DNA of 64,000 nucleotides from Phycisphaerales bacterium (GTDB lineage Bacteria > Planctomycetota > Phycisphaerae > Phycisphaerales > UBA1924), in the NCBI GenBank assembly GCA_007693785.1, contig RECY01000035.1:1-64000 (forward strand). Reading direction: 5' to 3'. Below, piece by piece: positions 1 through 64,000 of the stretch. Numbering within the stretch: the first letter of the stretch is position 1; each line of letters starts with the position of its first letter. The notes beneath the pieces are model-generated. The model saw only the letters and a program-made list of their open reading frames with translations, ran no database searches and was not told the DNA's origin. Made by a program: the position numbers and the translations under genes.

Positions 1-466
<466 letters not shown>

Positions 467-497
467 GGGAGGAGTGTATCGGCGTAGGCTGGACAGT

Positions 498-693
498 GGT
501 GGCACAGCTCTCCGAGCTGTGTCTGTCTCCGGTGCCCCGGAAACGCGCAGCCCGCCGCGGGCGGAGCTTTTCCGGGACTTCCCGTCTCTCCCCCGCTGCT
601 CACGCCGTCCGACCCCGGCATGGAAAAGCTCCGCCGCGGACGGCTGCGCGTTTCCATGGCACCGGACATAGGTTTCCGGAGAGCTGTGCCACC
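498..693. repeat. Nested inverted-repeat element R1 (REPIN-like)
   Basis: The outer arms are a perfect 17-bp inverted repeat at 498-514 and 677-693 (GGTGGCACAGCTCTCCG and its complement). The left arm also folds on itself as CACAGCTC-TCC-GAGCTGTG. Inside lies a second pair, 531-552 against 642-663, matching except for CC/AT (core GGAAACGCGCAGCC). A third pair has GGCGGAGCTTTTCC near 560-574 facing GGAAAAGCTCCGCC near 622-635. The inner part is shared with the element at 59298-59439. It fills the 239-bp gap between the divergent CoA-transferase and methyltransferase genes. No transposase is encoded, so any mobility would be in trans. Confidence 0.85.
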
Positions 694-705
694 GGGAGCC
701 CACTG

Positions 706-1383
706 ATGCCCATCGAAAAGTTCACCGGCGTCCACGAGGACCCGTTCGAGTCCTACCGCGACGACCCCGCGCTCCACGCCCTGCCCGAGCGGATGACGCG
801 GGCGAACATCCCGCGGCCGGAGGCGTTGCTGCCGCCCCGGGAGCAGGCGTTTATCTATGCGATGACGCTGGCGAAGAACCCGGCGCGGGTGCTGGAGATC
901 GGGGTCTGCCACGGGGGGACGAGCCGTTTGTTTCACTGGGCGTTGGAGGATCTGGGGCGGCCGCTGCCGGAGGGCGTGCACGTGGGGATCGACCCGGAGC
1001 CGAAGATCACCGTCGAGTGGGACGAGCTGACCCGGTGCCGCCTGATCGTGGGGACGAGCCCGGACAAGCTCGCCGAAGCGACGGAGGCCGCCGGCGGCGC
1101 GTTCGATTTGGTGTTTGTCGACGGCGACCACTCCCCCGAGGGCGTCGCGCGGGACCTGGCGGGCGTCTGCGACGTCGCGTCTCCCGGGGCGTGGATCCTC
1201 TGCCACGACTGGTACAACCAGTGGGTCGGCGAGGGCATCCGCCTCGCTCTCGCCCGCAGGCTCCCGCTGGAGGAGACCGGGATTGTCACCCAGACCGAGA
1301 ACCGCGGGTGGTACCGCCCGACCGACTCGGAAGTGAGCTGGGGCGGGATCGGCATCCTCCGCCGCTTGCCGGGCGCGTCGTAA
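706..1383 (+). CDS. Class I SAM-dependent methyltransferase (Methyltransf_24-like)
   Basis: A 225-residue soluble protein begins at the ATG just after element R1. Motif I of Rossmann methyltransferases is [12 protein letters not shown] near residue 65, followed by an acidic strand end HVGIDPEP and a motif like [14 protein letters not shown] near residue 142. The last of these is typical of the Methyltransf_24/CmcI-like group, where D-G-x-H binds a metal or substrate. A C-terminal ILCHDWYN strand completes the fold. These features support methyl transfer from S-adenosylmethionine, but the acceptor is unknown. The gene stands alone, convergent with the STAS gene, so context does not help. Confidence 0.75.
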
Positions 1384-1406
1384 GCCCGCCGAGCGTGTCG
1401 CGCCGA

Positions 1407-1838
1407 TCAGGCCGCGTCGCGGGTGAAGACCCGGGCGAAGAGCCCGCGCCGGCTCCCGCGTGCGTTCTCGAGCACGCGCAGGCCCTCGCGACGGTCCCGC
1501 GCCAGATGGAGCTTGCGATCGACGCCGAGCGCCTTGAAGATCTCCCGCCCGTCGCTCGGCACCGCGCACAGCACCAGCTTCCCGCCCTGACGCTCGCACC
1601 GCTCGTGCAACTCGATCAGCCCGCGCCCCGCATCGAGCGAAACGCTCGCGCACCGCTCCAGCGAGACCACCAGACGCCACGAGCCGCCGGGGGCCAGGCG
1701 GGCAAGGTGCTCCAGCACCGACGAGGCGTGCCCGCCGGTGAGGCGCGCGCACCGCACCTCCACGTGCGCGCACGACGGGCCCGTCTCCACCACGAGCAGC
1801 CCGTCGCCGGTCGGCGTCGGCACCGAGATCCGTCCCAT
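1407..1838 (-). CDS. STAS-domain protein (anti-sigma factor antagonist-like)
   Basis: The 143-residue product starts at ATG 1838, preceded by GGGGAG about 9 bases upstream. It has the STAS layout: strand with SWRLVVSLERC, then LDAGRGLIELHERCERQGG, strand KLVLCAV, and a terminal helix around REIFKALGVDRKLHLARDRREGL. Such proteins bind anti-sigma kinases or act as scaffolds in partner-switching regulation. The loop that normally reads D-S-S-G-L, including the phosphorylated Ser, here reads D-A-G-R-G-L, so ordinary control by phosphorylation looks impossible. No anti-sigma kinase lies nearby. Family assignment is fairly secure; the role is inference. Confidence 0.65.
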   Translation of the reverse strand: MGRISVPTPTGDGLLVVETGPSCAHVEVRCARLTGGHASSVLEHLARLAPGGSWRLVVSLERCASVSLDAGRGLIELHERCERQGGKLVLCAVPSDGREIFKALGVDRKLHLARDRREGLRVLENARGSRRGLFARVFTRDAA

Positions 1839-2020
1839 AAACCACGCTCCCCTGCACCCGCCGCTCGACGCCATCCGACGACGACCCGGGGCAGAGAAGA
1901 TGGGGTCAAAACCTCGACCAAGCGAGGCGCACAACCCCGAAGGGAACGGGCGAGCGACCGTCTCGCACGATCGGGCAGGATGGGCGGGCGGGCGCGACGG
2001 CGAACGCCGAGAACACGCGG

Positions 2021-2953
2021 TCACTCCCCCCGAGGCCGCAGCGTGCCGACGCGCGTGGGGACCGGGATCGATCTCGCATCCAACACCGCGGCAAACCCCT
2101 CCGCCCGCGCCGCTGGATCCACCCCGCGCCCCGGCTCGAACACCAGCTCCATGAGCCGCTCGCCCGTCCGCGCGTCGCCGTTGGCGAGCAACGCGACGTA
2201 CCAGACCGCGGCCTGCCGACCCTTGCTCTCTTCCGTCATGCGGTCGATCTGCGGCCCCAGGCTGACCGCCAGCATCCGGTCGTGCGAATCCATTTCCCGC
2301 TCGAAATACCGCACCGGGTCCGACACCGTCCGCGTCACAAGATCCTCCCGGTTGCTCGCGATCAGGACGCGGACCACCTTTTCCGCGGCCCATCCCGAAT
2401 ACGCCCGCTCGATCTCGCCCGGGCCCAGCGCAGCAACCCACGCGAGCGTCCGCTCTCGCTCGCCGATCAGGTCGTTGAGCGTGATCCAATCGCGCCGCGC
2501 CTCATCCCGGGCCCGCCAGGCGCGAAACTCGCGGCGTTGATCCGGCACCGGCACGCCGAACCCCGCTTCGAGCTCGTCCCGCACGCCACGCAAGAGATTC
2601 AGCACCGGCGGGTGCACCTCGGCGAGCGAGCGGATGTCCTGGATCAGGTACGACCCGCGCACGCCGACGAACGGCCCATCGAGCACGGCCCCGTACCGCC
2701 AGAGCCAGACGATCTCCTCCGCAGCCTTCTCGTGCTCGCCGCGTTCGATCAGCCCCAGCACCCAGGCGCGGAAGACCATCGCGTTGAACGAGCCGTCCGG
2801 CGCGAGCCGGTCGCCGCCGATCGCCTCACGCTCGCTCGGGCTGAGATCCATCGATGCGCGCGACCCCCCGCCGGAGGGCGAGCACCGCGACGGCATCGCG
2901 AGATAGACCAGCCCAAGCGCGATCATCAGGACGCCGTAAAGCAGCTTGTTCAA
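2021..2953 (-). CDS. Paralogue of the downstream-domain of the thioredoxin-like protein, thioredoxin part lost
   Basis: About 310 residues if started at TTG 2953, which gives MNKLLYGVLMIALGLVYLA, a single membrane helix. The start is uncertain because no ATG with a good ribosome site is present. The rest is a soluble helical domain with WITLNDLIGERERTLAWV, WYVALLANGDARTGERLMELVF and a C-terminal ARAEGFAAVL, each closely matched in the two genes upstream (2958-3998 and 3995-5290). It is the third member of a tandem family transcribed leftward and lacks any thioredoxin sequence. Function is unknown; the helical domain resembles TPR/HEAT-like repeats only in general character. Confidence 0.65.
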   Translation of the reverse strand: MNKLLYGVLMIALGLVYLAMPSRCSPSGGGSRASMDLSPSEREAIGGDRLAPDGSFNAMVFRAWVLGLIERGEHEKAAEEIVWLWRYGAVLDGPFVGVRGSYLIQDIRSLAEVHPPVLNLLRGVRDELEAGFGVPVPDQRREFRAWRARDEARRDWITLNDLIGERERTLAWVAALGPGEIERAYSGWAAEKVVRVLIASNREDLVTRTVSDPVRYFEREMDSHDRMLAVSLGPQIDRMTEESKGRQAAVWYVALLANGDARTGERLMELVFEPGRGVDPAARAEGFAAVLDARSIPVPTRVGTLRPRGE

Positions 2954-2957
2954 GGCG

Positions 2958-3998
2958 TCACTCCGGAGCGCTGTCACGAGCGGGCTCGTCGGCGCCGTCC
3001 AGCAACGCGCGCACATGGTCGGGCACCTCAACGCCGAAGCGCTCCAATCGCTCGGCGAAGCCCTCTGCGCGGGTGCGCGGATCCGTGATCCCTCGCGGTT
3101 CGAAGATCACACGAGCAAGGGCTTCGGCCTCATCGTGCCGTCCGGTATGGAGAAGGGCGACATACCAATCCGCTTGGCTCGCACCAGCATTATATTGAAT
3201 ATTGACGAGAATCATCCTACGTTGATCCTCATCACTTTCAGTCCAAAAATCGTTGCGACTGATCATCAAAGCAGCAAACACGCAGTTCCACGACTCACGA
3301 AGGGCGTGTATCGCAGGATCATCCGCGCCCAGCAGCAACAGGTCAGGCCGCTTCGTCTCCCGAAAAATCCTCTCGAGCACGCCACGCAGCCTGTCCACGG
3401 TCGCCCGACCCTCGTCCTCGCCCGAGACGCGATCTGCCCATTCGAGGATCGCTTCGCGATGACCAAGAAGATCTGAAAGAGTCACCCAATCTTCGATATC
3501 TTTCCAGGTTCCGCGATCGGCACGCAAGGCCGCTTCGTGCTCATCCCGGAGCCGCTCGAAAAGTTCTCTCGCCGGGGGATGTAGAGCAACAAGCCGCTTG
3601 CTCATTCCTGAAAGAAAATTCTTGAGATTTCGCATATCATGCGAACTGACCGGCGGGGCATGTTTCCAAAGCCACTCCGCATGCTCGGTCGCAATACCAT
3701 ATTCTCCTTCAAATATTGATTCCACGATCATATTGATCCGCAATTGTATAGTTTTCAGATTATCCGCCTCAAGCCTCTCGGGGAGTGGTGCGGGCGGGCT
3801 CTCGGGAGCCGTCGCCTCCGGACCCTCGCCTTCTCGTGCGGTCTCCAGAAAACTCGGCGTGTCCCCCGGCCCACGCCCACTCACGAACCGCCCGATCTCC
3901 TCTTCACCTTGGAAGACGATAATCGTCGATAGTGCGAGGTAGAACAGTCCCATCGTGATGATCAGGATGTTGAAGTGAAGCTTGTCCAAAGGCGTCAC
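2958..3998 (-). CDS. Paralogue with truncated thioredoxin fold and membrane anchor
   Basis: A 346-residue protein starts at GTG 3998, overlapping the TGA of the thioredoxin gene (GTGA). It begins with a membrane helix (ILIITMGLFYLALST) that runs directly into TIIVFQGEEEIGRFVSGRG. That segment is near identical to the second half of the thioredoxin fold in the neighbour (TIIVFRGEEEIGRFVGGRG), but the strand-helix carrying WCGPC is absent. The C-terminal domain (WVTLSDLLGHREAILEWADR, RAEGFAERLERFGVEVP) is shared by all three paralogues. Part of the gene is much poorer in GC than the surroundings (about 43% over 3181-3300). It looks like a duplicate that lost redox activity; its function is unknown. 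Confidence 0.75.
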   Translation of the reverse strand: MTPLDKLHFNILIITMGLFYLALSTIIVFQGEEEIGRFVSGRGPGDTPSFLETAREGEGPEATAPESPPAPLPERLEADNLKTIQLRINMIVESIFEGEYGIATEHAEWLWKHAPPVSSHDMRNLKNFLSGMSKRLVALHPPARELFERLRDEHEAALRADRGTWKDIEDWVTLSDLLGHREAILEWADRVSGEDEGRATVDRLRGVLERIFRETKRPDLLLLGADDPAIHALRESWNCVFAALMISRNDFWTESDEDQRRMILVNIQYNAGASQADWYVALLHTGRHDEAEALARVIFEPRGITDPRTRAEGFAERLERFGVEVPDHVRALLDGADEPARDSAPE

Positions 3999-5290
3999 TC
4001 CGGATCGCCGTCGCGAGCGGGCTCGTCCAACAGCTCGCGCACGCGCTCGGGCACGTCCACATCAAAGTGCGCAAGCCGCTCGGCGAAGCCTTCCGCTCGG
4101 GCGTTTACGTTTAAGCCTGGGAAATCATCAAAGACGACTCGGAGCAGCGTCTCGGCTTCCGAATCGTGCCCGGCGCGGATCAGGGCCGCGTACCACGCGC
4201 CCTCCCGCTTGCCGGTGTTCTGTTCGGAGCGCGCGATGTAAATACGAGTCCCCTCATCGCCCATGTGCGCGCGCACCCGGTCGATGGATTCGGTGTCCTG
4301 GGTCATCCGATCGATCGCCATCCGCTGGCGCGCGTTCTGCACCGGATTTGCCGCGGTGTGCAGGAGCAGGTCGAGCCGCTCGGCTTCCATGAAGACCCGC
4401 TGCACGCGGGTCCCCATGCTCGCGATTGTCGCGCGTCCTTCTTCATCAACCGAGACGCGATCGGCCCACGCGGTGATCGCCGCCCGATCACCCAGCACGT
4501 CCGAAAGCGTGACCCAATCGTTGAGGTCGTCGTACGTGCCCTCCCCGACGCGCAGCCGCGCCTCGTGATCGGAGCGGAGTTCCGCAAAGATCGCGCGGGC
4601 GGGCTCGTACGCCTCGATCAGCCTTTGAATATCTCCAGCCATGAACGAGTTCCGCACCGGCGCGTATCCCGGCTCGACGAGCGGGATGTTCTTCCAGAGC
4701 CAGACGAGTTCTTCCGTCGCCTCCTCGTACTGCTTGTCGCGGATCGCCCCGCGGACGATGTCCATGTGCAACCGCGGGTCGAAGCTGCCGTCCGGGCCAC
4801 CGCGGTTCCCGAGCAACGCGACGCGTCGTTCGCGGATGAGCTCGTCCGGATCGATCCCGCGGTGCGTCGCTTCCAGAAAACTCAGCGTGTCGCCCGCCCC
4901 GCGCCCGCCCACAAAGCGTCCGATCTCTTCCTCGCCCCGAAAGACGATGATCGTCGGCATCGCGCGGATGCCCAGCGTGCGGGCCGTCTCCGGGTGCTCG
5001 TCCACGTCCACCGCGATCGCCAGCCCGTGCTCGCCGATCCAGGCGACCACGTCGTCGTCGACCCACGTTGTGCGGTCCATCTGCTTGCACGGGCCGCACC
5101 ACACGGCCGTGCCTTTGACGATCAGCACCCGCTCCGCCTCGGCGGCCTTTGCCTTCGCCTCGGGCAGGAGCAGGTCCGCGAAGATCGCGGGCTTGGCCGC
5201 CGCCTGCGCGATCGGCCCCGACGAGCACACCCAGACCGCCCCGCACGCGACCGCCGCCAGGCACACGCCACGAACCGCTTGCTTCCGCAT
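3995..5290 (-). CDS. Exported thioredoxin-like protein with C-terminal helical domain
   Basis: The protein has 431 residues from ATG 5290, chosen because GGGAGGG sits about 6 bases upstream; an in-frame ATG at 5311 is the alternative. A signal peptide (MRKQAVRGVCLAAVACGAVWVC...IAQA) is followed by a thioredoxin domain with the redox motif AVWCGPCKQMD near residue 62 and the cis-Pro strand RAMPTIIVF. About 270 further residues form a helical domain (DWVTLSDVLGDRAAITAWADR) shared with the next two genes. An extracytoplasmic thiol-disulfide role is supported by the CGPC motif plus signal peptide. The partner is unknown. It is the only redox-competent member of the tandem trio. Confidence 0.8.
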   Translation of the reverse strand: MRKQAVRGVCLAAVACGAVWVCSSGPIAQAAAKPAIFADLLLPEAKAKAAEAERVLIVKGTAVWCGPCKQMDRTTWVDDDVVAWIGEHGLAIAVDVDEHPETARTLGIRAMPTIIVFRGEEEIGRFVGGRGAGDTLSFLEATHRGIDPDELIRERRVALLGNRGGPDGSFDPRLHMDIVRGAIRDKQYEEATEELVWLWKNIPLVEPGYAPVRNSFMAGDIQRLIEAYEPARAIFAELRSDHEARLRVGEGTYDDLNDWVTLSDVLGDRAAITAWADRVSVDEEGRATIASMGTRVQRVFMEAERLDLLLHTAANPVQNARQRMAIDRMTQDTESIDRVRAHMGDEGTRIYIARSEQNTGKREGAWYAALIRAGHDSEAETLLRVVFDDFPGLNVNARAEGFAERLAHFDVDVPERVRELLDEPARDGDPE

Positions 5291-5534
5291 GTCGAACCCT
5301 CCCATGCCCATCCACGAGCCGGCGCGCCCGGCTGTGTTTGGGCTATTGTGGACGGATTGGGAACGCCGAGCAAGACGTTTCCCGAACTTCGCGCACGTTT
5401 CTTGTCGATGCCCGTGCTGTAGCCGTCCGCGTGTCGCCGCCCCGATGCCAGGTCCATGTCATGTCCAGAGGTTTTCCCGCGTGCACGACGCCCCCGACAC
5501 CCCGAGTAAGCGCGACGCCGCTGGCGACGGGGCG

Positions 5535-6542
5535 ATGATCGAGGCCCGTGCGCTCACGCGCCGGTTTTCGGGCGGGGTGCTCGCGGTCGATGCGTTGTCG
5601 CTCTCGGTGCGCACGGGCGAGGTCGTCGGGCTGCTCGGGCCCAACGGCGCGGGCAAGAGCACGACGATCCGGATGCTGACCGGCTATCTCGCCCCCACCG
5701 CCGGCTCGTCGCGCCTCGCGGGCGTCGACGTGCAGCGCGAACCGGTCCGTGCGCAACGGGCGCTCGGCTATCTGCCGGAGGGCTCGCCGCTGTACGCCGA
5801 GATGACCCCGCGGGCGATCCTGCGCTTTGTCGCGAGCGTGCGCGGGCTGCGCGGGCGGGCGCGCACGTCGGCGGTGGATCGCGCGATCGCGCGCGCACGG
5901 ATCGCGAGCGTCGCGGACCGCGCGGTCGAGACGCTCAGCAAGGGGTATCGGCGTCGGGTGGGGCTGGCGCAGGCGATCGTGCACGAGCCGCCGGTGTTGA
6001 TTTTGGACGAACCGACCGACGGGCTGGACCCGAACCAGAAGCGCGCGGTGCGGGCGCTGGTCGCGGAGCTGCGCGAGCAGGCCGCGGTGATCATCAGCAC
6101 GCACCTGCTGGAAGAGGTCGGCACGCTGTGCACGCGGACGGGCGTCATCGCGCGCGGTCGACTGGTCTTCGACGGCTCGCCCGAGCAGCTCCACGCGCTC
6201 GACCCGGCACGCGGGACGGTCACGCTGACCGTGCGCACGACTGCGGACGATGCGCCGGTCCGCGGCGAACGGTGGCGGGGGCTCTTTGCCGATCTTGCCG
6301 GCGCGGGCGCGATCGATAGCGAGGCGGGGCCCGAGGCGTCGCTCGTGCGCGTCACGATCCGCCCGAAACCCGACGCGAGCGAGCGCGAGCGCACCGCCCT
6401 CGCGCCGCTCGCGAGCGCCCGCGCCCGTGAGCGCGGGCTCGCGATCGAGTCCCTCGCGGTCGAACCAGGGCGGCTCGACGAGGTCTTCCGCCAGCTCACC
6501 GAGCGGGCGAACGCCACACCTGGCCCGGAGCGTGCGGCGTGA
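5535..6542 (+). CDS. ABC transporter ATP-binding protein (GldA/NodI type)
   Basis: The 335-residue ATPase carries Walker A GPNGAGKST, the signature LSKGYRRRVGLAQA, Walker B VLILDEPTDGLDP and the H-loop STHLLEEV. The C-terminal extension (REVFRQL-like end) is typical of ABC-2 exporters. I chose ATG 5535 because homology begins there; an in-frame GTG at 5481 with AGAGG upstream would add 18 residues. Its stop overlaps the GTG start of the permease gene (GTGA), so the two are translationally coupled. It energises the GldF/GldG-like membrane protein downstream. The transported substrate is unknown in planctomycetes. Confidence 0.92.
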   Translation: MIEARALTRRFSGGVLAVDALSLSVRTGEVVGLLGPNGAGKSTTIRMLTGYLAPTAGSSRLAGVDVQREPVRAQRALGYLPEGSPLYAEMTPRAILRFVASVRGLRGRARTSAVDRAIARARIASVADRAVETLSKGYRRRVGLAQAIVHEPPVLILDEPTDGLDPNQKRAVRALVAELREQAAVIISTHLLEEVGTLCTRTGVIARGRLVFDGSPEQLHALDPARGTVTLTVRTTADDAPVRGERWRGLFADLAGAGAIDSEAGPEASLVRVTIRPKPDASERERTALAPLASARARERGLAIESLAVEPGRLDEVFRQLTERANATPGPERAA

Positions 6543-9106
6543 GCGGGCTCGGCGCGGTCTTCCGTCGCGAGCTCGGCGCGCTGGTCGGCACGCCGATCGG
6601 GCCGATCTTTCTCGTGGTCTTTCTCGTGCTCAGCGCGGGGCTGACGTTCACGCTCGGCGCGTTCTTCGAGCGGGGGCGGGCCGATCTCGGATCGTTTTTT
6701 GTGTTCCACCCGTGGCTGCTGCTGTTTCTTGCGCCGGCGGGGGCGATGCGCCTGTGGGCCGAGGAAAAGCGAACGGGGACGGGCGAGCTGCTGCTGACGC
6801 TCCCGGTGCGCCCGTGGGCGGTGGTGCTGGGCAAGTTTCTCGCGGCCTGGGCGGGTCTGGGGATCGCGCTGGCGCTCACCGTGCCGCTCTGGCTCACGGT
6901 GACGCTGCTCGGCGAGCCCGACCACGGCTCGATCGCGTGCGCCTACCTCGGCTCGTGGCTGCTCGGGGGCGGGTTCCTCGCGATCGGCTCGGCGTGCTCG
7001 GCCGCGACGCGCACGCAGGTCGTCGCCTTCGTCGTCGCGACCCTCGCCCTGCTCGCGCTCGCGGTCGCGGGGTTCGACCCGGTCTCGCAGGCGCTCGCCG
7101 ACGCGCTGCCCGCGCCGCTCGCCGGCGCGATCAGCGCCGTCGGCGCGACCGCGCGCCACGACGCGATGGCGCGCGGCGTGGTCGAGGCGCGGGACCTGTT
7201 CTACTTCGCGAGCATGATCGGCGCAGGGCTCTGGACGACCGCGCTGCTCGTCCGCTCCATGTCCGCAGGGGTTGGGTCGCGTGCGGCGCGCGGCGTGGTG
7301 ATCGCGGCGATCTGGGTCGGGTTCGTCGCGGTCAACGCGGGGCTCGGGCCGACGCTGCGCCACGTGCGCGCGGACCTGACCGAGGGGCGCGTGTACTCGC
7401 TGAGCCCGGCGGCGGTCGCGATCGCGCGGAGCCCGGACGAGCCGGTGCGTCTGACGGTGTACGCGAGCCGCCCGGGTGCGCGCCAGGGGCTGGGCGAGAT
7501 TCGCCGGCGCGTGCTCGACCTGGCGCGCGAGTTCGAGCGCGTCTCGGGCGGTCGGATCGAGGCCCGCGTGGTGTCGCCCGCGCCGTTCAGCCCGGAGGAG
7601 GACGAGGCGATGGGCGCGGGGCTCGTGCCGCTGCGGGCGGGCGACGACGCGGACGCGTTCTACCTCGGGCTGGTCGCGACCAACGCCGTCGGCGAGCGTC
7701 AGGTGCTGCCGCAGCTGCTCGGCGTGGATGAGCAGTTTCTGGAGTACGAGCTAGCGCGTGTCGTGCGCGCGCTCGCGACGCCCCATCGCCCGCGCGTCGG
7801 CGTGCTCAGCGCGCTGCCCGGGCTGGGGTTCGACGCGAGCGGGCGTCCGACCGAGGGCCCGGGGGCGTTCGCACGCCTCGGATTGTCGCAGCTGTTCGAG
7901 CTCGTCCCGGTGTTGCCCGACGCGGAGGCGTTGCCCGAGGGGCTCGACGCGTTGCTGGTCGCGCACCCGCGCTCGATCGGGGGCGCGATGCGCCGGGCGA
8001 TCGACGCGTGGGGCGTGGGCGGCGGGGCGACACTGATGGCGCTGGACCCGATCTGCCAGAGCGATCGGGGCGCGACCGAGGACGTCACCGAGGCGATGAG
8101 CATCGGGCGTCGGAGCGACCTGTTCGACCTGCTGGAGGCGTGGGGCGTGTCGGCGACGACCACGGCGCTGGTCGGCGACCCGCGTCTGGCCGAGCCGGTA
8201 CAGATGAACGTCGGCGGGCGTCCGGAGCAGGTTCGTTTTCTGCCGTGGCTCGGGCTGGGCCCGTCGCAGCTCAGCCGCGATGATCCGGCGACGGGGCGTC
8301 TGTCGCGGGTGGTGGTCGCGACGAGCGGGGCGCTCGCGGCTCGCCCGGGCGCGGGCGTGCGCCTGGAGCCGCTGCTGACCACGACGACCGAGGCCGGACC
8401 GATCGCGCTCGACCGCATCCGCTTCGGCGGCGACGCGCGGGCGCTGCTCGAGGCCCACGAGGCGCAGGGCGTACGCCTGACGATCGGGGCGCGTGTGCGG
8501 GGCACGCTCCGCTCGGCCTACGGGCAGGGCGGGAGTGAGACGCCCGGCGCACCCGCGCGGCTGGTCGTGATCGCCGACGCGGACTGGTTGTCGAGCGCGT
8601 TCTGGGCGGTGACGCCCGAGGGGCAGGAGCAGCCGATCGTCACCGCGGACAACGGGGACCTGCTGCTCAACCTCGTCGAGACGCTGACGGGCGGGACGGA
8701 GCTGCTGGAGCTGCGTGCGCGGGGGCGTGCGTCGCGACCGCTGTCGCGCCTGGACGCGATCCGGGCGGACGCGGAGCAGCGGTTCCGGGCCGAGGAGTCG
8801 AGGCTGGTGGAGGAGATCCGCGCGACGCAGCGTCGGATGTCGGAGCTGGAAGCCTCGGCCCCGCTCGGCGAGACGGTCGGGCTGAGCCCGGCGCAGGAGC
8901 GCGAGCTCGCGGAGTTTCGCGAGACGATGCTCGAGCGACGGCGGCGCCTGCGCGAGGTGCGTCTGGAGCTCGACCGCGAGCTCGCGGGCGTGCGCACGCG
9001 CGTGGCGCTCGCGAACACGCTGGTGGTGCCGCTCAGCGTCGCGCTCGCGGGCGGGCTGCTCGCGTTCGGGCGGACGCGGTCGCGCCGGGGGGCGAGCGGG
9101 GCTTGA
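6539..9106 (+). CDS. ABC-2 permease fused to GldG-like auxiliary domain
   Basis: An 855-residue fusion. Residues 1-260 are a polytopic ABC-2 permease (GPIFLVVFLVLSAGLTF, WLLLFLAPAGAMRLWAEE, LLLTLPVRPWAVVLGKF), matching GldF. After another helix pair comes a large extracytoplasmic GldG/ABC_transp_aux domain (RVYSLSPAAVAIARSPDEPVRLTVYASR, then EYELARVVRALATPHRPRVGVLS). Near the end are a coiled coil (about 745-810) and a final membrane helix. In Bacteroidetes GldF and GldG are separate genes; here they are one chain. The start GTG overlaps the ATPase stop, and the DUF4340 lipoprotein follows 57 bases later. Confidence 0.88.
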   Translation: MSGLGAVFRRELGALVGTPIGPIFLVVFLVLSAGLTFTLGAFFERGRADLGSFFVFHPWLLLFLAPAGAMRLWAEEKRTGTGELLLTLPVRPWAVVLGKFLAAWAGLGIALALTVPLWLTVTLLGEPDHGSIACAYLGSWLLGGGFLAIGSACSAATRTQVVAFVVATLALLALAVAGFDPVSQALADALPAPLAGAISAVGATARHDAMARGVVEARDLFYFASMIGAGLWTTALLVRSMSAGVGSRAARGVVIAAIWVGFVAVNAGLGPTLRHVRADLTEGRVYSLSPAAVAIARSPDEPVRLTVYASRPGARQGLGEIRRRVLDLAREFERVSGGRIEARVVSPAPFSPEEDEAMGAGLVPLRAGDDADAFYLGLVATNAVGERQVLPQLLGVDEQFLEYELARVVRALATPHRPRVGVLSALPGLGFDASGRPTEGPGAFARLGLSQLFELVPVLPDAEALPEGLDALLVAHPRSIGGAMRRAIDAWGVGGGATLMALDPICQSDRGATEDVTEAMSIGRRSDLFDLLEAWGVSATTTALVGDPRLAEPVQMNVGGRPEQVRFLPWLGLGPSQLSRDDPATGRLSRVVVATSGALAARPGAGVRLEPLLTTTTEAGPIALDRIRFGGDARALLEAHEAQGVRLTIGARVRGTLRSAYGQGGSETPGAPARLVVIADADWLSSAFWAVTPEGQEQPIVTADNGDLLLNLVETLTGGTELLELRARGRASRPLSRLDAIRADAEQRFRAEESRLVEEIRATQRRMSELEASAPLGETVGLSPAQERELAEFRETMLERRRRLREVRLELDRELAGVRTRVALANTLVVPLSVALAGGLLAFGRTRSRRGASGA

Positions 9107-9163
9107 TCGCGCCGGCTTGGGCGGCTCGCCGACGCCGACGGGCCCGCCCGCGAACAATGCCGC

Positions 9164-10282
9164 ATGGATCGATCCCCTCGGCACCCACGCCACCCGCTCG
9201 GCGTGTTCTGGTTTCGCATCACGCTCGCCCTCGCGTGCCCGGGCGCGTGCCTGCTGCTCGGCGCGTGCGAGGGGGGCGAGCGCGCGCCCGACGCGTCGGA
9301 CCGCCCGCGCGAGGGCGCGACGCTGATCCCCGGCGCGATGGAGCTCGTGGAGCGGGCACGGTCGGTCGAGCTCGTCGGCCCGCGCGGGCGCACGGTGCTG
9401 GAGCGCGGGGAGTCGGGCGATCGCTGGCGGGTGCCGACGCTCGACGGGTACGCCGCCGATTGGGACGCGGTGCGCCTCGCGACCCGCGGCGTCGCGGACC
9501 TGCGGGTCGTGGAGGCGCGGACCACGCGCCCCGATCGTCACGCGATGCTCGGGCTGCTGGACCCGCGAGAAGCGGGCGAAGGCCCGGGCGCGCCGGGCGA
9601 GCACGGGATGCTCGTCCGCTGGCTCGACGACGAGGGCGAAGAGCTCGCGTCGGTCATCCTGGGCGATTTTGAGGGCGAGAGCGGGCTTCGGCGTGCCGCC
9701 CGCCTCGCGGGGCGCGACGAGGCGTGGCTCGTCGAGGGCTACACGCCCGTGCGCACCAGCGCGATCGAGCAGGTTCGCGCGCAGCTCACGCTGCTCCCGC
9801 GCGGACGCGTCGGCACCGTCGCGATCGAGCGCCCCGGCGACGGGCTCGCGATCGATGCGCGACGGGCGCATTGGCAGGAGCCGCTGCGCGCGGTGGCGAC
9901 GTCGCCGCACGGGCGGCTCCGCGAGGCGAGCGGCGAGGCGCTCGAGAGCGGGCTGGCGTATGTCCCTTTTCTCGAAGTCCGGACGCTCGATCGCGCGCCC
10001 GTCGGCGGCGAGCCGGAGCTGACCGCGCGGTACGGCCTGTTCGAGGGTGCGACCGTCACGCTGCGCCTTTACCCCGGCGAGCGCGCGGGCGACCGCTGGG
10101 CGACCATCGGCGTCGAGGCGAGCGACACCATCGGCGGCGACGACTTCCCGAACCCCGAAGGCGTGCGCGAGTGGCTCGAACGACGCGGCGAGCAGTGGCA
10201 CGGGTGGGCGTTCCGCGTGCCGGCCGAGATGCTGGGCGTCTTCCTCGCCGAGCGCGGCGAGCTGCTCGAAGACGCGGAGTGA
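9164..10282 (+). CDS. DUF4340 lipoprotein of the GldFG-type ABC cluster
   Basis: A 372-residue protein with a lipoprotein signal: a hydrophobic stretch ending LLLGAC-EGG, where the Cys would be lipidated. The body has repeated strand patterns (RWRVPTLDGYAADWDAVRLATRGVADLRV), and a clear pattern of LVRWLDDEGEELASVILGDF and WLVEGYTPVRT. This is the layout of DUF4340 proteins, which regularly follow GldG-like genes. The cluster context is the main support for the family call. It probably binds the exported substrate or assists the GldG domain outside the membrane, but this is not shown by the sequence. Confidence 0.75.
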   Translation: MDRSPRHPRHPLGVFWFRITLALACPGACLLLGACEGGERAPDASDRPREGATLIPGAMELVERARSVELVGPRGRTVLERGESGDRWRVPTLDGYAADWDAVRLATRGVADLRVVEARTTRPDRHAMLGLLDPREAGEGPGAPGEHGMLVRWLDDEGEELASVILGDFEGESGLRRAARLAGRDEAWLVEGYTPVRTSAIEQVRAQLTLLPRGRVGTVAIERPGDGLAIDARRAHWQEPLRAVATSPHGRLREASGEALESGLAYVPFLEVRTLDRAPVGGEPELTARYGLFEGATVTLRLYPGERAGDRWATIGVEASDTIGGDDFPNPEGVREWLERRGEQWHGWAFRVPAEMLGVFLAERGELLEDAE

Positions 10283-10327
10283 AGACCGGGGCGGCCCAGC
10301 GGCTCGCCCGCTTCGCCGCCCGCTCCC

Positions 10328-11752
10328 TCAGTCGCCCGCGGCGTGCTCCCCAGCCGCCTCCAGGAGCGCCGGTGTTTGGTCCACGGGCTTCGGCTCGGCC
10401 AGTGATTTGGCGCTCTTGGCCCCCGCCTCCTCGAACTTTCGCAGCGTCGGCATCATGCGTCGATCGATCGAGCCCACGAACTTGTTGTACCGCTCGACCG
10501 CCTGACGGATCGAATCGCCGAGCCTGGCCGCGTGGTCGAACGCCACGCTCGCGCGATCGTGCAACTCCTTGCCGAGCTGGAACAGCTCCTTCGCCTCGTC
10601 GGCGAGCTTGTGCTCGCGCCACCCCACCGCCACCGCGCGCAGCAGCCCGATCAGCGTCGAAGGGCTGGCGAGGATCACGTTGTGCTGGGCGGCGACGTCG
10701 ATCAGCTCGGGCTGGCGCTGCAACGCCGCGTCGATGAAGTGGTCGCCCGGGACGAACATCACGACGAACTCCGGGCTGCCCTCGTAGGCCGACCAGTATT
10801 TTTTATCGCTCAGCTTCTTCGCCTGTTCGGAGACGTGGCGGGCGAAGCGGGAGAGGTGCAGCTCGCGCTCCTCGTCGGTCTGCGCGTTCACGGCCTCGAT
10901 ATACGCGTACGTGTTCGTCTTCGCGTCGACCGCGATGACGCGCTCGTTGGGGAGGCGGACCAGCATGTCCGGGCGGAGGAGCTGGCCCTCGCTGTCACGC
11001 GTGGAGGTCTGCTCGTCAAAGTCGCAGTAGCTGGTCATGCCCGCGAGCTCCGCGACGCGTCGGAGCTGGATCTCGCCGTACTGCCCGCGGATCTCCGGGC
11101 GGCTCAGCGCCCGCGTGAGGCGGGCCGTCTCGTCGCGCAGGCTCTGGCTGCTCGCCCCGGCCTGCTCGATCCGCTCGTCGAGCTGCACCAGGCGGTCCTG
11201 CGTCTTGTGCAGCGTCTCGCGGATCGGCGCGACGAGCTGCGCGAGGCGTTCGGCCCGCGCGGTGTCTTCCTGCGCGCTGTCCTTGGCGCGTTCGGCGAAG
11301 TACGCCTTCGCCTGGTTCAGCAGCGTCTCGCTCGCGCTGCCCAGCGTGCGGTTGGCGAGGTTCTCGAAGGTCTGGCGGAGCTTTTCCTCGTTGCGGGCGA
11401 GCTCCTGACGCATCTCTTCGAGGCTGGCGAGCTGCTGGCGCGCGCCCGCGAGCTTGGTGCTGAGCTCGGTGACGCGCTCGGCGGACGCGTCGCGGGCCGA
11501 GCGTGCCCCCGCGAGCTCATCCCGGAGGTCCCGGAGGCGTTGCTCGTAGCTTTCGCGGAGGGCGGCGTCGCGTGCGACGGCGGCTTGCTCCTGAGCCGCG
11601 AGACGGGCGGCGAGCTGGGCTTCGGACGCCTCGGCCCGCGCCTCGCCCGAGGCCGCCGCCCGCGCCAGACGACCCCGCCCGATCGCGAGCCACGCGACGA
11701 GCGAGCCGAGCACCACCACCAACACCAGCAACACCGCCGAGAGTGCGTCCAT
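10328..11752 (-). CDS. rmuC: RmuC family DNA recombination protein
   Basis: A 474-residue protein with an N-terminal membrane helix (LSAVLLVLVVVLGSLVAWLAIG), a long coiled coil to about residue 200, and the RmuC nuclease-like domain. The domain includes IRGQYGEIQLRRVAELAGM, RPDMLVRLPNERVIAVDAKT and FVVMFVPGDHFIDAAL. The D-A-K triad region fits a PD-(D/E)XK fold. RmuC limits recombination at inverted repeats in E. coli, which is notable in a genome with many palindromes, although a link is only inference. It is transcribed away from the AAA ATPase gene with a 130-bp divergent spacer. Confidence 0.9.
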   Translation of the reverse strand: MDALSAVLLVLVVVLGSLVAWLAIGRGRLARAAASGEARAEASEAQLAARLAAQEQAAVARDAALRESYEQRLRDLRDELAGARSARDASAERVTELSTKLAGARQQLASLEEMRQELARNEEKLRQTFENLANRTLGSASETLLNQAKAYFAERAKDSAQEDTARAERLAQLVAPIRETLHKTQDRLVQLDERIEQAGASSQSLRDETARLTRALSRPEIRGQYGEIQLRRVAELAGMTSYCDFDEQTSTRDSEGQLLRPDMLVRLPNERVIAVDAKTNTYAYIEAVNAQTDEERELHLSRFARHVSEQAKKLSDKKYWSAYEGSPEFVVMFVPGDHFIDAALQRQPELIDVAAQHNVILASPSTLIGLLRAVAVGWREHKLADEAKELFQLGKELHDRASVAFDHAARLGDSIRQAVERYNKFVGSIDRRMMPTLRKFEEAGAKSAKSLAEPKPVDQTPALLEAAGEHAAGD

Positions 11753-11882
11753 GCCCGGAGTCTAGCGTCGATGACGCAACCCTGACAGATTCCGATTGAC
11801 CGGTGATCCCTCGCCGGCGCGGCTTGCGGAGGCCGAGCGGTCGGCATGGACCGCGAGCCCGGGTTGGGTGTAGTCTCGCGTC

Positions 11883-13466
11883 GTGACACGCGGAACCAAA
11901 CAAAATGATCTGGGGGAGGCGGAGGCTGCGGGCGCGCCCCCGGGGGCGTTGTCCTCCGGGGCGGCTCGGGAGGAGGACAACGCGGGGCGTCTGGCGCGCC
12001 TGCTGCGCGGGCCGCACCCGGTGGTGCGGATCGTGACCTCGGAGGAGCAGGAGGCGCGTGAGACGGTCGCCGAGGCGTGCCTGGCGCTGGACGCGGACTT
12101 CTGGACATGGGACACGATCGGTGGCCTGTCGCGCGGGATCGTCTCCGGCGAGAGCGCGATGCAGGGGACCGAGGGCGCGCTGGCGTTTTTCCAGAAGCTC
12201 AGCAAGCTGGAGCTGCGCGCGGTCTTCGCCGCGTTCGACGCCGGGGCGTTTCTCGACGACGCGCGCGTGCTTCGCGCGTTCCGCAACGCGCTGCCGGTGC
12301 TGGAGCGGACCGAGAGCCACGTGGTGCTGATCGATCACGACGACGCGCTGCCGGACGTGGTCAAGGCGCACTCGACGCGGTTCGAGCTGACGCTCCCGGA
12401 CGCGGGCGAGACCGAGCGGATCGTTCGCGCGACGGTGCAGCGCCTGATGCGGTCGCGCCAGGTGACGGTGAAGCTGACCAAGGCCGAGCTGGGGGCGGCC
12501 GTGAAGAACCTCGCCGGGCTGACCCGACGCCAGATCCAGCGCACGATCACGGACGTGGTGCTGGAGGACGACGCGTTCACCGCGGAGGACCTGAACCGGA
12601 TCCTGGCGCACAAGCGCCAGCTCCTCGGCGGCGGGAGCGGGGCGCTGGAGCCGGTCGAATCGCCCGCGTCCATGGACGAGGTGGGCGGGCTGGACCGCCT
12701 GAAGGGCTGGCTCAAGCAGCGGGCGCGGAGCTTCGAGCCCGCGGCGGGCGAGTTCGGGCTCTGCCCGCCGCGGGGCGTGCTGCTGCTGGGCGTGCAGGGC
12801 GCGGGCAAGAGCTTGTGCGCCAAGGCGATCGCGACGGCGTGGCAGCGCCCGCTGGTGCGCCTGGACGCGGGGGCGCTGTACGACCGCTACGTGGGCGCGA
12901 GCGAGCAGCGGTTGCGCGACGCGCTCAAGCAGGCCGAGGCGATGAGCCCGATCGTGCTTTGGATCGACGAGATCGAAAAGGCGTTCGCCTCGGCGGGGAG
13001 CGGGAACTCCAACGACGGCGGGCTGAGCAAGCGGATGTTCGGCTCGCTGCTCACCTGGATGCAGGAGCACACGCACCCGGTCTTCCTGGTCGCGACGGCC
13101 AACGACATCGAGGCCCTCCCGCCGGAGCTGATGCGCAAGGGGCGGTTCGACGAGATCTTCTTCGTGGACCTCCCGGGCACGCCGGCGCGGAAGAAGATCG
13201 CCGAGGTTCACCTGCGCAAACGCGGGCGGGACGCGAAAACGTTCGACCTGGCCCGGATCGCCGCGGCGAGCGAGGGGTACAGCGGGGCGGAGATCGAGCA
13301 GGGCGTCATCAGCGCCCTGCACGAGGCGTTCGCGAGCGGGCGGGCGCTGGACACCGACACCGTCGTGCGCGCGCTCGAGGGCAGCCCGCCCCTGAGCGTC
13401 ACCCGGCGCGAGCACCTCAGCGAGCTCCGCGCGTGGGCGCGGGACCGGTGCGTCCCGGCGGACTGA
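11883..13466 (+). CDS. Ycf46-like AAA ATPase
   Basis: A 527-residue protein from GTG 11883. The N-terminal half (to about residue 250) is a degenerate AAA-like region of the Ycf46 type (LLRGPHPVVRIVTSEE, then FAAFDAGAFLDDARVLRAFRN). The C-terminal half is a complete AAA module: MDEVGGLDRLKGWL, Walker A GVQGAGKS, Walker B IVLWIDEIEKAF, an arginine finger region MRKGRFDEIFFVDLP and the C-terminal helical sensor (SEGYSGAEIEQGVISAL). Ycf46 proteins occur in cyanobacteria and plastids, where one has been tied to carbon uptake, and in many other bacteria without a known role. Confidence 0.85.
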   Translation: MTRGTKQNDLGEAEAAGAPPGALSSGAAREEDNAGRLARLLRGPHPVVRIVTSEEQEARETVAEACLALDADFWTWDTIGGLSRGIVSGESAMQGTEGALAFFQKLSKLELRAVFAAFDAGAFLDDARVLRAFRNALPVLERTESHVVLIDHDDALPDVVKAHSTRFELTLPDAGETERIVRATVQRLMRSRQVTVKLTKAELGAAVKNLAGLTRRQIQRTITDVVLEDDAFTAEDLNRILAHKRQLLGGGSGALEPVESPASMDEVGGLDRLKGWLKQRARSFEPAAGEFGLCPPRGVLLLGVQGAGKSLCAKAIATAWQRPLVRLDAGALYDRYVGASEQRLRDALKQAEAMSPIVLWIDEIEKAFASAGSGNSNDGGLSKRMFGSLLTWMQEHTHPVFLVATANDIEALPPELMRKGRFDEIFFVDLPGTPARKKIAEVHLRKRGRDAKTFDLARIAAASEGYSGAEIEQGVISALHEAFASGRALDTDTVVRALEGSPPLSVTRREHLSELRAWARDRCVPAD

Positions 13467-13476
13467 GCGGATCGGC

Positions 13477-15315
<1,839 letters not shown>

Positions 15316-15902
15316 GCTTGCGATCTCCCCCTCGTGGGCGGTGTGGTGCTGTCCGGATGTTCTCGGCCGGACCGGGCATGATACTGGAGCCGCGGGTGGC
15401 GAGTTCGCCCCAGACCCCGCCCCGTCGCCCTCGCAGAAGGGGCCCGCAGCGTGATCGGGCCCGGCGCCACCCCGTGGGAGCGCCCTTTCCCGGCCGTTTC
15501 GGCACCAGCGCCCCGAACGCCCACCCGACCGTAGCGCCTTCTCGGACGCCACCCCTTGCCCGCGCCGAACGCACCCTTCTTCACACGAGCACCGAACGTT
15601 TTGAAGACGGACAAACTCATCAAAACATATGCCCGATTCAGGGCCGGACGGGAGCGGCTGTCGCGCAGCGCGCGAGCGGGCACATGGCCCTAAGTTGCAT
15701 ATCTACCAAGAACTAGGGCCGAGCACCGAGCCGTCTTCGGGGGGATTACGCCGCCTTTTTCTAATAAAATCCCAGTGCTTTTTATGGTATTGATTGTTTT
15801 CGTTAGAATATACTTGAACATCCCTTTCGTCGCGGGATACTGAACGAAGTGTCGGCGCGGACATCAGGATCCGCGGACCGACGTCTCAAGGAGGTATGGG
15901 GG
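15316..15902. other. Long intergenic region with AT-rich promoter-like half
   Basis: No credible gene lies in these 587 bases between divergent glmS and the sorting-tail protein. The first half is ordinary GC-rich DNA. From about 15680 the sequence becomes AT-rich: 15686-15720 can form an imperfect hairpin (GGCCCTAAGTT facing AACTAGGGCC), and 15766-15815 contains TTTTTATGG and TTAGAATATAC, which would suit a promoter for the gene at 15903. No promoter hexamers are convincing enough to call individually. A GGAGG ribosome site lies at 15890-15894. Confidence 0.5.
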
Positions 15903-16664
15903 ATGACGTGGGATCGAGACGGGTTGCCCCGCGGCCGAGAGGCCGGGGCGCGATGTGCTGCGCGGGTCGGCGCACTTCTGGCCGCGGCGGCTGTTTCCTG
16001 TGGGCTTGCGACGCCCCCGGCGTTCGGGAATTCCCCGTTCCCGGGCGATTGCGTTGATATCACCGGCGGCGTCCCGATCGGGGATCTCGTCGGCCAGTGC
16101 TTCGTCGTGGACGACAAGTACTTTGAGATCAAACTCTTTCAGCCCACCGGACAGCCCGGCGCGGGGACCGACCAGGTCATGGTCTTCCCCGTCAACCTCG
16201 GGCGACGCGACGGCATCGGCTTCGACCTCGTCGGCAACTGGTCCGACCCGGTCGGCGGGGGCCCGAGCGGATTCATCCTCGAATACCACGTCACCGTTCT
16301 CGACTTCAACTGGTGGATGATCGCCAACGTCCTTGAATTCGACGGCTTCGCCTCCGGTGGCGCGTCAGCCGCCAATGTCCTCGAAACCGTCAGCGTTGAC
16401 GAGCTGCTCACCATTGGGCAGAAGGAGGTTTTTGCACTCGCCAGCCTCCCGGGGAGCGAATGGGTCCTCCGCGACGAGCTGCAGTTCGATCCCGAACTCC
16501 AACTGCAGACGCTGGTCATCCGCAAAGAATTCACGCTCTTTGCGGATATCGACGGCATCGCGCAGGCCTCGCTCATCCGCCAGACCTTCATTCAGATCCC
16601 CTCACCCGCGGGCGGGCTCCTCCTCGCGATGGGCGGGCTGGCCGCGGCACGACGCCGACGCTGA
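15903..16664 (+). CDS. Exported protein with PEP-CTERM-like sorting tail (PSPAG variant)
   Basis: A 253-residue protein from ATG 15903, chosen for the AAGGAGG site 9 bases upstream; an in-frame GTG at 15849 is the alternative. A signal peptide (VGALLAAAAVSCGLATPPAFG) precedes a beta-rich body without recognisable catalytic motifs. The end reads IPSPAGGLLLAMGGLAAARRRR: proline motif, short hydrophobic helix, and arginine cluster, the architecture of PEP-CTERM substrates of exosortase. It is probably a surface or extracellular protein. A terminator follows at 16747-16780. The body was not matched to any family. Confidence 0.8.
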   Translation: MTWDRDGLPRGREAGARCAARVGALLAAAAVSCGLATPPAFGNSPFPGDCVDITGGVPIGDLVGQCFVVDDKYFEIKLFQPTGQPGAGTDQVMVFPVNLGRRDGIGFDLVGNWSDPVGGGPSGFILEYHVTVLDFNWWMIANVLEFDGFASGGASAANVLETVSVDELLTIGQKEVFALASLPGSEWVLRDELQFDPELQLQTLVIRKEFTLFADIDGIAQASLIRQTFIQIPSPAGGLLLAMGGLAAARRRR

Positions 16665-16746
16665 CGCTGAGACCCACGATCCGATCCACCACGCGTGACC
16701 TCGCGATGCGATGACCGCCCGGCGGCAGAGGGTGCCGGGCGAGAGA

Positions 16747-16780
16747 GGGCCTGCCTGCGAACGCGGGCGGCCCTTTTTTT
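16747..16780 (+). terminator. Rho-independent terminator
   Basis: A GC-rich stem (GGGCCTGCCTGC facing GCGGGCGGCCC, with single-base bulges) is followed directly by seven T residues. It lies 83 bases after the sorting-tail gene and 147 bases before carB, so it should end transcription of the former. Confidence 0.75.
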
Positions 16781-16926
16781 GTTCTGCGCCACCGGTAGCG
16801 GATCCTCGGCGAAGCATCTACGCTCATCCAGTTTGCGCCGCAGCGGACGGGGCCTCCCCAAACGGGGGCACGACGCCCACACGCCACGCCGATGCGCGCC
16901 GACCCAGCCGGGAGCCGAACACACCG

Positions 16927-19900
16927 ATGCCCAGACGCGAAGACCTCCGGACGATCCTGCTGCTCGGCTCGGGCCCGATCGTGATCGGGCAGGGGTGCGA
17001 GTTCGACTATTCGGGGGCGCAGGCGTGCAAGGCGCTGAAGGCCGAGGGGTACCGGGTCGTCTTGGTCAACTCCAACCCGGCGACGATCATGACCGACCCG
17101 GCGCTGAGCGACCGGACGTACATCGAGCCGATCACCCCCGAGGCCGTGCGGAAGGTGCTGGAGCTCGAGGCGTCGATCGGGCACCCGGTCGACGCGATCC
17201 TGCCCACGCTGGGCGGGCAGACGGCGTTGAACTGCGCCGTCGCCCTCTTCGACGACGGCACGCTGACCGAGTTCGGCGTGGAGATGATCGGGGCCGACCG
17301 CGAGGTGATCCGCCGGGCCGAGGACCGACAGGCGTTCAAGGAGGTCTGCGAGGCGTGCCGCCTGGCGACGCCCAAGTCCAAGACCGTCAACACCGTCGAC
17401 GACGCGCTGGCGTTTCTCGAAGAGATCGGCACGCCGGCGATCATCCGCCCGGCGTTCACCCTCGGCGGGTTCGGCGGCGGGATCGCCTACAACCGCGACG
17501 AGTTCCAGGACCTCGTCAAACGCGGGCTCGACGCCAGCATCATCACCCAGGTCCAGGTCGACCGCTCGCTGATCGGGTGGAAGGAGTACGAGCTCGAGGT
17601 CGTTCGCGACAAGCGCGACAACTGCGTCATCGTCTGCGGCATCGAGAACATCGACGCGATGGGCGTCCACACCGGCGACTCGGTCACCGTCGCGCCGATC
17701 CAGACGCTCACGGACAAGGAGTACCAGAAGCTCCGCGACGCGGCGTTCGACATCATGCGGGCCGTCGGCGTCGAGACGGGCGGGAGCAACGTCCAGTTCG
17801 CGGTCAACCCGAACCCGGAGGCGGGGCCGGACGGGAAAAAGCCGTTCGAGTTCGTCGTGGTGGAGATGAACCCGCGCGTCTCGCGGAGCAGCGCGCTGGC
17901 GTCCAAGGCGACGGGCTTCCCGATCGCGAAGATCGCGGCGAAGCTCGCGGTCGGCTACACGCTGGACGAGCTTCGGAACGATGTGACGGGGACGACGAGC
18001 GCGTGTTTTGAGCCGTCGATCGACTACGTGGTGACGAAGATGCCGCGGTGGACGTTCGAGAAGTTCCCGGAAGCGGACGAGACGCTGACGACGCAGATGA
18101 AGTCCGTCGGCGAGGCGATGGCGATCGGGCGCACGCTGAAGGAATCGCTGCAGAAGGTCGTGCGGTCGATGGACGTCAAGCGGTTTGGGCTGGGGCTGGA
18201 TCGCAACGACAAGTGGCTCGCGGCGATGCGCGCGGTCGAGCACGATCAGCTCGTGCTGGATTTCGCGCCCGGGCAGCGCCCGAGCGCGCTGATGAGCGAG
18301 ACGGGCCTGCGCACGGCCGACGGGGCGCCCATCGAGTGGCCGATCGCGATGGACAAGCTCACGCGCAAGCTGGCGGTGCCGAGCCAGGGGCGGCTGTACT
18401 ACGTCCGCTACGCGTACAAGATGGGGTGGACGACCGAGCGGATCGCGGAGCTGACGCGGATCGATCCGTTCTTTCTCGATCAGATCCGCGAATTGGTGGA
18501 GTTCGAGGACGTGCTCTGCCGGTACGCGTCGCTGGAGGACGTGCCGCGGGAGGTGCTGTTCGAGGCGAAGCGCATGGGCTACGCCGACGCGCAGCTTGCC
18601 AATTTGTACCTCGGCGCGATCACGAGCGAGACGATCCTGCGGACGCGTCGCTACCGGGAATCGCTGGGCGTGCGTCCGGTGTACAAGTTGGTCGATACGT
18701 GCGCCGCGGAGTTTGAGGCCGCGACGCCGTATTACTACAGCACCTACGAGCCGGGGATCGACGTCGTGCAGCCCGACGGCAGCGTGGTCCACAAGCCCGC
18801 GGAAGACGAGATCCGCGTGACCGACCGCCCGAAGGCCGTGATCCTCGGCGGCGGGCCCAACCGCATCGGGCAGGGGATCGAGTTCGACTACTGCTGCGTC
18901 CACGCGGCCCTCTCGGCCCGCGAGCTCGGCTTCGAATCGGTCATGATCAACTCCAACCCGGAGACGGTCAGCACCGATTACGACACCAGCGACCTGCTCT
19001 TCTTCGAGCCGCTGACGCTGGAGGACGTGCTGAACGTTGTCGAGCGGCTGAACGGGCCGGACAAGGATCTCGTCCACGGCATCATCACGCAGTTCGGCGG
19101 GCAGACGCCGCTGAACCTGGCGCACGGGCTGCACGCCGCCGGCGCGCCGCTGCTCGGCACCAGCCTCGACTCGATCGACCTGGCCGAGGACCGCGACCGG
19201 TTCGACGCGCTGCTTGAGAAGCTCAAGCTCCTGCGCCCCGCGAGCGGGATCGCGCGGAGCCTCGATCAGGCCGTCGAGATCGCGACGCGGATCGGCTACC
19301 CGGTGCTGGTCCGCCCGAGCTACGTGCTCGGCGGGCGCGGGATGGAGATCTGCTCGGGCGAGGCGGCACTGCGCCAGTACATGGCGACGGCCGTCGACGT
19401 CTCGGACCTCGACGGCGCCCCGATCCTCATCGACGCCTTCCTCGACGGCGCAACGGAGCTGGACATCGACGTCGTGGCGGACTTCGACCCGCACGCCGAC
19501 GCACAGCCGTCGCACGCGCGGGCGCTGGTCGCGGGCGTGATGGAGCACATCGAGCAGGCGGGCGTCCACTCGGGGGACTCGGGGTGCACGGTCCCGCCGC
19601 ACGCGCTGGGCAAGGCCCTGACCGAGCACGTGCGCACGATCGCGCGGAAGCTGGCGCGCGAGCTGCGCGTGAACGGGCTGATGAACGTGCAGATGGCGGT
19701 GAAGGACGGCGAGGTGTACATCATCGAGGTGAACCCGCGCGCGAGCCGCACGGTGCCGTTCGTCGCGAAGGCGAAGCACGTGCCGTGGCCCGGCATCGCG
19801 GCGAAGGTCATGCTCGGCAAGACGCTGGACGAGCTGAACGCGCGGGAAGTGCCCGACACCGGCGCGGTCGCGGTCAAGGAACCGGTCTTCCCGTTCAGCA

Positions 19901-20484
19901 AGTTCCCGGGGGTGGACGTGGTGCTCGGGCCGGAGATGCGTTCGACCGGCGAGGTCATGGGCATCGACCGTTCGCTCCCCATGGCCTATCTCAAGGCTCT
20001 GCTCGGCGCGGGCGTCACACTGCCCAAGGCCGGCGGCGTCTTCCTCAGCGTCCGGCGATCAGACAAGGCCGACGTCGTCGATATCGCCCGCTCGCTCATG
20101 AGCATGGGCTACACCGTCTACACGACTGCCGGCACCGGGGCCGAGCTCGAAGCCCACGGCATGCGCCCCAAGATCCTTCAGAAGATCGCCGCCGGCGCGC
20201 GCCCAAACGTGCTCGATCTCATGTCCAACGCCGACATCGGGCTGGTGATCAACACGCCGACCAACGTCGGGTGGAACACCGATGAGGGCAAGATCCGCGC
20301 CTCGGCCGTGCGTTTGAACATCCCGATGATCACGACCGTGACCGGCGCCCGCGCCGCGATCGGCGCGATGCAGGCGCAGCGGGCCGGGGACTGGAGCGTC
20401 TGCCCGCTGCAGGACTACGCCAAAGCCGCCCGGATCGCGACCCCACCCGCCGCCGGGCGCGCCCCTGCCGCCGCGACGAACTGA
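16927..20484 (+). CDS. carB: Carbamoyl-phosphate synthase large subunit
   Basis: A 1185-residue enzyme from ATG 16927. Two ATP-grasp halves are visible: the first with [20 protein letters not shown] and [19 protein letters not shown], the second beginning [19 protein letters not shown] with [17 protein letters not shown]. The C-terminal MGS-like allosteric domain contains [10 protein letters not shown]. It combines bicarbonate, glutamine-derived ammonia and two ATP into carbamoyl phosphate for arginine and pyrimidine synthesis. It is about 100 residues longer than the usual 1070-1080, because of extra loops and a proline/alanine-rich end. The small subunit carA is not in the window. A very long antisense frame over this gene is a composition artefact. 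Confidence 0.97.
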
Positions 20485-20503
20485 AAAGTTCCGCACCCCG
20501 TGC

Positions 20504-21481
20504 TCAGTCCCTGAACTGCGCAGCGGTGAAGCTCTCGGCGATCCGGTCCCGCTCCCACGACCACGCCGGGCCCTGCTTGGACTCGTAGAACGCCCACAGC
20601 TCGAACCAGTAGCTGCGGAAGACGTGCGGGCCGAAGGGCGCGAAGTGCGCGTCGACCGCGCGCATGATCTCGCGGTCGGTCCCTTGCAACCCGAGCACGG
20701 TCTTGCCGTGGCGGACGCTCTCGGTGTCGAGCGGGACCGCCCCATAGCGCCCGAGCAGCTGCATGATGTTCGCCGCGGCGTAGGGCCCGATGCCGGGGAG
20801 CGCAAGCAGGGCCGTACGCACGTCGGCGTCGCTGGTCGCGGGGTCCTCGAACCACGCGGGATCCATCTCGGGCGGGCGCTGCCCGCGCGGACGAAAAAGC
20901 TTGGCGAGCTCCACGATCCGCTGGTCGCGGTAGCCGACGCCGCACCGGGCGCGGAGCGTGCCGGGCTTGGTTCGCGCCACGCGCTGCACGCTCGGGAAGC
21001 CCGGCGGCGCGTCCCGGCTCGAAGCCCGCCCCAGCACCTCGCACAGGCGACGGTTCATCCGCACCGTGCTCGGCCAGGCCACGTTGCAGCTCGTCACCGT
21101 CTTGATCACGTCCTCGAACATCGTCGGCGAGCGGAACAGACGCCCGCGCCCGGACTTTGCCCAGCGCGGGTCAGCCGCGTGGAACGCGCGCACGTGCTCG
21201 GCGTCCTCGTCCAGCCGCAGCATCCGCGTGATCTGGCGTCGCGCCTCGCCTTGCTCGCCCCGCGTCAGCGCGCGGTCGAACACCACGCGCAGCTCCGCGC
21301 CCGTGCCGCCCGACTGTCCGATGACGCACGTCGCCGGGCCGTCCGCCAGTTCCAGCGGACGCGTCAGCGTCCGTCGGCGCACGTCCCAGAAGTTCGGCCA
21401 GAGCACGAAATAGCCGTAGCTGCACACGTCGCGCGCCAGCTCATAATCCGTCGGCGTCGCGAGGCGCAGGCGCGTGCCCAT
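20504..21481 (-). CDS. HhH-GPD base-excision DNA glycosylase (AlkA/OGG1-like)
   Basis: A 325-residue protein. The helix-hairpin-helix is LLALPGIGPYAAANIMQLLG near residue 225, followed by the GPD loop with the likely catalytic Asp in VPLDTES. An N-terminal AlkA_N-like domain (MLRLDEDAEHVRAFHAADP) and the segment SPTMFEDVIKTVTSCNVAW match the 3-methyladenine glycosylase II pattern. It would remove damaged purines. No lysine was identified at the OGG1 nucleophile position, so a monofunctional glycosylase is more likely. It starts 4 bases after the amidotransferase stop and is probably co-transcribed with it. Confidence 0.8.
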   Translation of the reverse strand: MGTRLRLATPTDYELARDVCSYGYFVLWPNFWDVRRRTLTRPLELADGPATCVIGQSGGTGAELRVVFDRALTRGEQGEARRQITRMLRLDEDAEHVRAFHAADPRWAKSGRGRLFRSPTMFEDVIKTVTSCNVAWPSTVRMNRRLCEVLGRASSRDAPPGFPSVQRVARTKPGTLRARCGVGYRDQRIVELAKLFRPRGQRPPEMDPAWFEDPATSDADVRTALLALPGIGPYAAANIMQLLGRYGAVPLDTESVRHGKTVLGLQGTDREIMRAVDAHFAPFGPHVFRSYWFELWAFYESKQGPAWSWERDRIAESFTAAQFRD

Positions 21482-21485
21482 CCCG

Positions 21486-22214
21486 CTACACCCGCGTCAG
21501 CGACGCGAACGGGAACGCGAAGTTCACGAAGTTCGAGCACAAGCGATCCCCCACCACCGCCATCCGCTCGTAGTGCTCGTCCGCCTGCGCATGAATCGAT
21601 TCGCAGCTCATCCCGGCCTCGCCCAGCGTCTCCGCGAACTGATCGCAGAACGTGCTGATCATCGGGCGGTCCACCTCGAAGTGGTACTGAAACCCGAAGC
21701 TGCGGATCCCCGCGCGGAAGCTCTGCACCTTGCACGCGTCCGAAGACTGGAGCACCATCGCCCCGGGGGGCACCGTCCCCACTTCGTGCGCGTGCAGGTG
21801 AAAGAACGGCGTCTCCCACGGCACGCCCGCGAGCATGATCTCCGTCTGCGGCGGGCCCGCGTTCACACGCACCGGCAGGAAGCCCACCTCCGGGTGCGCC
21901 ATCTTCGTCACCGTCCCGCCCAACGCGTGCGCCAAAAGCTGCGCCCCGAGGCAGATCCCCACCACCGGCAGCTCCGCCTCGTGCGCCAGACGCAGGAACG
22001 ACGACTCCGCGCTCAGCCACGCGTCCGCGTCGCCCACGTTCTGTGGCCCGCCCAGCGAGACCACCCCGCGGACGTTGTCCAGGTCCGCCGGGATCGCCGA
22101 CACCCCGTCCAGGTCCGGGCGGCGGATGTCCAAGCGGTGGCCGTGGTCGCGCAGCGCCGAGCCGAGTCGGCCCAAACGCTCCGCGTCGTGATGCTGAAAG
22201 ACGATGATCGACAT
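21486..22214 (-). CDS. Class I glutamine amidotransferase-like protein
   Basis: A 242-residue protein from ATG 22214. The nucleophile elbow is VVGICLGAQLLAHALGG (Cys near residue 89), and the distal His and Glu occur in FGFQYHFEVD. The opening SLGGPQNVGD segment matches the oxyanion region of GMP synthase-like amidotransferases. Stand-alone members of this group include YfeJ-type proteins and gamma-glutamyl-related hydrolases. The acceptor is unknown. Adjacent in the same direction is a DNA glycosylase gene. Confidence 0.8.
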   Translation of the reverse strand: MSIIVFQHHDAERLGRLGSALRDHGHRLDIRRPDLDGVSAIPADLDNVRGVVSLGGPQNVGDADAWLSAESSFLRLAHEAELPVVGICLGAQLLAHALGGTVTKMAHPEVGFLPVRVNAGPPQTEIMLAGVPWETPFFHLHAHEVGTVPPGAMVLQSSDACKVQSFRAGIRSFGFQYHFEVDRPMISTFCDQFAETLGEAGMSCESIHAQADEHYERMAVVGDRLCSNFVNFAFPFASLTRV

Positions 22215-22479
22215 AGCCGCATCGTACCCGCGAACGGACGCGACCGGCGCACCACCGCCCGCCTCACCCCCCCTCACCCACGCGCAACAACCCCCGGCGC
22301 GCGCCGAGTCGTGGCGCTGCCCGCGAATGCACCGCAAGGCGCGTCGTTCGGCGTGACCGGGCCCCCCCGCGGGGATATCGCTTCCCCGCACGCCGAGCTT
22401 CCCCGAGCCGCAACCCGCCCGCGCCCCGGCGAGCCCCCCAAGGGCCCGCTGGCAGCGGACACGACGAAAGGCCTCGCCC

Positions 22480-23073
22480 ATGCCTCGGCTCCACCATCCG
22501 CTCCGTCTCGCGTGCCTGTGCCTGCTCCTGCTCGGGGCCGGGGCCTTCGGGGGGTGCGCGCTCCCGCAGGTCGTCGGGCTGCGCGACGAAGCCGCGGCTT
22601 TTCGCGACGCGGCGCGGCACCAGGCGGCGCAGCTCGAGCGCGAGGCTCACGAAGCCGACCGAGCCGGCGAGCCTCGCCGAGCCGACCGCCTGCGTTCGGA
22701 CGCGTCCCGCCTGCTCGCGAGCGGTGCGGCCGCCGACGCCGCCGCCCGACAGCTCGACACCCTGCTCGACGACCACGACCGCCTCCGTCGTGATCCGGTG
22801 CTGGGTGAACTGGGGCAACACCTCCCGGAGCCGCTCCGATCGCCGGTGCTGCTCGGGGCCGCCGCCCTCGCGGCCGCCTGGCGGGCGAGACAGCTCAAAA
22901 CCGGGCTTACCAGCGTCGCCCAGAGCCTCGAAAAGGCGATGCAGGAGGACCCCGAACTCGCCGCCCGCGTGAAGGCGCACGCCCCGACCCTCCGCGCCAT
23001 CCAGACCGGGACCGCCCACCGCGTCATCGATGAGGCGACCAAACGCGAAACCATGCTCCGCCTCCCGCTGTAG
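22480..23073 (+). CDS. Lipoprotein of unknown function
   Basis: A 197-residue protein with a lipoprotein signal: RLACLCLLLLGAGAFGGC, with the lipidation Cys near residue 24. The mature part is rich in Ala, Arg and Glu and is predicted helical (DEAAAFRDAARHQAAQLEREAHEADR), followed by a possible weak membrane segment (SPVLLGAAALAAAWRA). No family was recognised. It precedes a pseudopilin and a membrane protein in the same direction (24 and 38 bases between them), so the three may form an operon. Confidence 0.65.
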   Translation: MPRLHHPLRLACLCLLLLGAGAFGGCALPQVVGLRDEAAAFRDAARHQAAQLEREAHEADRAGEPRRADRLRSDASRLLASGAAADAAARQLDTLLDDHDRLRRDPVLGELGQHLPEPLRSPVLLGAAALAAAWRARQLKTGLTSVAQSLEKAMQEDPELAARVKAHAPTLRAIQTGTAHRVIDEATKRETMLRLPL

Positions 23074-23097
23074 GCTTCACGACGGAGGGAAACCCGC

Positions 23098-23865
23098 ATG
23101 ACACCACCGCCCGAGCCCGCGACCGCCGCCACACCGGGCCGCCTCCTTCGGGCCGCCCCGCCTTGCCCAGCCCCTCACCCGCCCCGGTCGGGCTTCACGC
23201 TTATCGAGCTCCTGGTCGTCATCAGCATCATCGCCCTGCTCATCGGCATTCTTCTCCCCGCCCTCGGCGCCGCCCGCGATCAGGCCCGACGCGCCGCGTG
23301 CATGGTCAACCTCCGCTCCTTCGGGCAGGCGCTCGCTGGCTACATCAACGACTACGACGTCCTCCCCCTCGCCGACCCCACGCCCGCGACGACGCAGTCC
23401 GAGGCCCTGCTCGGCGCCCTCGGGCTCTACCTCGACGCCCCCGTCCCGCGCAAGCTCGAGAACAGCCCGCCCGGCTACGACCTCTACGACTCGGCCGACC
23501 TCTACCGCTGCCCATCCGACCGCACCGGGTTCGATCCTGAGACCAACCTCGAGCCCGTCTGGCGCACCGAGGCCACCAGCTATCTCTATCTCGCGGGCGT
23601 CTACATGTCCTTCGCCCGGGACTTCCTTCGCGAGCGCGACCCGGCGCGGTTCGTCACGCGACGCCTCGAGAACAACCCCGAGGCCGGCGACCTGCCGCTG
23701 ATGACCGACGCCGACGACTGGCACGGCGGGCGCACCAACCCCGACGGCTCGCCCGCCCCCAAATCCAACGGCGACCCGGGACGAAACGCCCTCGCCTTCC
23801 CCGACATGCGCGTCGACTGGCAACCCCGCGGCAACAACGACGCCCTCGCCCGACTCTTCCGCTGA
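23098..23865 (+). CDS. Pseudopilin-like protein with N-terminal methylation signal
   Basis: A 255-residue protein with a long 31-residue leader ending in SG, then [18 protein letters not shown], the type IV prepilin/pseudopilin signal cleaved after Gly, with Glu at position 5 of the mature chain. [25 protein letters not shown] follows, as in planctomycete DUF1559-like and GspG-like proteins. The C-terminal part ([24 protein letters not shown]) resembles the family's loop with a DGSP motif. Planctomycetes have many such proteins; they are processed by a prepilin peptidase and sit in the inner membrane or a pseudopilus. It has no secretion partner nearby. Confidence 0.8.
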
Positions 23866-23903
23866 GCCGCACGCCGAATAAGACAGGCCGAGAGAAACCC
23901 GCC

Positions 23904-24725
23904 ATGACCAACCCCCCGACCCACGAACCCCTCTGGACCGAGGCCGACCAAACGGGCAAGCCCGCGAACACACGCGCCCCGGCCCCGCGCCCGCCCGGGC
24001 CCGTCCGTCGCTGGTGGCGCGACTGCAAGGACGGCAAGAAGGAAGCCCGACGCATCGCGGTCATCATCGGGCTCGCGGGCGCGATCGCCTTCCTCACCGG
24101 CCTGACCGTCGCGCTCATGCCGACCCGCGTGCCCGACTACGCCAGCGACCCGCTCAACAAGGTCTTCGACTTCACCTTCCTCACCGAGGACTTCAACAGC
24201 CTGCCCATCGAGCGACGCCTCGAGCTCATCTCCACGCTCACCAGCCGCCTGCAGAGCATGGGCTCCGGCGAGAGCGCAGTCATGGCCGCCTTCGCCGCGG
24301 GCATCGTCGGCTCGGCCCGCGACCAGCTCGAACGCAACGCCAGCCGCCTCGCGCTGGACATGTTCGACAGCTACGCGACCGACTACCGCACCGTGCCCGA
24401 CGCGGACCGCGAGGCCTTCCTCGATCAGAAGTACATCGAGTTCGCCCGCACGATGGCGATGCTCACCGGGGCCGACCCGGACGCCCGCACGGACGAGGAA
24501 CGCCTCGAGCGCGGGCAGCGCCAGGCGCAACGCGACGCCGACCGCGTGCGCGAGAACCGACCCAGCGGCGAGCAGACCGCCGGCATCTTCCGCTTCCTCG
24601 ACCAAGGCATCGGCGGGCACGCGACGCCGCAGCAGCGCGCCCGCGTCGCGGTGCTGGTCAGCGACATGGGCAAACGCCTGCGCGGGGAGCCCATCTCCGG
24701 GCGCGAGACCGCGCGCGGGCGGTGA
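23904..24725 (+). CDS. Single-pass membrane protein of unknown function
   Basis: A 273-residue protein with a proline-rich cytosolic N-terminus, a basic stretch (VRRWWRDCKDGKKEARR), one membrane helix (IAVIIGLAGAIAFLTGLTVAL) and a hydrophilic helical domain. No enzyme motif is visible. The helical part (LPIERRLELISTLTSRLQSM, FARTMAMLTGADPD) has no recognised family. It follows the pseudopilin by 38 bases and is convergent with oxyR. Confidence 0.65.
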   Translation: MTNPPTHEPLWTEADQTGKPANTRAPAPRPPGPVRRWWRDCKDGKKEARRIAVIIGLAGAIAFLTGLTVALMPTRVPDYASDPLNKVFDFTFLTEDFNSLPIERRLELISTLTSRLQSMGSGESAVMAAFAAGIVGSARDQLERNASRLALDMFDSYATDYRTVPDADREAFLDQKYIEFARTMAMLTGADPDARTDEERLERGQRQAQRDADRVRENRPSGEQTAGIFRFLDQGIGGHATPQQRARVAVLVSDMGKRLRGEPISGRETARGR

Positions 24726-24734
24726 GGCGGCGCA

Positions 24735-25652
24735 TCAGCCGCCGAACCGCGCCGAAGCCGCGGCTTGCATCTCGCGCAGCCGGTCACTCGCAAACAACGC
24801 GACCGCCTCCAGCGTCGCGGGGGGCGTCCGTCCCGCGGGGGTCGCCAGCGCGATCTCCCGCCGAGGCCCGCCGCGCTTGAAGCGTGTGTACCGCCGCTCG
24901 CGGCTGCGATCCGCGACCGCCGCCATCTCGGGCACGATCGAGACCCCCAGCCCGAGACGGACAAACTCCAGCAGCGTCGCGAGCTGCGCGGTGCTGCACG
25001 CGACGCTGGCGCCGAGGTTCTTGGCGCTGCAGAAGCCCGAGATCTGCTGCCCGAGGCAATGCATCTCGTGGAGCGCCACGCGCGGGCGCTCGCGCAGGTC
25101 GGCGAGCGTGAGGCCGCCCTCCTCGCCGACGTCACTCGCGGCCGGGGCGACCACGAGCATCGGCTCGCTCCCGAGCACGCGCAGGCGGACGCCGTGGTGG
25201 TCGATGGGCGTCGAAACGATCGCGGCGTCGAGCTCGCCGGACGCCAGGCGCTCCACGAGCGCCTCGGTCAGGTCCTCGCGCACCTCGACGCCCGCGCTGG
25301 GGAAGCGCCGGCGGAGCCGCGCGATGACCGAGGGCAGGACGTAGGGCGCGATCGTGGGGATCGCGCCGAGGCGGAGCGTGCCGACGCCGCGCTCGACCTC
25401 GCCCGCGAGGTGCTCGCGCGCGTCGTCGGCCTCGGCGAGGATGCGACGCGCGCGGGGGAGCAGGGCCGCCCCGGCGGGCGTCAGCGCCACGCCGCGCCCC
25501 AGGCGATCGAACAACGAATGCCCAAGCGACGCCTCCAGACGCTGGAGCTGCTGACTCAGCGTCGGCTGGCTCACCCGGCAGCGATCGGCGGCACGGGTGA
25601 TCGACCCCGCCTCGGCCGCGGCGACGAAATAGCGGAGCTGATGCAATTCCAT
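24735..25652 (-). CDS. oxyR: LysR family peroxide sensor OxyR
   Basis: A 305-residue regulator with an N-terminal winged helix (MELHQLRYFVAAAEAGSITR, SQPTLSQQLQRLEASLG). In the effector domain HCLGQQISGFC places Cys at 199 and 208, the same numbering and spacing as the redox pair of E. coli OxyR. The pair therefore supports a true OxyR that forms an intramolecular disulfide with hydrogen peroxide. It is divergent from katA with a 154-bp spacer, and an OxyR-type palindrome covers its own start codon, suggesting autorepression and katA activation. Confidence 0.92.
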   Translation of the reverse strand: MELHQLRYFVAAAEAGSITRAADRCRVSQPTLSQQLQRLEASLGHSLFDRLGRGVALTPAGAALLPRARRILAEADDAREHLAGEVERGVGTLRLGAIPTIAPYVLPSVIARLRRRFPSAGVEVREDLTEALVERLASGELDAAIVSTPIDHHGVRLRVLGSEPMLVVAPAASDVGEEGGLTLADLRERPRVALHEMHCLGQQISGFCSAKNLGASVACSTAQLATLLEFVRLGLGVSIVPEMAAVADRSRERRYTRFKRGGPRREIALATPAGRTPPATLEAVALFASDRLREMQAAASARFGG

Positions 25653-25667
25653 AGACAGACTCTATGG
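25649..25667. promoter_or_regulatory. Likely OxyR operator overlapping the oxyR start codon
   Basis: The palindrome CCATAGACAGACTCTATGG has arms CCATAGA and TCTATGG around a five-base centre, and fits the ATAG-N7-CTAT pattern of OxyR half-sites. It includes the oxyR ATG (complement at 25650-25652). A second ATAG-N7-CTAT unit at the usual spacing was not seen. Position suggests autoregulation; katA lies about 140 bases to the right. Confidence 0.6.
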
Positions 25668-25806
25668 TACATACAGGCCCGATCGGGTGGAGGGCTATGG
25701 GCCGGTGTGGTAGGCTTGTATGCGAAGCCGCGGGTTTGCATTGCCTGAGATGGCCCGCGACAGGTTTCGATGCACGATCGAACGCGTTCCCGCGAGGAGG
25801 CAGCAC

Positions 25807-27363
25807 ATGTCGGATCAGAACGGGCACACCAACGGGGCTCCGAAGCATCACGCGTCGGCGGGGGACAAGTGCCCGGTGCTGACGACCGCCGAGGGCGCGC
25901 CCATCGGGCGTCAGCACGCGATGACGGCCGGGCCCAAGGGCCCGCTGCTCATGCAGGACGTGCAGCTCATCGAGCAGATGCAGCACTTCAACCGCGAGCG
26001 CATCCCCGAGCGCGTCGTCCACGCCAAGGGCTCCGGCGCCTACGGCACCTTCACCGTCACCAACGACGTGACCAAGTACACCAAGGCCTCGGTCTTCTCC
26101 AAGGTCGGCAAGCAGACCGAGCTGTTCCTGCGGTTCAGCACGGTCGCCGGCGAGCGCGGGGCGGCCGACGCTGAGCGCGACGTGCGGGGCTACGCCGTCA
26201 AGTTTTACACCGATGAGGGCAACTGGGACATGGTCGGCAACAACACGCCGGTCTTCTTTGTCCGCGATCCGTACAAGTTTCAGAACTTCATCCACACGCA
26301 GAAGCGCGACCCGAAGACGAACGTCCGCGACATGGACATGCAGTGGGACTTCTGGAGCCAGTGCCCCGAGAGCCTGCACCAGGTGACGATCCTGTTCAGC
26401 GACCGCGGGCTCCCCGCGAGCTACCGCACGATCCACGGCTTCGGGAGCCACACCTACTCGCTGATCAACGCGCAGGGCGAGCGGGTGTGGTGCAAGTTCC
26501 ACTTCAAGAGCAACCAGGGCATCGAGAACTGGATGGACGAGAAGGGCGCGGACGTCATCGGCCAAGACCGCGAGAGCCACCAGCGCGACCTCTTCAACGC
26601 GATCGAGAAGGGCGAGTTCCCGAGCTGGACGCTGAAGATCCAGGTGATGACGCAGGCGCAGGCTGATGCGTGGTCGAAGAAGACGGGCTGGAATCCGTTT
26701 GATCTCACGAAGGTCTGGCCGCACGGGGACTTCCCGCTGATCGAGGTCGGCACGCTGGAGCTGAACCGGAACCCGGAGAACTACCACGCGGAGGTCGAGC
26801 AGGCCGCGTTCAAGCCCTCGGCCCTCGTCCCCGGCATCGGCCCGAGCCCCGACAAGATGCTCCAGGCCCGCCTGATGTCCTACGCCGACACGCACCTGCA
26901 CCGCCTGGGTGTGAACCATCACCAGATTCCCGTCAACAAGCCGCGGTGCCCGGTGATGCACTACATGCGGGACGGCCAGGGCGCGACGGCCGAGACGTAC
27001 GGCTCGCGCCCCAACTACTGGCCCAACACGCGCGAGAACACGCCGATGCCGAACCAGGCGTTTGAAGACCCGGCCTGGGACCTCGGGCAGGCGGTTGTGG
27101 ATCGCTATGACTCGACCGAAGAGCACGACGATTACACCCAGCCGGGAAACCTCTACCGCATGTTCGACGACGGGCAGCGCGACCGCCTGACGTCGCGCAT
27201 CGCCGGCGTGCTCGGGCAAGCGCGCCAGGAGGTCCAGATGCGCCAGCTCTGCCACTTCTTCCGGGCCGATGAGGACTACGGTAAACGCGTCGCCCAGAAG
27301 CTCGGCTTCAACCTCGAAGAAATGATGCAGAACGCTCCCGAACTCGCCGGCACGCGCGCATAA
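25807..27363 (+). CDS. katA: Monofunctional haem catalase (clade of small-subunit KatA type)
   Basis: A 518-residue catalase from ATG 25807, preceded by AGGAGG 8 bases upstream. The active-site His is in RVVHAKGSGAYG, the Asn in GNNTPVFFVRDP and the proximal haem ligand Tyr in RLMSYADTHLHRLG. Other landmarks are FLRFSTVAGERG and the C-terminal LGF-containing helices. It converts hydrogen peroxide into water and oxygen in the cytoplasm. It is divergent from oxyR, which almost certainly controls it. Length is normal (about 480-550), with a 30-residue polar N-terminal extension. Confidence 0.97.
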   Translation: MSDQNGHTNGAPKHHASAGDKCPVLTTAEGAPIGRQHAMTAGPKGPLLMQDVQLIEQMQHFNRERIPERVVHAKGSGAYGTFTVTNDVTKYTKASVFSKVGKQTELFLRFSTVAGERGAADAERDVRGYAVKFYTDEGNWDMVGNNTPVFFVRDPYKFQNFIHTQKRDPKTNVRDMDMQWDFWSQCPESLHQVTILFSDRGLPASYRTIHGFGSHTYSLINAQGERVWCKFHFKSNQGIENWMDEKGADVIGQDRESHQRDLFNAIEKGEFPSWTLKIQVMTQAQADAWSKKTGWNPFDLTKVWPHGDFPLIEVGTLELNRNPENYHAEVEQAAFKPSALVPGIGPSPDKMLQARLMSYADTHLHRLGVNHHQIPVNKPRCPVMHYMRDGQGATAETYGSRPNYWPNTRENTPMPNQAFEDPAWDLGQAVVDRYDSTEEHDDYTQPGNLYRMFDDGQRDRLTSRIAGVLGQARQEVQMRQLCHFFRADEDYGKRVAQKLGFNLEEMMQNAPELAGTRA

Positions 27364-27441
27364 ACCCGTGCCGAGCGGCGTTCTTTAGACGACGCAGCCA
27401 AGGTCTATTCCCAGCCCTTCGCACAATCTGCCCATCCCTCA

Positions 27442-27482
27442 GGTGCCCCGTGGCTTCATGCTACGGGGTGCCGTTGTTTTTG
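27442..27482 (+). terminator. Rho-independent terminator after katA
   Basis: The stem GGTGCCCCGTGGC (27442-27454) pairs with GCTACGGGGTGCC (27460-27472), with one mismatch and a 5-base loop, followed by GTTGTTTTTG. It lies 79 bases after the katA stop. The ends GGTGCC/GGTGCC resemble those of the dispersed palindrome family, but the T-tract marks this as a terminator. Confidence 0.75.
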
Positions 27483-27579
27483 GAAGTCAGAACTTGCGCG
27501 GCTCTGATGCGAAAAATTCGATGCTTGATCGCTCTATCCGTGCGCAGCGCCCGGCGCGTGCGCGTCGTACGATGATCGC

Positions 27580-28677
27580 GTGAGCAGCGCATCACCCACG
27601 CCGAGCGATGAAACCCCGGGCCCGGTTCGGGCCAAGCCGGTTCAAGCCAAGGCGGATCGCCCCACGCTCGCGGTTTCGATGGGGGATCCCGGCGGGATCG
27701 GGGCCGAGGTGCTGGTGAAGGCGATCGCCGACGCGGGGGTGCGCGCGTCGGCGCGTCTGCGGATCTACGGCGTCGGCTCGGCGATGCTCGAAGCCGCCGA
27801 GAAGGCCGGCGTCGAGCCGACGTGGTGGCGTGTCGAGCACAGCTCGCCGCTGCTGGAGACCGCCGCGCGGCGCGACGTCGTGCTGGTGGATTTTGAGAAG
27901 ACCGGCGAGGCGCGAACCCGACCTTGGCCGCGCGAGGCGGACAAGCGGAGCGGCGCGCTGAGCTTCGCGTTCGTCAACGAGGCGATCCGCGACGCGGCGC
28001 GCCCGGTGAGCGACCCGCTGCGCGCCCACGGGATCGTGACCGCGCCGATCAACAAGAAAGCGTGGGACCTCGCGGGGCAGGGGCGGTTCCCGGGGCACAC
28101 GGAGCTGCTGGCGGTGCGTCTGCGGGCCGAGCGGGCGGGGATGATGTTCGTCTCGCCGCGGCTGAAGGTGATCCTCGCGACGGCGCACCTGCCGCTGATG
28201 GACGTGCGGAACGTGCTGACGATCGGGTGCGTGTTCGAGGCGATCGACCTGGGGGCGGAGGCGTGCCGCAAGCTCGGGATCGAACGCCCGCGCGTCGCGG
28301 TCTGCGGGCTCAACCCGCACGCCGGCGAGGACGGGCTGCTGGGCGACGAGGAGACGCGGATCATCGCGCCGGCGGTCCGCGTGGCGCAGGATCAGGGGAT
28401 CGAGGCGAGCGGGCCGTGGCCCGGGGACACGGTCTTCAACGCGGCCGTCGCGGGAAAGTTTGACCTGGTCGTCGCGATGTACCACGACCAGGGGCTGATC
28501 CCGGTCAAGCTGCTGGACCGCGACGCGGCCGTAAACGTGACGGTGGGCCTGCCAACCGTGCGCACGAGCCCGGACCACGGGACAGCGTTCGACATCGCGG
28601 GCAAAAACAAGGCCGAGGCGGGGAGCACCAAAGCCGCGATCCTGCTGGCGGCTCGCATGGCGCGCAACGAAACCTAA
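27580..28677 (+). CDS. pdxA: 4-hydroxythreonine-4-phosphate dehydrogenase
   Basis: A 365-residue enzyme from GTG 27580. The N-terminal signature is VSMGDPGGIGAEVLVKA; metal ligands occur in FPGHTE and MYHDQGLIPVK, and the lysine-rich nucleotide region in TAPINKKAWDLAG. PdxA oxidises 4-phosphohydroxy-threonine to a precursor condensed by PdxJ into pyridoxine phosphate (the DXP-dependent vitamin B6 route). The protein has about 28 extra residues at the N-terminus. Co-occurrence in this window with PLP enzymes (Kbl) is incidental. Confidence 0.95.
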   Translation: MSSASPTPSDETPGPVRAKPVQAKADRPTLAVSMGDPGGIGAEVLVKAIADAGVRASARLRIYGVGSAMLEAAEKAGVEPTWWRVEHSSPLLETAARRDVVLVDFEKTGEARTRPWPREADKRSGALSFAFVNEAIRDAARPVSDPLRAHGIVTAPINKKAWDLAGQGRFPGHTELLAVRLRAERAGMMFVSPRLKVILATAHLPLMDVRNVLTIGCVFEAIDLGAEACRKLGIERPRVAVCGLNPHAGEDGLLGDEETRIIAPAVRVAQDQGIEASGPWPGDTVFNAAVAGKFDLVVAMYHDQGLIPVKLLDRDAAVNVTVGLPTVRTSPDHGTAFDIAGKNKAEAGSTKAAILLAARMARNET

Positions 28678-28772
28678 CCGCTCGCGCCGAGCCGGTATGG
28701 GATCGGGACACGCCTCACGCTGGCGAGGCGCGCCGCCCGAGCATCACGGCGAGCGCGGGCGAGATGAACAAC

Positions 28773-29660
28773 TCAGCTCTTCGCGCCAGCCTTGCCCAGC
28801 ACGCGCTCGGCGTACCCGTTCATCGCGTCGCGCAACTGCTCGAAGCTCTCCAGCACGTACAGGATCGGCTGGTAGTGATCGATCTCGAAGGTCGTCTCAC
28901 AGACGCGGTCCAGGTCGAACGGGCGGCGCTCGACCTCGGGGCTCTCGAGGGCGTGCTTCGCCTCGCCGTGGCTGGAGATCAGCCCGGAGCCGTAGAGCTT
29001 CAGACGACCGTCCTCTTTGATCAGACCGAACTCGACTGTGAACCAGAACAAGCGCCCGAGCCGCTCGACGTCGTCCGGGTCCTCGCACATCAGGGCGGCC
29101 TGCCCGTAGGTCTGGAGAAACTCGGCAAAGACCGGGTCCGCGTGGAGCGGGACGTGCCCGAAGACGTCGTGGAAAATGTCCGGCTCGGGCAGGTAGTCCA
29201 TCCGGTCCTTCGGGCGGATGGTGATCGTCGTCGGGAAGTCACGCTTCGCGAGGCAGGCGAAGAACGCCTTCGCCGGCAGGTAGCCCGGCACGGCGTTGCT
29301 CTGCCAGCCGGTCAGCGGGCGGAGGTACTCGTTGATGCCCTTGATCGTCTGCTCGCGCCCGCGCGGGTCCGGGGCCTCGCCGTAGAGCAGCGGCACGCGG
29401 TCTGGCACGAGCTTGATCGCGTTCAGCCCGTTGATGAAGACGCGGGACGCCTGCTCCTCCAGCACCTCCCAGCGGCGTCTGTAGAGCGACTCCCAGACCT
29501 CGTGGTTCTCGTCCGAGTACCGGGCGTACTGCTGCGTGACGTAGAACGTGGTGGGGTCGATCTCGTCGGCGGGCAGGTTGGCGGCCCGGTCGGCGGCGGC
29601 CTGGGCCGCGTCGTTCTCCGCCCCGTCGATGATCCGGTTGTAGTTGATGTCCTCGCGCAC
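28773..29660 (-). CDS. phhA: Pterin-dependent aromatic amino acid hydroxylase (phenylalanine 4-monooxygenase)
   Basis: The 295-residue enzyme is placed at GTG 29660, because AAGGAG lies 7 bases upstream; an ATG at 29699 is in frame. Iron ligands are visible: two His in PDIFHDVFGHVP and the Glu in FWFTVEFGLI. FINGLNAIKLVPDRVPL and LYGSGLISSHGEAKHAL also match the catalytic domain. No ACT regulatory domain is present, as usual for bacterial PheH. It hydroxylates phenylalanine to tyrosine with a tetrahydropterin and oxygen. The pterin-recycling dehydratase (phhB) is not adjacent. Confidence 0.9.
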   Translation of the reverse strand: MREDINYNRIIDGAENDAAQAAADRAANLPADEIDPTTFYVTQQYARYSDENHEVWESLYRRRWEVLEEQASRVFINGLNAIKLVPDRVPLLYGEAPDPRGREQTIKGINEYLRPLTGWQSNAVPGYLPAKAFFACLAKRDFPTTITIRPKDRMDYLPEPDIFHDVFGHVPLHADPVFAEFLQTYGQAALMCEDPDDVERLGRLFWFTVEFGLIKEDGRLKLYGSGLISSHGEAKHALESPEVERRPFDLDRVCETTFEIDHYQPILYVLESFEQLRDAMNGYAERVLGKAGAKS

Positions 29661-29750
29661 GGCTCGGCTCCTTCCGGTCGGGTGGATCTCTGAATCCATG
29701 GATTATAAAGGTGAGGCGTGGCCGTGGTGCGGGGCGATCAAACAGGGCCA

Positions 29751-30296
29751 TCAGTCCGGGCGTTCGGGCTCGCCGATGGGCGTGCCGGCGCCGACGCCCG
29801 GGGCGGCGCCCGGGCTGGCGCTGGTGCCGGGGGGGTCGCTGCTGAACTGCACGAGCAGGACGCCGACGACGAGCAGGCAGACGCCGAGCACGCGCCCGAC
29901 GTTGATCGGTTGGGGCTTGTACCCCACGAGCCCGTACTGATCGATCACCAGCGAGGCGATGAGCTGCCCGGTGACGACGCTCCCGACGAGCAGGGTTGCG
30001 CCGAGCTTGGGCGCCAGAACAAGCGAGGCGAGCACGAAGCCGGCCCCGATCGCGCCGCCCAGCCACGCCCACCAGGGGGCCGCGCGGAGCTCGACCAGCG
30101 TCGGAACGCCGCTGCGCATCGCGGCGGCGGCGAGGATCAGCAGCACCAGCCCCGTTGCAAAACTGACGGCCGCCGCCATCGTCGCGCTCCGAACGTGCAG
30201 GCGCAACTCCGCATTAATCCCCGGTTGAAGGGGAAGCAGCATCCCCGCAAAGACCGCCACGAGCACAAGAACCCACGTCGCCTGCGCCCCCGTCAT
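29751..30296 (-). CDS. DMT superfamily transporter (YdcZ/DUF606 family)
   Basis: A 181-residue integral membrane protein from ATG 30296, chosen for the GGGAG 6 bases upstream. Five hydrophobic segments are seen (TWVLVLVAVFAGMLLPLQPG, AAVSFATGLVLLILAAAA, WWAWLGGAIGAGFVLASLV, LLVGSVVTGQLIASLVID, VLGVCLLVVGVLLVQF). LQPGINAELR and the paired WWAWLGGAIGA/LVGSVVTGQL patterns match the EamA-like DUF606 family, which are small dimeric drug/metabolite transporters. Substrate unknown. The C-terminus is a Gly/Pro-rich tail. Confidence 0.8.
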   Translation of the reverse strand: MTGAQATWVLVLVAVFAGMLLPLQPGINAELRLHVRSATMAAAVSFATGLVLLILAAAAMRSGVPTLVELRAAPWWAWLGGAIGAGFVLASLVLAPKLGATLLVGSVVTGQLIASLVIDQYGLVGYKPQPINVGRVLGVCLLVVGVLLVQFSSDPPGTSASPGAAPGVGAGTPIGEPERPD

Positions 30297-30614
30297 GACC
30301 AACTCCCGAGCATAGACCCACCCGAAACAGGTTGCATAAAGACGATTTTTGATGAATAATCGATGGAAAACCCCGTATTTTTGCCTAAGGATTTGCCCGC
30401 TCGCAACCGCGGGAGCATGATATCGAAAGCACCAGCACAGGTGGCCCGTTGGCGGGTGAACAGAGATCGTACACCTTGGTGTTCACGCGGGGCGAGCTTG
30501 CCCTGCCGCTGAACACCAAGGCACGGCTCACTGTTCGTCCCGCCGGGTTTTCGTCTTCACCTCGCGGGCGGTTCGTGGGGTTGGAACGCAGTCATATAGA
30601 AGGAGAGATATCGC
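30297..30614. promoter_or_regulatory. Intergenic leader with hairpin upstream of a sorting-tail gene
   Basis: The 318-bp gap between divergent genes contains an AT-rich part (30330-30380) suitable for promoters. It also has a perfect 12-bp inverted repeat, CCTTGGTGTTCA at 30474-30485 and TGAACACCAAGG at 30510-30521, with a 24-base loop. No T-tract follows, so it is not an ordinary terminator; a leader element or an operator are both possible. The ribosome site for the next gene is GAAGGAGA about 8 bases before ATG 30615. Confidence 0.45.
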
Positions 30615-31418
30615 ATGAAGAAGAGCACACTCACCGTGGCGGCCGCATCGGCTGTCGTCGCCCTCGCCGGGGCCGCCCAGGCGCAGACCGTCACCCTCAC
30701 CGGGCCTCAGGACTTCTCGATCCACCAGATCGGCGAGGGCGTCGGCGGGTTCCTCCCGCCGGTGATCCGTCGCGACGTTGTGGACGGGCGCTTCCAGGTC
30801 AACGGACGCAACCCCGACCCGTCTAACCGCCTCTTCGGGCAGTGGACCGCGATCAACGTCGACACCTCGACCGCCTTCAGCGGGCCGGTCGACCAGCTCG
30901 AGCGGCTGACCCTCACCATCGGCGGCGCGGAAACCCGCCCCGACTCCACCGCGCAGCTCTACCCCATCCTCTTCGCCGGCACCATGAGCATCTACCTCAC
31001 CACCGACGGCGACGACAATCTTCTCGACGCCGCCAACGGGTACGACTGGATCGACGACTCTCCGAACGGCATCGGCGACCAGTTCTCTGATCTCTTCCTG
31101 CTCGACACGCGTACCTTCGCGACCGGTCAGGCCGGCGTTGACCCGACGCCCTCCTGGTCCGTGGACGTCGATCTCGCCGCTCTCGGCAGCGTTATCCTCG
31201 ACCAGATCAACAGCGGCTCCACCTTCCGCTTCATCATCACCGGCATCGACGACAGCGTCGCCAGCAGCTGGTACTCCGGGGTGGAGAACGAGCGCACCAG
31301 CCCCGTCACCAACCTGTACACCGGCGTCGCGCCGACCGTCGAGTTCGTGATTCCCGCCCCGGGCGCGATGGGCCTGCTCGCGGGCATGGGCCTGCTCGCC
31401 GCCCGGCGTCGCCGCTGA
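30615..31418 (+). CDS. Exported protein with PAPG-type PEP-CTERM tail
   Basis: A 267-residue protein with a textbook signal peptide (MKKSTLTVAAASAVVALAGAAQA) and the tail IPAPGAMGLLAGMGLLAARRRR. The body (LTLTIGGAETRPDSTAQLYP, YLTTDGDDNLLDAANGYDW) is beta-rich with acidic loops that might bind calcium; no enzyme motif was found. It is monocistronic: a hairpin-bearing leader upstream and a strong terminator at 31465-31494. The sorting tail suggests anchoring through an exosortase/archaeosortase-like system encoded elsewhere. Confidence 0.85.
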   Translation: MKKSTLTVAAASAVVALAGAAQAQTVTLTGPQDFSIHQIGEGVGGFLPPVIRRDVVDGRFQVNGRNPDPSNRLFGQWTAINVDTSTAFSGPVDQLERLTLTIGGAETRPDSTAQLYPILFAGTMSIYLTTDGDDNLLDAANGYDWIDDSPNGIGDQFSDLFLLDTRTFATGQAGVDPTPSWSVDVDLAALGSVILDQINSGSTFRFIITGIDDSVASSWYSGVENERTSPVTNLYTGVAPTVEFVIPAPGAMGLLAGMGLLAARRRR

Positions 31419-31464
31419 TCGGTTTCGCACTCGGCGCACACTGAGCGCCGTAAGCACCTTCCGG

Positions 31465-31494
31465 AGCCCCGCCTCGAACAGGCGGGGCTTTTTT
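31465..31494 (+). terminator. Rho-independent terminator
   Basis: A perfect 10-bp stem (AGCCCCGCCT and AGGCGGGGCT) with a CGAAC loop is followed by a T-run. It lies 47 bases after the sorting-tail gene and ends its transcript. Confidence 0.9.
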
Positions 31495-31511
31495 GCGCCC
31501 ACGCCGCGCGC

Positions 31512-31754
31512 TCAGCGGCTCGCTTTCCCGTCGCGATCGCTCGTGAGCACGCGGATCAGCTTCCGCGCGATCATCACGTTCGCGATGATGAACACGATCA
31601 CAACCAGCACGATCGAGCCCGAGGCCGCGATCTCCTGCTGCTCGTCAAAATAGGTTCGGAGCCCGCGTGCGATCTCGGCCCAGCGCCCGTCGTCGGCGCT
31701 CGAGGCCTGCGCAAACCAGCCCGGCGTGTTCAGGATGTGGAGCCGATCGCCCAT
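31512..31754 (-). CDS. Small single-pass membrane protein
   Basis: An 80-residue product from ATG 31754, with AGGAGG about 9 bases upstream. It has a soluble N-terminus (MGDRLHILNTPGWFAQAS) and a C-terminal membrane helix (IVLVVIVFIIANVMIARKL) with a positively charged end. No family recognised. It is downstream of the FHA histidine kinase gene in the same direction, separated by 220 bases of otherwise featureless sequence, so co-transcription is possible but not obvious. Confidence 0.65.
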   Translation of the reverse strand: MGDRLHILNTPGWFAQASSADDGRWAEIARGLRTYFDEQQEIAASGSIVLVVIVFIIANVMIARKLIRVLTSDRDGKASR

Positions 31755-31974
31755 GGCGAGCCCTCCTCGGCAGAGGCCGCCCGCTCGCATCCCCCTAGGA
31801 CGCCTTCTACCTCCCCCACCATCGACCGACCCGACGCGTGGGGCCAGCCTGACCCCCCGATCCGGGAGAGATTCTCGCCCAGCGCGTGTTCTCGGACGAC
31901 GACTTGGGGATCGCCCACCCGCAGCAGCTCACGCGTGATGGCTGCGGGCGCGAATCGCCGAGCGGGCGTCGCGT

Positions 31975-33672
31975 TTATCGGAAGCGGTCTCTCTCTTCGG
32001 GGGTGCTGTCGGCCGTCGCGCTCGGGTCGTCGTCGTCGCCGCCGGCGGGGAGGGTGAGCTTGAAGGTCGCGCCCGCGCCTGGGGGCGAGAAGAGCTCGAT
32101 GCGTCCGCGGTGTTCTTCGATGATGCGTTTGGTGACGGCGAGCCCCAAGCCGGTGCCTTTGGTGCCTTTGGTGCTCCGGAAGGGCTCGAAGACCCACTGG
32201 CGTCGGTCCTCGGGGATGCCGGGGCCGTTGTCGATGATCTCGATCTCCGCGTACGCGGGTGTCGCGCCGAGCAGCGGGTCGGTGACGACGTAGGTCGTGC
32301 GCACGGTGACGGCCCCGCGACCGGGCTCGACCGCTTCGACCGCGTTGGTCATCAGGTTGATCAGCGCCTGGTGCATCAGGTTCGGGTCGATCGGGATCGG
32401 GGGCATCTCCGGGTCCGCGTCGACGATCAACGCGACCTGCTTCTGCTCGCAGGCGCTCTCGAGCAGCTGCGCGCAGTCGGCCAGCAGCTGCTCGACGTGG
32501 ACCAGCTCCGGCTCGACCGTGCGCTGGCGGCTGTAGGTCAGCATGTTCATCGTGAGCCCGACGATGCGGTCGAGGTTGCGCTTCAGGATCGCCCACCCGC
32601 CGAGGGCGATCTTGAGATCCTCGCGCTGCAGGCCCATCTCGAGCACGTCGGCCCCGCCGCGGAGGCCCTGGAGGATGTTCTTGATGCTGTGGCTGAGGCT
32701 GGCGACCGTCTCCCCCACGGCCGCGAGGCGCTCGGTGTGCAGCTTCTCCTGGAGCAGGTCCGAGTTGGCGAGCGCGAGCCCGGTGTGGTGCCCGATCGCG
32801 TTCATGAGCGCGAGCTGCTCTTTGGTGAAGGTGTAGTTCGCGATGGAGCTGTCGATATAGATCGCCCCGAAGACGCGCTCGCGGAACTTGATGGGGCTGC
32901 AGATCGCGCTGCGGATGTTCATGCGTTGCACGCTGTCGCCGGCCGCGAAGCGTGGGTCGCTCATCGCGTTGGAGCTCAGCACGCCCTCGGCCTGCTTCAT
33001 CGCGTGGTGCAGGATCGTGCGGCTGACGTGGATCTGCGCTTCCTCGGCGTCCTTGGGCGGGCGGGCGTGGCGGACCACCGCGGGTTTCAAGCGCGAGCCG
33101 GGGTCCTCCCCGCGGAGCATGATGAACCCGCGTTCGGGCTTGAACTCGGTGAAGACCAGGTCCATCACGCGCCGGAGCAGCATGTCCTTGTCGAGCGCCT
33201 GGCTGGTGAGGGCGGTGAGCTGGTAGATGACGCGGAGGTGGTCGACGGCCGCCGCCCGGGGCTCGGGCTCGGCGAGCACCACCGAGTCCTCGTTCCCGAG
33301 GTCACGGAGCGGGAGGGCGTGCTCGATGTCGGTTTCGATCTGGCTCGGGCGGGCGAGGCGGATGAGGTCGGCGTCGCCCTCCTCGGCCCGCCCGAAGACG
33401 AACAGCGTGCTCCCGACGCGGATCTGGTCCCCCTGGCGGAGGCTGACGCGGGCGGTGACGGGCAGGCCGTTGAGGTAGGTGCCGTTCTGGGATTCGAGGT
33501 CGCGGAGCCACCAGACGTCGTCGTCGGGGGTGAGCTCGGCGTGGCGACGGCTCACGGTGTTGTCGCTCAGCGGGAGCGCCTCGCTCGACCGCCCGAGCAG
33601 CTGCGGCTGCCCGTCGGGCAATTCGAACTTCTTGCCCTTGTCCGGGCCCTGGATGACGGTGAGCACGAGCAC
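31975..33672 (-). CDS. FHA-GAF sensor histidine kinase
   Basis: A 565-residue soluble kinase from GTG 33672 (a second GTG at 33666 is possible). Residues 1-95 are an FHA phosphothreonine-binding domain (GRSSEALPLSDNTVSRRHAEL, NGTYLNG). A GAF domain (about 145-305) follows, with RGFIMLRG and SPIKFRERVFGAIYID. The histidine phosphoacceptor is in ASLSHSIKN (His 328). The ATPase domain has NLMTNAVEAV, DNGPGIPE and GTGLGLAV. It has no membrane helix, so it should sense a cytosolic signal or phosphoprotein. No response regulator gene adjoins. Confidence 0.92.
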   Translation of the reverse strand: MLVLTVIQGPDKGKKFELPDGQPQLLGRSSEALPLSDNTVSRRHAELTPDDDVWWLRDLESQNGTYLNGLPVTARVSLRQGDQIRVGSTLFVFGRAEEGDADLIRLARPSQIETDIEHALPLRDLGNEDSVVLAEPEPRAAAVDHLRVIYQLTALTSQALDKDMLLRRVMDLVFTEFKPERGFIMLRGEDPGSRLKPAVVRHARPPKDAEEAQIHVSRTILHHAMKQAEGVLSSNAMSDPRFAAGDSVQRMNIRSAICSPIKFRERVFGAIYIDSSIANYTFTKEQLALMNAIGHHTGLALANSDLLQEKLHTERLAAVGETVASLSHSIKNILQGLRGGADVLEMGLQREDLKIALGGWAILKRNLDRIVGLTMNMLTYSRQRTVEPELVHVEQLLADCAQLLESACEQKQVALIVDADPEMPPIPIDPNLMHQALINLMTNAVEAVEPGRGAVTVRTTYVVTDPLLGATPAYAEIEIIDNGPGIPEDRRQWVFEPFRSTKGTKGTGLGLAVTKRIIEEHRGRIELFSPPGAGATFKLTLPAGGDDDDPSATADSTPEERDRFR

Positions 33673-33754
33673 GGGAGAAGGGTACGGGGCGTGGCCCGCG
33701 CGGTTCTGGCGCGCGAGCCACGGGGCTCCGGCGCGGAAGCTAGCATTGCCCCCG

Positions 33755-35083
33755 ATGCCCCTCGCCCCGCCCCATCTCAGCCCGCTCGCCCTGACGAGCC
33801 GTGCGTTTGTCGAGGCCGTCGCCCCCGGCGGCAAGGGCGAGCCGCAGGCGTTCCGGGCGTATCGACGCTTCTTCCGCGAGGGCGTGACCGACGAGGCGCC
33901 GGCGATCGGGGTGATCCCACCGGTGGTTCGCTCGCTCCGCGAGGAGACCGAGGAGGGGCCGACGTTCAAGTTCGTCACGCGTCTCGACCGCCCGATCGAC
34001 GCGGACGCCCTCGCCGCCAACCGGCGCACGCGGACGGGCGAGAGCCGGGACATCGGGAGGGACCGCTCCCTCACGGTCGCGGCTCGTTCGGAGGCGGACG
34101 CGGGCGCGGCGGAGACCGAGACCAACCGTCGCCTGCACCTCGGCGTGCTCGCCAGCGACGACCGCGTGCGGCACCTCGACGTCGAATCGGTCATCATCCC
34201 GATGGTCGGGCAGAAGGGGCGACGCACGCACACGCTCTGCGTCTCCAGCCAGGTCGGCTGCGCCATGGGGTGCGGCTTCTGCGAGACCGCCCAGATGGGG
34301 CTCGTCCGAAGCCTCACCGCGAGCGAGATCGTCGCCCAGTGGTTCAACGCGACGCACCGGCACGAGACCGAGGACGGCGTCCCCCGGCGCATCGACAACA
34401 TCGTCTTCATGGGCATGGGCGAGCCGATGGACAACGCCCACGAGGTCCTTCGCGCCATCGAGATCCTCACCGACCACAACGGGCCCGGCGTGCCGATGAG
34501 CAAGGTCACCGTCTCCACCGTCGGGCGCATCGACGGGCTCCGACTGCTCAGCAAGAAACTCCTCAACCCCGGCTGGCGCAAGATGGGGCTGGCGGTCAGC
34601 ATCAACGCCCCCAACGACGAGATCCGCAGCCGCATCATGCCGATCAACCGCTCGATGCCCATGGGCGACCTGCGCGACGCGCTGCTCGAGATGCCGCACC
34701 AGGGCACGCGGAAAGTCTGCTTCGAGTACGTCCTCATCCCGGGCGTCAACGACCAGCGCGAGCACGCGCGCGAGCTCGGCGAATACCTCGAGCCCTTCGG
34801 CAAAATCGGCGGCGACTTCACCCCCCGCGGCATGGTCAACCTCATCCCCTACAACCCCAGGCGCAACTCCCCATGGCCCGCGCCGACCGAGGAACAGACC
34901 GAACGCTTCCTCCGCTGGCTCATGGACGAACGACTGTTCGTCAAACGCCGGCGAACCAAGGGACGCTCCCAAATGGCGGCCTGCGGGCAGCTCGGCACGC
35001 CCGACATCCGCAAACGCAAGTTCGTCGGCGAGCACGAGCCCGACCACGATCGCGCCTGCGAACCGGCGGACCGCTCCGCATGA
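33755..35083 (+). CDS. rlmN: Dual-specificity RNA methyltransferase RlmN
   Basis: A 442-residue radical SAM enzyme from ATG 33755. The cluster motif is CAMGCGFC, preceded by TLCVSSQVG; the region MGMGEPMDN and the C-terminal MAACGQLG with the methyl-carrier Cys are conserved. It methylates A2503 of 23S rRNA and A37 of some tRNAs. The protein is longer than the common 350-390 residues. Most of the extra length is a polar segment between FKFVTRL and VESVIIPM (about residues 75-145), part of which is encoded by a palindromic repeat (34055-34085). It overlaps the next gene by ATGA. Confidence 0.94.
   Translation: MPLAPPHLSPLALTSRAFVEAVAPGGKGEPQAFRAYRRFFREGVTDEAPAIGVIPPVVRSLREETEEGPTFKFVTRLDRPIDADALAANRRTRTGESRDIGRDRSLTVAARSEADAGAAETETNRRLHLGVLASDDRVRHLDVESVIIPMVGQKGRRTHTLCVSSQVGCAMGCGFCETAQMGLVRSLTASEIVAQWFNATHRHETEDGVPRRIDNIVFMGMGEPMDNAHEVLRAIEILTDHNGPGVPMSKVTVSTVGRIDGLRLLSKKLLNPGWRKMGLAVSINAPNDEIRSRIMPINRSMPMGDLRDALLEMPHQGTRKVCFEYVLIPGVNDQREHARELGEYLEPFGKIGGDFTPRGMVNLIPYNPRRNSPWPAPTEEQTERFLRWLMDERLFVKRRRTKGRSQMAACGQLGTPDIRKRKFVGEHEPDHDRACEPADRSA
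34055..34085 (+). repeat. Palindromic element inside rlmN
   Basis: GAGGGA-CCGC-TCCCTC is a perfect 6-bp inverted repeat, followed by ACGGTCGCGGCTC. It lies in frame within the polar insertion of RlmN and encodes part of GRDRSLTVAAR. The complement encodes SRDREGAV. I recall this peptide as a frequent planctomycete repeat translation, but I could not search for it. Only this copy was found in the window. Confidence 0.55.
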
Positions 35084-36183
35084 GGCCCGAGCGTCTCGTG
35101 GCTCTCCGCCTCCAACTGGTCAGCCACGAGTTCTGGCCGACCTGGGTCCGCTACGTCCCTATCGCCGGCGTCATCGCCCTCGAAAGCCTCCGCAGCGGCG
35201 GCCTGCGCACGGTGCTCTGCGCCAACCCCGGCATCCCCGCGGCCGGCCTCGTCGGCGAGCACAAGACCGACATCCTCGATCACTTCCCCCCCGGCCCGCA
35301 CACGCTCCCCACCTTCCGCATCCCGCCCGGCGAGCCCGCCGAGCGGCTCGCACGCCTGCGAGAGCTCCAACGCGAGCACCCCGAGCTCGGCGACGACCCG
35401 CTCGTGCTCAAGCCCGAGCGAGGGTACCGCGGCTTCGCCGTGCGCATCGTGCGAAGCGACGACGACGCGATCGCATACTTCCGCGACGTCCCGATCCCGG
35501 CCTCCGTCCAGCGCTATCACCCCGGCCCCGTCGAAGTCGGCCTCCTCTGGGCACGCCACCTCGATCAGGTCGAACGCGAAGACCCCGAACGCCCCGCCGG
35601 GCGCATCCTCGACATCTGTTCCAAGACCTTCCCGGAGATCGTGGGCGACGGCGTGCGCACGATCGAGGATCTTGTGTGGCGCGAGCCGCGTCTGGCGGTG
35701 CAGCGGCGCGTGCTGCTCTCGCGGGTGCGCGATGCGCACGCCGTGCCGGGCAAGGGCGAGCGTGTGGCGCTCGGCGAGATCGGGAACCACATCCAGGGCA
35801 CGAAGTTCACCGACGGCATGCGCCTGCACACGCCGGCGCTGGCGGCCGCCGTTGACGCGCTCGCCCGCAGCTACCGCGACGCGGAGGGGCGCGGGCTCGA
35901 CATCGGTCGCTTCGACGCGCGGGCCGAGAGTAACGCGGATCTGCAAGCCGGACGCTTCGCGGTGCTGGAGTTCAACGGCATCGCGGGCGAGCCGACGAGC
36001 ATGTACGACCCCGCACGCACGCCGATCGGGTGCTGGGCGACGCTCGCCCGCTGGGTGCGCACGGCCTACGCCCTCGGACGCGCCCGCCGACGCCTCGGCG
36101 TCCGCCCCGTGAGCTGGCGCGAGCTGTACCAACTGAAACGCCGAGACGCCGCGGAACGACGCCTCGGCGCGAGCTCGACGTAA
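35080..36183 (+). CDS. ATP-grasp-like carboxylate-amine ligase, function unknown
   Basis: A 367-residue protein overlapping the rlmN stop by ATGA, hence translationally coupled. The sequence has LVLKPERGYRGFAVRIV (the ATP-binding lysine/glycine loop style), VEVGLLWARHL, GTKFTDGMRLH and a C-terminal FAVLEFNGIAGEPTSMYDP, where the E-x-N pair is typical of the magnesium site in ATP-grasp enzymes. It lacks the glutathione- or D-Ala-specific motifs, so the substrate cannot be named. Family-level call only. Confidence 0.6.
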   Translation: MRPERLVALRLQLVSHEFWPTWVRYVPIAGVIALESLRSGGLRTVLCANPGIPAAGLVGEHKTDILDHFPPGPHTLPTFRIPPGEPAERLARLRELQREHPELGDDPLVLKPERGYRGFAVRIVRSDDDAIAYFRDVPIPASVQRYHPGPVEVGLLWARHLDQVEREDPERPAGRILDICSKTFPEIVGDGVRTIEDLVWREPRLAVQRRVLLSRVRDAHAVPGKGERVALGEIGNHIQGTKFTDGMRLHTPALAAAVDALARSYRDAEGRGLDIGRFDARAESNADLQAGRFAVLEFNGIAGEPTSMYDPARTPIGCWATLARWVRTAYALGRARRRLGVRPVSWRELYQLKRRDAAERRLGASST

Positions 36184-36210
36184 TCAAGCCGCGAACGCTT
36201 CAGGGCCCGC

Positions 36211-38442
36211 TCACCGACGACGCCGAGCCGCGAGCAACCCCGCGAAGCCCAGCACCAAAGCGCCACCCGGCGCAGGCAGCGGCGTCAGCACCATGTACAC
36301 CTGCCCAAGGCTCTCGTGCTCGCCCTGCGCGAGAACTTGCCCATGATCGTTGAGATCGATCAGCAGGGTGATGCCGAGCACGCCATCGGGGAGCTGGAGC
36401 GGGAGGTCGTTGAGGAAAATCAGTTCGCCGCGGTCGGCGAGAAATGGTTGACCCATCGGCTCCGGATCGAGTGCGACCACGATGGACTGCCCGAGTTCGT
36501 TGATCACACCGGCAACGCCATCAAATCCGTCGATGATCGTGCGCGTGCCATCGGTGTCGTAGAAACCGACGCGGGTGTTGATCGCGCCCGTGCTCACTTC
36601 GGTGTAGGCGAGCGCGCCGATCTCGCCGCGGCTGTTGACGCCCATGCCGTTGACCAGCATGTCCTCGTCATTGTTCTGATGCACCGTGCGAATGAAGCTG
36701 GCGGGCGAGCTCAGCAGCGTGCGCCCGGCGACGGTGTCGAAGAGCAGCGCGTGTTGCCCGTCGCTCGAAAGGTGCGAGCCGACCAGTGTCGCCGCCCCGA
36801 CGCCTGCGGGGCCTTGCAGCGGGCCGGCGATGATGCGCGCCTCGCGGTCGGTGATGTAGACGCCCGCGCCGGTCGAGTAGAGCCTCTGCCCGCTCGCGTT
36901 GACCGCGTTCAGCTCCGCGGCCGAGCCGAAATCGCCCGTGTTCGCACCGAAGAACGCGGCACCCGCGTTCTGCACGCCGCCGGCGCTCACAAGAATGGAC
37001 CCGTCGTCGGCATGGACGTGCATACGTCCCTGATCATCAAGACCTCGGATGACGGGTTCATCCATCGCAAAATCCTGCGACCACAGCGACGCCGAGCCGT
37101 CGTACACACCCACGCGGTATTGGTTCACCAAACCCGTGGACAGATACCCGCCCACGAGCCCGGTGTTGCTCAACTGATTCGGCTGAAAATCAATCGAACC
37201 ACCCACAAGATCAAACGACAGCAATTCCCCCCGATACCCCGGGTTCGTCGCGGCGTGGGCCGTCGCAGCCCCGACCGCGCACGCCCCCGCGACGACGGCC
37301 GCGACCGCACGCCGCCGTCGGCGAGCCGCGAGCAGCCCCGCGAAGCCCAGCAACGCAACGCCCCCCGGCGCAGGCAGCGGCGTCAGCACCATGGGCACCT
37401 CGCCCATCGTCTCATGGATCCCCCACGCGAGGATCTGTCCGTGATCGTTCAGATCGAATAGTTCCACGATGCTGAGCACGCCATCGGGGAGTAGCAGCGG
37501 GAGGTCATTGATCCTGACGACCTCCCCACGGACCATGAGCAGTGTGCTGTCAATCGTGACGTCCGGGAATTGATTGAGCATGGACTGCCCGAGCTCATTC
37601 ATACCGACCGCGTACGAGTCGAGATCCTCCGCAAGAGTGCGGACGCCATTGGCATCGTAGTAGACGCCGCGAAACGTCACGCCGCCCTGGTTCACATCGA
37701 TCCAACTTCCAGCACTGACCTCGCCGAGGTTGTTGATACCTGACGGCCTCAGCTCCTCGTCGATCTCCGCGTAGGTATGCAACGTTCGGAGAAAGCCGTC
37801 AGGACCCGTGACATCGACGTTGTTGGTGTACGGATTGTGCATCGCAACGTTCCGTCCGTCGGGCGAAATCCCGTACCCGATGTACTGCGACAAATCCGAG
37901 CCGGGGCGCCCTTGCAGCGGGCCGGCGGTGATCAAGCCTTGCTGATCGGTGATGTACACCCCGTTCGTGCCGGTGGCAAGAAGCTGCCCGCTCGGCGTGG
38001 CACTCAGGACATACTGCAAATCTCCGGCACCAGCCCCGTTCAGATCACGGAACGCCGCCGTGAGATCATGCACGCCGGATTCATCCACAGTATAGAGACG
38101 TGAGACGCTCTGCCCGGAGTGCTGATTCACCACGAGCCGCCCCGCATCATCGATGGTGCTCACATCCAGCAGATTGACTTGCCCGGCCGAAGCAAAGCTC
38201 CACGACATGAGCTCTCCCGTCTCGACGTGGTACCGCACAACCTCTCCCACCAACGGGTCGTCCGTGGGCCGAGTCCCCGCGACGTACCCGCTGTTGCTCA
38301 GTTTCGACGGCAGGAAGACGAGTGGCTTGCCGTTGTCGGCGACCAGCAGCTCCCCCCGGTACCCCGGGTTCGGCGAGCCGATCGCGGCACTCCCCAGCAC
38401 GGCAACCCCCAGCACACCAACGCGGCTCAACATCTTCGGCAT
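36211..38442 (-). CDS. Head-to-tail fusion of two PEP-CTERM-like proteins
   Basis: A continuous 743-residue frame from ATG 38442 (AGGGGG 6 bases upstream). Residues 1-375 make a complete unit: signal peptide (MPKMLSRVGVLGVAVLGSAAIG), NPGYRGELL start, beta-propeller-like strands and the tail LPAPGGVALLGFAGLLAARRRR. Without stop or obvious new start it continues as RAVAAVVAGACAVGAATAHAA (a second signal-peptide-like stretch), then NPGYRGELLSFDL and a second copy ending LPAPGGALVLGFAGLLAARRRR. The halves share NDLPL-LPDGVL and INELGQS segments. Both halves look intact. It is probably a surface protein; how the internal tail is handled is unknown. Confidence 0.85.
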   Translation of the reverse strand: MPKMLSRVGVLGVAVLGSAAIGSPNPGYRGELLVADNGKPLVFLPSKLSNSGYVAGTRPTDDPLVGEVVRYHVETGELMSWSFASAGQVNLLDVSTIDDAGRLVVNQHSGQSVSRLYTVDESGVHDLTAAFRDLNGAGAGDLQYVLSATPSGQLLATGTNGVYITDQQGLITAGPLQGRPGSDLSQYIGYGISPDGRNVAMHNPYTNNVDVTGPDGFLRTLHTYAEIDEELRPSGINNLGEVSAGSWIDVNQGGVTFRGVYYDANGVRTLAEDLDSYAVGMNELGQSMLNQFPDVTIDSTLLMVRGEVVRINDLPLLLPDGVLSIVELFDLNDHGQILAWGIHETMGEVPMVLTPLPAPGGVALLGFAGLLAARRRRRAVAAVVAGACAVGAATAHAATNPGYRGELLSFDLVGGSIDFQPNQLSNTGLVGGYLSTGLVNQYRVGVYDGSASLWSQDFAMDEPVIRGLDDQGRMHVHADDGSILVSAGGVQNAGAAFFGANTGDFGSAAELNAVNASGQRLYSTGAGVYITDREARIIAGPLQGPAGVGAATLVGSHLSSDGQHALLFDTVAGRTLLSSPASFIRTVHQNNDEDMLVNGMGVNSRGEIGALAYTEVSTGAINTRVGFYDTDGTRTIIDGFDGVAGVINELGQSIVVALDPEPMGQPFLADRGELIFLNDLPLQLPDGVLGITLLIDLNDHGQVLAQGEHESLGQVYMVLTPLPAPGGALVLGFAGLLAARRRR

Positions 38443-38645
38443 CGCGGCCCCCTTCGTTTTCCGGCAAGGCTCGGGCGGTCCACCGTCCACGCCGTCCTGC
38501 ACCGAGGATTCCATCGGCCCGCACGCCCGAGACACGCCACGATCGACCGTCTTCGCGGCCCATCACCCCGACACCGCGCCCGACCGCGTCAACTGTGCGC
38601 ACACCCCGCCCACGCTTGCGCACAGGGTGCGCATATCCTGCCCGC

Positions 38646-39500
38646 ATGCGACTCGCTGTCATCATCCCCGCCGCCGGCGCCAGTAGCCGGTTCCGTGCAG
38701 CGCCCGACACCAACGCCGACGCCGCCGATCCCCTTGCCGACCCCGGCGCGATCGCCGGCGCTCGGTCCAAGCTCGACGAGGACCTCGGCGGGCGACCCGT
38801 GCTGCACCGCACGATCGAACTCTTCACCGAGCTCGAACCCGTCGTCGCGATCATCGTCGCCGCCCCGCACGATCCCGCGGCCTTCGACGAGTTCAAACGT
38901 CGCCACGCCGACAAGCTCGCCATCCTCGGCGCCAAGATCGTCCCCGGCGGCCAGACGCACCGGTACGAGACCGTCGCGGCCGCCCTCGCGCACGTGCCCC
39001 CGAACGCGACGCACGTCGCGATCCACGACGGCGCACGCCCCTGCACGCCGAGCGACCTGATCGAGCGCGTGCTCGAAGCCGCGGCCCTCTACCCCGCGGT
39101 CGTCCCCGTCGTGGAACTCACCGACACGGTTAAACGCCTGAGCCCCCAGACGCGAGAGAAGCCGGCCGACCCCCTCGCGGCCATCCTCGGCGACGCGGGC
39201 GCACATGCGAGCGCGCAAGACGCGATCCGCCCGGTGCTCGAAACGATCCCGCGCGAGGGCCTGGGCGCAGTGCAGACGCCGCAGGTGTTCGAGGCCGACC
39301 TGATCCGGCGCGCGTACACGCAAGACAACCTCGACAGCACCGACGACGCGCAGCTCGTGGAGCGATTAGGCGAGGAAGTCGTCGCCGTGCGGGGCGACGT
39401 GCGGAACATCAAGCTCACGCACCCGGGCGACCTGACCATCGCCCGCGCCATCCTCGGCTTCAAGCCCCCGAGCGAGCGCCCGACGCACAAGCGGTTCTGA
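38646..39500 (+). CDS. ispD: 2-C-methyl-D-erythritol 4-phosphate cytidylyltransferase
   Basis: A 284-residue enzyme from ATG 38646. The CTP-binding N-terminus is LAVIIPAAGASSRF, and later signatures are HVAIHDGARPCT and LGAVQTPQVFEADLI. It makes CDP-methylerythritol in the MEP isoprenoid pathway. The usual short G-x-R-M-G-x-x-x-K loop after AAG is replaced by about 25 extra polar residues (residues 18-44) before ARSKLDEDLGGRPVL. The rest is of normal length. The upstream 203 bp divide it from the divergent fused sorting-tail gene. Confidence 0.93.
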   Translation: MRLAVIIPAAGASSRFRAAPDTNADAADPLADPGAIAGARSKLDEDLGGRPVLHRTIELFTELEPVVAIIVAAPHDPAAFDEFKRRHADKLAILGAKIVPGGQTHRYETVAAALAHVPPNATHVAIHDGARPCTPSDLIERVLEAAALYPAVVPVVELTDTVKRLSPQTREKPADPLAAILGDAGAHASAQDAIRPVLETIPREGLGAVQTPQVFEADLIRRAYTQDNLDSTDDAQLVERLGEEVVAVRGDVRNIKLTHPGDLTIARAILGFKPPSERPTHKRF

Positions 39501-39578
39501 GCGCAACCCACGCCGCTCGATCGCATTCTCTGCTGCACGGTTAATCGCGGCGTCGAGAGTCGTCGCTCATCAAAAACA

Positions 39579-39608
39579 CACGGCTCCCGCGTTCCCGCGG
39601 GAGCCGTG
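39579..39608 (-). terminator. Rho-independent terminator for the minus-strand sorting-tail gene
   Basis: A perfect 13-bp stem (CACGGCTCCCGCG and CGCGGGAGCCGTG, 4-base loop) is followed on the minus strand by TGTTTTTGATG. It lies 80 bases beyond the 39689 stop. It can also act on plus-strand read-through from ispD, though without a T-run on that side. Confidence 0.75.
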
Positions 39609-39688
39609 CGTGCTGGTGATCCTCGGCCCGAGATGCACACGGGGTCGAGGACCGTGGGGTTCTGCGTAACGATCGCGTCACGCGCCGA

Positions 39689-40438
39689 TCAGGCGCGACG
39701 CCGACGGACGCCCGCCAGGCCGGCGAGCGCGAGCACCGCGCCCACGCCCGGCGCGGGCACGATGACGTTCTGCACGTAGTCGCGCACGAAGCCGAGCTCG
39801 CCCTCGGTGCTGTTGAGCCCGAAGACCAACCAGAAGGGCTTCGAGTCGCCGTAGGTCACGTCGTTGCCCGCGCCCGGCTCGTAGTAGAGCTCGAGGTTGA
39901 GCAGGAAGACGCCGTCGGCGGGGTTGGCGCTGCCGGCGCCGCTGAGCTGGAAGGTGTGGTGGATGTGGTGACGCCCCCATTGCCCGGAGTTGGTCGGGTG
40001 GCTGGTCTCGTCACGGACGTTGGTCGCGAAGCCGGGGACGAAGCCGCTGTCGGTCGTCGCCGACTGGATGAACCCGCCGAAGATCGGATCGGTGCCGAAG
40101 CCGATGGTCATGGTCTCGTCGGCGGCGTCGAAGCGCTCGGTCGCGGGGTTCCAGACCTTGAGGGTGTCGACGATGTTGAAGCCGATCGCGCCGGGGGTGG
40201 CGAAGGTGCCGCCGGGGCTGTTGGTGCCGGGGTCGGGGCGGAAGAAGGTGGCGGGGTCGATGGTCTGGACGAAGACGCGGGACTCGCCCAGGTAGCCGAC
40301 GCCGGACTGCCACGCCTGGGTGGAGAGGTTGCCGTTGACCACGTCGATGCCGATGTGGGAGTTGATGACGCTGGCGGACGCGCCGGCGCTGGCGGCGGCG
40401 ACGACCATCGCCGCGGTGGTGAGCTTGGAAATCTGCAT
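39689..40438 (-). CDS. Exported protein with PAPG-type PEP-CTERM tail
   Basis: A 249-residue protein from ATG 40438, with AGGAG about 9 bases upstream. A signal peptide (MQISKLTTAAMVVAAASAGASA) leads to a body with QWGRHHIHHTFQLSG, a His cluster that could bind metal, and LNLELYYEPGAGNDVTYGDSKPFWLVFG. The tail is IVPAPGVGAVLALAGLAGVRRRRA, a variant of the PEP-CTERM signal. No enzyme family recognised. It shares VYGDS/VTYGDS wording with its neighbour at 40518, so the two may be distant relatives. Confidence 0.82.
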   Translation of the reverse strand: MQISKLTTAAMVVAAASAGASASVINSHIGIDVVNGNLSTQAWQSGVGYLGESRVFVQTIDPATFFRPDPGTNSPGGTFATPGAIGFNIVDTLKVWNPATERFDAADETMTIGFGTDPIFGGFIQSATTDSGFVPGFATNVRDETSHPTNSGQWGRHHIHHTFQLSGAGSANPADGVFLLNLELYYEPGAGNDVTYGDSKPFWLVFGLNSTEGELGFVRDYVQNVIVPAPGVGAVLALAGLAGVRRRRA

Positions 40439-40517
40439 GAAATCGTTCTCCTCTGGAACCATACCCGGGCCTTGCGAGCCCGAACGTGTCGTGACTGCCC
40501 GGCGACGATCGCCGGAT

Positions 40518-41132
40518 TCAGAACCGGCGCCGACGCGTAGCCACGAGGCCCGCGAGCGCGATCAGGCCGCTTGTGCCGGGCGAGGGGATCGCGAACACGG
40601 CGCTGTAGACCTCGCTGTCGCCGTACACCTCGTTCAGATCGATGACCTGGAAGCTGACGCCGAACTCGAGGGTCGAGCCGTCCCAGTCGTTGACGTCCAC
40701 GGTCCAGAAGGGGTGGTCGTCAAAGTTCGGGACGCCGAGCGTGAAGAACTCGCCCGGGTTGACGTACCCGACGGGCTCGCCGCTGATCGGGTTGAACCCG
40801 AGCGGGTCGACCACGCGGAAGCCGGGGTCGACCGAGACGATGCGGATCGCGATGTTCGCCTGCCCGAGGCTTGAGGGCCCGGCGAGCGCGAAGAAGTCCT
40901 CGTCCGCCTCGTCCTCGACGATGTTGGCGAAGCCGGGATCGTCCGAGATCCAGCCCGTGAAGCCGGCAGTGCTCACGAAGCTCAGGGGCGCGATCTCGTC
41001 GAAGTTGAACTCGACCGCGAGGTTCCCGGTGGAGCCGGTAAAACCGATCGCGAAGTCGTCTTCAAGATCCGCGAACGCAGCCGGGGCGGCGGCAAGTGCC
41101 GCGCCGGCGACAAGGATGGCGATGGTGCGCAT
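40518..41132 (-). CDS. Exported protein with PSPG-type PEP-CTERM tail
   Basis: A 204-residue protein from ATG 41132 with GAGAGG upstream. The signal peptide is MRTIAILVAGAALAAAPAAFA, and the tail IPSPGTSGLIALAGLVATRRRRF. The body (WTVDVNDWDGSTLEFGVSFQVID, DEADEDFFALAGPSS) is acidic and predicted beta-rich. A TGATAAT...ATTCTCA palindrome lies about 100 bases upstream and may regulate it. Its 3' end is 79 bases before the next sorting-tail gene in the same direction, so they may be co-transcribed. Confidence 0.8.
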   Translation of the reverse strand: MRTIAILVAGAALAAAPAAFADLEDDFAIGFTGSTGNLAVEFNFDEIAPLSFVSTAGFTGWISDDPGFANIVEDEADEDFFALAGPSSLGQANIAIRIVSVDPGFRVVDPLGFNPISGEPVGYVNPGEFFTLGVPNFDDHPFWTVDVNDWDGSTLEFGVSFQVIDLNEVYGDSEVYSAVFAIPSPGTSGLIALAGLVATRRRRF

Positions 41133-41234
41133 GTTCGGTGCCTCTCTCGCAATGCCGACCTGCACGCCGCCCGGGGCACACCCCGCGGGCGTGCCTCACC
41201 CGAGGCGACACGTCGACCGGCCTTTAGACGCTAA

Positions 41235-41250
41235 TGATAATGCATTCTCA
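41235..41250. promoter_or_regulatory. Possible Fur-like operator
   Basis: TGATAATGCATTCTCA is a 16-bp near palindrome (TGATAAT facing ATTCTCA, one mismatch) inside a short AT-rich island, and is preceded by TAA, giving TAATGATAAT as in Fur boxes. It lies between the divergent genes starting at 41132 and 41407. The two-base centre differs from the standard single base, so the call is tentative. Confidence 0.3.
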
Positions 41251-41406
41251 AATAGAGTCCAGCGCGGGGTCCGCCTTTCTTGCGATTTCACGCCGCCTTT
41301 GCGCAGGCCCCGCGCTCGCCCCCCCCCACGCACACTGAGTGAAGACCGTCGAGGCTTTATGCTGCAGTCGCGACCGCGATCCACGCACCCCCAAGGAGCA
41401 CCACCC

Positions 41407-42132
41407 ATGCCCGCCCGCGTCTTCGGCCCGGACCGCATCCCGACCGTCGACCCGCGCGCCGCCCCGCCGACGGGCCCCAATGCGGATCCAGAGCGCGACC
41501 CGCGCCTGCGAGTTGAGCTCCACCCCGGCGAACGCCTCGTCTGGGCGGGCTACCCCGTCCGCACGCCGATGGGCGGGCCGCGCCTCATCGCCCGAGCCGG
41601 CGGCGTCTTCTTCGCGCTCTTCAGCCTGCTTTGGATCGGCATGGCGCTCGGGATCGGCGTCTTCGCCTCCAGCCCGGGCCCCGGCTCCGGGGCGGGCTCC
41701 GGCGCGGGCGGCTTCGCGATCGTCGCCTTCATCGCCTCCGCGATGGGGCTCGTCCCGCTCGCGATCGGCGTCGGGCTCGTCGTCGGCAGCTCCAAAAAAC
41801 GCTGGGCGCCCCACCGCTTCCTCTACGCCCTCACCACCGACCGCTGCATCATCTGGACCCCCACCCCGCTCGGCTCGGCGACCGTCGTCAGCCTCACCCC
41901 CGACCAGCTCCGAAACCTCCAGCGACACGAACGCGCCGACGCCACGGGCGACCTCATCCTCGCCCGAGAGCTCCGGGCCGCGCACACCAACCCCGCCGCG
42001 TCGGGGCAGGTCGGGCCGATGAGCCACGTGACAGAGACGGCCCACGCCTTCCTCAGCGTCGCCGAAGTCGCCAAGGTCGAACGACTCGTCCGCGAGACGT
42101 TCGACCTGGGCACCCCGGTCCGCGAGTTCTAA
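41407..42132 (+). CDS. Two-helix membrane protein with bacterial PH-like domain
   Basis: A 241-residue protein from ATG 41407 with AAGGAG upstream. The N-terminal part contains HPGERLVWAGYPV, typical of the segment preceding bPH domains. Two membrane helices follow (AGGVFFALFSLLWIGMALGI and GFAIVAFIASAMGLVPLAIG, with a Gly-rich loop between), then HRFLYALTTDRCIIWTP, the bPH-like strand pair 'lT-x-R'. These features suggest a membrane protein related to YdbT/bPH2 proteins. Function unknown. Confidence 0.65.
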   Translation: MPARVFGPDRIPTVDPRAAPPTGPNADPERDPRLRVELHPGERLVWAGYPVRTPMGGPRLIARAGGVFFALFSLLWIGMALGIGVFASSPGPGSGAGSGAGGFAIVAFIASAMGLVPLAIGVGLVVGSSKKRWAPHRFLYALTTDRCIIWTPTPLGSATVVSLTPDQLRNLQRHERADATGDLILARELRAAHTNPAASGQVGPMSHVTETAHAFLSVAEVAKVERLVRETFDLGTPVREF

Positions 42133-42139
42133 GCGACGC

Positions 42140-42706
42140 TCAGCCGACGAACTTCTGCACCAGCTCCGCGACGCGGTGCCCGAACTTCTCGGCCGTCTCG
42201 CGGTCGCCCGTGCTCGGCGCGTCATCCGGGCCCTTGCCCTGGTCGGACTGCGTCCCGACGCCGAGGTAGAATCCGCCGCGGTTGAGGTTCTCCGGCTCGC
42301 GCCCGTTGCTGAGGATCCCGGGCGAGATCCAGACCATCCCGTGCTGAGCCGCGAAGCGGACGAGGTCCTCCAGCGTCCCGTTCTTGTCGCCCGCGAGCGA
42401 GCCGGAGTTGGTGAACCCCGCGGCGAACTTCCCGTTCCACGCCTGCTTCGCCCAGCGCCCGCTCGTCGCCTCGAGGAACTTCTTCAGCCCGGCCGAGACC
42501 GAGCCCATGTACGTCGGGCAGCCGAACACAATCCCGTCGGCCGCGTCCAGCACGCCCCACCCGGCGTGCTTCTCGTCCGCCAGGTCGTCGGCCGAGATCA
42601 GCTCCACCTCGACGCCCGACACGCCCTTCGCCCCCTTGACCACGTGCTCCGCCACGGCCTTGGTGTGCCCGTACCCGGTGTGGTACACGATCGCGATCTT
42701 CGACAT
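42140..42706 (-). CDS. Flavodoxin-like NAD(P)H-quinone oxidoreductase / FMN protein
   Basis: A 188-residue protein from ATG 42706. The FMN phosphate loop is IVYHTGYGHTKAVAEHV, and the flavin-contact loops are FGCPTYMGSVSAGLKKFLEA and FTNSGSLAGDKNGTL. Together these resemble WrbA/flavodoxin family proteins, including the extra loop (NRGGFYLGVGTQSDQG) near the C-terminus. It is likely a soluble reductase of quinones or other electron acceptors. The gene is divergent from the cysteine-rich operon with the AG repeat between them. Confidence 0.85.
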   Translation of the reverse strand: MSKIAIVYHTGYGHTKAVAEHVVKGAKGVSGVEVELISADDLADEKHAGWGVLDAADGIVFGCPTYMGSVSAGLKKFLEATSGRWAKQAWNGKFAAGFTNSGSLAGDKNGTLEDLVRFAAQHGMVWISPGILSNGREPENLNRGGFYLGVGTQSDQGKGPDDAPSTGDRETAEKFGHRVAELVQKFVG

Positions 42707-42778
42707 TAGGGTTTTCCTTTGATAGAATGTCATTCATTACGTTGCTTAAAATTCTGCACACAATAACCGATTTATTGC

Positions 42779-42832
<54 letters not shown>

Positions 42833-42853
42833 TGAAGCGAAAGGAGATTCGCA

Positions 42854-43114
42854 ATGATACGAATCACAGATGTGCTTGCAGGGCTTGCCGCGCTGACCGC
42901 GTTCGCCACGATCACTGCCGCCAGTATGGGCGGTCTCGCGGACGAGACCAACAACCCCGGGGGGGATCCAGCCTACGTGACCACCTGCACCATGCCATGC
43001 ACCGGGCAATTGAACTGCGCCAGCAACAAGAAAGCGTGCTGCAACAGACGAGCTCGAACATGCAGCTGCCAGACGACCACCGATTGCGACGACTCGAACA
43101 AAGCCTGGCTCTAA
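42854..43114 (+). CDS. Small exported cysteine-rich peptide
   Basis: An 86-residue product from ATG 42854, with AAGGAG at 42841-42846. A hydrophobic N-terminus (MIRITDVLAGLAALTAFATI) acts as signal or anchor; the mature half has eight cysteines in 36 residues (pattern C-x3-C-x5-C-x6-CC-x6-C-x-C-x6-C). It ends in NKAWL. Such spacing implies several disulfides. No toxin, bacteriocin or metallothionein family was recognised. It heads a likely operon with the anchored protein at 43171 and the MauE-like protein at 44046. A MauE-like neighbour suggests that disulfide formation in this peptide may be the operon's purpose; that is inference. Confidence 0.7.
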   Translation: MIRITDVLAGLAALTAFATITAASMGGLADETNNPGGDPAYVTTCTMPCTGQLNCASNKKACCNRRARTCSCQTTTDCDDSNKAWL

Positions 43115-43170
43115 ACCCACCTCGCGTCACGCTCGTCCAGTCGGCGGGCGTGACGATTCGGACCGCGTGC

Positions 43171-44046
43171 ATGCACACACAAGCCATAAAAATTGTTGTA
43201 CTCTCATGCCTGACTTTAGGCGCAATCGGCTTTTTCCTCTTTCGCGCCTCGGTGATCCCACTCCCCGACAACGCGGGGGTTGTTGATGAGCGGGCCAGGT
43301 CCGATGCCCGGCGAGCCCTTGCGAACGCGCCCGGCGAGCCGATCCGGCAAGCCTTCGAAGTGTTTTCCGGGTTCGAGGCGGCCGGCGACCTCGCCAACCA
43401 CGGGGTCCTTACGCCAGCCCGGACGACCAGCGGTGACCAGAACGCCCTGCCCGCACCCGTGCAAGCCGTGGCGGACTTGATCATCGCGCGGTGGGGTGCC
43501 GAGACCGATCACGCCGCGTATTCGCGCTGGCGGGTCGCGAGTGGCTACCTTGAATACACGATCCCGGAGATGCTGGATCGCCAGGCCCTGAGCTACTGGG
43601 TCGACGAGACCCCGGGCGCACCCGCCGCGATCGAGCGCGGGGACCTTGCCGCGCTCCGAGAAACCTTCTGGCGAAATCGTCCGTCTGGCTCCGAGCCCGT
43701 CTACCCGACCGGGATCGTCCGAGCCAAAGGCGCCGTGGTCGTCGCGGCCGAGCCGGAGCGGATCATGCACGGCTACCCGACGCTCACCAACACCACACTG
43801 ACTTCGCATTTCTGGCACGGCGACCCCGAAAACGTCGCGTTCCGCCCATGTTGGAAACCACCCGAGCCCCAGGCACGCACGCCGCAAGCGGTCGCGACCG
43901 TCGGCTTCGTCGCTCGCTGGAGCGATCGGCGCGTCCGTCCCGTCATCGCGGTCGTGGTGCAGGACCCGAGAACCACCCGCTGGTACGTGGAATCGCTCTC
44001 GGTCGGGAACGATCGCCCCGGTACCGCGTTTGACTGGGAGTTCTGA
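43171..44046 (+). CDS. Membrane-anchored protein of unknown function
   Basis: A 291-residue protein from ATG 43171. A single N-terminal helix (AIKIVVLSCLTLGAIGFFLF) anchors a large extracytoplasmic domain with IIARWGAETDHAAYSRWRVA, DRQALSYWVDETPG and SHFWHGDPENVAFRPCWKPP. No family recognised. The same frame is open upstream through the AG repeat to an ATG at 42727, but that part reads as unrelated shadow. Its stop shares the A of the next gene's ATG (TGATG), so it is coupled to the MauE-like gene. Confidence 0.7.
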   Translation: MHTQAIKIVVLSCLTLGAIGFFLFRASVIPLPDNAGVVDERARSDARRALANAPGEPIRQAFEVFSGFEAAGDLANHGVLTPARTTSGDQNALPAPVQAVADLIIARWGAETDHAAYSRWRVASGYLEYTIPEMLDRQALSYWVDETPGAPAAIERGDLAALRETFWRNRPSGSEPVYPTGIVRAKGAVVVAAEPERIMHGYPTLTNTTLTSHFWHGDPENVAFRPCWKPPEPQARTPQAVATVGFVARWSDRRVRPVIAVVVQDPRTTRWYVESLSVGNDRPGTAFDWEF

Positions 44047-44912
44047 TGACTTCCGAGCCGCTCCCATCCTTACCCGTCGCGGATCGCACGCGAAGATGGC
44101 CCGCCGGGCTTTCCATCGGTGTCATCGTGCCGACCATCATCGGCGCTGTCATCCTGATCGCAGCCCTCAGCAAGCTGGCCGATCCCTCGCCCATCCGCGT
44201 CAGCTCCGCCTATTTCCTCCAGCGCGCACACATCAATAGCCAATGGCTCGCGGACCTCGCCGCTGCGATCCTCGTTGGGAGCGAGCTCGCCGTCGGGCTC
44301 ATGCTCATCGCTTCCCGGGCCCCGATCGGGCGGTGGCTCGGCGTCGGGCTCCTCGGGGCGCTCACGATCGCCCTTGTGCTGATGCTGCCCGATGACGAAG
44401 CGCCCGCCTGCGGCTGCCTCGGCGTCGTGAAGCCCGCGGACTCTTGGCCGTACGCCGAAGCGCTGGGCATCGCTCGGAACGTCGCGATGATCTATCTGCT
44501 GATCTGGTCCGCCTCGCGACGCTTCCTGCAACCGGGCATCGGTGCCACTCGGCCCGCACCCCGATCGCCCCGCGGGGGGTTCACAATCACCGAGTTGCTC
44601 GTCAGCATCGCGATCATCGCGATCCTGCTGGGGCTCTTCCTCCCCTCGCTCCGCGGCGCACGCGAGAGCGCCCGGACCTCGGCCGACCTCGCACGACTCC
44701 GCGATTTCGGCGTCGCCGTCACCGTGTACGCCAACACCCACGACGACCGCATCCCCTACGCGATGATCCCGGGCGACCCCACTTCCCGACCCCAGATTCC
44801 CGGCCCGAATACCAACTGGCAGGGGCACCTGCGCGACCATGCCCTCTACTCGCCCTCGCTGCTCGGCGAGGATCAGGTCCTCCCCCAGGCCTACCGCTTG
44901 AGACCGGAATAA
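44046..44912 (+). CDS. MauE-like membrane protein fused to a pseudopilin domain, ended by an in-frame TAA
   Basis: A 288-residue product. Residues 1-160 have four membrane helices and the CGCLG motif (residues 122-126) of DoxX/MauE-like proteins, which work with disulfide-bond formation in methylamine dehydrogenase maturation. Residues 170-205 are a prepilin signal: RGG followed by FTITELLVSIAIIAILLG, cleavable after Gly 178. Finding both in one chain is unusual. After the pseudopilin neck (RDFGVAVTVYANTHDDRIP) the frame stops at TAA 44910-44912, yet coding-like sequence continues in the same frame to 45263. The gene may be recently inactivated or read through. Confidence 0.72.
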   Translation: MTSEPLPSLPVADRTRRWPAGLSIGVIVPTIIGAVILIAALSKLADPSPIRVSSAYFLQRAHINSQWLADLAAAILVGSELAVGLMLIASRAPIGRWLGVGLLGALTIALVLMLPDDEAPACGCLGVVKPADSWPYAEALGIARNVAMIYLLIWSASRRFLQPGIGATRPAPRSPRGGFTITELLVSIAIIAILLGLFLPSLRGARESARTSADLARLRDFGVAVTVYANTHDDRIPYAMIPGDPTSRPQIPGPNTNWQGHLRDHALYSPSLLGEDQVLPQAYRLRPE

Positions 44913-45263
44913 GCCGAGCCCGCGTTCGCCTCCCGCATCGGGCTCACAGCGACATCCGCCACGGACGCCGCCTGGTGGCGAGGCCCCACGCCACCCAACG
45001 ACCCGGCCCTCTTCCGCGGGCAGCGCCTCCGCGACGTTCGTTTCCCATCGCAGAAGGGCGTGGCGCTCGATCTCGTCGCCGGCATCATGAGCCGAGAACG
45101 CACCGGCGACAAAGTCACGTTTGCGCTGGCTGCGATGTTCGACGGAGCCGCGACCTCGTTCGACTTTGAACAATTCCCAGCCGAGCGTATCGCACCCCGA
45201 CCCACCTCCGCACATTTCCCCATCCTCAACACCGTGGACGGTCTCGCTGGACGCGATTTTTGA
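44913..45263 (+). pseudogene. In-frame 3' remainder of the MauE-pseudopilin gene
   Basis: Reading on from the TAA in the same frame gives AEPAFASRIGLTATSATDAAWW, then NDPALFRGQRLRDVRFPSQK and FPILNTVDGLAGRDF, ending at TGA 45263. It completes a pseudopilin C-terminal domain, and RDVRFPSQKGVALD looks like the expected continuation. No start codon with ribosome site is visible near 44913. A single T-to-C or similar change at the TAA would restore a 405-residue protein. Sequencing error is also possible. Confidence 0.65.
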
Positions 45264-45282
45264 TCACGGCTTGGCGACGCCC

Positions 45283-46266
45283 TCAGCTCAGCCCCATCGC
45301 CGCCATCATCGCCTGGCCCATGTCGCCCGGGGTCTCGGCGATGGTGCACCCGGCCGAGCGCAGGGCGTCGATCTTGCTCTCGGCCGTGCCTTCGCCGCCG
45401 GAGATAATCGCCCCGGCGTGCCCCATCCGCTTGCCGGGCGGGGCCGTCCGACCCGCGATGAACGCCGCCACCGGCTTCTTCACGTTCGCCTTGATGTACG
45501 AAGCCGCGGCCTCCTCGTCGCTCCCGCCGATCTCCCCGATCATCAGAATCCCGTCCGTGTCCGGGTCGTTCTCAAACAACTCCAGACAACCGACGTGGTC
45601 GAGCCCGCGGACCGGGTCGCCCCCGATGCCGATGCACGTGCTCTGCGCGAGGCCGAGGTTCGACGTCTGCCAGACGGCCTCGTACGTCAGCGTCCCGCTC
45701 CGGCTCACGATGCCGACGGCCTTGCCCGTCGTGCACTTCGCCTCGCTCCGGTGCGTGTGGATGTAGCCCGGCATGATCCCGATCTTGCACCCGCCCCGCG
45801 TGTAGGGGTCATCGCCCGACGCGCCCGAGCCCGTCTTCGGCCCCGGCGTGATCACGCCCGGACAGTTCGGGCCCACCAGCACGATCGGCGCGTGCCCCGC
45901 CAGCCGGCGCGCGTTGTTCATCTCGTCCAAAACCGCACGCACGCGGACCATGTCCTGCACCGGCACGCCCTCGGTGATCGCGCAGATCAGCCGGATCCCC
46001 GCGTCGGCCGCCTCGAGGATCGCGTCGCCCGCGAACGGCGGGGGGACGAAGATCATTGTCGCGTCCGGGGCCGCCTCCTCGACGGCCTGCTTCACCGAGT
46101 CGAAGATCGGCAGCCCGTTGGCGTCCTTGGTGCCGCCCTTGCCGGGGGTGACGCCCCCGACCATGCGGGTGCCGTAGCGGTGGCACCCCTTGGTGTGGAC
46201 CGCGCCGAAGGCGCCGGTGATGCCCTGGCAGATGACCTTGGTATCGGGTTGAACGAGGACAGCCAT
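45283..46266 (-). CDS. sucD: Succinyl-CoA synthetase alpha subunit
   Basis: A 327-residue protein from ATG 46266. The CoA-binding start is [17 protein letters not shown], and the phospho-His is in [29 protein letters not shown] and [10 protein letters not shown] match the family. It is longer than the usual 290: about 17 residues ([17 protein letters not shown], residues 143-159) and about 9 more after the second block are inserted near the nucleotide-site loop. It forms succinate or succinyl-CoA with substrate-level phosphorylation in the TCA cycle. The beta subunit gene is not adjacent; a REPIN-like element lies upstream. Confidence 0.93.
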
Positions 46267-46382
46267 GGGTGGCCCCTTCATGCAGCGGGGTTCAGAGAGA
46301 AGCCCGCCGGGGCGGACCGGGCGGACAAGGGCAGGATGGTAGTGCGGGGGCGCCAGCCGAGCCGGGTGCCGGAAATCAGCGA

Positions 46383-46510
46383 TGTGCCACTGACCTTGTC
46401 TGCAAGGTCAGTGCTCCGGGCCGCCTCCAAACCCTTCATGTCGCTCCCATCGATACCTGGAAGAGAAGAAGATCCGGAGCACTGACCTCTCGGAAGAGGT
46501 CAGTGGCACA
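46383..46510. repeat. REPIN-like palindrome R2
   Basis: The ends are TGTGCCAC (46383-46390) and GTGGCACA (46503-46510). The left arm folds as ACTGACCTTG...CAAGGTCAGT and the right as ACTGACCTCT...AGAGGTCAGT. Between them is a 50-60-base spacer with CCGGGCCGCCTCCA, which also occurs in copy R3. It occupies the gap between kbl and sucD (both minus). There is no T-tract, so a simple terminator is unlikely. Confidence 0.85.
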
Positions 46511-46534
46511 GCATAGCCGGACCATGCACCCGCC

Positions 46535-47848
46535 TCAGAGCTTCTTCAACGCGTCCACCAGCGTGTCGATGTGCTCGGTCGTGTGGGCGGCCGAGATCTG
46601 CACCCGCAGCCTCGCGTGCCCCTCCGGCACCACGGGATACCCGAAGCCGATCACGAAGACGCCCAGCTCCAGCAGCCGCTTGCTCATCGCGATCGCCTTC
46701 GCCGTGTCGTGCACGATGATCGGGCAGATCGCGGTCGGGCTGTCGAGCACGTCGAACCCGGCCGCCTTGATCTGCTGCCGCGCATAGGCCGTGTTGTCGC
46801 GGAGCGCGCGCACGCGCTCGGGCTCGCGGAGCAGGATCTCGATCGCCTTATTCGCGCTGCACGCGACGGTGCAGGGCAGGGCGTTGCTGAAGAGCGTCGG
46901 GCGACCGCGCTGGACGGTGAGCTCCGTCCCCCGCTTGCTCCCGGCGATGAACCCGCCGGCCCCGCCGCCGAGGGCTTTGCCGAGCGTGCCGGTGAAGAAG
47001 TCGACCTGACCGAGGGCGGGGTTGAAAGTAGAGGAAGCCCCCTCCGTCGGCTGCGCCGCCACCTCCCCCGCCGGGGCGGGGGAGGGCAGGGGCGGGCACA
47101 TGCCGAAGTGCTCGTGCGTGCCGCGTCCGGTCGGGCCCATGACGCCGTGCCCGTGGCTGTCGTCCACGACCAGCATCGCCTCGAATTCGTCGCAGAGCGT
47201 GCGGATCGCCGGGAGGTCGGCCAGGTCCCCCTCCATGCTGAAGACGCCGTCGGTCACGACCCAGACCTGCCCGGTGACGTCCGGGTTGTCCCGCGCCTGC
47301 TGGAGGCGTTCGCGGAGGTGGTTCAGGTCGTTGTGCTTGTAGACGGTCTTGTGCAGGCCCTTCTTGATGATCGCGGCGAGGCGGATGCCGTCGATGATGC
47401 ACGCGTGGTTCAGCTCGTCGCTGATGATGCAGTCGCCGGGCTCGCCGAAGGTCGGGTAGAGGCTCTCGTTCGCGGTCCAGCAGCTCACGAAGCTGTAGCT
47501 GCTCTCGGTTCCCATGTAGCGGGCGATGGTCGCTTCGAGCTGCTCGTGGCAGTCGAAGGTGCCGCAGATGAAGCGGACGCTCGCCGTCCCCGCGCCGTAC
47601 TTCCGCAGCCCCTCCACCCCGGCCTCGACCACCTCCGGGTGGTTCGCCAGCCCGAGGTAGTTGTTGGAGCAGAAGCAGAGGACGTCGTGGTCCTTGCCGT
47701 CCGCGCCCCCCTCGCCCCGCATGCGGACGACCGGGCCCATCGGCCCGAGCAGCGTGTGCAGGCGCTTGTACTGCCCGCCATCGTCCAGCGTGCGGAGCAC
47801 GTCGTCGGTGCGGACCTCGAACGGGCGAACGGCGGCGGTCGTCGGCAT
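46535..47848 (-). CDS. kbl: Glycine C-acetyltransferase with in-frame repeat insertion
   Basis: A 437-residue enzyme from ATG 47848 (GGAG about 6 bases upstream; a less likely ATG lies at 47863). It has the PLP enzyme signatures LCFCSNNYLGLANHPEV, VVDDSHGHGVMGPTGRG and FTGTLGKALGG with the PLP lysine. It splits 2-amino-3-oxobutyrate with CoA into glycine and acetyl-CoA, after threonine dehydrogenase (tdh at 60980). Between THEHFGMC and QVDFFTGT, where homologues are continuous, it carries about 29 extra residues (PPLPSPAPAGEVAAQPTEG...NPALG, residues 252-280). Two thirds of them come from a palindromic repeat also found at 49804. Confidence 0.95.
   Translation of the reverse strand: MPTTAAVRPFEVRTDDVLRTLDDGGQYKRLHTLLGPMGPVVRMRGEGGADGKDHDVLCFCSNNYLGLANHPEVVEAGVEGLRKYGAGTASVRFICGTFDCHEQLEATIARYMGTESSYSFVSCWTANESLYPTFGEPGDCIISDELNHACIIDGIRLAAIIKKGLHKTVYKHNDLNHLRERLQQARDNPDVTGQVWVVTDGVFSMEGDLADLPAIRTLCDEFEAMLVVDDSHGHGVMGPTGRGTHEHFGMCPPLPSPAPAGEVAAQPTEGASSTFNPALGQVDFFTGTLGKALGGGAGGFIAGSKRGTELTVQRGRPTLFSNALPCTVACSANKAIEILLREPERVRALRDNTAYARQQIKAAGFDVLDSPTAICPIIVHDTAKAIAMSKRLLELGVFVIGFGYPVVPEGHARLRVQISAAHTTEHIDTLVDALKKL
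47041..47095 (-). repeat. Palindromic element inserted in frame in kbl
   Basis: The centre is CCTCCCCCGCC-GG-GGCGGGGGAGG at 47062-47085, an 11-bp perfect inverted repeat. It is flanked by CCTCCGTCGGCTGCGCCGCCA, a sequence that matches the complement of 49825-49847 almost base for base. It encodes PPLPSPAPAGEVAAQPTEG within Kbl, without breaking the frame. Confidence 0.75.
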
Positions 47849-47936
47849 CACTCCACACTCCATTTCAGGGCCAATCAGACCCGCGATTGTAAAGCCCCCA
47901 CCCGCCCGGGGCGGGACCGTGGGGTAACCCGTCTAT

Positions 47937-48230
47937 ATGCCTAAAAGAATTCCGAATCCGTCGCGGCTGCGGGCGTTCAAGGCGGTAGACTTGCCCTGTA
48001 TGGGCTGGCGATTCTTTCGAGGTCGGGACGTGCGCACCGCGGGCGAGCGGATGCGTGATGAGCACTCCGCGTGGCTGACGGCCGCGATGATGAGCGGGCG
48101 GCCGTACCCACGCATCCCCACAAAAGGCGTCTCCCGAGGCGGGTACGACCCCCTCCGCGCCCGCCCCGGCGGGGCCGATCGGGCGGCCGCTTGGTGGCGC
48201 GGGGCCCTCGACCGCGTCGACGACGCCTGA
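47937..48230 (+). CDS. Small hypothetical protein
   Basis: A 97-residue basic, soluble product starting MPKRIPNPSRLRAFKAV and ending WWRGALDRVDDA. Residues 20-60 (MGWRFFRGRDVRTAGERM, WLTAAMMSGRPYPRIPTKG) look like coding sequence with normal GC3 bias. There is no clear ribosome site and no recognised family. It is divergent from kbl and followed by repeat R3. It could be a chance frame. Confidence 0.5.
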   Translation: MPKRIPNPSRLRAFKAVDLPCMGWRFFRGRDVRTAGERMRDEHSAWLTAAMMSGRPYPRIPTKGVSRGGYDPLRARPGGADRAAAWWRGALDRVDDA

Positions 48231-48277
48231 AGCCGCGCCCGGACACCGACCCATGCCGCTGACCCGTGACGCCACCC

Positions 48278-48422
48278 TGTGCCACTGACCTTGTCCGCGA
48301 GGTCAGTGCTCCGGGCCGCCCTCCAGCCTCTCCCCCGCTCCCGTGTTGTGAGCCCTGGCAGGAGGAGCAACGGAGACGAGGAGATCAGGAGCACTGACCT
48401 CTAGGAAGAGGTCCGTGGCACA
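48278..48422. repeat. REPIN-like palindrome R3
   Basis: Ends TGTGCCAC and GTGGCACA. The left arm is ACTGACCTTGTCCGCGAGGTCAGT and the right is ACTGACCTCTAGGAAGAGGTCCGT, in which one A-C mismatch breaks the stem. The spacer shares CCGGGCCGCC with R2. It lies in the 364-bp gap after the small protein gene. The rest of the gap (48423-48594) shows no gene or site besides the AGAGGAGA region before 48595. Confidence 0.85.
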
Positions 48423-48594
48423 TCCGGAGGTGCGAATTCGGCGCGGATTCCGTCCGATCACCCCGCCCCGGTTCTGGACCCGGGCTGATCCGTGGCACAA
48501 GATCGTCCGATCGCGGAAGATGGGCGAACCCGTCGCCCGGACGGTGCGTTGGCGTGCCAGAGATGTGCGTGTGACAGAGGAGATCGGAACCACC

Positions 48595-49563
48595 ATGCCC
48601 GACGTGCAGAAGACGACCATCAACCGCCCCTGGGCGATCAAGAGCGCCATCATCGGGCTCGCGTTTCTGGCGTTCGGGCTCTGGGGGTTGTACGACGCGC
48701 TGGTCGCGTACCCGAAGCGTGGCGTGGGGTACGCGCTCAAGGCCGAGCAGCTCTACTTGCAGGCCGCCCACGATATGGGGCGCATCCTCCGCGCCGGTGT
48801 CGAGACCCCCGACGCCGAGCTGACCGAGCTCCGTCGGCGGGCGGCGGCCGGCGAGCAGCTCAACGCGCGTGAAGCGCAACTGATGGAGTGGCTCGAGGCG
48901 CTGGGCACGGTCGGGCGTCTGGACCCGGCGTTCACGGATCTGCCGCGCGATCGCGGGGACGACCCGGTGGGGGCGGCCGTCCGCGCTGACGCCGAGGGCG
49001 CGGATCCCGAACCGGTCCCGGTCCGGATCGACGGCGGGGTGAGCCGCCTGCAGGAGCTCAACACGTACTGGGCGACGCGGACCCCGCCGAAGAAGCTCCG
49101 CGGGTACGACATCCCGAGCCAGTGGGTGATCCTCGCGATCGGCGGCGGCGTGGGGCTCTACGTCGGGTTCCTGTTCTTCAAGGTCGGCACGACGACCTAC
49201 CGCTGGGAGCCGGGCGCGAAGGCGCTGACCCTCCCCGGCGGGGCCACCATCCTGCCGAGCGACCTCGACGACGTGGACAAGCGCAAGTGGGAGAAGTTCC
49301 TCGTCTTCCTGAAGATCCGCGAGGGGCACGAGACGCTCGGCGGGCAGGAGATCAAGCTCGACCTCTACCGCCACGCCCCGCTCGAAGACTGGGTGCTGGA
49401 GATGGAGCGCGAGCGCTTCCCCGAGCGGGCGAGCGAGGAGGCCTCGGTGGAAGCCGAGGGGGAGACCGAAGAACTCCACCGCCCGACCGACGGCGCCCCG
49501 GCCGCCTCCGACACCGGCTCCCCGGTCATCCCCAGCGATGAGGACGCGACACGAGGGGCGTAA
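48595..49563 (+). CDS. Two-helix membrane protein, function unknown
   Basis: A 322-residue protein from ATG 48595, with AGAGGAGA about 13 bases upstream. An N-terminal helix (SAIIGLAFLAFGLWGLYDALVAY), a soluble helical section and a second helix (WVILAIGGGVGLYVGFLFF) bracket an extracytoplasmic domain of about 120 residues. A C-terminal cytosolic PH-like domain with TTYRWEPGAKALTLPGG and LPSDLDDVDKRKW follows, then an acidic tail. The fold is not assigned. It is placed alone between two REPIN-like elements. Confidence 0.7.
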   Translation: MPDVQKTTINRPWAIKSAIIGLAFLAFGLWGLYDALVAYPKRGVGYALKAEQLYLQAAHDMGRILRAGVETPDAELTELRRRAAAGEQLNAREAQLMEWLEALGTVGRLDPAFTDLPRDRGDDPVGAAVRADAEGADPEPVPVRIDGGVSRLQELNTYWATRTPPKKLRGYDIPSQWVILAIGGGVGLYVGFLFFKVGTTTYRWEPGAKALTLPGGATILPSDLDDVDKRKWEKFLVFLKIREGHETLGGQEIKLDLYRHAPLEDWVLEMERERFPERASEEASVEAEGETEELHRPTDGAPAASDTGSPVIPSDEDATRGA

Positions 49564-49602
49564 AACCCGCCCACCGCCCTGTGCCACAAGCGCTGTCCCA
49601 AT

Positions 49603-49783
49603 TGTGCCACTGACTTTGTCTGCAAGGTCAGTGCTTCCCATTCTGATGCTTCTTCACGGCTCGTTTGGGAGTTGGAGAAAAAGGGGAGCACGGCTTGGAT
49701 CAGAATCCAAGCCGTGGCACCGGAGAAAGGGCAGGGACAGGGCGGCCGGGAGTACGGACCTCTCGGAAGAGGTCCGTGGCACA
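49603..49783. repeat. Composite palindromic repeat R4 with three hairpin units
   Basis: Left end TGTGCCACTGACTTTGTC folds on AAGGTCAGT. A middle unit at 49686-49721 has ACGGCTTGGAT-CAGA-ATCCAAGCCGT ending in GGCACC. The right unit reads ACGGACCTCT-CGGA-AGAGGTCCGT ending GTGGCACA. The right unit has both partners of one base pair changed relative to other copies (T-A to G-C), a compensatory change. A further GTGCCACAAGCGCTG at 49581 may be a remnant of another unit. The 390-bp gap holds no gene. Confidence 0.8.
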
Positions 49784-49803
49784 TCCAGCCTCCCACTCCC
49801 TCG

Positions 49804-49850
49804 CTCCCCCGCCCGGCGGGGGAGCTGGCGGCGAAGCCGACTGAGGGGAC
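49804..49850 (+). repeat. Second copy of the GC palindrome found in kbl
   Basis: CTCCCCCGCC-C-GGCGGGGGAG at 49804-49824 is followed by CTGGCGGCGAAGCCGACTGA. It matches the complement of the kbl insert (47041-47085) with only a few differences over about 44 bases. It is intergenic here, which shows that the sequence inside kbl is a repeat and not simply a loop of the enzyme. Confidence 0.75.
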
Positions 49851-49953
49851 CTCCCCACCCTCCCGCTCCTACAACTCCTTGCCCAACCCGCGTGACACAA
49901 GGCTCACCGGAATCCGAAGAATCTGAGCCGAGGGCGTGCCGCCGCCTGCACCC

Positions 49954-50466
49954 ATGACGATCTTCGCCGCCATCCTGGTCACGCTCGGCTGCCTGCTCGG
50001 CGTCGTGCTCACGCTCATCACGCTCCCCGGGACGTGGGTGATGCTGCTGATCGCGCTCGCCTGCTGGGCGTGGCGTCCGGAGTTGTACACGTGGCACCCG
50101 CTGGTGGCGGCGTTGGTGCTGGCGGTGCTGGCGGAGGTCGCCGAGTTTCTGGGCTCGGCCGTCGGGGCGAGCCGAGCGGGCGGGACGCGGTCGGGCGTGA
50201 TCGGCGCGGTCGTGGGTGCGATCATCGGGCTGATCGTGGGGTCGATCTTCCTGCCGATCCCGATCGTCGGCTCGATCGTGGGGGCGGTGGTCGGCGCGGG
50301 GCTCGGCGCGGGGGCCGGGGAGCGGACGCTCGGGAAGCAGACCTGGCACGCCTCGTGGACGATCGGCGTCGGGGCGGCCCGCGGGCGGCTGATCGCGATC
50401 GTGGTCAAAACGGCCTTCGCGGGCGCGATGGCGGTGGTGCTGGTCGCGGCCGCGTTCTGGCCCTGA
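49954..50466 (+). CDS. DUF456 family membrane protein
   Basis: A 170-residue membrane protein from ATG 49954; GTG 49936 is an in-frame alternative. Three to four hydrophobic regions are present (AAILVTLGCLLGVVLTLITLPG, VVGAIIGLIVGSIFLPIPIVG, LIAIVVKTAFAGAMAVVLVA), and a central Gly-rich tandem of G-x3-G motifs (VIGAVVGAIIG, IVGAVVGAGLGAG). This glycine-zipper pattern and the LPGTWVMLLI start match DUF456. Its role is unknown; such proteins are widespread in bacteria. Confidence 0.8.
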   Translation: MTIFAAILVTLGCLLGVVLTLITLPGTWVMLLIALACWAWRPELYTWHPLVAALVLAVLAEVAEFLGSAVGASRAGGTRSGVIGAVVGAIIGLIVGSIFLPIPIVGSIVGAVVGAGLGAGAGERTLGKQTWHASWTIGVGAARGRLIAIVVKTAFAGAMAVVLVAAAFWP

Positions 50467-50574
50467 GCCCTCCGCCCCGCGCACCGTCGCGCGGGTGGAC
50501 GTATTCTGCCCTCTCGCAGGGCGGCGACGGATCTCGCCCCGCGCACCCCGCCCAGGAGGAGGCCCCGAGAGCGC

Positions 50575-52152
50575 ATGCCACCCAACCGCACCGACGCGCT
50601 GCTGGACGACACCCCCACCCCCGAACGCCCGAAGGCGGGTCATTCGGCCCCGAGCGGTGCGCCAGCCGCGAGCGAGCACGACACCCGCCGCCCCCAGCCC
50701 GCCAGGGGTCGATCTCGCGAGTCGCACGTCGGCGTCAAGCACTTCGTGCTCGACACCAACGTCCTGCTGCACGACCCCAACGCCCTGTTCGTCTTCCACG
50801 AGCACCACGTCGTCATCCCCTACCCGGTCATCGAGGAGCTCGACTCGATGAAGCGGCGGGAGGATGACGTCGGGCGCAACGCGCGGGAGTGCATCCGCCA
50901 CCTCGACCGCCTCCGCAACCTCGGCAAGCTGACCGAGGGCGTGACCTGGGGCGACGCGAGCATCCGCGTCAACACCCCCGCCGGGACCGTGCCCGACGAC
51001 GGCAAGACCGGCACCGTGCGGATCGACGTCGCGGACTACGACCGCCCGCCGGCGATCCGGCACGACTCGCCCGACAACCGGATCATCGCCGTCGCGTGGC
51101 ACCTGCACCAGGACCCGAAGCACCACGCCGTGTTTGTCAGCAAGGACCTGAGCGCGCGCATCAAGAGCGACTCGCTCGGCATCCGCACCGAGGACTTCGA
51201 GAACCAGAAGGTCGACGCCGACCGCCTGTACGCCGGCTACGCGACGTGCGTCTGCCCGGGTGACCTCATCGACGAGCTCTACCGCGAGAAGCTGCTCCCG
51301 ATCGAGAAGCTGATGAAGGCGACCGAGCTGCAAACGCCCGACGGGCACCCGCTCAGCAGCGAGCCCGTGCCCAACCAGTTCATCGTGCTGCATGATCTCG
51401 AGGACGAGGCCCACTCCGGGCTCGCCCGCCGCCTGGCCGACACCGACACCGTCGTCCCCGTCACCGGCCCGCGCAAGCCGACGTTCGGGATCATGGCCCG
51501 CAACGTCCAGCAGACCATGGCGCTCGACCTGCTGCTCGACGACGACATCAAGATGGTCACCCTCCTCGGCTCGGCCGGCACGGGCAAGACGCTGCTCGCC
51601 GTCGCCGCGGGCATGCACAAGGTCTTCAACGAGGAACGCTTCGACAAGCTCCTCGTCGCACGCCCCATCATGCCGCTGGGGCGCGACATAGGCTACCTCC
51701 CCGGCGACAAGGACGAGAAGCTCAGCGTCTGGATGCAGCCGATCTTCGACAACCTGACCTACCTCCTCTCCACCCGCGGCGGCGGCGGCTCCACGCCCGA
51801 CAGCTACAGCCCCGAGCAGCGCATCAACAAGCTGATGGCCGACGGCAAGCTCGTGCTCGAGCCGCTGACCTACATCCGCGGGCGCAGCATCCCGCACCAG
51901 TTCATGATCGTCGACGAGGCGCAGAACCTGACCCCGCACGAGATCAAGACGATCGCCAGCCGCGTCGGCGAGGGGACCAAACTCGTGCTGACCGGCGATG
52001 TTGGGCAGATCGACAACCCTTACCTCGATAGCTCGAGCAACGGGCTCAGCTACGCGGCCGAGAAGCTCAAGGGCCTCGGGCTCGTCGGGCACGTCACACT
52101 CGCCAAGAGCGAGCGGAGCGAGCTGGCGTCGATCGCCGCCAGCCGGCTGTAA
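50575..52152 (+). CDS. PhoH-like ATPase with N-terminal PIN domain
   Basis: A 525-residue protein from ATG 50575; an AGGAGGAGG tract lies about 14 bases upstream. A PIN-type nuclease domain comes first (FVLDTNVLLHDPNALFVF near residue 57, VIEELDSMKRR, DNRIIAVAWHLH). The PhoH ATPase follows, with Walker A LLGSAGTGKTLLA, Walker B FMIVDEAQNLTPHEIKT, and the C-terminal VGHVTLAKSERSELA. PIN-PhoH (PhoH2) proteins are thought to be RNA-unwinding, RNA-cutting enzymes. No antitoxin gene precedes it, unlike the mycobacterial phoAT-phoH2 pair. Confidence 0.92.
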   Translation: MPPNRTDALLDDTPTPERPKAGHSAPSGAPAASEHDTRRPQPARGRSRESHVGVKHFVLDTNVLLHDPNALFVFHEHHVVIPYPVIEELDSMKRREDDVGRNARECIRHLDRLRNLGKLTEGVTWGDASIRVNTPAGTVPDDGKTGTVRIDVADYDRPPAIRHDSPDNRIIAVAWHLHQDPKHHAVFVSKDLSARIKSDSLGIRTEDFENQKVDADRLYAGYATCVCPGDLIDELYREKLLPIEKLMKATELQTPDGHPLSSEPVPNQFIVLHDLEDEAHSGLARRLADTDTVVPVTGPRKPTFGIMARNVQQTMALDLLLDDDIKMVTLLGSAGTGKTLLAVAAGMHKVFNEERFDKLLVARPIMPLGRDIGYLPGDKDEKLSVWMQPIFDNLTYLLSTRGGGGSTPDSYSPEQRINKLMADGKLVLEPLTYIRGRSIPHQFMIVDEAQNLTPHEIKTIASRVGEGTKLVLTGDVGQIDNPYLDSSSNGLSYAAEKLKGLGLVGHVTLAKSERSELASIAASRL

Positions 52153-52223
52153 CGCCGGGCGCGTGCGATGGCGCACCGGGGCACGTTTGCGTGCGCTGAC
52201 GAGCGCGGGCGCGCCGCCCGCGG

Positions 52224-52919
52224 TCAGCCCTGCTCGTCCTGGAGCGGGAGGGCGGTTTCGAGGCGGATCCGCTCGCGCTGGAAGAACTCGCGCCAGGTCG
52301 GGTCGGTCTCGATGAGCGTGCCGCGTTTGACGTGGTTCAACGCTTCCCGGTTCACCAGGCGCAATCGCTGCGAGCTCAGCGCGTACCCGCGGATCGCGTC
52401 GAGCCAGTTGCGGTCACGCGCCAGCGCCTGGTTAAAGTAGCGCAACGCGTCCCGATCGTGACCGGAACGCTGCCAACACAGGGCGATGTTGGTCACCGGA
52501 CGCGGGTCCCGTGGCTCCACGTCCGCGGCGCGGGTCAGATACTGCACCGCGTCCAGATAGTTCTGCTGGTGCATCAGCAGCACGCCTAGGTTGTTCAGGC
52601 TCACGAACAGGTTCGGGTCCAGGCTCAGGCTCTCGGCGTACAGGCGTGACGCCTCGTCGATCTTGCCCCGACGCTCGGCGTGGCGCGCCTGCTCGGCCAG
52701 CTCGACCGCGCGGCGCGTCCGCTCCGCCGGCTCGAACGCGCCGGGCGACGCCTCCGGACGCGGGCCCGACGTCGAGCCGCACCCGACCAGGCACGCACCC
52801 CCCGCGAGCAACGCCGTCGCGAGCGACACGCCCGCGACGCGGCGCCTCTGACGGGCCCGGGCGGACGCGCGCCCGTCTGCCTGTGTGCGGTCGGTGATCC
52901 CGTCGGCTGCCTTGCTCAC
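52224..52919 (-). CDS. TPR lipoprotein of the secretion cluster
   Basis: A 231-residue protein from GTG 52919, overlapping the previous stop by GTGA. It has a lipoprotein signal (SLATALLAGGACLVGC) with the lipid Cys near residue 47. Three TPR-like repeats follow (ASRLYAESLSLDPNLFVSLNNLGVLL, AVQYLTRAADVEPRDPRPVTN, ALRYFNQALARDRNWLDAIRG). As the last gene of the pseudopilus operon it may be a PilF/pilotin-like factor that helps secretin assembly, but only position and domain type support this. Confidence 0.75.
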   Translation of the reverse strand: MSKAADGITDRTQADGRASARARQRRRVAGVSLATALLAGGACLVGCGSTSGPRPEASPGAFEPAERTRRAVELAEQARHAERRGKIDEASRLYAESLSLDPNLFVSLNNLGVLLMHQQNYLDAVQYLTRAADVEPRDPRPVTNIALCWQRSGHDRDALRYFNQALARDRNWLDAIRGYALSSQRLRLVNREALNHVKRGTLIETDPTWREFFQRERIRLETALPLQDEQG

Positions 52920-53482
52920 GGCGTGCGCTCCAGTCGGATGAACTCCACGATCAGCTGCCAGCGGCTCTGCCGAACGCTCAGGTTGAAACTGTACACCCGC
53001 ATCCCGGGCACGCGATCGGTCACCGCCGCCACCCAGCCCAGGATCGACCCGATCGACGCGTCCGACAGCGTGTAGGTGTACCGACGCTCCCGCAAGCCCG
53101 GGCGAACGTCCCGCGTCGAATCCCTCGGGAAGGGGATCTCGATCCCGAACTCGCCGCCGTACCGCTGCAGACGCGCCAGGATGTCCGAGATCGGCTCGGT
53201 CTCGCTTTCGCTCCCGGCCTCCTCGGCCCCGGCGCGGAGCGCCGAGAGGTCCGCCGACGCCTGCAACACCCGAGCCGCACGCGAACGCTCCCGCTCCACA
53301 CGCCCCTGCTCGCTCGAGAGCGAGAGCCACTGCACGCCCGCATACAGCGACGCCCCCGCGAGCAGCACGCCCGCGAGCAGCACCGGCCCGCGCGGGCGGT
53401 TCCGACGCGCCCCCTGCGCCGCCAGGCCCGAGAGCGTCAGACGCGCGTCCTCGTGCTGGGTTGGATCGGGTGTCGTGCTCAT
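52916..53482 (-). CDS. GspM/PilO-like pilus or secretion platform protein
   Basis: About 188 residues if started at ATG 53482; the frame is open to an ATG at 53563, which would overlap the preceding gene. One N-terminal membrane helix (GPVLLAGVLLAGASLYAGVQWL) and a coiled region lead to a ferredoxin-like domain (IGSILGWVAAVTDRVPGMRV, FNLSVRQSRWQLIVEFIRL). This is the architecture of GspM and PilO, which stabilise the inner-membrane platform. The cluster position after a GspL/PilM-like gene supports it. Confidence 0.65.
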   Translation of the reverse strand: MSTTPDPTQHEDARLTLSGLAAQGARRNRPRGPVLLAGVLLAGASLYAGVQWLSLSSEQGRVERERSRAARVLQASADLSALRAGAEEAGSESETEPISDILARLQRYGGEFGIEIPFPRDSTRDVRPGLRERRYTYTLSDASIGSILGWVAAVTDRVPGMRVYSFNLSVRQSRWQLIVEFIRLERTP

Positions 53483-53540
53483 CGGATCGGCTCGTGCCTC
53501 CGCCGCCCCGGGGTCCTTCGGGCCGGCTCGTTCAGCGTGA

Positions 53541-55229
53541 TCAGTTGCGACGCGAGGGGTCATCCGCGACCCATCGCCCGGTGTAATTGAGTTGTCCCGC
53601 GACCTGCTGCCCGCCCGAACGCGTCCAGACGATCCGCGAGCCCGGGATGTCCCGCAGCGCGTCCTGCACGCTCGAAAAGGCCGTCAGGTCGCTGACGGTG
53701 ATCTGCAGGCGCGGCTGGGTCTGGTTCACGTCGATCGTGCGGAGCTCCACGAAGTCGTTGCCCAGCAGGCCCGCGAGCAGGTCCACCTCCGCCATCACGT
53801 CCATCAGCGGGGGGGCGTCGTCCCGCGGCGCGAGGCGCGCCCGCTCGGTCGCGACCATCTGCTCCATCGTCATCACCGCGTTCGCCGGGCCGACCGGCCC
53901 GAAGCGGTCGGCCCCCACCTCGCTCAGCGCCTCGCGCCACGCGCCGGCGAACCGCGCCGCCTCCGCGCCCAGCCCCTGGCGAGCCTGCGCGAAGGCGAAA
54001 CCGACCAGCCCCACCGCGACCGCGAGCGCCGCCAGCCCGACCGCCAGCCAGCGGTGGGCCGAGCGGTGCGCACGACCCGGGCGGAGGCTGAGCCCGACCA
54101 GGGCGTGCTCCGAATCGAGCCGCCCGGGCTCGTCCTCGTGCCGCCCGTCGCCGCCGATCCGCCCGCCCGCCGACCGGACCGTGCGCCCCACCGGGTCCTC
54201 GTCGGTGATCAGCTCGATCGCCGCGTCGGGCCAGGCCTGCCCGATCGCGGCCCCGGCGGCTCCCGCATCGGGCCCCTCGCCCGAAGGGAGCACCACGCGC
54301 ACGCGCCGCGGGCTGACGCCGAGCTGTGCGGCCCACGCGAGCCAGTCCGCCGCCAAACGCCCCGCCTCGGACGTGTCAAAACACAACAACGCCGGCGAGC
54401 CGGCGCGGGAGGTGCGGTCGCCCACCGCCAGCGCCCGCCCGGGTTGGCCTTCGCCCGCCCCGGCATCGGGCTCGGCGTGCTCGTGGAGCGCCTGGCGTCG
54501 GAGGCGCATCGAGCCGGCCGCGACCGGCAAGCCACCCGAGGTCGCCCAGCACCAGTTCAGGCGGCCGCGCGGCTCGACCACGACGGCGGCGATCATCGGC
54601 GCGTCGTCCTCGGCGACAACCCGTTCGTCACCCTCGCCCGAGGACCGTCGACCGACCGGACGCGCCCATGCCGAGGCCGACGCGTGCCAGAAGCTCTGCA
54701 CCGCGCTCACACGCACGCCCGCGCCGTCGAGCACGTCGAGGAGGACGCGGGCGGCGGCGTCCGCGACCGCGATCGCCGCAAACCGAACCTCGCCCCCTGC
54801 CTCGTCCCCCCAGCCCGCGGGCGAGGAGGCGGCCCAAGACTCGATCGAGCCCGCGCCGGGGAGGTCGATCTCCGAGCCGAGCGTCGCGCCGGGACTGGTC
54901 GAGCCCCCAAAGCCGGACTCCTCACCCGCCGCCCCGGCGAGCGCCCCTTGGCGGACGAGCGCCGGCACGACGCTCGCATCCCCCCCGGGGGCGGCGACCC
55001 AGGCGCACGACGCGCCGTCGGTGTCGACCACCAGCAGCCCGATCCGCTTGGGCAGGCGCTGCTCCGCGAGCGTGCGCACGACCCAGGCACCCGCCTCGGC
55101 GGGCAGGTCCTCGGCGGCGAGGCCCGAAGGCGCCGACCAGTCCGCTTCGAAATCGTCCCCCAGCAGACGCAGACGCGTCAGGCGCACCCCGCGCATGGAG
55201 CGTTCGAGAAAGAGCGCCGGCGCGGTCAA
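53541..55229 (-). CDS. GspL/PilN-like assembly protein
   Basis: About 562 residues from TTG 55229, overlapping the upstream stop; ATG 55196 is an in-frame alternative. The N-terminal part is an actin-like GspL/PilM-type cytoplasmic domain that is rich in Ala and Gly. A membrane helix (WLAVGLAALAVAVGLVGFAFA) near residue 400 precedes a C-terminal ferredoxin-like domain (VDVNQTQPRLQITVSDLTAFSSV, ALRDIPGSRIVWTRSGG). PilN/GspL connect the ATPase with the platform. Sequence identity to known members is low and context carries much of the call. Confidence 0.65.
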   Translation of the reverse strand: MTAPALFLERSMRGVRLTRLRLLGDDFEADWSAPSGLAAEDLPAEAGAWVVRTLAEQRLPKRIGLLVVDTDGASCAWVAAPGGDASVVPALVRQGALAGAAGEESGFGGSTSPGATLGSEIDLPGAGSIESWAASSPAGWGDEAGGEVRFAAIAVADAAARVLLDVLDGAGVRVSAVQSFWHASASAWARPVGRRSSGEGDERVVAEDDAPMIAAVVVEPRGRLNWCWATSGGLPVAAGSMRLRRQALHEHAEPDAGAGEGQPGRALAVGDRTSRAGSPALLCFDTSEAGRLAADWLAWAAQLGVSPRRVRVVLPSGEGPDAGAAGAAIGQAWPDAAIELITDEDPVGRTVRSAGGRIGGDGRHEDEPGRLDSEHALVGLSLRPGRAHRSAHRWLAVGLAALAVAVGLVGFAFAQARQGLGAEAARFAGAWREALSEVGADRFGPVGPANAVMTMEQMVATERARLAPRDDAPPLMDVMAEVDLLAGLLGNDFVELRTIDVNQTQPRLQITVSDLTAFSSVQDALRDIPGSRIVWTRSGGQQVAGQLNYTGRWVADDPSRRN

Positions 55230-56011
55230 TCCTGCCCTCTCTGCTGGGCTTCCAGGCGGGCCCGTTCCCGCGCGATGTCGGCGGCCTGCTGCGCCCGCTG
55301 CTCGCGGATCAGGCGCGCCTGCGTCGCGGCGTCCATGTTCTCCGTCGAGGACATCGTCGCCCCGCGACCCACGCGACCGGTCGCGGCATTGGACCCCGCG
55401 GGCACCCGCGGCATGGGCGCTGGGGAGGCCGACGCGACCGACACCGACGATGACGACGAACGCTCGGCCCGTGTCACCCGGCGCTCCCGCCCGTTCGACC
55501 GCACCACGATCGCGTCGTCCTCGACCGAGACCAACTCCACACCGCCCACGCTCCGCCCGACCTGGAGCAGACGCTGCGACCCGTCGATCACCACGATCGC
55601 CCAGACCGCGCCCCCGGTCCCCCGGGCCGAGCCCAGGAACCGGACGCCCTCACGCTCCGGCGGGGCGGGCGGGGCCTCCGGCGCCTCGCCCGACACCTCG
55701 CTCGTGTCGCCCGTCTCGGGCTCGGGCGGGACCGGGGCGTTGTGCGTCATGCTGAGCGGGAACGCCAGGTCGGCGATATCGACCCGTCGCGGCGCTTCGG
55801 CCCGGGGGGGCGTGGGCAGGGCCGTGGGCTCGAAACGCTCGGGGAGCGGCTCCACCGGGGCGATCGGCGTTGGGACCCCGAAGACCGCCGCGCCCGCGAC
55901 GCCCGCGAGGAGCACCAGCGCCAGCACACGCCCGACGCCGGCCCATCGCCGGGCCTCGGCGTGCGTCCACGACCCCTTCGGTCGCCCGCGATGTCCACGT
56001 CCGGCGTGCAT
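55226..56011 (-). CDS. GspC/PilP-like inner-membrane protein
   Basis: A 261-residue protein from ATG 56011. After a cytosolic stretch there is one membrane helix (VLALVLLAGVAGAAVFG), a proline-rich linker, and a small beta domain (VRFLGSARGTGGAVWAIVVID, LLQVGRSVGGVELVSVEDDAIVV). The beta unit resembles the HR domain of GspC or PilP, which bind the secretin. The C-terminus is a Glu/Arg coiled coil. It lies between the GspK-like and GspL-like genes. Confidence 0.65.
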   Translation of the reverse strand: MHAGRGHRGRPKGSWTHAEARRWAGVGRVLALVLLAGVAGAAVFGVPTPIAPVEPLPERFEPTALPTPPRAEAPRRVDIADLAFPLSMTHNAPVPPEPETGDTSEVSGEAPEAPPAPPEREGVRFLGSARGTGGAVWAIVVIDGSQRLLQVGRSVGGVELVSVEDDAIVVRSNGRERRVTRAERSSSSSVSVASASPAPMPRVPAGSNAATGRVGRGATMSSTENMDAATQARLIREQRAQQAADIARERARLEAQQRGQD

Positions 56012-56053
56012 CAACCCCTGACCTTCCCGGCGCGCTCAGGCCGCCCGCTCATC

Positions 56054-57013
56054 CTACCGCGACCCCGCACGCCCCGTTCCAAATCCGCCCGCCGGGCCCG
56101 AGAAGAAGGCGTCGTCGATCCCCCCCTGCCCGGGCTCCACGCGTTCCCACGTCATCAGCACCGACTGCTCGTGCATCGTTTGCCCCACCTGCTGCCCCCC
56201 GCGACGGGCGAGCATCAGCAAAGCCCGGTACCGCTCGGGCTCGGGCGGCGACCCGTCGCGAGCGGCCCGGCCCGCGAGGCGCTCCCCCATCACCGCGCCC
56301 CCCGCCCCGGGCTCGACCGTCACCAGCACCTCCCACAGGATCGGGCGGTCGGTGACCAGTCGCAGCAGGGCGGCGTGCTGGGTCGCGGGCATTCCCGCGG
56401 CGGTCGCCGCCTGCACGATCGAGGCGCGCGTCAGCGCCCCCCGGGCGCGGAGCTGGACGATCTCGCTCGCGAAGTCCGACCCGGTGCGGGCGTCGCCGGA
56501 GACGGCTTCGCCGACGGCGGCGAGGACCTGTTCCGAAGCCGTCCACACGCTGACGTCCGGCGGGCCGACGACGCGGAGATCACCGGAGACGCCGAACGCG
56601 CCGACCATCGCGTCGAGATCGGCCTCGCCCGTGCGCACGCCGTAGGCCTCGGCGATCCGCGTCGCCTCCGCGAGGGCGTCGCCGGTGAGCCCGTCGGCGG
56701 TGGTGAGGATCCCGCCCTGGCGGTCGCGGAGGGCGGCGCGGAGGACGGTGCCGTCGTCGAGCGCGACGACCAGCACTTCCCGCCAGGCGTCCGAAGCCCC
56801 GCCGGCGGCGAGTCGCTCGGGGCGGATCGACCGGAGCGAGGCGTCAAGCAGCTCGCGGATGCCCCGGGCGACGTGCTCGGCGCGGTAGGCCTCGACGCGC
56901 CGGGCCGCCGTGAGATGGTCGGCCCCGGTGCGCGAGAGCATCACCGTGATCCCGAGCCCGAGCACGATGACGACGATCAGGACCAGGGGCATCGCGAAGG
57001 CGCGTCGGCTCAC
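56054..57013 (-). CDS. GspK-like minor pseudopilin
   Basis: A 319-residue protein from GTG 57013, overlapping the GspJ-like stop (GTGA). A hydrophobic N-terminal helix (FAMPLVLIVVIVLGLGITVML) is followed by LTAARRVEAYRAEHVARGI, as in GspK. The body includes SAM-like helical repeats (ADGLTGDALAEATRIAEAYG). The usual Glu-5 of pseudopilins is missing, as in known GspK. It caps the pseudopilus tip with GspI and GspJ. Size fits GspK (about 300-330). Confidence 0.75.
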   Translation of the reverse strand: MSRRAFAMPLVLIVVIVLGLGITVMLSRTGADHLTAARRVEAYRAEHVARGIRELLDASLRSIRPERLAAGGASDAWREVLVVALDDGTVLRAALRDRQGGILTTADGLTGDALAEATRIAEAYGVRTGEADLDAMVGAFGVSGDLRVVGPPDVSVWTASEQVLAAVGEAVSGDARTGSDFASEIVQLRARGALTRASIVQAATAAGMPATQHAALLRLVTDRPILWEVLVTVEPGAGGAVMGERLAGRAARDGSPPEPERYRALLMLARRGGQQVGQTMHEQSVLMTWERVEPGQGGIDDAFFSGPAGGFGTGRAGSR

Positions 57014-58050
57014 GTCTGCCCCCCGCCGCCGGGTTGCGCGGGCGGCGTCACCCCGCGCCCCTCGCCGCCACCACCACCGCCCGGGTTGGCGCCGTTCGGG
57101 TTGAGGCCGTTCGGGGCTTCATCCGGTGTCCGTCGTTCTTCGCCGGAGAGCCAGCCGACTTCGAAGAGCCAGTTGGCGTAGGTGCCGCTGGCGGTGCGGA
57201 GCTCCATCTCGATGAACGCGGGGAGCTCGTTCGCCTGCCAGGCCTCGAACTCGGTGACCCGCTCGCGGTTGGTGAAGACGCGCCACTCGCAGAGCACGAG
57301 CCCGGTGACGAGCGGGTAGGCCCCGAGGAGGGCGGCTGCGGCGGGGTCGAGATCCTCGGGCGGGGCGTCGCCCCCGAGGGCGGCGCCGGTCGCGTCGAGC
57401 TCGGTCGCGGCCGACACGCCGACGGGGCGGTACCAGAGCGTCCAGGTCGAAGGATCGTCCGGGCGGGCGTCGGGGGCGCGGGGCTCGGGGCGGAGCTCGA
57501 AGGCGATGCGTCGCGGCGTGCGCACGCCGATCAGCTCGACCTCGCCCGGATCCCGCCACCCGCGCGCGGAACTGGCGGCTGCGGCCTCGACGGCGCGACG
57601 GCGCGCCCAGTCCGCCGCGAGCGCATCGATCCCCGGGAGCGGCGGGCGGTTGACCACCACCTCCAGGCGCTGCACGCCGCCGGACCGCTGCATCGCGCGC
57701 AGCAACGCGCGATCCGGCGCGAGGCTGATCCGCGGGGGCTCGTCCGGACGCTCGGCCCCGACGGGCGCCCCCACCGCGGTCGCGCCGGTCGCCATGTGCA
57801 GGCTGTTGAACACCGTCTGCATCGCCCGGTGGGTGCGCTCGAGCTCCAGGCTCGAGAGCGACCGCTCGGCCTGCTGGCGGTCCGCGCGCCCGATCGCCGC
57901 GATCATCGCGACCGCGCCCGCCGCGACCAGCGCCCCCAGCGCCGAAGCGAGCGCAACTTCCAGCAGCGTGAACCCGCGACGCGCACGGGGATGCGTGCGG
58001 ACCGGATCGCGGCGTCGCCCGGCGCGGGGCGTGGCACGGTTGGTGCGCAT
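57010..58050 (-). CDS. GspJ-like minor pseudopilin
   Basis: A 346-residue protein from ATG 58050, sharing its A with the stop of the GspI-like gene (TGATG). The prepilin cleavage signal is HPRARRG|FTLLEVALASALGALVAAG. A long beta-rich body and a Gly/Pro-rich C-terminus follow (PNGLNPNGANPGGGGGGEG). Size and gene order (after GspI, before GspK) support GspJ. Confidence 0.78.
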   Translation of the reverse strand: MRTNRATPRAGRRRDPVRTHPRARRGFTLLEVALASALGALVAAGAVAMIAAIGRADRQQAERSLSSLELERTHRAMQTVFNSLHMATGATAVGAPVGAERPDEPPRISLAPDRALLRAMQRSGGVQRLEVVVNRPPLPGIDALAADWARRRAVEAAAASSARGWRDPGEVELIGVRTPRRIAFELRPEPRAPDARPDDPSTWTLWYRPVGVSAATELDATGAALGGDAPPEDLDPAAAALLGAYPLVTGLVLCEWRVFTNRERVTEFEAWQANELPAFIEMELRTASGTYANWLFEVGWLSGEERRTPDEAPNGLNPNGANPGGGGGGEGRGVTPPAQPGGGGQT

Positions 58051-58670
58051 CAGCGTCTCCCGTTGCTGGGCGCGGGGCTGATGACTTCGAGCAGGCGTCG
58101 GATGCTCTCGGCGTCGCCGTCGCCGATGAACCCGCGGATCGAGTCGGGGTTGCGCATGGGCAGCTGGTCGTAGATGCGCGTGAGGGTGACCGCCCCGGAG
58201 CCCGGGGTGTCGGGGCTGGGGTTGCCGCCGGAGTCGGGGCTGAGCCAGACGGTGACGATGAGGCGTCGGAAGCGGTCGATCGCCGATCGTGCGCCGGGCT
58301 CTTCTTCGCCGAGGGGGATCAGGGCGATGGGCTGCTGCTGGAGGCGCCAGTTGTAGAGGCGCCCGTCGTAATCGATGGGCAGGTTCTGGCTCGGCATGCT
58401 CTCGGGATCGTCGAGGTGCATGACGATGAGCCGGTGGGCGAGTTCGGCCGCGGCGAGCTGGCTGCGGGCGCGGGCCTCGCCGCCGCGGACCGCGCCGAGG
58501 GCCGCCGAGAGCGTCGCGGCGAGCAGCGCGAGCAGCGTGGTCGCCGCGACGACTTCGAGGAAGCTCATGCCGCGTCTTCGGGCGGCGTGGCGGGGCGCAC
58601 GCGCGGGGCGTGCGCGTCTCGTTCGCCCTCGCGCGGGGCCCGGCGCGGGGGTGTGCGAGGCGAGGGTCAT
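58050..58670 (-). CDS. GspI-like minor pseudopilin
   Basis: A 206-residue protein from ATG 58670. After a basic leader the prepilin signal is RRRG|MSFLEVVAATTLLALLAAT, in which Glu is at mature position 5. A short beta domain follows (LYNWRLQQQPIALIPLG, FRRLIVTVWLSPDSGG). The order GspG-I-J-K is that of type II secretion operons, with GspH not found. The start is 4 bases after the GspG-like stop. Confidence 0.78.
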   Translation of the reverse strand: MTLASHTPAPGPARGRTRRARPARAPRHAARRRGMSFLEVVAATTLLALLAATLSAALGAVRGGEARARSQLAAAELAHRLIVMHLDDPESMPSQNLPIDYDGRLYNWRLQQQPIALIPLGEEEPGARSAIDRFRRLIVTVWLSPDSGGNPSPDTPGSGAVTLTRIYDQLPMRNPDSIRGFIGDGDAESIRRLLEVISPAPSNGRR

Positions 58671-58674
58671 GGGA

Positions 58675-59112
58675 TCAGTTCCCGTTGTTGATGGTCCAGA
58701 CGTCGATGTCGTCATCGGTGCCGCCCTCGCCGTCGGGGCCATAGCTGAGGAAGACGTAGGGCTGCCCCTGCACCATCGACTCCGGGCGATAAAAATACGG
58801 CGTGCCCCACGCGTCCTCGAAACGGACGGTGGACTGCAGGTACGCCTGCGTGCCCTGCTGGAGCACCGCGAGGCTCTCCGGCGGACGCCCGCGCCCCTCC
58901 TGGGCCATGTAGCTCTGGATCGCGTTGTTGATGATCTGCATGTCGCTCTTGGTCGCCTGGACACGGGCGCGCTCGCTCTGCCCGAGCACGTTGACCGCCG
59001 CGACCGCGCCGAGGATCCCCAGGATCACCAGCACGAGCGTCAACTCCAGCAAGCTGAAGCCACCGGGGCGGCGACGCGAACGACGCCGAGGGACGCGAAG
59101 CGACTGAGCCAT
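58675..59112 (-). CDS. GspG-like major pseudopilin
   Basis: A 145-residue protein from ATG 59112. The prepilin signal is RRPGG|FSLLELTLVLVILGILGAVAA, with Glu 5. ATKSDMQIINNAIQSYMAQEG and WGTPYFYRPE follow, and the C-terminal DGEGGTDDDIDVW has the calcium-site pattern of GspG. It forms the shaft of the pseudopilus. The GspF-like gene lies upstream on the same strand, separated by a 449-bp repeat-filled gap. Confidence 0.88.
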   Translation of the reverse strand: MAQSLRVPRRRSRRRPGGFSLLELTLVLVILGILGAVAAVNVLGQSERARVQATKSDMQIINNAIQSYMAQEGRGRPPESLAVLQQGTQAYLQSTVRFEDAWGTPYFYRPESMVQGQPYVFLSYGPDGEGGTDDDIDVWTINNGN

Positions 59113-59297
59113 GATCGAGATCCTCATTCACCAGGAACGGCCCGAGGCCGAGCCGATTGCACGCCGCGATTCAAAAACCCGCTCCGATAGGCCTATGCCG
59201 AGCCCCGACAACGGGTTGCGATCCCCCGAACACTCCCCGTGCCCGGAACACCCCAGCCCGGTCACGAAAGTGTACGTGCGATGGCGGCCCACGGTGA

Positions 59298-59439
59298 CCG
59301 GTGCCCCGGAAACGCGGAGCCGCCGCGGCGCAGCTTTTCCGGGTCGGGTGAGTCTTACGTGTTCATTGAAGCCGTCTGCACCCCGGCATGGAAAAGCTCC
59401 GCCGACCGGGACGGTCGGCTCCGCATTTCCATGGCACCG
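59298..59439. repeat. Nested inverted repeat R5a (inner form of R1)
   Basis: CCGGTGCCCCGGAAACGCGGAGCC at 59298-59321 faces GGCTCCGCATTTCCATGGCACCG near 59416-59439, with inner arms AGCTTTTCCGGG and CCGGCATGGAAAAGCTCC. It is homologous to 531-663 of R1 but has no outer CACAGCTC arms. It sits between the pseudopilin operon and the GspF-like gene. Confidence 0.8.
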
Positions 59440-59470
59440 AAGACCGAGAGCGTTGAAGCGAGAGAAGGCC

Positions 59471-59561
59471 AGGAAGCACTGACCTCTTATAAGAGGTCAG
59501 TGGCACATCCGGAGCCAGCCCTCTCGCCCCTCTCACTCCCCCTAGTGCCCAATGCCTTCCC
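59471..59561. repeat. Single REP arm with heptamer tail R5b
   Basis: GCACTGACCTCTTATAAGAGGTCAGTGGCACA is a single hairpin unit, with the right-hand polarity. It is followed by a purine/pyrimidine stretch (GGAGCCAGCCCTCTCGCCCC) and CCTAGTGCCCAATGCC, a heptamer tail. The tail reaches the stop of the GspF-like gene. The segment is an inverted copy of 62069-62170. No gene is present in the 449-bp gap 59113-59561. Confidence 0.8.
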
Positions 59562-60827
59562 CTACTCCATCGCCCCCGCGCTCGTGATCATCGGGATCAT
59601 GATCGAGAGCACCAAGCTCCCGATGATGAGGAACATCACCACGATCAGCGCCGGCTCCAGCCCGGCGAGCAGGCGGGCGGTGCGGGTGTCGACCTCGGCC
59701 GCCGTGTCGTCGGCCAGCGTGTCGAACGCCCGTTCCAGATCCCCCGCGCGCTCGGCCGCCACCAGCAGCTTCCGCGTCGCCAGCGGCAGGGCCGTCACGT
59801 CCTCCACCAACTGGCGGAACAACCCGCCCTCCACCAGGCGCGACCGCAGCTTCTGGAGCTGCGCCCGCATCTGGCGGTGGCTCACCGCCGTCGCCGAAAC
59901 CTCCAACGCGTCCGCCAGCGGGATCCCGCTCCGCGTCATCGCGGCCATCACCGCGAAAAACCGCGCCGACTCCTGCGCCAGCACCACCTCACGCACACCC
60001 GGGATAAACCGCGTCGCCCGCGTCAAGAGCCCCGCGACCGCGCGACGCCCGATGATCAGCCCCACCACCCCCAACGCGACCGCACCGCCCGCCAGCAGCG
60101 CGTTGTCCCGCAGCCACTCCCCCGTCGCGAGGGTTGCTCGCGAGTAGAACGGGAGCGTCGCCCCCTGCTCCACGAGCGACCCCAGGATCTGCGGCACCAG
60201 CACCGTCACCATCAGCACGCTCACGCCGAGGCTGATCGTCAGCACGATCATCGGGTAGATCAGCAGCGTCGCCGCCTTGCCCGCGACCGCCAGACGCCGA
60301 CGGATCGTCTTCGCGAGCTGCTCGCACGACCCGGCGAGGTCGCCCGTCCGCTCCGCGGCCTGATAGATCGCGACCGTCACCTTGTCGAAGATGCCCGTCC
60401 GCTGGCAGGCGTCCGAGAAACTCGCCCCCCCCGCGACGTCGCGACGGATGCGGTCGACGATCGGGCGCGTCCGCGCCGTCACGACCGAGCCGGCGACTTC
60501 GAGCGTTTCCACCAAAGGCACGCCGCGGGAGAGGAGCTGCCCGATCTGCTCGTTCAGCGCGGCCTGGTCCTTCGCGGGCAGCTTGGTCGTCTCCGACCCC
60601 GCGAGCCAGGCCGGGGCCTTGTAGGCGCGGGTGAGGATGAGTCGTTCGCGTCGGAGGCTGTCGGCCAGCGCCCGCTCGCTGGTCGCCTGGCGCACGCCGA
60701 GGCGGCGGCCGCCGGTCGGCGAGGCGGCGATGTAGAAGTAGCCGCTGGGCCCAGCGGGCGCGCGCCGCCGCGCGGGGGCCGCCCCCCGGGATCCGCCCGC
60801 GCCCGTTCTGGCGGCCAACCGGCTCAT
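59562..60827 (-). CDS. GspF/PilC-like inner-membrane platform protein
   Basis: A 421-residue protein from ATG 60827. Two copies of the T2SSF domain are seen: the first near residues 75-205 (IGQLLSRGVPLVETLEVAG, AERTGDLAGSCEQLAKTIRR) and the second near 275-400 (FFAVMAAMTRSGIPLADALEV, VAAERAGDLERAFDTLADD). Membrane helices follow each, the last being IVVMFLIIGSLVLSIMIPMI. It anchors the assembly ATPase. An N-terminal Ala/Arg-rich extension is present. The ATPase gene (GspE/PilB) is not in the window. Confidence 0.88.
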   Translation of the reverse strand: MSRLAARTGAGGSRGAAPARRRAPAGPSGYFYIAASPTGGRRLGVRQATSERALADSLRRERLILTRAYKAPAWLAGSETTKLPAKDQAALNEQIGQLLSRGVPLVETLEVAGSVVTARTRPIVDRIRRDVAGGASFSDACQRTGIFDKVTVAIYQAAERTGDLAGSCEQLAKTIRRRLAVAGKAATLLIYPMIVLTISLGVSVLMVTVLVPQILGSLVEQGATLPFYSRATLATGEWLRDNALLAGGAVALGVVGLIIGRRAVAGLLTRATRFIPGVREVVLAQESARFFAVMAAMTRSGIPLADALEVSATAVSHRQMRAQLQKLRSRLVEGGLFRQLVEDVTALPLATRKLLVAAERAGDLERAFDTLADDTAAEVDTRTARLLAGLEPALIVVMFLIIGSLVLSIMIPMITSAGAME

Positions 60828-60979
60828 CGGGATCACTCTACCGCCCACGGGGGCGGGCAGATTCGTCGCGGGGGTTGGCGGGCGTTGATTCCGTTCTTCG
60901 CGGGTCTGAGAATCCTGCCCACGCGCTGCCCGTTGCACCGGGCGTCGCGGAGGCCGCATCTGGAAGAGGAGCCCCGCCC

Positions 60980-62068
60980 ATGCCCGCCGCCCAGGCCGAC
61001 GCCGATCCCGCGACCACGCCCGCCTCGGGCGCGATGCGGGCCCTGACCAAGCACCACGCGGGCGAGGGCCTGAAATTCCATACCGACAAGGCGATCCCGG
61101 AGCCCGGGCCGACCGAGGTCCGGATCAAGGTGCAGAAGGTCGGGATCTGCGGCACCGATCGGCACATCTGGGAGTGGGACGACTGGGCCGCCGGGCGCAT
61201 CCCGGTCGGGATCGTGACCGGGCACGAGTTCGTCGGCGTGGTGGACAAGATCGGCTCGGCCGTCACCAGCACCGAGCCCGGGCGGCGTGTCTCGGCCGAG
61301 GGGCACATCACGGCCGGGCTCGACTTCAACTCCCGCACCGGCAACGCCCACATCGCGCGCGACACCCAGATCCTCGGCGTCGACCGCGACGGGATCTTCG
61401 CCGACTACGTCGTCGTCCCCGAAGCCAACGTCTGGCCCGTGCACAAGGAGATCGCCGACAAGCACGCCGCGATCTTCGACCCGCTCGGCAACGCCGTCCA
61501 CACGGTGATGGAGGCAGGCGTGAGCGGGAAGAGCGTGCTGATCTCGGGCGTGGGGATCATCGGGCTGATGGCGGTGACGGTCGCGAAGGCCGCGGGCGCG
61601 GGGCGGATCTTCTGCACCGACATCAACCCGCCGCGCCTGAAGCTCGCCAAGAAGCTCGGCGCGACCGAGGCGTTCAACGTCGCCGAGCACAAATCATGGA
61701 TCGACGAGGTCCGCAAGGCGACCCGCGGCGAGGGCGTCGACGTGCTCTGCGAGATGTCCGGCGCCCCGGCCGCGATGGACCAGGGCTTCCGCGCCCTCCG
61801 CAACGGCGGGCGCGCCGCCCTGCTCGGGCTGCCGGCGAAAGAGTTCGCTTTCGACTTCAACCAGCACATCATCTTCAAGGGCTGCACCGTGCTCGGCATC
61901 AACGGGCGGCGCATGTGGGACACGTGGTACCAGATGGAGGAGTTGCTCCTGAGCCGCCGGCTCGAGCTGGACGACATCATCACCCACGAGTTCCCGATCG
62001 AGCAGTTCGAAAAGGCCTTCGACACGATGCGGAGCGGCGACGGGATCAAGGTGCTGATGAATCTGTGA
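60980..62068 (+). CDS. tdh: L-threonine 3-dehydrogenase lacking the structural zinc cysteines
   Basis: A 362-residue enzyme from ATG 60980 (AGAGGAG about 9 bases upstream). Catalytic zinc ligands are kept: VGICGTDRHIWEWD (Cys 57) and GHEFVG (His 82, Glu 83). FDPLGNAVHTVMEAG, GVGIIGLMAVTVAKA and the TDH-specific GINGRRMWDTWYQMEEL support threonine dehydrogenase over other zinc alcohol dehydrogenases. The four cysteines of the structural zinc lobe are all absent: 112, 115, 118 and 126 are Ala, Asp, Ser and Ala. It makes 2-amino-3-oxobutyrate, the substrate of Kbl. Function should be intact if the lobe is stabilised otherwise. Confidence 0.88.
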   Translation: MPAAQADADPATTPASGAMRALTKHHAGEGLKFHTDKAIPEPGPTEVRIKVQKVGICGTDRHIWEWDDWAAGRIPVGIVTGHEFVGVVDKIGSAVTSTEPGRRVSAEGHITAGLDFNSRTGNAHIARDTQILGVDRDGIFADYVVVPEANVWPVHKEIADKHAAIFDPLGNAVHTVMEAGVSGKSVLISGVGIIGLMAVTVAKAAGAGRIFCTDINPPRLKLAKKLGATEAFNVAEHKSWIDEVRKATRGEGVDVLCEMSGAPAAMDQGFRALRNGGRAALLGLPAKEFAFDFNQHIIFKGCTVLGINGRRMWDTWYQMEELLLSRRLELDDIITHEFPIEQFEKAFDTMRSGDGIKVLMNL

Positions 62069-62137
62069 GGGGGAAGGCATTAGGCATTGGGCAATAGGCA
62101 ATAGGGGGAGGAGAGGGGCGAGAGGGATGGCTCCGGA
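62069..62137 (+). repeat. Heptamer tail left of R6
   Basis: Directly after the tdh stop come GGCATTA-GGCATTG-GGCAATA-GGCAATA units of seven bases, then a purine-rich stretch (GGGGGAGGAGAGGGGCGAGAGGG) and GGCTCCGGATGTGCC, which joins R6. The whole is an inverted homologue of 59500-59561 beyond GspF. Confidence 0.8.
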
Positions 62138-62289
62138 TGTGCCACTGACCTCTTCCGAGAGGTCAGTGCTCCCCGGCTCCTCACACTTCAACGCTCCCCC
62201 GGGCACAAGCCCCGAACAACAAAAGAGCTCAAGAAAGAAAAGGAAGGGCGGCCAAAAGCACTGACCTTGCAGACAAGGTCCGTGGCACA
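62138..62289. repeat. REPIN-like palindrome R6
   Basis: Ends TGTGCCAC (62138-62145) and GTGGCACA (62282-62289). The left hairpin ACTGACCTCTTCCGAGAGGTCAGT and the right hairpin ACTGACCTTGCAGACAAGGTCCGT have different loops and stems. The right one is flanked by TCCCTCCCCCTCC and CCTAGTG-CCCAATG-CCTAGTC-CCTAGTG heptamers up to 62341. The heptamers overlap the end of the Hsp70 gene. Confidence 0.85.
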
Positions 62290-62326
62290 CTCAGAATCCC
62301 TCCCCCTCCCCCCTAGTGCCCAATGC

Positions 62327-64000
62327 CTAGTCCCTAGTGCCTTCCGCCCGCAACGACGCCGCGATCGACACCTCTTGCAGGCGCACGCTCGCGCGGTCGA
62401 GTTCATCCTTTGCCTTGGCAAACGCGTTCGCGTCCACGCTCCGCCAGTCGGCGCGCGCACGATCGATGTAGCCTCGGACCTCGCCGAGCTTCGCATCGAG
62501 CTCCGCCGCGTACGCGGGCTCCAGCTCGCTCTTGAACCGCGCCAGCCGCTCGCCGATCCACTTCACGTCCAGAGCCGCGTTCGCGATCAGGTCCACCACG
62601 CGGTGGCGGGTCATGTCCTCGCGCGCGTGCGTCAAACTCTCGGCCTCGATCCGCTCCACCTCGTCCCGCGTCAGCCCGTGGTTCGGGACGACTTGGATCC
62701 CCGCGCGCTTCCCGCTGCGCCGCTCGTGCGCGCGCACGCTGAGCACGCCGTTCGCGTCGACGAGGAATTCCACCTCCACCTGCGGCACCCCGGCCGGCAT
62801 CGGCGGCAGGCCCTTCAGATCGAACACGCCGAGGCTCCGGCAGTCCTCGACCATCTCCCGCTCGCCCTGCAAGACGTGGATCTTGATCGACGTCTGCCCG
62901 TCGACGCTGGTGGAGAACATCTCCGTCGCGCGGGCGGGCACCTGGCTGTTGCGGACGATCAGCTTCGCGACCGCGCCGCCGACGGTCTCGATGCCCAGGC
63001 TCAGCGGGATCACGTCCAGCAGCAGCGCCCCTTTGCGTTCGCCCGCGAGAATCGACGCCTGCACGGCCGCCCCGAGCGCCACCACGCGATCGGGATCCAG
63101 CGCCGTGTACGGCTCCAAGCCGAACAGATCGCCCACCCTCCGCCGCACCAGCGGCACACGCGTCGAGCCCCCCACCAGCACCACCGCGTCCACGCCGCCG
63201 GCACCATCATGACCATCGCCCATCGCACGCCCCGCGTCGCGCAGCGCACGCCGGCACGCGTCCAGCGACCGCTCCACCCACGGCGTAATCAGCCCCTCGA
63301 ACTCCTCTCGCCCGATCGCACGCTCGTACACCATCCCCTCGCCAGCCTCGATCCGCACGCTCGCGCTCTCGGCCTCGCTCAGGCGATGCTTCACGCCCTC
63401 GGCAAACCGGCGCAGCGCGCGCCGCGTCGCGGGCGCGAGCTCGCCGACGCCTTCGACCTGTAACCCGAGCTGTGTGCGCATCTCGCGGAAAAACAAATCC
63501 ACGAGCAGGTTGTCCACGTCGTCGCCGCCGAGTCGCGTGTCGCCGGCCGTCGCGAGCACCTCGAAGAAGCTCGTTGGGTTGTCCGCGTTCGCGGGTGTGA
63601 GGCGGAGGATCGAGACGTCGAACGTCCCGCCGCCGAGGTCGTAGACCGCGACCGTGCGCTCGCGCGTGTCCGCCGCGAGCCCGAGCCCGTACGCGAGCGC
63701 CGCGGCCGTCGGCTCGTTGACGATCCGCACGACCTCCAGCCCCGCGAGCCGACCCGCGTCGCGCGTCGCCTGACGCTGCGCGTCGTCGAAGTAGGCCGGC
63801 ACGGTCACGACGGCCTTCTCCACCGCCTCGCCCAGCGCCGCCTCCGCACGCGCCTTGAGCGCGCGCAGAATCTCCGCGCTCACCTCCTGCGGCGAGACCG
63901 TCCGCGTCCGCTCCCCCACCGGCACCGACACGCGGCACTGCCCGTGCGAGCCCTCCACCACCGCGTACGACAGATACCCCAGCTCCCCCGACGCCTCGGC
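62327..64000 (-). CDS. Hsp70 chaperone (DnaK/HscA type), 5' part cut by window edge
   Basis: The frame is open to the right edge; about 558 residues are seen. The nucleotide-binding domain has [41 protein letters not shown] split in the usual blocks ([29 protein letters not shown]), [15 protein letters not shown] and [15 protein letters not shown]. The substrate domain follows ([47 protein letters not shown]). The helical lid is short, and ends without a DnaK-like EEVD tail. These features, and the smaller lid, resemble HscA of Fe-S assembly, though no isc genes are seen. The last residues GTRD and the TAG stop are supplied by the heptamer repeat. Confidence 0.85.

Follow-up and report, generated by a model that had tools for sequence, protein, structure and literature searches.

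A probably mobile family of GTGC-tagged hairpin pairs in a Phycisphaerales bacterium and the linkage of its tag to RAYT genes

The genome of this Phycisphaerales bacterium carries a family of small hairpins (here called family A) which are probably mobile and have multiplied in the lineage of this bacterium, and whose tag, GTGC, differs from the tags that we found in the literature (GTAG, GTGG, CGTC and CnGA). Family A is likely a REPIN population, i.e. a set of non-autonomous single-strand mobile elements moved by a RAYT (TnpA-REP), the movement being what we infer from a series of direct observations: architecture, copy number, location, the linkage between tag and RAYT, and the association between tag and a RAYT motif. 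The REPIN-like identity that had been proposed in a sequence-only reading is backed by architecture, copy number, extragenic location and a link to RAYTs.

A full copy of family A is ≈148 bp long and consists of two inverted hairpins with their 5′ GTGC tags facing outward. In each half, the GTGC tag precedes a 10-11 bp stem, which usually has a TCYG loop and is followed by a CTCC-like tail; the uppermost part of the stem distinguishes left from right halves. A conserved, unpaired GTGC stands 5′ of the hairpin in 108 of 115 halves. These 115 halves form 45 dimers and 25 unpaired halves, and 41 of the 45 dimers contain one ACTGACCTTG (TTG-type) and one ACTGACCTCT (TCT-type) stem (38 of 41 dimers following removal of doubtful halves). 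The TTG and TCT stems are therefore the fixed two ends of one element rather than a product of drift. As determined for 34 dimers, only the terminal ≈35 nt on either side are conserved, at more than ≈80%, with a drop to about half further inward, and the mean pairwise identity of the two ends over 30 nt is 0.88 and 0.92. A genome-wide search (3.06 Mb) for the 14-mer TGTGCCACTGACCT, allowing at most one mismatch, returned 123 matches (reversed control, 0); the exact 14-mer occurs 79 times.

The window, the whole 64,000-nucleotide stretch of DNA that was analysed, contains five family A loci, in agreement with the sequence-only reading, four of which are inverted dimers, i.e. two hairpins facing each other, and one a single half. 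Three dimers are located on the forward strand with the TTG stem to the left and the TCT stem to the right: 46383..46510, with GTGC tags outward (DNA fold z −7.30); 48278..48422, with one mismatch in each stem (DNA fold z −5.25); and 49603..49783 (ACGGACCTCT/AGAGGTCCGT), which encloses a hairpin of a further family, A2. Part of this A2 hairpin (GTGC tag, stem ACGGCTTGGAT, loop TCTG) was located at 49703..49720 on the reverse strand, and the corresponding pattern has 19 matches in the genome at up to two mismatches. The fourth dimer (62138..62289, reverse strand) has the opposite orientation, with TCT left and TTG right (z −3.07 for the DNA fold of 62140-62287). The single half, of the TCT type with a TATA loop (59472..59507, reverse strand), adjoins a half of a second family, family B (59387..59438, forward strand, end read by eye), so that the locus at 59471 represents a hybrid pair. 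The site at 498 had been taken as a relative of family A; it is instead a GTGG-tagged CACAGCTC inverted repeat (498..693, no strand assigned, borders by eye) around a family B dimer (531..663, forward strand, borders read by eye). Within the window, TGTGCCAC was observed 13 times against 1.3 expected and ACTGACCT 14 times against 0.8 expected, numbers that were reached in none of the shuffled sequences; two of the TGTGCCAC sites, 48492 and 49580, showed no hairpin in the hairpin scan.

The tag of family A recurs next to RAYT genes of relatives. Within the same bacterial family, a GTGC-tagged perfect hairpin is present at most 300 bp from the RAYT at 43 of 70 loci, and the hairpin feet at these RAYT loci are GTGC in 102 of 326 cases and GTGG in 14 of 326, while an aminotransferase control yielded a GTGC-tagged hairpin at 0 of 29 loci (18 hairpins). 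The other 27 loci were without a GTGC hairpin in this strict scan, which misses bulged stems such as those of family B in the genome under study. At the RAYT locus of one relative, G167, the hairpins CACTGACCTC..AGAGGTCAGTG and CACTGACCTTG..CAAGGTCAGTG, both with GTGC tags, are nearly the two stems of family A. RAYT distance and stem distance are correlated across loci (Mantel r 0.257, with 0 of 999 permutations as high). The segment with which the E. coli TnpA-REP contacts GTAG bears a W..G.G.D motif in all 55 GTGC-linked RAYTs read, in 12 of 14 linked to GTGG, in 1 of 5 linked to GTAG and in 18 of 27 without a tag, a tabulation that omits 28 of 129 loci lacking a readable core protein (22 of these from the family searched). 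Its occurrence at GTGG-tagged and untagged loci shows that W..G.G.D is not confined to GTGC-linked RAYTs. In the two RAYTs that were aligned with the E. coli TnpA-REP, this segment contains one extra residue. Used as a query against plasmids, the G167 RAYT gave eight records, all below 30% identity.

A check of the genome for a REP-associated tyrosine transposase identified a single RAYT, located on contig C13 and representing the sole Y1_Tnp match at E 0.001; the window lies on contig C24 and no RAYT was found in it, as had been noted from its sequence. The encoded protein scores 106 bits against NF047646 (cut-off 80), carries the HUH motif PEHVHL and the Y motif YCHINP (Y...NP), and has TnpA-REP 4er8 as its best PDB match. 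The gene lies between copies of family B, a different GTGC-tagged family, and not between copies of family A; no RAYT with family A flanks was detected in the genome, in which a query with the G167 RAYT finds only the C13 RAYT (45% identity). Mobilisation of family A in trans by this family B-flanked RAYT is the most probable of the alternatives, even if we consider it unlikely: it is the only RAYT detected, families A and B have the GTGC tag in common, and PMC8266576 describes activity of the E. coli TnpA-REP towards foreign REPs that have few features in common with its own. However, family B stems are long, bulged and unrelated in sequence to the short and nearly perfect stems of family A, and the correlation of RAYT with stem sequence from locus to locus suggests specificity.

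For family A as a REPIN population with a RAYT of its own type, the likely mover would be an HUH tyrosine transposase of the RAYT (TnpA-REP) family, which would bind the folded single strand of the element through tag plus stem, cut near the hairpin and join the element elsewhere between genes. The W..G.G.D segment of the linked RAYTs may act as a changed tag reader for GTGC, and the G167 RAYT is the best candidate for the type that serves family A. An A-type RAYT was not found in the assembly and may have been lost or may reside in the missing ≈5%.

According to a home-made gene call, all 33 dimers that could be placed are intergenic (one of 34 is at a stretch edge), with 16 in tandem, 9 in convergent and 8 in divergent gaps, compared to 100, 34 and 54, respectively, among all 188 gaps of at least 100 bp; promoter-side gaps are thus not avoided. 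Strong hairpins between genes could in principle be RNA signals, i.e. bidirectional terminators or mRNA stabilisers that are under selection and not mobile, yet this is very improbable, given the use of promoter-side gaps, the lack of a T-run after the stems of the window copies (by eye), the lack of an Rfam match in 45000-64000, and the 79 exact copies of the 14-mer in its own genome versus at most eight in any of 300 others. The stems argue in the same direction, since their changes are mostly uncompensated and disrupt the base pair: within end types, 47 changes are one-sided and 4 two-sided (34 and 2 after removal of five doubtful copies, which carry an indel or numerous mismatches). Most of the stem difference in family A comes from the two end types, which differ in a fixed manner. 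The earlier proposal that covarying stems indicate selection for the folded form is accordingly weak for family A, in which no compensatory excess is found. Pairing-preserving change is seen in comparisons of one family with another and among the RAYT-linked hairpins of relatives.

The terminal inverted repeats and short size would also suit a MITE derived from a DDE transposon that has TGTGCC as its terminal repeats, but this is the least probable reading, as exact target duplications of 4-10 bp were found in 0 of 45 family A dimers, both ends are hairpins in their own right, and tagged hairpins of this form also border the RAYT genes of relatives. Shorter agreements between the two flanks slightly exceed the average of shuffled sequences (2 bp, 7 versus 3.4; 3 bp, 4 versus 1.9).

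The recent activity claimed in the sequence-only reading is favoured by the likeness of the ends and by near absence from relatives, a search of 300 other genomes from the order having found the 14-mer in 16, with at most eight copies each (one genome of the genus being part of the comparison), while no empty site of a family A copy was found. A scan of genome contigs with the 14-mer gave at least 112 loci; among the matches listed, five in four loci were read as hairpins and the others look like chance matches. The gene neighbourhood around 46383 is not conserved: the CoA-ligase gene next to it was found at 0 of 29 relative loci (up to 1.5 kb on each side). Searching joined flanks against 0.48 Mb of own sequence, a sample that was picked for family A copies and whose densities do not equal genome averages, gave five weak junction-spanning matches from three queries (72-82% identity); the two alignments inspected bridge adjacent repeats, with gaps or mismatches, and neither represents a clean empty site.

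Family A resembles REPIN/REP systems with a RAYT (GTAG, GTGG; PMC3733652, PMC6006769 and PMC8266576) in its tetranucleotide-tagged short hairpins and inverted dimers, in the presence of more than 100 extragenic halves, in a single-copy RAYT bracketed by one REP family, and in stem and RAYT varying together, and differs in its GTGC tag and in linked RAYTs with W..G.G.D. Class 3 TnpA-Y1 elements (Planctomycetes, Acidobacteria, Proteobacteria; CnGA foot; PMC6006769) are alike in phylum, in a hairpin-flanked RAYT-like gene and in many copies, whereas the RAYT of the present genome has the class 2 tyrosine motif Y...NP instead of Y....Q, and the tag is GTGC instead of CnGA. CGTC-tagged REPs (PMC3733652) are likewise tagged short hairpins that frequently form heterodimers, but have another tag and were described without an associated transposase, whereas GTGC-tagged ones flank RAYTs. 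TIRtrons with their TIRYT (PMC3733652) combine a RAYT-type gene with longer, partly self-complementary repeats, as seen for family B, and their TIRs carry a GGGGWSAS motif; the halves of family A, in contrast, are short tagged hairpins.

It is not yet settled by what means RAYTs select and mobilise REPs, and the biochemistry described in PMC8266576 rests on a few GTAG systems. In our estimation the chances are about even that GTGC-tagged REPs and RAYTs with W..G.G.D constitute a superfamily of their own, widespread in Planctomycetota, whose tag and tag-reading loop, and perhaps the cut site too, changed together, this being a natural retargeting of a single-strand transposase away from the known GTAG-CT pairing. 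The different tag, the matching difference in the tag-reading segment and dozens of natural RAYT-stem pairs provide a ready set with which tag recognition and the guide rule can be tested, and the present data suggest that searches relying on GT[AG]G (PMC6006769) may overlook a class of REP populations. The published guide rule, for which GTAG-CT is the pairing known so far, would place the cut for GTGC at GC or GA. In the flanks of 93 GTGC hairpins, GC is not enriched (3′ side, 12 versus a shuffled mean of 23.0; 5′ side, 35 versus 40.7), nor is GA on the 5′ side (16 versus 16.2). CT occurs 51 times versus 43.5, and GA is weakly enriched on the 3′ side, with 12 occurrences against a mean of 7.1 and a maximum of 12 in 300 shuffles.

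A genome-wide search with TGTGCCACTGACCT, the 14-mer of family A (the GTGC-tagged hairpin family of the window), returned 123 matches at up to one mismatch, 79 of which were exact, in a 3.06-Mb assembly of 45 contigs (the window lying on contig C24) that is 95.5% complete, and the reversed 14-mer used as a control gave no match in the same genome; the dispersed family proposed from the sequence-only reading is thus confirmed beyond the window. Within the window itself, TGTGCCAC occurs at 13 sites (1.3 expected) and ACTGACCT at 14 (0.8 expected). Across the order, the exact 14-mer was recovered from 17 of 301 genomes, own genome included, the second-highest count being 8, and many of the copies at the 26 loci read in relatives carry a different stem top or no hairpin.

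The architecture of family A was determined in 0.48 Mb of own sequence, comprising the window and 38 stretches picked because they contain A copies, from which a fuzzy scan followed by a tag filter retained 115 halves out of 190 raw rows, many of these rows being one hairpin re-read on the opposite strand. The stem is ACTGACCTTG in 63 halves, ACTGACCTCT in 51 and another sequence in one, with GTGC directly 5' of the stem in 108 of the 115 halves and a TCCG or TCTG loop in 90. Of these halves, 25 stand unpaired and the others form 45 inverted dimers, which range from 70 to 305 bp with a median of 148. Forty-one dimers join a TTG-type to a TCT-type half with the tags facing outward, three are TTG+TTG, one is other+TTG and none is TCT+TCT (38, 2 and 1, respectively, among the 41 dimers that remain without five doubtful halves), where simple arithmetic predicts about half to be heterodimers under random pairing. 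In a profile of 34 TTG+TCT dimers of 128-165 bp, conservation exceeds about 80% over the outer 35 nt of each side, except for one loop position (56%), and then falls to about half, the spacer being pyrimidine-rich on the TTG side and purine-rich on the TCT side. Single-stranded DNA folding of three window copies gave z scores of -7.30, -5.25 and -3.07, with 0, 0 and 2 of 200 shuffles folding equally well, and the predicted fold is one long hairpin in two of these copies and two separate end hairpins in the third. A shared stretch resembling TCCGGATCTGGCCCTTTGGCCCTTT lies beyond the TCT end of several dimers (e.g. L150:7674, L156:11407 and L160:9104 in the sampled stretches).

The difference between stem variants noted in the sequence-only reading is real, but its two main variants belong to opposite ends of a single element, and the covariation claimed for the stems is weak within each end type, where compensated double changes are in slight excess. 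The 114 halves compared by end type give 1140 pair cells; 47 of these cells have a one-sided change and four a compensated two-sided one, each of the four replacing T by G at the third stem position. When five copies with an indel or many mismatches were dropped, 34 one-sided and two two-sided changes remained among 1090 cells, about 0.5 two-sided changes being expected from the arm frequencies of this reduced set. Dispersed A copies decay mostly without compensation.

Based on a home-made codon-usage gene call for 21 large stretches, 33 of 34 A dimers could be placed, all 33 being intergenic (16 tandem, 9 convergent and 8 divergent), as are all 17 single halves. Exact target duplications of 4-10 bp are absent from the A dimers, and 2- and 3-bp matches between the flanks are a little more frequent than in shuffles on average. 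Own sequence and relative loci, with one genome representing the genus, showed no empty site for an A copy. Another palindrome, CCTCCCCCGC..GCGGGGGAGG (family C), is located at approximately 47015-47098 of the window, in frame within an aminotransferase gene (approximately 46535-47863, minus strand) to which it adds about 28 residues; it is absent from all 29 relative loci read, although in many of them that loop holds a different insert. The 0.48 Mb sample holds 27 family C palindromes (e.g. L147:12677, L158:7442 and window 47062), 15 of which have an A dimer no more than 300 bp away in this sample picked for A copies. Short CCTAGTGCCCAATGCC-type repeats were seen by eye near two A loci (window 62070-62110, 59540-59560 and 62310-62340), and a palindrome CCCTCTCCCG..GGGAGAGGG with adjoining CCGGGGTGAG recurs in L150, L157, L158, L165, L166 and L181, near some A copies.

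A REP-associated tyrosine transposase (RAYT), for which the sequence-only reading had suggested a search, is present on contig C13: the only Y1_Tnp gene of the genome at E 0.001 or better is an open frame at C13:27098-27874, beside a recQ-like gene. Its product carries the motifs PEHVHL, YCHINP and WVWSS, scores 106 bits against NF047646 (REP-associated tyrosine transposase; cut-off 80) and has the E. coli TnpA-REP 4er8 as its closest solved structure. The gene is bracketed, as read by eye, by dimers in the same orientation of a second GTGC-tagged family (family B), a 17-nt piece of which has 71 genome matches at up to two mismatches, certain dimers being matched in each of their halves. Family B loci lie in the window at 531-663 and 59387-59438, and a third match of the piece is at 11374-11390 (two mismatches).

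This RAYT was matched in 99 of 163 genomes of its bacterial family, own included. An unanchored scan for hairpins (perfect stem of at least 8, loop of 3-15) within 300 bp of the RAYT match was performed on 70 same-family loci, 30 from the search return and 40 picked off its list, ten of the latter chosen because the genome carries the 14-mer and some genomes contributing several loci. GTGC stands at 102 of the 326 feet of 163 hairpins (162 in another count of the same scan) and in 43 of the 70 loci, followed by AAGA (18 feet, mostly opposite a GTGC or GTGG foot) and GTGG (14 feet, in five loci). No GTGC-footed locus was found among 29 aminotransferase control loci (18 hairpins), and 30 Y1_Tnp loci from another family of the order, not all of them RAYTs, yielded 18 hairpins, none with a GTGC foot. 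Further than 400 bp from the RAYT, 20 GTGC feet occur on 80 hairpins, as is expected because the repeats are dispersed. A phylum-wide sample of 29 returned loci has GTGC in seven and GTGG in eight.

In the relative genome G167, a GTGC-tagged CACTGACCTC..AGAGGTCAGTG hairpin with its top pair unmatched faces a GTGC-tagged CACTGACCTTG..CAAGGTCAGTG hairpin 5' of a RAYT, and a further ACTGACC-type hairpin lies downstream. In sequence this pair is nearly the same as the two family A ends, apart from a different loop, and a G167-type RAYT is a likely candidate for the mover of family A. In G059, a congener of G167, a RAYT is accompanied by a GTGG-tagged CACTGACCTTG stem. The G167 RAYT, when searched against own genome, matched only the B-linked RAYT (45% identity), which leaves the expanded family A population with no cognate transposase detected.

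REPs headed GTAG and GTGG appear in table rows of PMC2817692; no GTGC-tagged REP was found in searches of openly accessible main text on REPINs, RAYTs and planctomycete REPs, the records covered including PMC3733652, PMC2817692 and PMC3116915. For REP-Mb, an altered tag is described in the accessible text of PMC8266576 to alter the cut dinucleotide by base complementarity, from which GC or GA would be predicted for a GTGC tag. In a set of 93 GTGC hairpins limited to two from any one locus, whose stem begins with C in 92 and with CAC in 69, GC is enriched on neither flank. GA follows 3' in 12 of the 93, where 300 shuffles average 7.1 and reach 12 at most, which hints weakly at GA as the cut dinucleotide, and CT stands beside 51 (43.5 shuffled).

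A readable core protein was obtained from 101 of 129 loci. Grouped by their most frequent tag, all 55 GTGC loci encode the motif W..G.G.D, as do 12 of 14 GTGG loci, one of five GTAG loci and 18 of 27 where no tag was found; the motif therefore goes with GTGC and GTGG and against GTAG, the GTAG loci being few. In alignments, both the G167 and the own RAYT have one extra residue relative to 4er8 in this segment (WQPGGGFDRN of G167 against WQPR-FWEH), and the positions of W94, Q95, E100, H101 and R104, linked to GTAG recognition in the accessible part of PMC6006769, fall within it. We infer that the W..G.G.D motif reads the tag. Over 68 loci, more divergent RAYT proteins go with more divergent stems (distance correlation r 0.257, the highest of 999 permutations being 0.188).
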